The position numbers were made by a program, and so were the translations under genes. A stretch of DNA of 64,000 nucleotides from Macrocystis pyrifera (Eukaryota > Sar > Phaeophyceae > Laminariales > Laminariaceae), in the NCBI GenBank assembly GCA_031763025.1, contig JASSKH010000029.1:8538571-8602570 (forward strand), in the 5' to 3' direction. The first letter of the stretch is position 1; every line of letters begins with the position of its first letter. Shown piece after piece: positions 1-64,000 of the stretch. The notes below the pieces were generated by a model. That model saw nothing but the letters and a program-made list of their open reading frames with translations. It had not been told where the DNA came from and did not search any database.

Positions 1-1595
1 GCACATATACCAGCTTTATTACAGTAGTGTTGGGATGTCGTCTAGAAAATTTCGATACTCTTTGTCGAAAGTTCGACGCGTTCCATTAAGCGTATCGAAG
101 GTCGTGCCTTGCCCTTCATCCATCTCCTAATGTCATATCCCCGTGCTAATAATGCTGACACTGAACGAAAGCTTCGAGGCATCAAATCTCGAGATCTTGA
201 CCTTATTTTTGTTATCGGTATCGTGTGGAACTCGATTCCGATATCGATATCCGATATCCAACACTACAATCGGCTCCCTTGGGAGCCGACACGACAGCCA
301 CTACAACGTATGGTGCCTACTCTGCGCCCCCCTTCCCGCCCCTGTCGCTCCCTATATAATATACCAGGTATATATACCTGGTATATAGGTTGGGTTGGCG
401 TCGGTTGGCAACGCCGCTGTAAAACACACTTCTCAATGCGCAAGCTAAACAGCCAGGGCACGTTGTTTTTGTTGTTTGGCGGTCGCCACGGCTGGCGGTC
501 AAGTTAGATCAGCCACGTGCGGAGAGAACCTCAACCCCGCACAAGGGGGATGCTCGTATCACGTCGTGTGCATATGGTAAAGCATCCACGAGGCAGATAC
601 ATAGTAAACCCATCGCTGTCTCTGGAAGTGGCCACGCCAGAAATTAAATCAATCCATTGACGCTGTCATCAATGTGCAAGAAGATCTGCCTCATAAGTGG
701 TTCTCAGTAGAATGCAGCCCGCCGTTCATGCGACTCGCCCAACACCTTACGGAGCTTCGCTCTTGGTGCAAGCAATATCTGCCTGGTCGGTGAAAACCCG
801 ACGTGCCCCGTCCCGGCATTGTAGGGATGCGAGGGTCTATGGTCATACGACTACGGCCATGCATGATAATGAGCACACCCCCCCCCCCCCCCCCCCCCCC
901 CCCTGTGCCCTATTTTGTCTTCCCTGAAAGACGGGGCTCCTTTAGCCCAAAATCGTCGGAACGCCATTCCTTTTGGCGATACCAATGTAGTGTTTGCACC
1001 CCTAGCTAGGCCATGAAGTTTTCAAGGGGTTGCGATTTCATGTTTTCTCGAATCAGTCGTAGGGCGAGGTTATGGAGCTCTTATTATACTACAGTATAAT
1101 TAGGTCTGGGACTTTCATGAAACAATCGGTGCACCTTTACCTCAGCAAGTGTCAAAAACGGGAACCATGACCACGCCACGCATTTTTACACGGTACAACC
1201 ACAACTGCATAACAGAGCAATCTGCCATGAAGGCGTTTAGCGGCTGGTCGGCGACACATTTCGAATTCGATTTAAGCCCGTCAGACCGTACAAAGTGTGT
1301 GTGCTTGCTACTACGTGTAAAAATGCATAGTATTTCGCGGTGGGGACAGACACTCACCAACAAGTACCGTGACGAAAATGGACGGGAATCTGTCGGTACG
1401 ACTGACCGCAGGAAAAACCTCGGAAAATATACAGAATAGGGTCGGTGACAACGTCTCTCGAAAAATAAAACCTCTCAACGCACACAAGTTCACCGCAGAT
1501 ATAAACGCATAGATCTGCAGTGTGAGTTCCTAGCGACAGCTTTACTACAGTAGCTTACTGTGGCATAATGCCACTCCCATTCCCCGAGGTCTCAC
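1..1595. other. Left edge: copy A intron 6, repeats only
   Basis: This is the start of the intron after copy A exon 6. It holds a dispersed repeat (395-903), a C26 run (878-903), a perfect palindrome built on TACCAGGTA (360-384) and a MITE-4 fragment (about 925-1100). No exon was recognised; the linker exon expected next lies further left. Confidence 0.6.
395..903 (-). repeat. Long dispersed repeat R7, copy 1
   Basis: About 500 bp that match 50240-50745 in inverted orientation. Shared landmarks include GATGCGAGGGTCTATGGTC, GGCGAGTC/GACTCGCC, TGGCCACTTCC and CTTGTGCGG next to the C-run. No long reading frame is shared, so the family looks non-autonomous. Confidence 0.7.
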
Positions 1596-1701
1596 GTGGA
1601 AAGGCCCGTGAGAAATACGCAGATCGAAACAAGGAAGTTCGTTGGTCGCGGCGCAACCATCACACCGAAATCGTTCAGGATGAACGCCAGGTAGAACGGC
1701 A
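1596..1701 (-). CDS. Copy A exon 6: end of TM6 and TM7
   Basis: 106 bp, start phase 1, end phase 2; acceptor CTGGCAG, donor GTGAGA. It encodes VPFYLAFILNDF..VAPRPTNFL..SICVFLTGLST. The same exon, also 106 bp, is found in copy B (30478-30583) and copy C (57900-58005). The motif FxLxxxxLNxF..x..APRxxNF is shared by all three. This is the last exon of copy A inside the window. Confidence 0.82.
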
Positions 1702-4700
1702 CTGCCAGGCGTTGCAAGTCGGCAGGCGGGATGGGATGGGATGGGATGGGGTGGGATGGGACGGGACGGGATCAGATGGTATAGGGCGATGTGGGATGGT
1801 ATAATATTATATGGGATGGGATGATATGAGATGTAATGGGATGGGATGGGATGGGATGATATGGGATGGAGTGGGATGGGATGGGATGGGATGGGACGGG
1901 ATGAGATGCGATGGGATATAATGGGGCGAGAAATGATGGGATGGGATGGGGCAAGACGGGATGGGACGGGATAGGGTGCCGGTGATCCGCATCAAGTTCG
2001 TTGAAAGAGTGTGCCTCATCTGGCTCGGGACGAAAACATATGGTCTATCGCGCTCTACACAGTTTGACACGGGCGTTCAGTCTTAGGGCTTGAGTCCAAT
2101 CTAAAGATACTTGAATAGGCGGCTCAGTAGAATGGAGTTGACAGTACCCCCGGGTCGACTTGCGGGGCACGAACATGGGGGGGGAAAACCACCGGTTAAG
2201 TGCGTGTCGGCCTCCATAACTGTCTAGCTGGGGAGCAAAGTGCAGGGCAGATTGCAAGGCGGCAGCGTGTCATTCCATTGCTGAAGGCACATTTTCGCCC
2301 TACGCTTGAGGCAACACCTTCGACACACGCTACGGTAGAGGAGCGCCGATTTATTTTTTCTGCGCTTCCTCACTTAAGAAGCTCGATATCTCGCCCAAAA
2401 GCTATTTTCGGGAAAATTAAAAGTGCGCCCCGCCGAACAAATTGAAAGTACAATACCTGGTAGGCATGAAACACATTCGTATTGCAAAACAAGAACGGAA
2501 TTTCCGACGGTTCTGGGTTAAGGAGGAGGTCCGTCGTTCAGAAACAAAGCTTTCAAAAACGTGCTATCCTTGTCGGAGCACGCGTCATTAGCAGCTTTCC
2601 ACTTTTCCACTGCTGTTGTGCGGTATATCGGTCAGTGGAGACACCAGTGCCTTTGATGACAACTCTGCCGTGGTGTGGTGTAGGGCACTGAAGAGGCCCG
2701 TTCCTTATTCGGTGGTTACACCTATAATAATAAGAGAACGGTAGTTTATAGCTGTTGCTGAGAAGTCGCGCAGCTGGAATATAAACAACTATGCCTTGAA
2801 CTTGCGTGTGTAGGTGGGGATTTTTTGGGAGCGTTGCGGCCGAGGCGGGATCATTCAGGCAACTAGAAATGTGTCCCTGTATTGTTTTCGGACACCTTCC
2901 AAAACAAGAAACTCGCAGTCGCTCGTCGAAAGAAAAAGTACTGCACGCGTTCCCACACAAGATCGACACGAAGTGGAACACACTCTACCATCCATGATAT
3001 TTGGGTACTAGCATGTCACTGGCATAAAGGTGAGCGATTTTTTTTTTTTTTATTGACCTGAGCTACTGCTGCTTGCCGCAGGCCTTTTAAATCGTATTGT
3101 GAATGGAGTCATCGATTTTCTCTAGGGGGGAGTACGAAACCACCATTCCGATAAGCCGAACGCCACGCTAGAGCACACCCACGGTGGCAAGCAAGACGTG
3201 TTAACCCCCTATCTTGGGACTCCCTTCATAGCGACCAAACCAATGACTAAACTCCGGAATTTTCAACTCTCTACGAGCACAGAGCGTGAGGGCCCGGCAA
3301 TACGGATATGGTTCATGTCGCGCCCGTGCCGTGCGACTCTCGCTTTCAACCATTGTAGCTCGGACACCAACCATTGCATCATCCACCAATCACGCAGTGG
3401 CCGTTGCTGTCACCGAAACGTTCTTGTCGCCAACTTTCCCCCCTCCCAAGTCCCGTAGAGAGTTGACCCTCGAAGGACGGTTAGAACTGCCATCCGCTTT
3501 TTGGGGACAAACTACCCCAACTCCAGGTAGTTTGTTCCCGAAACGGGACAGCGGTCGGAAAAGGGTTAAGTTCTAGCCCCTCATCCCTCACAGGACTGCA
3601 CCCCCCGTTTCGAGCACGAGTCGCTTGAGACGACTGTAGGGTAACACGTGTTTCTGTGCAATGCGCAACTTTCCGCTGTTAATAGTCGATGAGGGAAGAA
3701 AAGGCTTTTGAAAGTCTTGTCGCGATTCAAAAAGCCAGAGACGGACTTGTGAGTGGTCAGGAGGGGGAGAAGGCCTGCTGTGCGACCTCCGGGTCTGAGT
3801 TATGGTTATGTTTTGGAGGAGGGAGGGAGAACAGAAGGGCGAATATAATAGATGGGATGACAAAATTAACTATTATTATCACGGGGGGCCATACTAAATA
3901 GGACCTACGGTGCATACAAAAACCTATATATTTGGCTATTTTTACTAACAATATTTGATCCTATATACTATGCTCCCCTGCAATAATGAAGCAATAATGA
4001 TGGCTACTGACAAGTACCATCCTTAATAAAAACAACACGAATCAACCCTCTTAGGAGTGCACCCCTGTTTCGGGCACGTGTTACGTAGAATTTCAGTGGT
4101 TTGCCTCCAAAACGACGCTGCAGGTTTCAAAGGGTTAAGCACCCACCAGAGGTGACCAGCCAGGCTATGGCGGCGGAAGAAATCTCCTTGGACATGTTAA
4201 TCCGGTCCTGAACCCTGGAGAGCTCGAGGAAAAGCTTGGAGGAAATTCCTGCACAAATCATGCAAACGGGGCCGTAGAGCCACCAGTCTGCGATGGCGAA
4301 GCAAGTCTTTGTCGGGTTTGGCCTGAAACAACAGCGAACGCAGGACAGCGGGGACACGGTTTGAGGTTGATCGTATCCCACGACAACCGCGGGACAACAA
4401 ATCAGTCAGTGCGACCAGCACACTGCCCAGATCCTTATTTCCATAGCAGTCGGCGCATGCCTGTTCATGGGGTTGGCATTCAACGATTGCCCTGTTCATT
4501 GGCGCAGTCTTGCATCCATCGAAGAAACACGAGACACAGCGAATTACGAAGTCTGGTTTTGAGCACGTTGTCACTCTACCCGCCCTAGGCATCCCTAGTC
4601 ACCTGATTGATGTAGCGGATGTGAAGGAAGCCCGCGTAAATTCGAGAACGTATCCTTGGATCGTCATGTTTGCGCTACAACATGAAAGCCGAAAGCTTAC

Positions 4701-7700
4701 CGTCACCCGAAAGTGTACATATACATTCTTGACTGCTTCTCCCTCCCTATCATTGTCTATCGCTGCCTCTCACTCCCTCCCACTGTTCTTCATTCGCCTC
4801 CCCTCCCTCTCACTGTCTCTCGCTGCTTCTCACTCCCTCCTATTGCCCTTGATTAGCCATCGCTGCCTCTCTCACTGCCTCTCCCTTCCTCTCACTGCCT
4901 CTTACTCCCTCCCACTGCTTGCCACTGCCTCCCACAGCACCCCCCTGCCTCTCTCTTCCTCTCACCGCCTCTCACGGCTTCCCACTGCTTCCCACCACCT
5001 CCCATTGCACCACTGCAACCCCTGCTGCCTGCACAGACAGGTGCCGGGACCCCCCCCCCCCCCCCCCCCACTACATAATGTGGCCGTAAAAATAATCATT
5101 GTTGTGGAGACATCGAACTACGTAACACAACACTAGGCGTACCGAGCTGGGAGGTTTGTCGACACCTTGTGAGATTTGCTATTATATATGCATTGTTCAA
5201 TGTCTTCACAAGGGTACGTTTACGCTCTCACTGTGCAAGCGGGGGGGGGGACCTGCGTATTGCTGCCTAACATTGTTGCTCACTGCTTCTCACCGCCTCT
5301 TACTGGGCCTCGCCGCCTCGCACTCCCCCCCACATTGCCCTTCCCTGTCCCTCGCTTCCTACTGCCTCCTACTACCCTTCTCTTACCTCTTATCGTTGCC
5401 TTTTCCTTCCACTCCATAATGTTTGGAGCGTGTCCTGTTACCTGTGACTGTCACCACCGACTACTGTATATTGTACATAGCAATAAGCGCTATTATACTG
5501 TAAGGTGGGAAGAACAATAACAATAACAATAACAACAACAATAACAAGAACAATAACAAGAACAAGAATAAGAACAATAACAATAACAATAACAAGAACA
5601 AGAACAATAACAATAACATTAACAATAACAAACAAGAACAAGAACAAGAACAAGAACGAGAACAAGAATAAGAACAAGAACAAGAACAAGAACAAGAACA
5701 AGAACAAGAACTATAACAACAGCAAGAACAATAACAATAACAATAGCAAGAACTGACGGCCTTTCACTGCCCTCACCCGTAAATGTTTTGCGAGACGAAC
5801 TGGAGCATGACCGCTATCCCCGTGAACACGATGAAGGCCATGAACAGCATGAGGAAGACGTTGCGCCGCGACAGCACCGTGGAATACTTGGATCGCCACA
5901 CTGTGGAAGCCAATTTCATCGAGAGAAGTGCAGGTCGGGTCTGTTCAACGGACGGCACATCCTAAAACAATACGACGTGGTTACGGTTGCGGTTTGAGTT
6001 GATGGGGGTACTGTAATAAGGGCACTGAACGTACAAATAGCACTAAAAGTACCTTGTTTGGGTTGAGATACAAATATGTATGGCCGACCGAGCTCCTCAA
6101 CCGAATATCGTCCCACCCGTATATACAGCAGTATTTGACAACAATAGTAGTATTTGTGATATACCTACTATTGTACGGTGCGTGCTATGGGGGAGCTAGG
6201 TAACACTTTTTGCCTTGCGAGCCAAATATTTGTGACTGACGGGGCTTCTCAGCAATACTTTCCCCACATCGTTAGGTTTCACAATATTTTTCGGTTTAAA
6301 TCCTTAGGCCATGGGCTTGCCCCTCGGGTTCGGCCTACAGTACGCGTGTTCTTGGAGGCTTTTTCGGGCGACTTACTAATGACTTAGGGCCGCCATTATC
6401 GAAGAGCATTTCCCCCCCATGATTCCCCGTTTGTTTCGCGCATTTTTTTTTTCATCTTCCGTATTTCCCTGTTTTTTTATTCCAAGTATGTAAAATTTAA
6501 CTTTCCTGTTTTTTTTGCTTCTGAAGAATTTCTCAAATTGTCACAGAAAACCTCCGTCCGTATCTTGAATACAATTTTCCAAAATTACCAAAACCTGGAA
6601 CTTCTGGAAAAAAGCTCTCCGACAAGAAAAACCTTTTAATACGGGGGGACCATAGAAAATGGGTCTTACGGTACCCACAAAAACCTACCACTCTGACCCG
6701 AAATATAGGGACCGTTAGCACATAATTATTCAATCCAAAATGTCCTTATATTTTGGGTCAGAGTGGTATATGTTTACCTATATTTACTCTCAATATTTCG
6801 TCTTATTTACTATGGTCCCCCGTAATAGTAAGAGCACAGAACCCCTCAAGCGAAGAAGCTCCTCTGGAAATTCGGTGAAAAGGTGCACCCATGCTGTGGC
6901 ACAGGTCCCACACTAATTCCAAGCAGTTTTGTAGGCTTTTGAGGCGTTCTACGATGGAGTTTCACCCTAAATTTTGTGAGGCTCCTATGTTCCCCCGAGG
7001 GTATAACGCGGAATTCAACGGGGACAGACACATGAATGCGAGTGATGCTTCACGCATTTCGTACGTGTATGCCCAGCAATGTAGAGAGCAAGTTACACAC
7101 AAGTACTCATCCTTCCTTCCTTCAACTGCCCCCCCCGGTCAGGACGCCGTGGTGGCCCAGCAAGTTCCCCCCGCAAAAAAAAAAACGTGATACCGCTATC
7201 GTAGCACGCCTCTTTTGAGACTGTTCTACTACACCATCAGTTGGTGGGCGAGGTTTTACTGGTCCTTTCTGCCGGTTGTACCATAATTCTACCCCTACAG
7301 CTCTTCGGGTGGGAGCTACTACGGGGAACCATAGTAAATAGGACCAAATATTGTTAGTAAAATAGGTAAATGTATAGGTTTTTGTGTGTACCGTAGGTCT
7401 TATTTACTATGGCCCCCCGTAAATAGCCGCACAAGTTTTCGGCGCTACCCTAAGGCAGCGCGCGTATGTTCGGTGGAGGGTATCGTATACGGTGACTGTG
7501 GACGAACTTGTAGGGCCTCATACTTGAGCGGCTAAGGGCCACTGGTGCTAGTGACACCCTCCCTCCTCCGCCTATTATCGTACACTATTGGTTATTCTCG
7601 CGACGCGAGGTGGTTGTCAGGCGCAAAAGGGCGTTGTTGTTTAGGTATTTCCCGGCGGGTACTACCTGCCGATCCACCCTTCGGACGGTAATAGTCTGTC

Positions 7701-10700
7701 GTATCAGCATATGTAATACCAGGTGTGTGTTTGGTGTACACACAGAGTACCCCCATTCTTCAACAGAGAGGGTCTTCCTGGAGGAGGTACTGCAGCGGGC
7801 GAAAAAAAAGCAAGAGCGACCATTTTTTTTCTACGCAAAGTTCAGCCCCGAGCGCCAAAAAAAATGGTGATTTTGCGCTGAGCTGCGGGGACGCCCTCTT
7901 TGCACCGGACTCCTGGAGGTCCCTTGGCATCTCCATCCCGGTCTTGATACAACCACATTTTGTTGCTTCGATAGGTGTGACGTGCGCGTGGCATTTCCGT
8001 TGACCCCACCTAAAAAATTTAGCTATGCGCGACAACGGCTACTACTACTCCAAAAACGATTCCACACTACAGCAGCAATACTCGAAGAACTACGACAATA
8101 TATACATTTTCCCTGGTTCTCCTCTTTTCATATAAAACGGATCAGGAAACTCTCAGGAAAAAAATCAGGACATATATAGGTCCTGTTTTTCTATAAAAAT
8201 CTAAAAAATACACGTCGGCTGTGAGGTCAACCGATCGGTGGATACTCAAATTTGCAAGCTACGTGATAACCGTTCGCGCGTTTTCCATTATTTTCCCCGA
8301 GTTTCTACGTAGAACCAGGGAATTTAGAGTAAAAAAAACGAAGAACGCTCACGGTCGCATTCCTCGCGCAGAAATAAAATTCAGGAAAATCGAGAATTCC
8401 TTGGAGAAAAACATGTTCGATGCGATGTTCCTGAAACTTGCGTGGACCGCTACGAAGAGTAAAGAGGGACACAATACAATGAAACGGTGACGACCGCTCA
8501 GTATGTGCAGGCGAGCGTGCCGGATTTACGCGGATTTACACCTGGAAGTGGCGGCCGGCGGCGGTGTCGACGGCGGCGGCGCTTTCTTCCCGGCCGTGCT
8601 CAAAGCATGTTACCTCGGAGGCGTTCTACGGTAGGGTTGGGCCCTAAATTTTCTGAGGCTCCTCCACATCTCACCCAAAAATTGACTTCAGCAAAAATCA
8701 AAGTGCATCCCGATGAATAATCCCATGGCCCAAGTATACAAAAAAGTCCTTTTTCGAAATAAGACTGGCATTCCGACGATTTTGGGTTAAGGAGCCCCGT
8801 CATTCAGAAAAAATGATTAGCGGAAAAGTGCTACCTCTATCGTAGAACGCGTCCTCGTCTCTCGACCGGTGCGTCCATTCCTGTACGTGAGTCGGTAAAA
8901 ATATGGCACCATGTGGCACCACTAATGCCAGCAGTGGACTTGCAACACTCGCTCAACCGCACTACTGTAAGGCATGTATGTACTGTTTTGTAGTGCAAAG
9001 GTCACCCGACTCCACTGTGATTCCGACTGCAGGTGTTCCCTAAGATCGTGTGGCTCAATCATCGCAGCGCCAAGCCTGTGGACGCTGATAAAAGGATGAC
9101 ATCCCGCATCGTTAGCATGCGGAATATTTCCGGTCTACATGTTAGAGTGCTAGCCATGAACATGGGGGACATCAATCACCACGGCCAGCACAAACATCTA
9201 CCGCATCATCACCAACGTCCATCGAATGTGTACACCTACCGGCTTGTGACGCGGTTGCTACATGTCGAAAGTAGTGTACGGCACACTGTACAGTAGTGCA
9301 CTCGTACCGATGGCTTGCTGTCATTCTACATGTAGTACTGACCTTTGTCCGACACGATAACCACCCGCAGGCCCCTCAGCAAGTAGGGTAGTGGGTAAAA
9401 CGTCATGAAGACGACGTTCGAGTACAGCATGAACTTGCACGGGATGGTGATCCCCTCCTGCCAAGTGATGCCGACGGCGGGTACATAGGGACGACCGTCA
9501 TGTCAGACGATGACAGCAGCATTCGGTCGGGCATGAATACTACTGCTCTAGCAATCCCGCCAGTGCAAAGGGTGTAGCTTGTTCGACGCACTACAGGGGG
9601 TATACCTTGTTCGACCGCAGCCCTGCCGATGCAAAAGGAATAGCTGGTTCGGAGCTCCAAACATACAGCATCGGAGGCGTATGTCGACGACGCACTCTCA
9701 CAGAAAAGCCCCCCCCCCCAACAATTCGGCGAGGCTATTATATCCAATGTTGGGCTTCAGGCGACACTACAGTACTGTGCAGTATCAGCAGGGTACACTG
9801 ATACGGCACGGCCTCCTCGCATTGACTGTAGTCGACTGGTGCCACGAGTAGGGGGGGGGCTAACGTTGGAGTCATTGGTTTTCCAGCCGGCCAGCGCTAC
9901 TCGGACTACAGTACGTTCATCCTTTCTTTGCTGTCTTGAGCGTTTACGCGAGCACAATGTTGTGCGCGCTGCACCAACAATAAATTCCAAGTCCATTTTT
10001 TGGTGGGGTTGCGCGGAGGGCGCATCTCACCCAGCCCGGCAGAGGGTGCGCGTTTGATACATTCGCTAGTTAATTTGTTCTCAGGGATAGCTCCTGTATA
10101 TGCTGGTCGGATTGGGCGAACAACGTTTTTCGCAGTCATGGTATTTCGGGTGAGGTAATAAGCCACCGCCCCCAGAAGGAATTGCTCGGCAAACACACGC
10201 CCGAGTGATCGAAACGCCGTAGGGGAGAAGGGGAAGCCCCCCTCCCGTAAGAGTAGCACCGGTCAGTCAGGAACGTCATCATAGTAGTCGTTAAGGCTGT
10301 GCCGGCGTCGACTGCAGGTGGGAGTCGTCGACATAGTCATTGAGACCTTCGACAGGCCGTACCACATCCTTTCGCGTCTTCGGAGTGAGGCTGAGCGTGT
10401 CATTCGATGCACCGCGATAGTCTATTCAGTCAGCGGCATACCTATATACCAGCACTAGACTGTAGTATTACACGGCATGCAGACGAGGCATTTTATTCAT
10501 CAAGGAGGCATACCACTACCATCTGATTTGAGCCCGTTTCCGACGCTGGCGACACTAGTTCGAGGAAATGATTTCATCAAGTCAGAACGGTACGCCACTA
10601 GTGTTGCAACGACGCTGACCGTCGTGACAACTTCCCCAGACTTGACAGTGGCGCTAAGTTGCAATGCCAAAATATCTGCGCAGACCCATCATCTGCTGCA

Positions 10701-13302
10701 GAAATGACTGGAGCCAATCGCCAGAGAGTGGCCCACCCCGCGGTAGGGATTGCACTTGTTTGATTAACATTCTCCTACAAGGTCAAGTTTTTCATGTGAG
10801 GGACTACATCGGTCAACAATATGATAGGTTTACTTTGTGTGTAAATGTTCAAGACTTCGCGTATCGTGCGCCTCGTAGGTGAAAACTAATGAACACCTTG
10901 AATTGGGATGAAATAACTCAATTATCACGAGCTAATTGAGTCTCTAGATTTACTATAATGTATCGCGAGCGACCCTTGCTCGGTTTCTCATGGCGTTGTT
11001 TCCTGAGTAAATAACAATACCGCTACAACATAAATCATACCTGGTATAGCGCATGTATATTTTGATTGGGTTGGGCGGACAAAGTCGTTCGACATCATGT
11101 TTCGGGCGAGATACTGAACTCCTCACGTGGGAAAAGCAGGCAAAAATAAGGCATCGGCTCTGTAAGGCACCATTCCCTACCGCGACATTGCTCTACTGTA
11201 GTGTGTCTCCCTCATGGGTGCATTTGTAACCGTTTCTAGAGCATCTGTGAGGGTTAAAGGGTGGTTGAATCCCACGGGTAACACCACCAAAGAGCATCCG
11301 ACCCTTGCACCTGCGCAAAGAGCTCGAAGAGCATGATGACCAGCTGCATATAGCTCCCTCCAAACCCACTCACCACCGCCAGCATGGGCGATCGCGCGTG
11401 GATTTTCAATTTCCTTCGCCTGCGAGTAAGGGTACAGTAGGGTAGACCGATCGAGTGGTAGGGGTCAAGGAAAGGGGGGGGGTCACGTGCATCACAGGCT
11501 CGCTGTGGGCGAATTTACACTCGTTTGGTTCATGTCTTAGTTCCGAAACGTTCGGGCCTTTTGCTACGGTACAAGTAGCACCTATCGTTTTTGAGGAGCC
11601 ATAGCTTGAGGATCTCTACATATATATCTCTCACAAAAACCGTTTTTGTACCAAAAGAACGGGCGCTTAAGCTCGGCCTATCGTAGATTTCGTTCGAAAA
11701 TATTACAGACAAAACGGAGATTTTTCCCAGTGACACTTCAACGTATTTCCTTTCTTGAGGGGCCCCCGGCATTCAGAAAAAAAATAGCAAACAAAAACTT
11801 CGTACCTCTATCGTAACATGCATCTGCGGTGCAATCACCATGTGTCTTTTCGGGAATTAGACGTTTCGTTTCAAACATAATACTATAAACCCCTGAGAAG
11901 TTCATACACAGGTGGCTGGGACCACCCCCCCCCTCTTCCGCGATGTCAGCGTAAAAATAGTCCTTGTGGAAACATGCAGAATGTCCAGCGAACCCCACAA
12001 GGTGTTGACAACGTCTCAATTCCGTACGCTCAATGGTTTGTGCGATCTTGTTCAAATGTCTCCGCAAGGAGTTTTTTACGCCCATATTGTGCAAGAGAGG
12101 GGGTCCCTCGGCCACCTGTGTACTTCACTTCGAGTCTTGAACTTACGGCTGCAACGAAAGGCGAGATAACCCGAAACGGATGATTTCGAGGCATCAAAAA
12201 TCGCCCTTCAGCCTCTCGGGACTTCAGAGGCAAACATTCACGGTAAAAAGTGACGACCACGGCAACGGCCGCTGCGTGACTGGGTGATGATACGGACCAG
12301 GTGTCCGCGCTACTACAAAGCAAGGAGTCGTACGGCATGGGCTCGATCGTCATGTTCCTACCGGTAGGTGCTGCTGGGAGCTCACGCTACTCGTAGATGG
12401 TTGATAATAGGGCCAAATTTACCAACCATTGTGTTGGTCGCTATCTCGGGGGTCCCAAAGAGGGTAACCACGGCTATACTACAAGTAGTTGTAGCATACG
12501 CACTCGCATTCCTAGTACTCGCTGGTGTCCCTGATAAAGGTGCTTGCATCGATGTCATATCGTAACCATACTGCTGTTTGGCTTAGCAGCCAGGGCCGTT
12601 CTCAGTGGAGTTGTGCTTCTCTCTTCCTCTCTATTCGTACCGCCAAGATGGTTGAGATGGCCGCTACGAAAGAGGTAGCATATTTTTTCGGCCTGCAGCT
12701 TTTCTAGCTGATGGGCCATCTCAACCACTGCAACCCACGGCACTACCCAGCAAATATCGTTCGCTTTTGTACTGAACGACTCGAACCTCGATTGGCGCTT
12801 ATGCTTCGGCCACCATCACGCCTCTTCTTGTTTGCTGCTGTTTTCCGGTGCATTGAAAGAAAAACCCACCAGGTTCGTCTCTTTCGCTGACCGCCACAAC
12901 AACGAAAAACAAATCTACAGGACAGCACGCATGGCGAGACTGACCAAGTCGCCGTGCAAATTCAGGCCAGTTTTATTCTTCACTGCAGATGTAAAATATG
13001 TTTCGGCGCAAATCTAGGCCACGAGACTGCTCATCGAGATAAGCGTACGATGGTTCGTGAATACCGCCTTTGGGTGATGTCTACATTTGAGCTAAGAATC
13101 CTCAGGGGAGGGGGAGCCTATTGAAGTTCCAGGCTTGCATCTCTACCGTGTGGCATGTGTCCCGAATCTTTACGGCTTGCCTGACAAATGGAAAACTAAT
13201 CACTCACATGGCCCAGAAGCTTGACATTTCAACCGCCAGGGAGCAAAACCAGAGCGCATGCGTCACCAATATTGCCCAAGACGCTAAGGTTAAATTACCC
13301 AT
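1596..13302 (-). CDS. Copy A: 7TM-RGS protein gene, exons 1-6 (3' part off the left edge)
   Basis: Predicted exons on the minus strand, in order: 13302-13208, 11419-11311, 9457-9343, 5900-5777, 4322-4147, 1701-1596. All are open, bordered by AG acceptors and GT donors, and their phases join without a break. They encode about 241 residues: seven hydrophobic segments in the order seen in Arabidopsis RGS1 (my comparison from memory of the family). The linker, RGS and tail exons should lie left of position 1. The start is placed at the ATG at 13302-13300, which is conserved in copy B with the context CCGATGG. The frame is open upstream here to another ATG at 13389, so an earlier start or an upstream exon is possible. 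Exons match copy B closely and copy C less well. No frameshift or stop is visible, so the copy looks functional as far as it can be read. Confidence 0.8.
1727..1975 (+). repeat. (GGGAT)n array in copy A intron 5
   Basis: About 250 bp of imperfect GGGAT/GGGATGGGAT repeats, starting 26 bp upstream of copy A exon 6 in the gene's direction. The gene strand is C-rich (CCCATC). Copies B and C carry different G-rich arrays in the same intron. Confidence 0.95.
2327..2590. mobile_element. MITE-4 family copy, degenerate
   Basis: It begins with a CTACGGTAGAGG end and closes with TATCCTTGTCGGAGCACGCGTC, with TCCGACGGTTCTGGGTTAAGGAGG inside. This is the layout of the intact members at 8618-8853 and 56868-57118. 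Confidence 0.6.
3461..3571. mobile_element. MITE-3 family palindrome
   Basis: Fold-back element: TTTTGGGGACAAACTAC on one arm and GTAGTTTGTTCCCGAAACGGGAC on the other, ending AAAGGGTTAA. See also 29352, 37023, 53133, 63256 and 63523. Confidence 0.7.
3881..3986. mobile_element. MITE-1 family copy
   Basis: Terminal ACGGGGGGCCATACTAAATAG pairs with CTATATACTATGCTCCCCTG. The interior is in the reverse orientation relative to 7321. Confidence 0.85.
4147..4322 (-). CDS. Copy A exon 5: TM5, intracellular loop and start of TM6
   Basis: 176 bp, start phase 2, end phase 1; acceptor TTTCAG, donor GTGGGT. It encodes PNPTKTCFAIADWWLYG, a hydrophobic stretch, then the loop LELSRVQDRINMSKEI and SSAAIAWLVTS. 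The loop matches the TM5-TM6 region of plant RGS1 in position and character. The same exon, also 176 bp, occurs at 31524-31699 and 58920-59095. Confidence 0.88.
4733..5035 (+). repeat. Pyrimidine-rich minisatellite
   Basis: Imperfect repeats of CTCTCACTGCCTCT-like units in copy A intron 4. A second block with the same unit follows at 5270-5412. The purine-rich strand is the gene strand. Any reading frame across it is low-complexity. Confidence 0.85.
5033..5257. mobile_element. MITE-5 family copy
   Basis: Inverted ends ACAGGTGCCGGGACCCCC and GGGGGACCTGCG, with ATGTGGCCGTAAAAATAATC and GTACGTTTACGCTCTCACTGT as inner arms and GGAGACATCGAAC/GTTCAATGTCTTC beyond them. It resembles 11906-12122, 41077-41338 and 42214-42438. 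It sits between two blocks of the pyrimidine-rich minisatellite, as if inserted into it. Confidence 0.7.
5512..5754 (+). repeat. (AACAAT/AACAAG)n array
   Basis: About 240 bp of hexanucleotide units ending 22 bp before copy A exon 4 on its 3' side (intron 4). Confidence 0.95.
5777..5900 (-). CDS. Copy A exon 4: TM4
   Basis: 124 bp, start phase 1, end phase 2; acceptor CCACAG, donor GTGAGG. It encodes VWRSKYSTVLSRRN, then the helix VFLMLFMAFIVFTGIAVMLQ and FVSQNIYG. The acceptor was chosen because it is the only one that joins in phase to exon 3 and that is also present in copies B and C, each giving 124 bp. The frame happens to stay open 40 bp further upstream (to 5940). Confidence 0.87.
6641..6829. 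mobile_element. MITE-1 copy interrupted by a MITE-2 element
   Basis: The outer ends ACGGGGGGACCATAG and CTATGGTCCCCCGTAATAG are MITE-1. The centre (about 6688-6769) is a second palindrome, CCACTCTGACCCGAAATAT...ATATTTTGGGTCAGAGTGG, set between TA dinucleotides. Confidence 0.85.
6941..7213. mobile_element. MITE-4 family copy, rearranged
   Basis: Left end GAGGCGTTCTACGATGGAG, right end GCTATCGTAGCACGCCTC. The interior is not the standard one, so it may be a composite of two copies. Confidence 0.5.
7321..7420. mobile_element. MITE-1 family copy
   Basis: ACGGGGAACCATAGTAAATA pairs with TATTTACTATGGCCCCCCGT; about 100 bp. Confidence 0.88.
8618..8853. mobile_element. MITE-4 family copy, intact ends
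   Basis: 236 bp with ends GAGGCGTTCTACGGTAG and CTATCGTAGAACGCGTC. The interior shares CCCATGGCCCAAGTATAC and GACGATTTTGGGTTAAGGAG with other copies. Confidence 0.8.
9343..9457 (-). CDS. Copy A exon 3: TM3
   Basis: 115 bp, start phase 0, end phase 1; acceptor TTGGCAG, donor GTCAGT. It encodes EGITIPCKFMLYSNVVF followed by YPLPYLLRGLRVVIVSDK. The last part, LPYLLRG(L/M)R(V/I)VIVSD, is the best conserved block of the family and is present in all three copies. EG followed by a hydrophobic helix resembles TM3 of plant RGS1. Confidence 0.9.
9458..11310. other. Copy A intron 2, no recognised feature
   Basis: 1.85 kb between exons 2 and 3. I see short C and G runs and several TACAGTA/CTACAGTAC motifs, but no repeat family copy and no exon-like block shared with copy B intron 2. 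Confidence 0.5.
11311..11419 (-). CDS. Copy A exon 2: TM2
   Basis: 109 bp, start phase 2, end phase 0; acceptor CTCGCAG, donor GTGCAA. It encodes RRKLKIHARSPML followed by AVVSGFGGSYMQLVIMLF and ELFAQ. The basic stretch before the helix fits a cytoplasmic loop. Copy B has the same exon with the same length at 38641-38749. Confidence 0.87.
11906..12122. mobile_element. MITE-5 family copy
   Basis: ACACAGGTGGCTGGGACCA and GGTCCCTCGGCCACCTGTGT form ~20-bp inverted ends. The inner arms are GCGTAAAAATAGTCCTTGTGG and CCGCAAGGAGTTTTTTACGC. Confidence 0.8.
12215..12470 (+). repeat. Dispersed repeat R6, copy 1
   Basis: Matches 56385-56640 in the same orientation: CGGCCGCTGCGTGA, GGTGATGATACG, ACTCGTAGATGGTTG and ACCAACCATTGTGTTGGTCGC are shared with small changes. 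A related fragment in the opposite sense lies near 3340-3430. Function unknown. Confidence 0.65.
13208..13302 (-). CDS. Copy A exon 1 (or first recognised exon): TM1
   Basis: Coding part 95 bp from the ATG at 13302-13300; donor GTGAGT, end phase 2. It encodes MGNLTLASWAILVTHALWF followed by CSLAVEMSSFWAM. A possible acceptor (GTGCAG) at 13307-13308 would make a 99-bp exon, as in copy B, and would imply an upstream exon. A start at this ATG would give a very short extracellular N-terminus. Confidence 0.72.
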
Positions 13303-13932
13303 CGGGCTGCACGAGGAGGATGCGGAAAACGTCGAGCATTCAAGCGGGAAATGGGTAAGGTGTACTTTGCATAGTTTTGATTCTGCCAATATGTTCTCTC
13401 ACTGAACGCTGAGAGCGGGACGGGTGTACTGCATTATTTGTAGAGAGAGCTTCTGTGCGGAGGATCGAGTACATATTGACGAAATGCGGTAGAATCTCAT
13501 GCCAGCAGAAAAGGCATTACAGAATACGCGTCCTTTGAGGATGTGCCTGTGGTGCCTAGCACGGGCCTACACTACCTAGAAAAAGAGGACTCACCCACCC
13601 CGCAGTACAGCACGCAAGTAGAAACGTCAGGCGCCAGCGAAAAAGAGAAACTGACTACTATGTAGATACTCTTTTTTTCCGATCGCCCGTGGTATAGTTA
13701 GTACAGGAGCATAATCAGATCCGATATCGCAAGCAATGTTCTTGTGCCCAAAAGCATGAGGGCGAAGCAAACAGCTCACAATGTGAAGCACCTACATATC
13801 TACACCGTGCGCAGCTACTGATACGTCGTAGGTGTAGATATCGTAGTTCGGGAACTATCACGGGGTCGCCGTGAAGCGCGTTGGTTTCGCGCAGAGGTGC
13901 TATATGTATTTCGGGTGTTCGTTTTTCCACAA

Positions 13933-14024
13933 CGGGAAACAGGGCCTACGGTACACACAAAACCCTATATATTACCTATTTTTACTATCAATACTTGGTC
14001 CTATTTACTATGCCCCCTCGTAAT
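13933..14024. mobile_element. MITE-1 copy, one arm truncated
   Basis: The interior GGCCTACGGTACACACAAAA and the right arm CTATTTACTATGCCCCCTCG are present; the left arm is reduced to GGGAAACA. Confidence 0.7.
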
Positions 14025-15007
14025 AGTCAGAAGGGGTAAACCTACTACTACTGTAGACCACTCACGTCTACCATTGTTAATAGGGGGCGGCTGATTAGCA
14101 GGGGGCGGCTAGCATTGGTAAAAAAACAGCTACTAGCTCAAGGTTTGATGTACTAGAAGCGCCCGGCGTCAGACTGGTGCCGTGCCATGTAGGGTAGAGG
14201 GAATACATCCCAAATTTCAATCATGGCGTTCACGCCACCCCACCCCGGCGAAAGGCTCTGTACCTTGGTCAAAATTGAACTTGGACGTACTTCTTTTCGG
14301 CGCCGCGTGTGTTAAACTATCCAATGGTAGTACATATCGCAAAATCAAATGACATAAAACGCTCGAGACTGCAGAGGACCAGCCGGGTGGCTTTGAGCGG
14401 CTGAAAAACACGGGAGCTATAGGCGACTCCCCCCCCCCCCCCCCATCGTACGTAGCACCCAGTCGTCTGTGCTGTTGTATGTGTTGCATGTGTCGTACGC
14501 GCTCACAGAGGTACAGTACGTTATTTAGTTATGTACGCACCTGGGTATTTCCCCCCGGCAGCAACGACAAACCGACGATAGGCGTATAATTTCGTTCTTG
14601 GTCGTACAGTACGCAGTGCATAAGGGAACTGCTGTACAGTGAGTGCACGAAAAACTCAGCATATGTAGACGATACGTACACCTTAAGTATTAATTATTGC
14701 AGAATGATACAGCAGCACATATTATTCAATAAACTACAAGGAAAGTCAAGTTCACAAGCATGCGTTATTTTCCCCCAATCAGCTTCCTAGATCGCGGCGT
14801 TCTGTCGAGGTGGTGAATAAAATACACCGCCGCTCGCCAATGATGCACCAACCGCGTAGGATACGTTTCGCGCTGTCGCACTAAGGGAGCCGTGTTCGTT
14901 TCGGAAGCCAAAGGAAACCTGGACATCGCACGCTGCTGCTTGTCGTCGTACGGTCTAAGTATGGGCATGCCAATACGGAACGCCTTCTATCAGCCAAAGG
15001 GTTCACA

Positions 15008-15268
15008 CCTTGGACAGATCATCGATTCTCACTTCATGATCTAAATCTTTGAGGGCAGATGTATTCCTGATTTGTATGGCCTGTATGATCTGTATGATCT
15101 AGCTCATGTTGCCGGGTGGGAGTCGTATAATCTGCGTTGTCTAGCGCATGTTTCCTGGGTTGGATCTGTACGACTGTGCAGACCCTGCGCAACTCACAGC
15201 GGCAGGTGAGGAGCTGGATGATGTAGATCATGATCTATCTGTAGATGATCTGTCTCGAAATTTGAAAG
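15008..15268 (+). repeat. Dispersed repeat R8, copy 1
   Basis: It carries CATGATCTAAATCTTTGAGGGCAG near the left, TTTCCTGGGTTGGATCTGTACG in the middle and GTAGATCATGATCTATCTG near the right. Related copies are at 24940-25072, 32335-32600 (inverted), 38195-38578 and 41925-42085. Confidence 0.65.
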
Positions 15269-16049
15269 GGTTAAAACCTTTCGTTGTGACGCCGACCTTG
15301 AGCGTTCAAAGGCCATTCTATACCTACAGTAGTGTACATGGTGGGATAGTTTTTTTTTCCAGTCAAGTGCAGAGCCCCAATCTGAGAAACGAGAATGAAT
15401 TTTCTCGTCCCTTGTGTACTCCGAGCTTATATGGTACCATACTCGCTATATCCTTCACGAGGAATTGCTCGTACGTAGGAAACTCGCGACCGATCTATCG
15501 CTCAGCTTTGACTAAGTTGAGCATCGGCCCTAACGGGAGAATCATCATCTATTGTTACCATCGAAGGAGGCGCCTGTATCATTCTCCTTGCTGCATTTTG
15601 GAAGGGCACTGCTACCACAGCAGTAGGTCTAGGGTGTGCTCTGAAGTTCAGCCTTTCCCATCGCTGACAGAACAATGACAAAAAATGCCATTTTTTGCCC
15701 GTACGTATGCAATACTGTTTGCTTCGTAGGGTATCCTAGAAATAGTGGTCGTCTGAACTTTTTGCTGCTGACACTACGTGCTGCTCAACGTACGCGTGGC
15801 GTGGCACGGTGTGTATGCACACGTATACATCAGCATGTACAATTGAGAGCGACGCGCGAGGGACACAACAACATCATCCGTCACGGCAGTGCGACTGTTT
15901 GACGAGTGTCATATCATACGAGTACGTACGTATTTAACTCGTACGAGTACGAGTACGAGTGCGAGTACGCAGCGAAAGGCTTTTCAGCGACGCGTTTTGT
16001 ATATCAATCAGCGTGCTGCGTTCTCCACCTCAGGTATGTAACTACTCGA

Positions 16050-16900
16050 AGTGGCAGCAGTAAATGTACACGCCTTCCTGCATGCCGTGTTCCCGCACCT
16101 TTAGTTGGAAGCCCCGCTTGCGCGTGCTGAAATCCGTGCTGCCCTGTCCTCCCTCGAAACACCAACGTGAGTACTCTGGACGGAAATTGTTACCTCTCCA
16201 ACGGGCACCCGCGTGTTGAGATTGATACTCAAAAATGCGGCTTAAACACGACGGTTTGAAGACGGGTGCGCAAGGTTCGGCACCCGCTAGTGTGACGTTG
16301 CCAGGCGGCACACCAATGTTGATGTGTGTCCCAAAATTTACGTGCCAAGGGCCACCAGCGCGGCGGCTAGCGGCACTTCTTGGAGGACCTGTCTTGGTTT
16401 CGTGCAGAAAGCGACGAGTACTGACCTCGTACTGACCTCCCCCCCCTCCACTCCCCTTCCCCTCCCCCTCCCTCACGCGCACGGCGGACAACGAAACGAG
16501 TGAAGGCGACGGAAAGAGAGCGCGTTTCTTATTTACTTCCGGTTCCCCCGGCGGCTCCACCCTCGAATTCCTCCGGTGCCGTAGGGTGCGGATATGCTCG
16601 GCGTGACGCTATGGTGACCCAACCCCAGCGAGGCTTGCCAGCGGTGGTGCCACCCCAGACCGCTTTCGCGACACGACAAGGTGTTGGTTACATTTATTTG
16701 CACCGCCTGTACATACCGCTTGGGTCTGGAAGGGTGAAAAAAAAAGGTCCCGCGACACCAGGGACCCTCATGCGGTCGACTAGTCCGCGGAATGGCGCGT
16801 TGTGGCGGTTTCCCGATTATTCGCGGCCGAGACTGTTGTCGGGTCGAGCTGCTCAGCTGCGTGCGGTATCATGGCTTCGCTTGCAGCTATCAGCGCGGCT
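16050..16900 (-). other. Upstream block of copy A shared with copy B
   Basis: About 2.7-3.6 kb upstream of the copy A ATG. It is alignable with 44210-44990, which lies 3.3-4.1 kb upstream of copy B. Shared pieces include ATTTACTTCCGGTTCC, GGCGGCTCC and TCATGCGGTCGA. In copy A the minus strand is open for 172 codons (16560-16042, no ATG). In copy B the same stretch has stops and a shifted frame. It may be a promoter, a 5'UTR exon or leftover duplicated DNA. Confidence 0.55.
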
Positions 16901-19900
16901 ATGATACGTTCTCGTGCCTGGTTGGGTTGAGGGTCTGCAAGGGAGAGTATGAGCGACGGCTACGAGTATTGCACCTGGTACCGTTTCGACTGGAGAAAAG
17001 CAATTCGCACTGATTCTGGCCGCCACTGAGTATAGATATCATGCGGCCAAAATATTGCAACATACTGTTCTACAGTAGGTAAATCTCTGTTCCAAAATTT
17101 AAGGATTTTTTTGCGTATTAATGCTGAATATAAAGGGTCGTTGTATTGCGGAACAGAGCGGTATCTTTTTTACTCCTTCGTTGCTTGTTGAATTATTTGT
17201 TCACTGATCAGCGGGATTGTTCTCGTAGCACTCTGTACTACCAGGTATATACTACTGCAGGTATGTAATACAGTACACACGAATATCTCTCATTCCTGTC
17301 CTCGTACCTACCAGGTATGCTACTACAGCCCTCGTGTACTCGGCACGCGGCAATACTACTGCTCTGCTGTAGCTTGTGTCTGGCCCAGAATATCTGTTTG
17401 TTTTCCTGCCACCAACTCTCAGTCCGGGCGGTTTATGCATCACGAGATACGCAGTCGAATGAGATACTGCTGTATGCATGATGCGTACCAGGTATGATGT
17501 GTATGCGTGTCGTGCCGTACACAAATGGTGAAATCGTGTACGTCGTATATTCGTACCAGGTATTGGCTTGTGTGCGGCGAAATCAACCCCTTGTTATCGT
17601 CATGCTCCCACTGATAGTTCACCAGGAATATGCGGGCATTGTATCATGTACCAGTAGTACATGTATTGCCCTACCACGTGGTCTGGTACATTACAGGTAG
17701 TATGAATACCTGTACACGTAAGAGACCATGAGTAGTACCTACGTTCACGTATACGGAGCAGACGTTCATAGTGCTGCAGAACAAGCGCGACCTTGGGGCA
17801 ATAACGTATGAATACCACGCAGTCTGCAAGGCGGGGTACTGCAGCCCAGACCTCTAGGTACTCTCTACGCAACCTCTGCAGGTATACACTGGACGCCAGT
17901 TGCCAACCACTGCCGTCGTGGATATTATGGTTGGCCTGAAGTGGTCATGAGGTGCTGGCGAGCCTGACTTAGCACAGTAAAAGGGACTGTCCGTAAGCAT
18001 TAGCATCGTACGTGTATAAGGTACGCACGAGAGCGCCTGGTATGCATTGCTGGGGTCGGGCGCCAACTGCCTTCAAAAAGCGTGTATGCCAATTTGATAC
18101 CTGCGAAGAAGGCAGTGGCAAATTACTTACACTTTCACGGAATCCTGGGCCCGCAAAAGTCAAGGCGCACTTTTCACTCATTTGTTGAGGAAGAGGCTAC
18201 CAGGAAATATTTTTTTCTCGATACTGATTTCGAGTTCGTTGCCGATGCAGAGTGTGCGATTGCAGTGAGACAACAGGAGAAATTTAATCTTGGCGTACGC
18301 ACGACGCGTACGTGAAACGGGAAGCTGTCATCCATGGACGCATATATATATGTATATGTGGAAGTTCCTGCCCTCGAGTCTCATCAAAATCTCACGCTCG
18401 TGTGATGTGGACAGGGGAGCAGACCGTGGTAAGACACGTGTCGTGTAATGACCACTGGTGCCTGACCATATTTGGTGCCGCATTCGAGGTACTTTGTGGA
18501 CGATCAGATGACCACTAATTCGAACTCGCCGGGGTGCGGTGTGCGCCAGTCAGAGGAATAGCGACACTGCCGAAAACCCACGACACCGCAACCCTGGCCT
18601 CGCCGTCCTATTCAGGGATGCCTTTGGTGTATTTCGCGATGCACCCGTTGTTTTTGTTGTATCAGTTGCATGACCTGTATGATGAGTTGTATGCGTTGTA
18701 TAAGTTGTATGCATCGCATGGCTTGTAGGAGTTGTAGAACGTTGATACTTAGCTGTCTCAGTTGTTCGGCTCGTATTAATTGTACGAGCGGTCTGTTGTG
18801 TACCAAGAGCATTGCGCATGGTGTACCGAGTGCTTTTGCGCAATGCTGAACGTTCAGTACGAACTCGAGACTACAGTAGTAGGGTACTTACTTGGACACG
18901 GTACTTATCGATTGCAGCCAAGCCTTGATAGTCCGCTTACCTAACGCGTCGCGTAGTGAACACGGCGTGGTGAATAACACAAACATAGGACGCGTCACAC
19001 CAACCCCACCCCCCTGCTTATATTCAACTCACTGGCCTTATTCCGGAGCCAATTTCGTAGCAGGGATCTGTGCATATCGCGCGTTGTAGACAAAAAGCAA
19101 AATACTCGAATATGGGTTCCCTCGTATATGTTAAGTGGTTGGCGCTCTCTCGGTTAAAGAACGCGCTAAAAGCAGCTACTGGTACATGCAAAGTATTGCG
19201 AACACGATAGATAAACGTATGCTGGAAGTCTGAGACGTGCTTCTGGTAATCTGGTAAACCTTTCTGATTTCAACGTGATAAGCGGTTCATACTGTAGGCT
19301 TCCACAAGAAGACATTTTTCGGCCGCAGTTACGCGCGTACTTGCCGATAAGTGGGATACCGCGAAGATAATTTTAAAACCTCCTACCAATTACATTGTTT
19401 TGTTTAGGTGTGGTGAGCTTAAGCTCTATTTTTACCAATCCGCCGGAGGATAAAACAAAAAATCTAAAACCTCCTACCAATTATGTTGTTTGTGGATAAT
19501 CGCAACTCGTAGTGCGCAGGGCGTTACGTTTCTCAAGTGATATTGCATGTGACCGCTTCAGAATACCAGCCCCAGTTCTCAGCCCGCAGTCGCATTCCTC
19601 CTGGAGTTCTCTGGAGCGGTGCCGCCGAGCAGCAGCTGTCTGCACGATGTGGGCGTCGACTCGGATTTTCGGACGAGGCCTATGCGTGATCCCAGTACCT
19701 ACGTACACACCAAAACAGGCTACGAGTATAGGCAGCGATATCGTCAAGCCGGCGAATGCTGATTCTGATTCCAACAAAACTCCTCCTCTCGCAAACCTCA
19801 CAAACGAAAACACGAATTCTCCCAGCGTTTTGATCCCGTACGGCTGTCGCAGCTTCGGGAGTAATCCGTTTGGGACCTGTCTTGTTTCGAACGACTATTG

Positions 19901-20362
19901 TTTCCGATGTATCCGATCTGGGCGGAAATAGAAAGGCCGTCCGCACATTAATATGCAGACCAAACAATCCTAATATTTACGGCCATGGTGATAGTATACT
20001 GTCACATTCAAGCTTCACGTGTTGTTACACATGCTGGACGCTGCGACGACTTTGAGCTTTGCCACACAGATCCATGCCTCAAGAACACGCCTTCAGACAT
20101 TCGAACCACAGCGCATGAATTTGGTTTTGGGGGCAGTTTGCTCGCCCACTCCGACACATTTAGTCTATGTTGCCTGTGAAAAATCACAATCCAAAACCCG
20201 AGCCTTTCTTGCCAGCAATCTCGAACAGCACAAACGGATATTAAAAATACGAGGAAGTGGGGATCGGGGGGAAATTTGATCCCACTCTGACGCTGGAATA
20301 AGTAACAAAAAATGGGATGAACAAAAAAACAAACACAAAACAAGCCTTGGCCTTAAGCGTTT

Positions 20363-40861
<20,499 letters not shown>

Positions 40862-41076
40862 CGGACTGCATCAGTGCCCCAAGATAGCGGCGCGGAGCGG
40901 TGGGCGAGCAGGGGTAGACGAGGAGCTGTTAGTTTTGTGTTTACGTTTTCCGTCACGAAAGGTCGCGGGCCGGAGTTAGGATGCACGGTGGTGGGTCGGG
41001 TATCGCCAGAGGGCGGCAACGGATCGCGCTCCATCTTTCACGAGATTAATAGGACGTGGCCCCGGTGAAAATTGGC

Positions 41077-41338
41077 CGGTTGGCCGGGACCCCCCTCAAT
41101 ATGGGCGTACAAATATCCTTGTGGAGACATTGAACAGCAGTTCAGCATCAAGCATCACAACAAGTGTCGACGACCTCCATACATCGAAGGATGTACTGTA
41201 GCAAACACCACAAAGTTGTTGAAGACGTCCCAGTTCGGTACGTATGGCTAATGGCATGCTCGTGCATTGTTCAATGTCTTCACTAGGATTTGTTTACGCC
41301 CATGTTGTGCGAGGGTGGGGGTCCCGGCCACCTGTGCG
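41077..41338. mobile_element. MITE-5 family copy
   Basis: GGCCGGGACCCCCCTC...GGGCGTAC and TTTACGCCCATGTTGTGCGA...GGTCCCGGCCACCTGTG form the arms. CCTTGTGGAGACATTGAAC and GTTCAATGTCTTCACTAGG form the inner arms. Confidence 0.75.
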
Positions 41339-41484
41339 CTCCTATATGGCAGCAGCAGGAGTGTCTATAAATTTGACTCAGCCCCGAGAACACAACATAA
41401 GCCGGTTGATATTGCAGTACAATTTTTTGCTCACCTGCAGCTTCATTGTCATAGGACGCGAGCTGCGACAGGGGTGCGTAACAC

Positions 41485-41735
41485 TTTTGGGCGAAAACTT
41501 TTTCTGAATGACGGGACTCTCCTTAAGCCAAAATCGTCGGGAAATAGAATTTTGTTTTCGTCGATATTGCAGCAGTATTTGTACACCTAGGAATAAACCA
41601 TGGGATTGACTGTTCATCGGATTGGACTTTCATTTTTTTTTTTGCAAAATCAGTTTAGGGCTCCTTCAGGTCAAGTCGGGAGCCTCAGAACAAAAAAATG
41701 GTTCACCTCTACCTTAGCATGTGTCTTAACTTAGC
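41485..41735. mobile_element. MITE-4 family copy
   Basis: GAATGACGGGACTCTCCTTAA...CAAAATCGTCGGGAAAT, ACCATGGGATTGACTGTTCA, and the end GGTTCACCTCTACCTTAGCA. Confidence 0.65.
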
Positions 41736-41775
41736 GCATGACGGGCATATTAGATAAATCACGATCGACTACAGT

Positions 41776-41871
41776 AATCAGGACCCATCATATAGACAAA
41801 AACCTATTTATTACGGTATTTTTACTCAGTATATTCGGTCCTGATTATTACTACCAGTATGTTCCCCAGCA
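41776..41871. mobile_element. MITE-1 copy, strongly worn
   Basis: GACAAAAACCTATTTATTACG then TTTTTACTCAGTATATTCGG and GTTCCCCAGCAATAGTAG follow the reverse-orientation MITE-1 interior. Confidence 0.6.
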
Positions 41872-42213
41872 ATAGTAGATTACCTCGAACCTATTACCTG
41901 CCGCTGTGCTATGCTGTACAGGACCTGCATGGTATATATCTACTTCTGGGGAAACCTGTTCTGCACATCATGCAGGATGCATGTCGGCTCCCACCCCGGA
42001 ACAGATTTACTGTAGATCATACAAGTCAGGAATGCTTTTTGCCCTGAAAGGTCTGCCGTAGTAGATTGTGAAGTGGGGATCGATGGTCTGTCGGAGGCGT
42101 GAAAGCACCCCATGCCGGAGGTTCGGCAGGTGGTTAGCGGTCAGCCTTGGTCCAAGTCGCGGCAGATGCAAACGTAGGACGGTCCTAGACTCGCCAGCCT
42201 TGTGCCCTATGCT

Positions 42214-42438
42214 ACACAGGTGGCCGAGACCGTATTTCCCCCCATTGCGCAATGTGGGTGTAAAAGAGTCCTTGTGGAGACTGCTGTGAACAATGCAGCA
42301 GACCACTAGAGTGCACCGAATTGAAGGGTTTTCGACACCTTCTGAATGAATGGTTTGCTACAATACGCAAGGTCTCCACAAGACTTTTTTTCTGCTGCGC
42401 CCTCCTTGTGCAAGGGGGGCGTCCCGGCCAAGCCGTGT
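42214..42438. mobile_element. MITE-5 family copy
   Basis: ACACAGGTGGCCGAGACC and CGTCCCGGCCAAGCCGTGT are the ends; TCCTTGTGGAGAC and GTCTCCACAAGAC are the inner arms. Confidence 0.75.
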
Positions 42439-44209
42439 ATGTTAGTCGGTACACCTATTCGAAGGGTGGCACTCGGCATCGAACGACCAACACCACTCGT
42501 CCATATCAATAACCGGTCAGTACGACTGTACGAGTACGCTTTATAGATAGTTTCTTTCGGTCGCTGATAGAGCTCCATTTCCCTCAACTCTTGGGACTAC
42601 GAGCTCGGAAAGGTTATTTGGTGCCATCATTGTCCTGGGTATACCTTTGCGCCTATTACCGTTGGATATAGCCTTTCAGTGGTGGTCTCGCAGTTACTTC
42701 CATCACCGTACCAGTGGATTTACGAGCTCGGAAACACTCTTTCTATTTTGGTTGTCTTTATCTTGCGTATATTCGGAAATGCTGCGTTTAGATATTGCAT
42801 TACAGTCCTGTGAGCTGCTCGATCGTGAGATCAAAGCGCAGCGGGTTCGACCCTACGGTCTTTATACGTTGCCCTACCGTACTAAAAGCCAATCGGTTCT
42901 GAGAACAAAGTGCAGCGGAATCGATCCTACGCCCTTTAGATACTCCTCTTCTCGTACCTCCTTTCTGTCGTCGTTGCCCTGCGTACCCTTGAAAATATTT
43001 CCGTTCTAGATATTTCACTGCGACACGAGCAACTGTTGACCGTGCAGCATTCAGGTAAACGCACTTGGTGTGATTAGCAGGTTTCGAATCTACGCTGACA
43101 AGCTGAGAGGCGGCCGGGAAAGAGACCAAACACAGCCATCGGCCAAGTTCTACGACGATGGTGCTGGTGACGGCAAATATGTTGTGACTGCTGGTGCTTG
43201 CTCGGTGCTTGCTTTTGCTGTCATCTATTACGGAGGAGAGAACGCCCTGTACAAACGAAAATACGTCGAATGACAGAGACAAAAGGCCCGGACGAATATA
43301 CTCGCAGACTCCGCTGTGCACGTATTGTGGGATGGTGTTTTCAACCTATTATTGCTTACCCTGGTATCTTATATGTATGTATCATAGCTGGTACCGTACG
43401 TACGTAGGGTGTAGGGGTGTAGGGTGCTTTTGCTCCTTCTTGTGTTCAACCTTATACTCAAGGATGGAACTTTCTTAGGGCACCCCTTGACAATGCTGTC
43501 GCGCGTTCAGCCTCTACTTGCCTACATCCTCGAATTTATGCGAGGACGAGCGGGACCGTTGACAGTCGTAAGGCCGCTGCGGCGAAGCCCCGTTCTTCTC
43601 ATAGTATACGTAGACTACGGAGATACCACGGGTAGGGTGATATCGTCTACCTGACAATTGCGGTAGGGTCGCCGTACGTAGCACATGTTTTGTCGGCACT
43701 GTGTTATGTGGTAAGCTACTGCCGTGATTCTCTTCCTGCAAGTTGCTTGGCAAAACAGAAACACATTTCTTGTACTCGTACTCGTACGTCAAATGTGTTG
43801 TATGTGTTGTATGTGCTGTATATATCTGTCGTACATACTCGTACGTGGAGGGCACGACATGTGGTATAAAAATACCTGGTACCAGGCGCCAGGTATCAGG
43901 TACTGCTGCTGTTGTTTTTCTTACCATACGGGTATGGCTGGTGCTCTTCAAGTATACCAGCACAACATACATACCGTACTGACTTTTGTATCTGCTGTGT
44001 GTTCTCCTATTCTGCTGTGCAGTGTGAGTAGACAATTTGTACGAGTATGTCAGGTCCAAGGAGTGTCGCACTGTACGATTAAGATATTAATGTATAATAC
44101 CGGTAGTAAAAAAAAACACCTACACCTCCTGGTCGAACAAAAACTTGATGGCATGGTCTGCAGCTCTAACCTCGAGCTTGAGTACATTTTGTAAGGGAAT
44201 CATCGAATG

Positions 44210-44990
44210 CGAACACCGTTTCTACGCTTTCGTACCTCTAATGCAGGCCCCGCTCTCGCGAGGTGGTCACCGTGCTACCCTGTCCTCCACGAAATACCAC
44301 GGAGCGTCTCCCTCCGGACTCCGGCAGGCCCTCGTGCGTGCTTGGTATATGCCCTCAACAGCACAGTTGGAAGTTCGAAGTCGCTGGTGAGCGCAGAGCT
44401 CGGCACACCGGCTGGCTGGTGTGATCTTGCCAGACGTCACACCACTCTGCTGTGCGCTTTCAATCTACGTGTCGGAACACCAGCAAGGCGTCTCTAGCCA
44501 CTCCCGGAGCTCACTTTTCAGCCGCAGAGAACAACAAGCACTGACCCCGACCCCCTCTCTCCACTTCTCTCCTCTTCAAGCCCACGGCTGCTACCGTCAG
44601 CGCTCACGAAAAACAAGCTCAACGTCCATTTACTTCCGGTTCCTCTGGCGGCTCCGCTTCCGACCTTCTCCGGTGCTTCGCGTGACTTTATGGGGACGTA
44701 CCCCCGAGAAGGCTACGTACCACAGCAGTAGTGGGCGATGTGACTCGAGACCGGATCCGCGACGGGGGGAGTTGGTTACCTGCACGTACGTGGATGTCGC
44801 TGTATCGTCGTTTTAATAACCTGCTCGTGGGGGGAAGACACCGACGGCACCAGGGGCCTCATGCGGTCGATCGGTCCGCCCAATGGCCCGTCATGGTGGT
44901 TTCCCCAGTTATTCGCGCCAGGACTGTCGGATCGAGCTGTCGGGCTATTCGGTTCACGTGGTGTTGCGCAGCAGTGGTGTGATCATAGCT
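44210..44990 (-). other. Upstream block of copy B shared with copy A
   Basis: Counterpart of 16050-16900. Shared pieces include CACCGTGCTACCCTGTCCTCC (CCGTGCTGCCCTGTCCTCC in A), ATTTACTTCCGGTTCCTC, TGGCGGCTCC, CACCAGGGGCCTCATGCGGTCG (CACCAGGGACCCTCATGCGGTCG in A) and GTTATTCGCG (GATTATTCGCG in A). All three minus-strand frames are broken here, so it is not one intact coding exon. Confidence 0.55.
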
Positions 44991-46789
44991 TCACGCGCGT
45001 GAACCTACGAAAGTGGTGCAGCTATATATACCCCGGCGTACGATAGCAGGAGTGGATACATCGTATTGCTGCGAAGTGCGAACGGAGAAAAGTATGTGAT
45101 TCGATAGTGGCACCAAATACTCGTTTTGCTACTGTGCAGCAATAGTACTTGTCGTAAACCAAGAGGTTGCTGATCAACGAGCGGGTGTACGTGAACACAC
45201 ATGTTGCAGCAGTAGCTGTTCGTAGCTCGTGTCAAGTCGAGCGAGTCCTCCGCATGCCCGCCATGAGCTCTTTATGCGAGTGGTATGCTGTGCGGTTCGC
45301 GGGATATGCATCACATGCATCTGCTGTATGTGACATATCTGCCGTCCCAGGTATGGCATGTATCTTATGCAAGTGGCATATGTTGGTGTATGTGCTGCAT
45401 GTGCTGTACTTCGTATGTGCTGTATGTGGTGTGTGTGCGTCGTGCCGTTCAGAATGCCCCCCCCCCCCCCAAGTTGAATAACAACAACTGCACGTACCTC
45501 GTGCGACAGCGGACAGACCTGCAATGCTTGTTCACCGAAGAAATGGTAAATCTGCAAGTCGCCACCTTCGTCAGCGAAACACATGTTATGTCATGTGGGC
45601 AGAGCCCAAACATCCCGTGACGAAACCGCTATTTCCATCAAGTACCACGGTGTGTGATCTAGGGTGCTGTGTATGCTTGCTTGGAGGAGATAGAACGGCT
45701 GCTTCCGTTTCTTGCCCCGACACTGTGTCTGCTAACTTTGTCACGCGTACTATTAATACGACCGTGGTACACAATCATGTAAGATTGAACTTAAGGACAT
45801 CTGCCGTTCGTGGAGGAGCTGGATTTGATCTCAACACACATGGAAGGCATGCCTGGTTTGGAGATACACACGAGTCCGAGAGGGAGAGAACGATTTTGGT
45901 TGATGTTGAACTCCGGGATCCCATTCAGAAGATAGATATGGACACGGGGGGTAACAGACAAGTAAAGCATATATGGCAGATGATGGAAAGCTTAAGCTTG
46001 TGGTAGGTATCTGACTGGCATACTGCTGTTTGGAGGAATGAGACTAAAAGAGATGACATACATTTTCTCGAGAGTTTCACAGGAAACTGGTTGACCGATC
46101 ATGTCTTTAAAGCTGCACCAGAATAAGCCGAGAAGGCTCGCCGTGATGCAGAAGTCGTTGCATGATACGATTAGTATACGAATTACCAGGTACCTCTCTG
46201 ATTATGAGCGAAAGGACCGTTTCACCTTGGTATGTATTCACATTTGAACGCTTCTTGTATTTACGTCGAAAGAGAAGTACGTGCCTCTCAGTTGAAGCTA
46301 CCCTGGCGCCGCCTTTGAAAGGGAGCCTGGCTAACATCGCGGGTGTGATATTGTGTTAGCATGTCTGTTTGGGTTGGTTATGATCTGGAGGCATTCGGAA
46401 CCCCCCAGGTCAAGGCTATCCTACAGTAGCTTCTTTTGGATGTTTCGACATCAGGTATCACGCGCCCCTGTTCGATTCACAGAGGCCAGAAGACAACCTT
46501 TGGCTGCTCCCCATACTCCATGGCAGAGAAGACAAATCACCGTCGTACTTGCTCGGGCGGCTACCAATACCGCCACCGCATTTAATACATACATTCCGCT
46601 TAGCTATAACACGTCGAGGCGAATAATCTCATAACGCGTAACAGCGACACCCCACTCCCTTGAGCTCCCCCTACTCATTCGACCCACTCTTCTCTTTCCC
46701 GAGTCTATTCCTAGCTGGGGCGTTGTGTCCAGGTCACACGTTTTCACCGACACAAAACAGACAATAGTTTTATACGCGTGGGGGGGGCC

Positions 46790-47375
46790 TTCTAAACGCG
46801 AGCTGCCTAAACCCGGCGACAGGCTAAACGCAGCAGGCAGTGTACTGAATCCGAATGACACCCTACGATAGAATCAGCTACGCATGAGAACGAAGATAAC
46901 TTTAACGCAGGCAAGGTGCATGCTGACCTGCAGCCTAAAGACTGAATCAGCTACTCTCCTAAAAAGGCGAGCGCACAGGCGGTGTGCTGAATCTGAAATC
47001 ACAGGCTAAGATTGAGTCAGCCATTCTCCAGGACATGAAAACAAGTGAAACTACTGGCTGAGTTCTGGCTTGCATACTACGGCTGAACCAGCTACTCTCC
47101 TTAATCCACGAGAACATTAAACGCAGGGGATGTGCTTGACCTGCCGGCTACGACCACGACAAGTCAGCTGTTCTCCCTCAGCGATAACAAGCCGAACCGC
47201 AGGTAGTGTGCTCAACACGCTGGCTACAACCGGGTCACCTATTCTCCTAAAATCGACGGCGAGTTTGAAACGCAGTCAGCGCGCTTTTGAAAATCGCTGG
47301 CTACGGTCATAGCCCGTCATTTATTTTCAGCGATCGAAGACAGGTTAAATACAGGCAGCGTGCTGAATCGCCTCA
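46790..47375 (-). repeat. Degenerate minisatellite at the 3' end of copy C
   Basis: About seven or eight imperfect units of ~75 bp, each with a version of GCTGAATCAGCTACTCTCCT and AAACGCAGGCAGTGTGCTGA. The unit nearest the gene overlaps the last codons and the stop of copy C exon 11. Confidence 0.8.
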
Positions 47376-47489
47376 TGATGTTGACCTTCGATCGCTCCAT
47401 GTTCATAACCGCTTGAGCCATGGTCATCTGACCCTCCGTTTCGAAGTTCGTGGGCATGTCCAGTTTGCCCTCGATCGTCATAGACGCCT
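47317..47489 (-). CDS. Copy C exon 11: C-terminal tail and stop
   Basis: 173 bp including the stop at 47319-47317; acceptor GTTTCACAG, start phase 1. It encodes ASMTIEGKLDMPTNFETEGQ, MTMAQAVMNMERSKVNIMRR and FSTLPVFNLSSIAENK. The last ~16 codons and the stop lie within the first unit of a degenerate minisatellite that continues to about 46790. Confidence 0.7.
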
Positions 47490-50400
47490 CTGTGAAACGG
47501 CCGACCGGGGTTTCGGAGGTACAGCACGCGGATGGGAATCGCGGCATCGTGAGAAAAAACAAGCCCAAACTACTCCATGATAGGTACGCAGTAGTGCCAG
47601 GTAGGTATTAACCCAGAAGAGGCGCTATCCGGAGACGTATCTTTTTTCCTTTTTATTTGTTTTGCTTGCGTCACCACTTCCTTTTCACACCGAACGGTAT
47701 CACTCGCATCTAAATCGAAGGACGTTCGATCACCCTCAGCCGCGGGCGTTCTGGACATGTGCTTTTTATGCACGACAGAGATACCTAGCATTTGTTTTTT
47801 GCGTTATGAGGCACATATATGTGGATGACGGAGTTTAATACCGAATAACTACACGAAATATATCCTGCGTGTGTTGAGCAATAATTTTCGTTAGCACCCA
47901 TCATAGGCCAAATGATTAAGCATCGGGCTAAGCCCACCCATTTCCTCAGAAGTTGGGTTCGTTTGACCTGCACAAAGCATGGACCCTCCTCAAGCCAGTA
48001 GGCTCGGCAAAAAAAAAATGCGCCGCCCCTAAAAGGCAAACACGCGTACTACGATAGGGGTAGAAATATTTTCGCTGAAACGTTTTATGAGAGACGGGGG
48101 TCCTACCCGAAACCGTCAAACTTATTGTTTTGTGTTGGGATATGCTGGTTGCGTTTTTAGGCCACGGGATTGTTCACCAACCATTACATTTACGTTCTCC
48201 TCCAAAATCAGTTTTTGAGCTCCTTAAGGTCGTGTGAGGAGACTCAGAAAACAATGGACCCCTACCTTGCTAGTAGTAGCATGCATCGATTGGTTCATCG
48301 GGCTAGGCTTACCTACTTCCTCACGAGCCAGGTTCGGTTGACTTCCTAATTGTACGGAAACAATTACCTGCTATCCCTATAAGGCAAAGCACGCGTCTGA
48401 ATGTGACTACAACTGCGCAAGCACTTGTGTTTTACTCTCACCATCGCCTGCTGTATGGGCCGACGTTGTGAAGTGTCAGAAAACTATCGTGGGGGGAGCG
48501 GTGGGTGATTCACAGTATTGGTCGCACGAGTTCCGATGGGATCCCGCGGGATACCCCGGGAACCCGTGGGGAGTCCCGTGGGATCCCAGACGAAAATAAA
48601 TCAATCGACTACTTGAGCTAATGCGACCACTTCGTTGTGGTTTTCACCAGGAGGCCATATACATATGTGGCGTAAAACACCAATGGTACTCCAGCGATAT
48701 TGGGGTACTTCTTCAGCTGAAGACCTCTCGTCACACTCCTAACGTTTCGGCGAAAACAGGACTATTCCTATCGCATCGAATCGCGAGTCTCACCTGACAC
48801 GGTGTTGTGACATGGTTTGGCGGTTTTCGTTACGTGGTATGATACGGTGTTCACGACGCCTTACCTGCGTTCTCTTCTTCCTGTACACGCTTGCACGCGT
48901 TAAGGAAAACCTTGCTGATCAAAAATGATTTTAGAAGGTTCTCGTCGAGCATCTTGCGAATTTCCACTTCCGATGGGTTGAAGATGTCCCGTTTCTGCTC
49001 AATTCCAGCTACTTCAAACAAGCTCCATTCTCCAATCTAATTTGTAACCACGCGACGAGGAGATGCACGGGAGGGGAGGGAGGAGAGGGGGGAGAGGGAG
49101 AGTTCTTAAGCGCTGAAGAGCTAAGCACGTCCGTGGAAGCTTCAGAACACTTTCCTGCGAACGGAGTGTTGCACTTATCCTTCGCCCAAGCCAGACTCCG
49201 ACAACAAGATGACACGTAGACACCGGTTATGCACCTGCTACGTCTGCTATCGAAGTGTTGCGGACAAGAACATTGGCGGGTGTCTCTGGCATAAACCGCA
49301 TGTTTCAGAAAGCAAGCGGCTAAATATGAATGTGCTGATAACCATTTAGACGTTTCCTGCGCTACCAGTCTACCTCCATCAAACGTTCATCTCGTGTATT
49401 AAGAGGCGGCGAGGAGCAAGACAACTGTAAGACCTGACCAAAATATCGGTGTATACCCAGAATACGGAGAGGGTACGTCCACACCAGTCTAGACAAAAAC
49501 AGAACCTCAGGCTTGTGCTGTTGAGGTTTCTGGTTATTTGGCGGCGAGAGGTACCATGCGCTGGTCCCCACTAAGTTGCCGTTTATCATCGTATGGCCGC
49601 CGCCGAAACCAATGCAGAACATGTACAATTTTGCGAACACTTTGGTCGTTGAGGTGTCTACCACAGCCGACTGAAGGAGGAGAAAGGGGCCGGGGGAGCG
49701 GTATATCATTCATGACAGTACTCGTATGACCATAGATTATCGCATTACTACAATCCGGGACGGGGAACATCGAGTTTTCACCAACCAGGCAGGCAAGACA
49801 TTGCTTGTTGCACCAATCGCGAAGCGAAACGCGAGGTGTTCGGCGAGTCGCATGAAGGGTAAGCTGCATCTCATTCAGAAACGTCTGTGAGTTGAAACAT
49901 TTTTTCATTGATTGACAGCGGCAAACTGATTGATGGTGGGGGGGGGGGTTATCATCTTGTCGTTCATGGCAGTAGTCATACGACCGTAGCCTGGGCAGAG
50001 CACGAGGTCTTTAGACCGACGAGAAAGACATTGCATGATGAGGGGGGGGGGTTCCCACGTCATGCATGGCCGTAGTCGTCTGATCATAGACCGGGGGGGG
50101 GGGAATGATATGATTCCCCAACCACTATAGTACAGCTCTGAGCATGAACATAAGGGCCACTTGGTCTTCATACTAATGTCTAAACCTTCTTGTTGTTTCC
50201 ATCCATAGCGGTACCAGTATGTGAATAGAGGGTGGGGGATGGTGTACTCATTATTATGCCTGGTTGTAGTCGTATAACCATAGACCCTCGCATCCCTACA
50301 TTGCCAGGACGGAGCAGATCGGGTTTTAGCCGACCAGGCAGACATTGCTTGAACCAAGCGCGAAGCGCCGGAAGGTGTTGGGCGAGTCACATGAAGGATG

Positions 50401-53400
50401 AGCTGTATTCTACTAAGAACCGCTTTAGAGGTAGATTTTCTCGCATATGGATGACGGCGTTATTGAATAAAATTAATTGCGGGTGTGGCCACTTCCAGGG
50501 ACAGCAATGGGTTTACTATGTAACTGCCTCGTGGGTGCCTCACCATATATGCACTACGTGATACGATCATCCCCCCCCTTGTGCGGAGTAAAGGTTCTCC
50601 CGGCACAAATATGATCTAACTCGACCGCCAGCCGAGGTAACCGCCAAAACTAAATAAAAAAATAAGAAACGGTACCCTGGCTGTCTAGCTCGCGCAGTGA
50701 GAGGCGTGTTTTACATCGTCGTCGCCAACCGACGCCAGGGGGGCGGGGCGGGTGATAGGCATACATTTTCATTAAGTACGGGTAACTGAGGCCTCCGTTC
50801 CTTGCCCACGGTCGTCGTGGTCACAACCGAACCGCGACTAAGTCTCTAACAACTCACCTGGAGAACTTTATTTCGCATCGCCGATTCAATATTAACCTCT
50901 AGCTCTGCTCCCGCCACAATGTACGTATCAACAATTTCACGGAAATAGACGTAGATCTCCCTGTCCGAACCCTCGTCCGCCCGCCGGACGTATCGGTCCA
51001 CCTAAAGGAACGTGTTGTCGACGTCGCGCATGCATGGGGATAAAAAAACACAAACGAAGGCGGTCCGTTTTAGCAGCAACCTCGCCGGAGTCAGGCCGGT
51101 GCGGTGTAGAAGGGGTACCTGTTGTATGTGCTGTATGTGCTGTATGTGCGTTTGTTAAGATACCGGTAGGGGCGCATGCGTCCTACGGTAGAAGTAGGGT
51201 ACACCCATATTTTCTGAGATTTTCTCGCGTGAGGGGCTTTGTACGTGCCTTGAAACAAAAACTGACTTTTCACAAAATTTGCAAAAACAACGACCAGAAA
51301 TGCTTGCCACATCTTCGATATTTTGTCTGTTTGGCTTTAGGGCAGGGTTAGAGTTGGTTGCGTATGTCTCGTAGTGTGTACCATTTTCTCGAGTAAGTGG
51401 TAAGTTTTCTCGAGCAAGTGGTAAGCAAACCCATGGCCTACAACATGCTTGATACGAATACATTTTGTTTTCATTTTCCATCTTACAATTTGCAACGCTT
51501 ACTTCCATCCACATCATCCTTATATGAAGTGGCAACTATGATCCGATAGCATCAAAACACGAAAGGATTTGAAAATCCCACCTGAAACATGCATGATCAA
51601 AAAATGCTCCTGATAATGCAGTCCCCCACAAGACTGACTCTACCGATGCCTAGCGGACTTTTGACCAATCACACTAATGCTTTTGAAGGAGGGACAGTAG
51701 CTGTGATTCGAATAATATTGAAAGAGACAGTAGCTGTGATTCGAATAATATTGAAAGAGGCAGTAGGTTTGATCGAATAATATTGAAAGAGAGAGTAGGT
51801 CTGGGACGAAAAATACTGAAACAGCCCAATGTGGAGCGGTCCGACGAGACTGGGTATGAAGTATGTCGAGGAGCGCCGTCGGCCAGCAACAAAAAATAAC
51901 CACGATTTGCTACCCCTACCCCAGGTATCATAGCCGGCGTGTAGGGATACTGTACCTTTTTTTGGGCCAAAAGTATTTTTTCCGACGACCGGAGAGGGGT
52001 CCTAAACGGAAGATCTGTAACCTAATACCTGTCGAAACACCGCTTGTTTTACCATGGTACACAGGTTGTCCGCTTTACCTAAAATGGGCACTTTTTGGTT
52101 TCCTCTCGTGGTGACGTTCTGGGTGACTTACAGTAGTAACGAGTTACCAATAGCACACAGTTCGCCTGCCGCCAGCAGCACGTGTCTCCAAGGTGGGCAC
52201 CGGGTGACGCGAAACAAACAAAAAATTAGGTGTTTCAAGCATTCGCAAACACCTGAGCCACGACACATCCAAACAAAAGAGATGTCGACACCATCACACA
52301 CGAGCAAAGAATGCCACGCAAGACACGGTTCGACGGTGCCATACTATCACCGCCCGAAGCGTGACATCGAAGAAGTCTGGCGCGCGCAGCCCGACCAACA
52401 CTTATGGGCGCTACTAACAGTCCTACGGCAGCAACGCAAACACCACTCTGCGCGTAAATACAGTTGCCGCTTCGTATTCATATTAAACTATGAACAGACT
52501 TTATATTTTCGCCTAGAAGGATACCAGGTGTACTACTGTACTAAAAAACAGAGGTATATCCAGCAGCACACACATCGATATCTTCTCACTTGAGGAGGTG
52601 GACCGGGGTCAGAAAATATGGAGCCAAAACGTGGCACCTCTACCGCAGCTTTCGCTCACAAACGGATATAATCAGGTGGGCACAAAGAGAAAATACGACG
52701 AGCCTTTAGTTTGGTTAGATAGTTACGTGGAGCACCACGTTACTTGCCGCCTTTAAGAAGTCGTAGGACTCGGAGCACAAGTAGTCCTGCACGTGCTTTT
52801 CGAACGCCTCGTCCAAAATTGGGCATTCCATCAGCACCTGGAAAAACGGGAGAGACGGAGGGCCACACGGGTAGGCGGTTCATACTATCGTATTCGTATG
52901 CGCGTGTACAGTACATTCGTGCCCACAGTCCCGCCCCGTGCTAGCACTGCTTTAGCGATTTGATACACACACGCTGAGATTTGCACGACAGAGTTAATGA
53001 CATACGCACGTACCATATTTAATAAATATCATGCTTACGAGAGAGAGGGAGTGTTTTCATGCGACGGACTCTTTCCCTGACCATGCTTACGAGGTAGAGG
53101 GAGTGCTTTCGTGCGACGGACTCTTTCCCTGGCCCTTTCTAGGACTGCAGTCCCGTTTGGGGGACAAACCACCCAATTTCTAACTAGCTTGTCCTCAAAG
53201 CGGGAACTGCAGTAGTGAGGGGGGGGGGTGGTCTTGGCCTCCCCGCGTTCCTTGATCAAACGCCGCAGACACCATAAGGAAACCTGTACAGCAGTGAGCC
53301 CCACGAGTGGCGGACAGCCTGAAGCTAACACTGCCAATAGGGAACAGGAATACAAGCCAAAACGAGGCTAAGAAACACGTTGAGTTACTGTAGCGAAACT

Positions 53401-56400
53401 TTACGAGGCGTTCTACGATAGAGGCACTAATATGAGCACTTGCTTTTTCGGTAAAATATTTCCGACCAGCCGGCCGTGCTCCTTAACCCAATTTCGTTGG
53501 AATAAAATTTACTTTTTATATTTTTCTCGTGACGCACCTACTCTTTGTAGGCATCGGGTTGCCCTTTTAGCTGTTGTCACAATCAGCGATTGGGCGAGGT
53601 ATATAGATCACTCCAAAGGAGGAGGCGTCAGGGAATATAGATGCTACAACGGTTGGAGGCGTCACAGCAGTAATTTTCACCGGCGAAGGACACGATAGGC
53701 GTTGCAATTAGGGTTTGCAATCGGGGGCCTCAAATAGAGAGTGCACTTAAGAGTTGCAATTCGGTGTTGCAACTATAATTTGCTTTCAGGGGTTGCAACT
53801 CGTGTTAACACTTTTTTGGTCCACCGTTTTGTGACTGACAACGGGGGGGGAGTCTTCAACTGTGAAACCTCCACCCACTATCGCCGGCATATCGTTTATG
53901 TTTTCACTGTTTAGCTCTAAACGAAAAAGCCGAAGCCATGGGGTCGTTCATCACCTCACACGCTTTCAGTTTTGTTGAGAGCTTTTTATCGGTGGGGTAT
54001 CGAGCTCCAAAAAGTGGAGACCCTCAGAATGTGTTAGCTGCAGCCTTATCTTAGTGTGGCTTCATGAGAATAACATGCCACGACCGTGATGTATTCCTCG
54101 TCCAAGCCATACGCATGAAATGCTTTCTTGCCTTTGAGCTGTTCCATCTTTCCCTCCACGCCGTAGTGTACTTATCGTCGATGACCACCGTAGGCTTCTT
54201 CTTTTTCCAGCAAACCCCGCACCCCTTGTGCCGGCGGGGCTCAATGAAGAACCTGCAACGGAAAAAAAGTCAAAAATCGGGGTGACAATATGACACGGTG
54301 TGCGTTTGATATCACGAGAATTGCGATAGTGTAACCTCGTCTTACTGTGTGTGCCTGCCGTAAACGGTTTAGCACCGTTACGCACCGGATTTCACGCTCA
54401 GCAATGGGTACCCCCCCAACAAAGGAGTCCTTGATGAGGCAAAAGCATAAGTAACGCAGGCTACATCGGCTTGTCTCGAGTTTAGACTCAGCATGGTGTG
54501 CAGGCCATTTCTCCCGCTCTAAGGCCGAAACCGGCGTTATCCCGAGCGATAACTCCCGCGTTAAGGCCGGTTTCGGCCTTATCCCGGGTTGAGGCACATG
54601 TGGCCGTACATCGGGATCCGGCAAAAGTGGTAAGAATGCAGGTTTAAGTGCCTTGTCCCATACCCTGCCTTATTGTGGGGTGCCCACTGTACTTCGAAAG
54701 GCATCGTGGTCCTAGTCGTCTTCCCCCCAGGTTCTGTATACGTTCGTCAATACTTTCCTACCGTACAAGACTGCACGTGCTTGCACGGCTCCCGCTGGGG
54801 TGAGAACATGCCCCTCGGGAGCTACGTCGCGGAAAGGGGGGGGGCGGGGGGGGGGGGGGGTACCGTAGCACAAACTTTTTCCCTGGAAGACGGGTGCCCT
54901 CTAAAGAGAAGCCACCCAACAACGTTTGCAACCCCTTTTCCTGCTCCTTTGAAATGCACCTTTGCAACACCTCCGCAACACCTTTGCACATTCATGCAGC
55001 AACTTTTCCAAGTCCTTTGAAACACGTTGGCAACACCTTTTTCCTGCTCCTTTGAAGCGCATTTCCAACACCTGTGCATCACATTTGGGGCCTATTTACC
55101 GGGCACCTTTTTCCAACTCCTTTGAAACCCCTTTGCAACTCGGTCTCGCCACCTTTGCAACACCTTTGCGATATCTCATGTATGCATGCCTGCCTTGAAA
55201 AGATATCAATCTGTACCTAAATATAATGACCATTTTTATACCAATATTAAGTAAACAAAAAATCAATATTTAGGGGCAGAACGATGTACAGCAGTCTCTC
55301 TATGTAGCCCATGGGATCAACTGTTGCTACCAACGTTCAGAAAAGTTAGAATAAACATCACCCGACACACAGTTGACGCGTTCTACGATAGAGGTGTAGC
55401 ACATTTCCGCCAACATGTTTTCTGAACGACGGGGTCCCTTAACCCAAAATCGTCGGAATACAAATCTTGCTCCGAAAAATGACGTTGTTGCATACTTGGG
55501 CCATGGGATCGTTTATCGGGATGCAATTTGATTTTTGCTGAAGTCAGTTTTCGGGGTAGGTAAGAAGCTCCTTAAGGTCAAGTGAGGAGCCTCAGAAAGT
55601 TTTAGGATCAAACTCTATCGTAGAACACCTCAGTCCTAGAGACCTCCTTTCGGCACCTAGCGAACAACTAGTATAATAGTAGCTTTTAACTCATACACCA
55701 AGCTTGCCGAAATGAGTGACAACGAAACCTTCGATCTCATAGCTTCGATGTAGAGTGTTGTTTGTCCTATACATCAGATCCTGATACACTTTGCAGGGGT
55801 ATATCTCCCCAGCTGCATTGGTTGATGCAGAGATTCGCGAGGATGCCACGTCAACGGTACACGTTTCACGCCTCCGACAGATCGATCATCATGACCACTA
55901 TCATCTAGATCACCTATTGCGGGGGACCATAGTAAATAGGACCAAATATTGTTAGTAAAAATAGGTAAATATATATATATTTATGTATACCATAGGTCCT
56001 ATTAACTATGGACCCCCGTAATAATGCTTCACCCGGCATCGTGAGAGGTGGTGCAAGAAATGTAAGGCACATATCTACTGTAACTTACTTCTTTGAAACA
56101 CGTGCCATCATACAACAAGCAACTCACCCGGCAACGAGGAGCTAAATCACACAACAAGATCGGTAGTATATCTGCCCTCGAAATATCTACAAGGTACATC
56201 AGGTACATCATCAAGTGGGAGGGGATCCATGATCTCTCCGAGGCATGAAAAATAATACCGTGTACCGTCGCATGACCCTTTCGCCTCTCTGGCGACGTCT
56301 GGCGGGGGCACAGCGCGAAATAAAAAAACGAAAATCCTCCCAGCAGACGTTTTTGCATTGGTGACATGACTCGACGCATGGTACGGTGGCAGTGGGCTTC

Positions 56401-59400
56401 AGAGGTGAAAATGACGTGTATATGTACCGACCATCACAGCAATGGCCGCTGCGTGATTGTGGGGTGATACACAACAACTTTAGCGTCCGATCTACAATGC
56501 AAAGGGTCGTGCTGCACAGACGCGACATGATCATGTATACGAGCTGATGGGCGCGCACCGCTGCTCGTAGACGGTTGGCAACACCCGAAGCTAGCAACCA
56601 TTGTTTTGGTCGCTATCGAGCGGTCGCGAAGGGGGTGATAATTTTTTTAAGGCTCCTCCTCGCCGGCTCAATATACGTCAAATAAAAAAAAAAAAACTTC
56701 CTTTTCAGGACGAACGAAAGTGCAGCCCGATCAAATTCTACGGCCTACAGTGCAGGAACAATGCCTTCCATGAAGGGGTGGGGTGGTAGTTTCTGAGCTC
56801 CTCACCCTTAAGGGGTTGTGCCTTATTTTCTGAGCTTCTCGCCCTTCGAGGGGTGGTGCCTTATTTGGAGGCGTTCTACGATAGAGGTTCACCCTGAAAT
56901 CTCTGAGGCTCCTCACATTAGGAGCTCCATACCTCACCCCAAAACTGACTTCAGCTAAAATCAAATTGCATCCTTCGAATAATCCCATGGCCCAAGTATA
57001 CGAAAACGTCATTTTTTTTAACAAGTTTGGCATTGCGACGATTTCGGGTTACAGAGCCCCTTCATTCAGGAAACATTTTTGTGGAAATGTAAGTGCTACC
57101 TCTATCGCAGAATGCGTCTTTGTTGAGCTCTTCACATGAAGGAGGAGCCTGGTAATCTCACCCTAAACAAGCATGACTTCGAAGAAGCTTGCTCGTGCAA
57201 CTATGCCAAGATTTCGTATGCGCCACGTAGTCCTGAAACAAACGTACCACTCTGTCCGGAATTTTACTAATACGGGGGACCATAGTAAATAGGACCAAAT
57301 ATTGTGAGTAAAAATAGGTGAATACGTAGGTTTTTGTCTATACCGTAGGTTCTATTCACTATGGACCCCCGTAATAAGATATTAAGAAGCATACTTTAAT
57401 ACTATTTTTTCATACAAAATTTCGTTGTATCTAGAGGCAAAGTGTTTGCTCGCCCAAGGAGCTCAACCGGTTAGAAAAACATTGAGCCCAAAAGGTGTAC
57501 CCCTACCTGTCATATATTAAGAAACAGGACACCTAGTACAGGCTGGATTTCTTATTATGAAGGCAACGGATGCGTTCTGCACTAACCCCAGCATACAAGA
57601 CTTCCTGATTTTCTTATTTTCTTTGTAACTCCCAGCCGGACTTTTGGTATCGACCGTTTTCTCACTGGATGTCCTGTGCTGCAGAGTTAATGGCGCATGG
57701 CGAATATCACACAACGAAATTAAAAGGTACAAAAGTGGAATCCTGACGATGTTGAGTACACTCGTTTTCTCAGTCGAGCAGGTTTGTCGGTCCCAAGTTA
57801 TTTGTACGGTTGACATTTCTGCTACGTAATCCTACCCTCACACGTTTGACTACTGCGGTGTTGACTACGAAGCGTTTTACTTGTTGTGTGTGTACTTACG
57901 AAGAGACGTCCGTGAGGAAGGTGCAAAAGCCCAGCACAAAGTTCGTTTGCCGCGGCGCCTCGATCACCTCGAAAGCATTCAGAACAATTAACGAAAAATG
58001 CGGAACTGCGGCGCGGTGCGATGCGATGCCGTGACGTGCGGGGTGGATGGGTGGGTGGATGGGTGGGTGGTTTAGAGAGTGGGTCGATGGGGGTGTCGGA
58101 GGAGGAGTGGCGACGCAAGCAAGGGTGTACCGTTGTATTACCTATGAATCGGTGTTTTGAGCTGGTTTGGCCGTCGGGTAATCCAAAGTGTGTGTGCCAT
58201 AGATCGGTAGAGAGAGGGTAGCTCTTGCGGTAAGAACTCGCGCTGGGAGCAGGAAAATATGACTCATACAGGAGGTTTCCTAACTTATAGTATTTCCGGC
58301 TGCACTCGTCTGGAAAGGGGGCCCGGCTCCTTAAGGCGCCTGCGAAAAGAGAGAAAAGATCGCTTCAACAAGACGCTTCTTGATATATACGCATATATAC
58401 CTACAGTATACATGCAGCTTTATAGATAATGATGCAGCACACAGGCAACGTGGTTGACAGGTAACGCGGCCATTGAGAAATGCCCTGGCCGATTAGGCTT
58501 GCTTGAAGTGGTCTAAATCGCGAAGCGACCTGCTGCATGGGTATAGTGGGCGCTGTACGCGAAAACTTCCCTCATTCCCATCATTAAAATATGCAGCGCG
58601 ATAAGTAGAGATAGCAGTTATGCGTGACTTACCCTCAAAAATTGATATGGTATGTTGCTTTAAAAAACACACACATATATATATATGTATATCTGATGTA
58701 TATACAGTACGTAAAACGAGCGTGCCATGGAGACAATCGAGTCCACTATTGTGATACGAGTATTCTAGTCCCTTTAAACACACAAGTTTTAAACTCAGGG
58801 ATGGCTGCAGAATGGAAACGCGACACAAAGAAAACGCACGGCCGTCACACGCTTGCTCCGTCGTCAGCACCACAGGACGACTGGGACATCTCATGGCAAA
58901 AATGCAAACACACACTCACTAGCTGTGCAGAACCACACGAGGGAAGCGCTGACGATCTCCTTAGACATGTTTATTCTGTCCTGTACCCGGGACAGCTCCA
59001 AGAACAGCTTATAGCACACCGCCGCGAAGCCAAACGACGTCGGGCCAAAAAACCACCAATCACCAAGAAAAAAACACGCCTCAGTAGGCTCACTCCTGCA
59101 CCAAGCCGATCGACAGCATTCGGGGCATAGGGGGTTAGGGGTGATGAACGAGGGAGTGCGAGACAACAACGGACGCGTGTGGGGGCGGCGGGTCGAGGGG
59201 GGTCGAAACAGCAGCACGCACGGGGGGCATAGAGAAGACACAAACAGAAAGTAGTGTCCAGCGTTTGTAACATATGTGTGGTCCTGTGTGATTGGGACAA
59301 GGAGAGACGGCATTCGGCAGTGCTCGATATGATTGACAGGAGGAGATACAGCGCTCGCCAGGACTCAAGAGGGTGGGCTCGGGGAAATATGAAACAGCAA

Positions 59401-62400
59401 CGCACGCGCACGTCCAGACAAAGATAATCAAGCCGTATCCAGGAGCATTTGCTACTCGTGTCCTTGCATGATTGAAAGGAGGACAGAAGGCAGTCGGCAG
59501 CACGGTTCAAAATTCGTGCAGCACATTTCCTCGTACGGCGTCGTCGACATTGATCGGTCACATCATAGATAGCTCTCAGATAGATCATAGATGGGTCATA
59601 GGTGCAGTGGGTCGTAGATAGATCCTCTGTAGATTATATATAGATAGGCCGTGCTGCTCTATAATCCCACCAAAAAACATTACCCAACGAACGAGGTTTC
59701 CGTTGTGCTCCCTCCAGCACAGGATAGAACCACCGCGGTGCTCTACATAATAAGGGCGGCACGAGCTTTGCCCCTTTTTTGTTTTGTGACTTTTTTGACA
59801 GTGCTCCTCGCCTGAATAGCAACTGAAGAGCTGCCCCTCCACTCCGTCCCTACAAAAAAGGAGCATTTTCATTGGATATCAATACAGCAACAAGGTACTT
59901 ACATTGTCGGGACAGGGTGAGTTTTGCTAAAGGGGCTATCTGAGGTAATCATCGGGAGTTTGGCTTGGTTGAGCGGTTTGGTTTCACTAAACCCCGGTTG
60001 TTGTTAGGCGAGAGAGACTTTATAAAATAGTCAGCAGGACGTGGTCTGTGCTCCAGGGGGGTAAACCAATGTCTTCACGGAATCCCCGCACAGGCGTGTG
60101 TGCAAAGCTCCTGAGTTAGGTCATGCAGCCCGTCGCAGAGGTGAGCACTTCAGCCGGTGTCGAACCGACTGTGGTTGTTCAAGCTTCAGCTCGAAGAGGA
60201 ACATATTACAGAAACTGGCGCTCAAGGTGTTGATTATCGGTCTTGTCCAGCAGGACAGGATGGGGAGGAGGAGGAGAAGAGAAAAGAAGAGAAGAGAAGA
60301 GAAGTGGACGAGTGTGCGTGTGCGCGGTCGATCGATCACAGAGGTCTCAAGTCTCAAGACCCCCAGCGTGCGGTGAAAACTATAGTTCGAACGAAAACCG
60401 TCGGCTGAACTCGACATGGTATTTCGGGGTTCTGCCGCATGTAAACCCGAGATAATTGACCCAACGGCGTTCTACCTCATACAACTGAATTGACATTAAA
60501 ACTGCTTGTACTGCCGTCGCACTTTGTACTGCTGCTGTGGCCTACTCGCTTCAGGTGACTATGATAGATACCGATCAGCGACTCGGTATATACTATTGGC
60601 TACTGCTACGTAGCATGGTAGCTATTCTTAAAACAATAATGCGTTCAGCTCCTCCCTCGCTTGAGGCGAGCTCTGTTCCCGGACAAAAAAACTGACTTTG
60701 AGAGCAACGCAATATCGTCTCCGAGAGCGGGCAGGCCCATGACTCCAAACATGTTGTAAAGCGCGACGGGGTTTCCAGATACATAGTAGTAGTGGATAGT
60801 ATTGATTGAAATGGTTGATGCGCCCCGCCGGTTTATTGGCTGATAGTTTGGGACATAAAGTGACACCACTCTGTTTCTAAACATGTAAAAACCATTTCGA
60901 TCAATAGCACTACACAAACGGTCATTACAGTTCGAGACAGACTGGTATCCCCTTTATAAGCACGCCTGCCCGGTCGGTTGTAGAGCCCCCCCCGCCCAGT
61001 CAGAAACTAGTTTGGAATATGATACCGCTCGGTCCCAAACACATAGGAACCGTTTCGATCAAATAGAAATACATGAAAGCGGTCTTCAATTTAAGTACAG
61101 AAGTGTTATCCCCTATACAATTACGCCTCGCAGGTCGGCTGTAGAGCCCCTCGCCAGTCAGAAACTACGGTAGTTTGGAATTTAAGTGATACCACTCTGT
61201 CCCAAAGAAACTAAGGCTTGTTTTTCGGAGGCGTGCTACGATAGGGAGAGCCCTTTTTCGGCCAAAAAATTTTCCAACTTATCGGCCTCCCTAACCAAAA
61301 ATCGTCGGAATCACGCGTATGTTTTAGAAAGTTACTCGTGATAGACCCACTACTATTAATAGAGAACATGGTAATGAGGACCAAATATGATGAGTGCACA
61401 TACGGGGATAGATAGGTTGTGGCCTACATGATGAGTCCTGGTTACTATGCCCCCCCATCGTAGGCTTTTAAGATCGGTCACCGGGTTGCACTTTCTGGTT
61501 TCTCCCGAAATCAGTTTTTGGCCTACCGAAGGTATTGACGTGTAACGCTCTTCAAGTACAAGTAAGGGCTCAGAAAACAGTTTGGTGCTACCCGTACCAT
61601 ATACCGTGGCACGTGTGTTGCGATCAAATGATATTATACAAGCGGCCCTAATCTTTAGGGGCAGAGTGGGATCCCCTGCCGAAGAACGCCTCCCAGGTGA
61701 CACCTCTATCGACTCTGTCTCCAATATAAGGTACGTTTTGATTCAATACTATTGTACAAACGCTCCATATATTTAGGGACATATTGATATCCCCTATCTG
61801 AACACGCCTCCAAGTTGCCACTATTATCGTGGCACGCGTCAATCAATCCCAGACATTTGCTGTAGGTGATGATTTCTCACTTGCTGAAATGTTTAAGCCT
61901 GAAAAAAAAAGGATCAACAACACCTCATGAAGGTGGCGGTATCGAAGGCCTCACGCATGGGGAGAGGACCACTGCTGTATCACCGAGAAGGTGGTTGTCT
62001 CGAAGGCTTGCGGTGGGTTCAAGGACCCACTAACTGTTTCGTGCACGAGGTTGTCTTAAAGGTTGCTACCATCACTTACCTCGCGATGCAGATTGTCTCT
62101 ACCTACAAGAAGAAAAACAAAACTCTACTCCACCAAGGTGGATGTCTCTAACGTTACGCGCATCACACGTGGCACTACATGGTAGACGTGGCTGTCTCCA
62201 CCATAGCTAGAATACATCGATCAATACCTCATCATGAAGGGGGTTTTGTCTCTAAGGGTGCATGATATTTTGGGGCCCTGCCTCATACACGTGGTTATCT
62301 TGAAGGCCACAAGTGTCACTACTTCAACCTGCAGACGTTTCTCTCTCGGGCTATATATGCGATACGTGGGTCACTACTCCAACTAGCAGACGTGTGTCCC

Positions 62401-63882
62401 TCAGGCCATACATGCGATACGTGGGCCACTACAGTATGTCGTGCAGACCTTTGCCTCTCGGGTTAAATGTCGGATACGTAGGTCGCTACAGTAGTAGTAC
62501 GTCATGCAGGCTGGGGTGTCTATCTAAGGCTACAGGCACCATCCCTCCATCAATCCACTCACCCATAAACTTGCGGAGACACCTTCTGCAGCACGGCGCA
62601 AACGCCCACCACACCCCAGAAAGCTACCGTCACAATGATAATAGTATTCCTCTGCGAAAGGAACAGAACGTACTTCTGTCTATAAACTGCAAGGCATTCC
62701 GAGGCAGGCAGGGGGACGAGGGGGCGGTGCAAAGGCAAGGCGACAGGTAGGTGGTGCAAGGCAACAGCGACGGGGGAACGAGGGGTTTGTTGTGCGCTGG
62801 AAACATTGCGTTTGTGAGCGACGTGTGGTCGGTGGAGTCTGGTGTGAGGATCGCTGCTGCGTGAGGAAGCTTCGAGAGCAGATTAGCACTTGTCTCTTCC
62901 TCGAAGTCGTGTGTGCGTCCTATGTATGGCTTGTGTTTGGGGGTCGTGATAAACATCACGCACGGAACGGTACAAGCTGCCCAATGATTGCAAACGACGT
63001 TTGGGCATTGTTATCACGGGCCAGCGGCGACTGCGAGCACTGATGAAGTAACGAATCAGCAATGGATTAACGAATCGATGCGGTAACTACTCAATGCCTG
63101 AATTAATTAAAATTCATAGATTTTTTCTTCTTTCATGCATTGATTAATTATTTGACTACTACTGTAATAAATGAGATAGGTAATTAGGCCTTTGGTGAAA
63201 TAATCTAATCAACCGATAAATCAATAAATTGATCGATAAATTATTGTATGCATGCGTTTCAGAACTGCAGTCCCGTTTTGGGGACACACCAGTCTATTTC
63301 CAAGTAGTTTGTCCCCAAAACGGGACTGACTGCCGTCCTGAAAGGGTTAAGAAATGTCTAGTGTATTAATGAACTAGTGGGTAAACCAGGTTACTGAAAC
63401 AAGGAATTACAGAGTTAATGGATTCGTGAATAAAAAAAGAAAATCCAGGTTGGTCATAATAGGGGCACCACCAATGAAAAGCGCGAACCCTTCTGGAGGG
63501 ATATTAACCCGTGCGTTGACCCCTTAACCCTTTTATGGCAAAACGCAGTCCCGTTTTGGGGACGAAGTACTTGGATTTTGACTTTTTGTCTCCAAAACAG
63601 GACTGCAGTGCCGAAACGGGTATATTGACCCTTTTTAACACGAATCTAACTTCAATCCCCGAGTGTTTAGTCCGCACAGCGGGAGTTTTACGAATATTTC
63701 GGCAATATTCTCGTATCGCCACGCAGATAGATAGATCCCGTGCAAGACCTGTGCCGTATAAACCCACCTCTGTCGGAGACGATGACGATTCTCATCCCTC
63801 TCAATAGATACGGGAGCGCGTAGAACGCAACCGCGACCGCGTTCAAGTAGAGGATGATCACACACGGAAGCAACTTGCCCTC
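47317..63882 (-). CDS. Copy C: 7TM-RGS protein gene, exons 3-11 (5' part off the right edge)
   Basis: Predicted exons on the minus strand: 63882-63768, 62686-62563, 59095-58920, 58005-57900, 54252-54132, 52837-52748, 51001-50858, 49036-48865, 47489-47317. They cover TM3 to the stop; exons 1-2 (TM1, TM2) should lie beyond position 64000. Phases are the same as in copies A and B. The protein is more diverged (TM5 exon starts SEPTEACFFLGDWWFFG against PNPTKECFAIADWWFYG in B), but the G-alpha-facing RGS residues are kept: YLCSESYDF and YIVAGAELEVNIESAMR. Two introns use GC donors instead of GT (after exons 7 and 8). The linker exon is 6 bp shorter and the third RGS exon 6 bp longer than in B. The tail is longer than in B and its end lies in a minisatellite. 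No stop or frameshift is seen. Confidence 0.8.
48041..48285. mobile_element. MITE-4 family copy
   Basis: CGCGTACTACGATAGGGGTAG at one end, CCCCTACCTTGCTAGTAGTAG at the other. GGCCACGGGATTGTTCACCA and CAAAATCAGTTTTTGAGCTCC lie inside. Confidence 0.7.
48533..48592 (+). repeat. GGGATCCC-type palindromic cluster
   Basis: Overlapping GGGATCCCGCGGGAT, CCCCGGGAACCCGTGGGG and CCCGTGGGATCCC units, in copy C intron 10. Confidence 0.75.
48865..49036 (-). CDS. Copy C exon 10: C-terminal third of the RGS domain
   Basis: 172 bp, start phase 0, end phase 1; acceptor AAATTAG, donor GTAAGG. It encodes IGEWSLFEVAGIEQKRDIFN and PSEVEIRKMLDENLLKSFLI, ending SKVFLNACKRVQEEENA. The six extra bases relative to copy B keep the frame. 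Confidence 0.86.
49600..50110. repeat. Fragments of dispersed repeat R7
   Basis: Part of R7 recurs at 49708-49890 (ATGACCATAGATTATCGCAT, GTTTTCACCAACCAGGCAGG, GGCGAGTCGCATGAAGG). Only its end recurs at about 49925-50000 and 50040-50105, each next to a G-run. Confidence 0.6.
50240..50745 (+). repeat. Long dispersed repeat R7, copy 2
   Basis: Inverted relative to 395-903. It runs from CATAGACCCTCGCATCCCTAC through GGCGAGTCACATGAAGGATG and GTGGCCACTTCCAGGGACAG to GCCAACCGACGCCAGG. It fills much of copy C intron 9. Confidence 0.7.
50858..51001 (-). CDS. Copy C exon 9: central RGS domain
   Basis: 144 bp, phases 0 and 0; acceptor CCTTTAG, donor GTGAGT. It encodes VDRYVRRADEGSDREIYVYF and REIVDTYIVAGAELEVNIES, ending AMRNKVLQ. 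IVAGAE(L/M)E.N is nearly the same as the corresponding stretch of Arabidopsis RGS1. Confidence 0.92.
51693..51822 (+). repeat. 33-bp tandem repeat, about four units
   Basis: GACAGTAGCTGTGATTCGAA, TAATATTGAAAGA occurs twice almost exactly (51693, 51726), followed by two diverged units (51759 and about 51791). Copy C intron 8. Confidence 0.92.
52748..52837 (-). CDS. Copy C exon 8: start of the RGS domain, GC donor
   Basis: 90 bp, phases 0 and 0; acceptor TTCCAG. The donor is GC (AAGGCG followed by GCAAGT), aligned base for base with the GT donor of copy B. It encodes VLMECPILDEAFEKHVQDYL followed by CSESYDFLKA. Confidence 0.87.
53030..53133 (+). repeat. 52-bp tandem duplication
   Basis: CATGCTTACGAGAGAGAGGG... 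and CATGCTTACGAGGTAGAGGG... start at 53030 and 53082. Both end CGGACTCTTTCCCTG, followed by (A/G)C. Confidence 0.93.
53133..53220. mobile_element. MITE-3 family palindrome
   Basis: GACTGCAGTCCCGTTTGGGG and GTCCTCAAAGCGGGAACTGC pair. It abuts the 52-bp tandem duplication. Confidence 0.75.
53405..53700. mobile_element. MITE-4 family copy, right end unclear
   Basis: GAGGCGTTCTACGATAGAGG at the left, then GCTCCTTAACCCAATTTCGTTGG. The right end is worn. A further fragment with AGCCATGGGGTCGTTCATCA follows near 53830-54060. Confidence 0.6.
54132..54252 (-). CDS. Copy C exon 7: linker between TM7 and RGS, GC donor
   Basis: 121 bp, start phase 2, end phase 0; acceptor GTTGCAG. The donor is again GC (CTCAAAG followed by GCAAGA). 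It encodes FFIEPRRHKGCGVCWKKKKP followed by TVVIDDKYTTAWRERWNSSK. It is two codons shorter than in copy B. Confidence 0.8.
54515..54585. repeat. Small fold-back sequence
   Basis: TAAGGCCGAAACCGGC and GCCGGTTTCGGCCTTA are perfect inverted arms about 30 bp apart, in copy C intron 6. Confidence 0.85.
54913..55180 (+). repeat. Degenerate GCAACACCTTT minisatellite
   Basis: Many imperfect units of (G)CAACACCTTT, TTCCTGCTCCTTTGAA. It is preceded by G-runs at 54837-54860. Confidence 0.8.
55375..55631. mobile_element. MITE-4 family copy, intact ends
   Basis: 257 bp: GACGCGTTCTACGATAGAGG to CTATCGTAGAACACCTC. The interior TTGGGCCATGGGATCGTTTA is the reverse complement of the block in 8618-8853 and 56868-57118. 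Confidence 0.82.
55917..56021. mobile_element. MITE-1 family copy
   Basis: GCGGGGGACCATAGTAAATA pairs with TTAACTATGGACCCCCGTA; the interior is ACCAAATATTGTTAGTAAAA. Confidence 0.9.
56385..56640 (+). repeat. Dispersed repeat R6, copy 2
   Basis: Counterpart of 12215-12470. AATGGCCGCTGCGTGATTG, GGGGTGATACACAAC and ACCATTGTTTTGGTCGCTATC are the clearest shared pieces. Confidence 0.65.
56868..57118. mobile_element. MITE-4 family copy, intact ends
   Basis: 251 bp: GAGGCGTTCTACGATAGAGG to CCTCTATCGCAGAATGCGTC. The interior is colinear with 8618-8853. Confidence 0.82.
57272..57373. mobile_element. MITE-1 family copy
   Basis: ACGGGGGACCATAGTAAATA pairs with TATTCACTATGGACCCCCGT, only 154 bp from a MITE-4. 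Confidence 0.9.
57900..58005 (-). CDS. Copy C exon 6: end of TM6 and TM7
   Basis: 106 bp, start phase 1, end phase 2; acceptor GCCGCAG, donor GTAAGT. It encodes IPHFSLIVLNAFEVIEAPRQ followed by TNFVLGFCTFLTDVSS. Confidence 0.87.
58024..58080 (+). repeat. G-rich GGGTGGAT array in copy C intron 5
   Basis: GGATGGGTGGGTGGATGGGT and similar, starting about 20 bp upstream of copy C exon 6 in the gene's direction. It holds the same intron position as the GGGAT array of copy A. Confidence 0.85.
58920..59095 (-). CDS. Copy C exon 5: TM5 and start of TM6
   Basis: 176 bp, start phase 2, end phase 1; acceptor GGTGCAG, donor GTGAGT. It encodes SEPTEACFFLGDWWFFGPTS, a hydrophobic stretch, KLFLELSRVQDRINMSKEI and VSASLVWFCTA. 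The outer half has changed while the intracellular loop SRVQDRINMSKEI equals copy A. Confidence 0.9.
60861..61200 (+). repeat. Tandem ~160-bp units with MITE-2 ends
   Basis: TGACACCACTCTGTTTCTAA (60861), TGATACCGCTCGGTCCCAAA (61020) and TGATACCACTCTGTCCCAAA (61187) begin successive units. The units share CCATTTCGATCAA/CCGTTTCGATCAA, GGTCGG(T/C)TGTAGAGCCCC and CCAGTCAGAAACTA. Confidence 0.85.
61225..61616. mobile_element. MITE-4 copy split by a MITE-1
   Basis: MITE-4 starts at GAGGCGTGCTACGATAGGGA and reads to AAAAATCGTCGGAATCACGCG. A worn MITE-1 (about 61358-61460) follows. MITE-4 then resumes with CACCGGGTTGCACTTTCTGG, CGAAATCAGTTTTTGG and an end near ACCGTGGCACGTGTG. Confidence 0.65.
61925..62530 (+). 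repeat. Degenerate GTGGTTGTCTCGAAGG array
   Basis: About ten imperfect units of 60-70 bp, each with a version of GTGGTTGTCTC.AAGG and often CGCAT/GCGATACGTGGGTCACTAC. It fills the end of copy C intron 4 and stops ~30 bp short of exon 4. Confidence 0.75.
62563..62686 (-). CDS. Copy C exon 4: TM4
   Basis: 124 bp, start phase 1, end phase 2; the intron side of the acceptor ends in AG, donor GTGAGT. It encodes VYRQKYVLFLSQRNTIIIVT followed by VAFWGVVGVCAVLQKVSPQVYG. It is the most diverged of the three TM4 exons but keeps length, phase and the RN before the helix. Confidence 0.83.
63256..63351. mobile_element. MITE-3 family palindrome, well preserved
   Basis: CTGCAGTCCCGTTTTGGGGA and GTCCCCAAAACGGGACTG are the arms; it ends AAAGGGTTAA. 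It lies 171 bp from the next copy. Confidence 0.88.
63523..63620. mobile_element. MITE-3 family palindrome
   Basis: TTAACCCTTTTATGGCAAAA, CGCAGTCCCGTTTTGGGGAC and GTCTCCAAAACAGGACTGCA form the hairpin. It is in copy C intron 3. Confidence 0.82.
63768..63882 (-). CDS. Copy C exon 3: TM3
   Basis: 115 bp, start phase 0, end phase 1; acceptor TTTGCAG, donor GTGGGT. It encodes EGKLLPCVIILYLNAVAVAF followed by YALPYLLRGMRIVIVSDR. It is the first copy C exon inside the window. Confidence 0.88.
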
Positions 63883-63895
63883 CTGCAAAAACCAA

Positions 63896-63938
63896 GGGAC
63901 GAACGGACGAACGGACGAACGGACGAACAAGCGAACAA
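63896..63938 (+). repeat. (GAACGGAC)n microsatellite
   Basis: Four to five units of an 8-bp repeat, 14 bp beyond copy C exon 3. Confidence 0.93.
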
Positions 63939-64000
63939 CGTTCTCACATGTTCGGAGAAAGACCGGTTGCAATGAGCCGAGCAGTGCCACGCTCTCAATC

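Follow-up and report, generated by a model that had tools for sequence, protein, structure and literature searches.

Three tandem genes for predicted seven-transmembrane RGS proteins in the giant kelp Macrocystis pyrifera

We consider it likely, at a probability of about 0.75, that the 64-kb stretch of giant kelp genome analysed here (the window) holds three intact-looking paralogous genes for seven-transmembrane (7TM) RGS proteins that work as AtRGS1-type receptor GAPs in this brown alga. The initial annotation had proposed a locally amplified family of receptor-type GAPs in a non-plant eukaryote; the host fits that description, and the amplification is borne out by three tandem copies with a common gene structure, which two rounds of tandem duplication would have produced.

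The three genes (copies A, B and C) lie head to tail on the minus strand, and all have the same eleven-exon structure. Copy B lies entirely within the window, and copies A and C run over its edges and were completed with flanking host-genome sequence, so that the span 1596–63882 reaches from exon 6 of copy A through exon 3 of copy C. A recount of the exons in the window found exons 1 and 2 twice (A and B), exons 3–6 three times and exons 7–11 twice (B and C), in agreement with the earlier description of eleven exon types present in two or three copies about 25–30 kb apart. The copy-to-copy spacing is ~25–29 kb (27,377 and 27,396 nt for exon 5, 25,234 nt for exon 10 and 28,882 nt for exon 6). 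The features, in window numbering, are as follows.

40767..40861, minus strand: copy B exon 1, start ATG, short N-terminus and TM1; phase 2 with a GT donor; acceptor-like CAG 4 nt 5′ of the ATG
38641..38749, minus strand: copy B exon 2, intracellular loop 1 and TM2; AG..GT, 109 nt, equal in A and C
35545..35659, minus strand: copy B exon 3, TM3; 115 nt in A, B and C
32647..32770, minus strand: copy B exon 4, intracellular loop 2 and TM4; 124 nt in A, B and C
31524..31699, minus strand: copy B exon 5, TM5 and intracellular loop 3 (VQDxINMSKEI); 176 nt in A, B and C
30478..30583, minus strand: copy B exon 6, TM6 and most of TM7; 106 nt in A, B and C
28998..29124, minus strand: copy B exon 7, end of TM7 and basic cytoplasmic linker; phase 0 donor GT
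26488..26577, minus strand: copy B exon 8, RGS part 1
24684..24827, minus strand: copy B exon 9, RGS part 2
23637..23802, minus strand: copy B exon 10, RGS part 3
20363..20484, minus strand: copy B exon 11 (tentative), encoding a C-terminal tail of 40 residues and the stop (28 residues with the acceptor at 20448)
13208..13302, minus strand: copy A exon 1
11311..11419, minus strand: copy A exon 2
9343..9457, minus strand: copy A exon 3
5777..5900, minus strand: copy A exon 4
4147..4322, minus strand: copy A exon 5
1596..1701, minus strand: copy A exon 6
-286 to -9802 (left of the window), minus strand: copy A exons 7–11, from flanking sequence
69932-70029 (right of the window), minus strand: copy C exon 1, from flanking sequence
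67321-67429 (right of the window), minus strand: copy C exon 2, from flanking sequence
63768..63882, minus strand: copy C exon 3
62563..62686, minus strand: copy C exon 4
58920..59095, minus strand: copy C exon 5
57900..58005, minus strand: copy C exon 6
54132..54252, minus strand: copy C exon 7; GC donor
52748..52837, minus strand: copy C exon 8, RGS part 1; GC donor
50858..51001, minus strand: copy C exon 9, RGS part 2
48865..49036, minus strand: copy C exon 10, RGS part 3
47317..47489, minus strand: copy C exon 11, 57-residue tail and stop
16753..16851, strand not assigned: upstream block of copy A, 3.5 kb 5′ of its ATG
44845..44939, strand not assigned: upstream block of copy B, 4.0 kb 5′ of its ATG

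Exon phases are consistent across the three copies and seven exons have equal lengths in all of them. The exon 7 donor of copy B (AGG/GTGAGA, cut at the slash) is in phase 0 and joins exon 8 directly, so that no linker exon is needed between the two. The best ORF-to-ORF matches between copies reach an E-value of 1e-32, and a search of the whole 537-Mb genome with the copy B protein gave 32 exon matches, 28 of them inside the cluster; together these exclude a chance origin of the cluster. The upstream blocks of copies A and B are 79% identical over 100 nt (E 3.6e-15) and represent a candidate promoter or non-coding first exon; no counterpart was matched upstream of copy C. The window contains no tRNA and no Rfam family above the gathering score.

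It is very improbable that the cluster consists of pseudogenes or wrong gene models, that is, of exon relics that do not form one transcript. The exon joins were derived from phases and open frames in genomic sequence only, the introns are large (0.9–5.2 kb), two of the 30 (both in copy C) require a GC donor while 28 are GT-AG, and copy B exon 11 has a poor acceptor. Against this, all 33 exons as modelled have open frames with neither a stop nor a frameshift, and the divergence between copies, judged from substitution rates (dN 0.18–0.40, dS 0.82–2.46), is constrained.

As gene predictions, exons 1–10 are firm and exon 11 is weaker, above all in copy B. Exons 1–10 of copy B join to give 417 residues, and the 40 residues of exon 11 reproduce the 457-residue protein originally proposed, with the qualification that this exon is weak and that an alternative acceptor at 20448, with a score of -1.0 and a coding score of 5.9, would shorten the tail to 28 residues and the protein to 445. 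With a score of -4.1, the acceptor of copy B exon 11 falls below all 27 acceptors of other exons (range -2.6 to 12.9). The coding score of this exon is 2.0, compared with 24.8 in copy A and 26.0 in copy C. By coding-plus-acceptor score, exon 11 of copy C stands out among terminal exons (30.0 versus 11.0 for the runner-up), as does that of copy A (25.7 versus 14.3 for the best non-overlapping rival). The same score does not distinguish exon 11 of copy B, which is not among the top 15 terminal exons, and its assignment draws on resemblance to copy C: it was picked as the best of 409 candidate terminal exons by peptide similarity to exon 11 of copy C. It scored 39–43, the next unrelated frame scored 32, and 39 was reached in 4 of 2000 shuffles. 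Exon 11 of copy A does not resemble that of B or C, its scores of 18 and 24 being at noise level. The candidate C-terminal tails, of 40–57 residues, differ between copies, and the three paralogues are predicted to be about 445–475 residues long.

Each of the three proteins has seven peaks in its hydropathy profile, none of them past residue 246, followed by a match to the RGS profile PF00615, so that the proposed layout of seven membrane segments and then a C-terminal RGS domain is present within one modelled protein in all three copies. The RGS domain, whose absence from the joined exons 8–10 had been named as grounds for rejecting the annotation, scores 38.5, 33.2 and 36.3 bits in A, B and C, over the curated cut-off of 23.9, and covers positions 6–116, 12–116 and 5–116 of the 117-position profile. 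In sequence searches against solved structures, neither the 7TM nor the RGS part gave a significant match (best E 0.16, to an unrelated enzyme); among the chains compared with the RGS part was an axin chain at E 1.6, which we take to be an RGS-type domain itself. The kelp RGS part can be aligned as a homologue with that of AtRGS1, whose sequence was entered by hand for all comparisons made here, and in this alignment the glutamate of the LCSESYDFL motif falls on AtRGS1 Glu320. This residue probably matters for GAP activity; no statement of that role turned up in the literature consulted. A drifted RGS domain that serves as a scaffold or effector and has lost GAP function is a distinctly unlikely reading. 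The modest Pfam scores (33–38 bits) would agree with such drift, as would several canonical contact residues that, on our assumption, differ from animal RGS4, but the RGS part is the large region with the highest conservation between copies and retains the glutamate just described.

The predicted outside parts of the proteins are tiny, with an N-terminus of ~5 residues and outer loops of ~6, 17 and 10 residues. The intracellular loops are basic, and a simple positive-inside charge count is compatible with a cytosolic RGS side. Within the 7TM region, where dN/dS is ~0.24 (A–B) and ~0.22 (B–C), the intracellular loops are the best-conserved group in all three comparisons (80/62/70% for A–B, B–C and A–C), and A and C share all 14 residues of intracellular loop 3. 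The short outer loops reach 76/52/52%, whereas the membrane segments are at 65/43/44%; like the tail, these segments diverge more than the intracellular loops and the RGS part. In the part within the window many residues across helices and loops are invariant in the three copies. The suggestion that the copies differ in ligand is only compatible with this conservation pattern; as the short outer loops are conserved too, the pattern neither favours nor disfavours it.

These data bear on the idea that the 7TM part does no more than anchor the RGS domain in the membrane beside G-alpha and binds no ligand, which we regard as unlikely. The tiny outside parts and the greater divergence of the membrane segments are in keeping with an anchor, and an Aspergillus oryzae RGS part lacking the 7TM region is reported to have restored the phenotype (PMC10794492). 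However, the invariant residues across helices and loops exceed what an anchor needs, and the low dN/dS values of the 7TM region also count against it.

None of the three proteins matched a Pfam 7TM family at E ≤ 0.1, and hence none matched a known GPCR family; the 7TM part had no significant relative among the sequences of solved chains, and tblastn scans of viral and genome contig collections found no relative at E ≤ 1e-3. Alignment with the hand-entered AtRGS1 7TM region gave a score under the mean of 60 shuffles (Z -0.9), and hhalign gave 0.2 versus 1.85 ± 1.98 in 40 shuffles, tests that very old homology can escape. The sensing role assigned to the 7TM part is therefore argued from the layout, and we do not claim membership of the AtRGS1 family by descent for it on these comparisons. 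Elsewhere in the kelp genome, related 7TM exons occur on C211 and at two loci on C223, and no RGS domain was detected in the stretches read there. The Dicty_CAR profile (PF05462) matched nowhere, its controls being silent as well, and the class C GPCR profile (PF00003) gave one match, on C221, below the cut-off.

Such relatives with no RGS domain detected are what a receptor family would have, and the conserved intracellular loops would face G-alpha, so that the proteins might instead be true GPCRs with a built-in off switch, in which the 7TM part would activate G-alpha as its exchange factor and the attached RGS domain would sharpen or terminate the signal; a GRK-like gene reported from Ectocarpus (PMC3307776) points the same way. 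We judge this improbable. The kelp 7TM part has no similarity to known GPCR families, conserved inner loops would also suit a docking role, for the RGS domain or for G-alpha, and in plants G-alpha is reported to self-activate without an exchange factor while the 7TM-RGS protein promotes hydrolysis (PMC3386157).

A search for G-alpha in the same genome, called for by the initial annotation, found at least six loci, which gives no support to the assumption that the proteins act on one G-alpha. In switch I, whose position was assigned by motif and presumably comprises the RGS-contact threonine and the glycine, two of six loci (C131 and C202) carry T-T-G, three carry T-S-G and one S-S-G; four of the six thus have serine instead of threonine before the glycine. 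RGS-sensitive G-alphas have T-T-G in switch I, and the two loci with this motif, which AtRGS1-type regulation calls for, would be the likeliest partners.

The kelp proteins are, by analogy, most likely receptor-type GAPs that work like AtRGS1. Such a protein would span the membrane, its very short N-terminus lying outside and its RGS domain in the cytosol, where it would speed GTP hydrolysis by at least one kelp G-alpha, most likely those of C131 and C202, and so keep the pathway off. Detection of a signal by the helix bundle could release this brake, as could endocytosis after the tail is phosphorylated. Between copies, the signal sensed or the mode of removal from the membrane may vary, with a common G-alpha-facing surface. 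An AtRGS1-type mechanism would need a kelp G-alpha that activates itself.

A brown-algal origin of the receptor GAP is possible, although we hold it doubtful. A stramenopile 7TM family, with RGS in this cluster and none detected at C211 and the two C223 loci, may have gained its RGS domain separately from the plant, fungal and Naegleria proteins. Tandem amplification would have followed, in which helices and tails diverged and the G-alpha-facing surface stayed common to the copies. If so, a second lineage of complex multicellular photosynthesisers would have arrived at the AtRGS1-type brake by convergence.

The layout was correctly recognised as that of Arabidopsis RGS1, but it is not confined to plants, since 7TM-RGS proteins are also reported from Naegleria, Trichomonas and fungi; the kelp proteins are further members of an already known layout and not unprecedented. 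No brown-algal 7TM-RGS protein was among the literature matches listed, which covered open-licence papers and are weak evidence of absence. Like the kelp proteins, the oomycete GPCR-bigrams fuse a stramenopile 7TM region to a C-terminal signalling domain, which in their case is not RGS but a phospholipid kinase, a phosphatase, a cyclase or something similar; the available portions of these reports do not name a stramenopile GPCR-RGS type (PMC6033456, PMC5784254). Fungal 7TM-RGS proteins of Aspergillus oryzae (PMC10794492) and MoRgs7 and MoRgs8 (PMC6405168) also combine both parts in one protein and are described as negative regulators of G-alpha, with MoRgs7 undergoing endocytosis jointly with G-alpha; the fungal proteins belong to another lineage, and for MoRgs7 and MoRgs8 the 7TM region is described as C-terminal (PMC6405168). 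In Naegleria fowleri, 28 7TM RGS proteins are reported, some with RGS domains shown to be GAPs, and this family resembles the kelp set in having 7TM followed by C-terminal RGS, in its expansion in a protist and in the several G-alphas per cell, whereas several of its members are described as carrying complex N-terminal regions outside the membrane, which contain EGF-like repeats, lectin domains or GPCR proteolytic site motifs (PMC9283941), compared with ~5 residues in kelp. The plant 7TM-RGS proteins, among them AtRGS1 with 459 residues (PMC5575782), share with the kelp proteins the N-terminal 7TM region, linker, RGS domain and short C-tail, and differ in that kelp has three tandem copies and at least six G-alpha loci. 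Off-step control of G-protein signalling has its model in the plant 7TM-RGS proteins, and the kelp tandem set with its G-alphas, two of them T-T-G, makes the same control testable in another multicellular lineage, including which G-alpha each paralogue serves.

Comparison of all open reading frames of the window, each against each, revealed strong minus-strand matches 25–29 kb apart, so the exon repeats proposed in the initial annotation are real. Exact exon bounds were set from splice signals read by hand, and the parts extending past the window edges were taken from the host genome (window start at genome position 8538571). The resulting 7TM-RGS gene models (exons e1–e11 in coding order) are arranged head to tail:

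C210:8528768-8551872, minus strand, copy A, eleven-exon model
C210:8558933-8579431, minus strand, copy B, eleven-exon model
C210:8585887-8608599, minus strand, copy C, eleven-exon model

Exon phases are identical across the three models. Seven exons (e2–e6, e8 and e9) have equal lengths in all copies, and the others vary among A/B/C (e1, 95/95/98 nt; e7, 127/127/121 nt; e10, 169/166/172 nt; e11, 149/122/173 nt). The introns span 0.9–5.2 kb, with GT-AG splice pairs in 28 of 30 and GC-AG in two, both in copy C; these GC donors follow e7 and e8 (window 54126-54131 and 52742-52747), in contrast to GT at the corresponding sites of A and B. An 83-bp tandem duplication (98% identical, window 38985-39152) lies in intron 1 of copy B. 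An acceptor-like CAG lies 3 or 4 bases 5' of the start codon in every copy and, because the CAG-to-ATG distance differs in phase, it suggests that the 5' untranslated region is interrupted by an intron, not that the protein is longer.

Exons e1–e10 are fixed by conservation between the copies, a support that e11, encoding the C-terminal tail, does not share. The coding scores of the terminal exon stand out in C (26.0) and A (24.8) and reach 2.0 in B, where the acceptor, at -4.1, scores lower than each of the 27 acceptors belonging to the other exons. The B e11 ranked first of 409 candidates by likeness to C e11 (39–43, versus 32 for the next, an unrelated frame), a similarity reached by 4 of 2000 shuffles. 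An alternative acceptor 36 bases further on would yield a protein of 445 instead of 457 residues. The tail of A showed no resemblance to that of B or C.

The reading frames are open in all three copies. Nei-Gojobori dN/dS values over residues 1–415 were 0.18/0.82 (A-B), 0.40/1.75 (B-C) and 0.40/2.46 (A-C), the larger dS values being near saturation; these values indicate that all three copies are under constraint. The split between A and B is the more recent one, C having branched off before it. Identity (AB/BC/AC) was 80/62/70% in the inner loops, 77/60/63% in the RGS domain, 76/52/52% in the outer loops and 65/43/44% in the membrane segments, and was lowest in the tails (11/36/25%). This distribution is compatible with common G-alpha contacts combined with differing inputs or differing removal from the membrane, and the same pattern would also be expected of a plain membrane anchor. 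By analogy with AtRGS1 (the Arabidopsis 7TM-RGS protein), Naegleria and Aspergillus, the RGS domain would most likely keep G-alpha off at the membrane, and a signal via the helices or the tail would free G-alpha from this brake. With no ectodomain able to bind a large ligand, the proteins would sense any ligand within the helix bundle or via a partner. GAP activity is reported for some Naegleria RGS domains (PMC9283941), and Aspergillus proteins are said to work through their own RGS domains (PMC10794492).

Outside the exons and interspersed repeats, the copies align almost nowhere, except in three short collinear blocks common to the upstream regions of A and B, none of which matched upstream of C. 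The best pair (16753-16851/44845-44939) is a candidate promoter or first exon. Several repeats were observed in the window:

7316-7422, 55914-56024, 57267-57377, 27435-27547 and others, both orientations, ~110-bp interspersed repeat (GGGGGACCATAGTAAATAGGACC...), common in the right-hand flank as well
29354-29454, 37019-37117, 53133-53205 and 63258-63352, ~100-bp fold-back element (TTTGGGGACAAACCA .. TGGTTTGTCCCCAAA), two copies 93% alike, perhaps a MITE
396-890/50230-50737, ~500-bp inverted copy, 81% identity, with partial further copies at 35717-35849 and 49704-49869

A search of the whole genome (537,376,219 bases, 223 contigs) with the B protein gave 32 matches, 28 of them in the cluster; the other four were an RGS exon on C208 (E 2.4e-4) and, on C211 and C223, three weak matches to the 7TM part (E 0.02, 0.08 and 0.97). 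A three-copy profile firmed up the last three (E 3.5e-7, 3.7e-10 and 1.2e-7, over a small frame set) and recovered a second exon at each locus. The RGS part of C alone gave 10 matches, nine in the cluster and the one on C208.

C211:13938459-13942027, dispersed 7TM relative
C223:7196465-7198020, dispersed 7TM relative
C223:7275435-7279932, dispersed 7TM relative (example from the three, LPYCLRACRLVVLYNTQYRLKYARYVKLRN)
C208:367981-368562, RGS domain, single 194-residue open frame, 38.1 bits

Reading 14.9 kb on C211 and 9.8 kb at each C223 locus revealed no RGS domain beside the dispersed 7TM exons; an RGS exon may lie further away. Around the C208 exon, 9.9 kb of sequence gave no match to the 7TM part. 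The dispersed relatives matched no Pfam family above its cut-off and possibly represent an undescribed 7TM family.

The genome also holds at least 21 exon matches to G-alpha (PF00503) at no fewer than six loci (C131, C189, C197, C202, C204 and C210). DVGGQR and the switch-I glycine are present in all six, and the P-loop was seen in five, that of C197 lying outside the stretch read. The residue preceding this glycine is taken here as the position of the RGS-coupling threonine of plants. Threonine occupies it at two loci (C131 and C202), and the other four (C189, C197, C204 and C210) carry serine (motifs T-T-G twice, T-S-G three times and S-S-G once). RGS coupling in plants is described as decided by a switch-I threonine (PMC3386157).

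Proteins of the 7TM-RGS type have been described in vascular plants, Naegleria (28 members), Trichomonas and fungi. The available portions of three accounts of stramenopile signalling (PMC5784254, PMC6033456 and PMC3727952) make no mention of such proteins in brown algae; according to the last, one of four diatoms has an RGS domain. An independent fusion of 7TM and RGS parts in the kelp lineage is a possibility and, if true, would be the more interesting case; as a kind, the kelp proteins belong with the 7TM-RGS proteins already known elsewhere.
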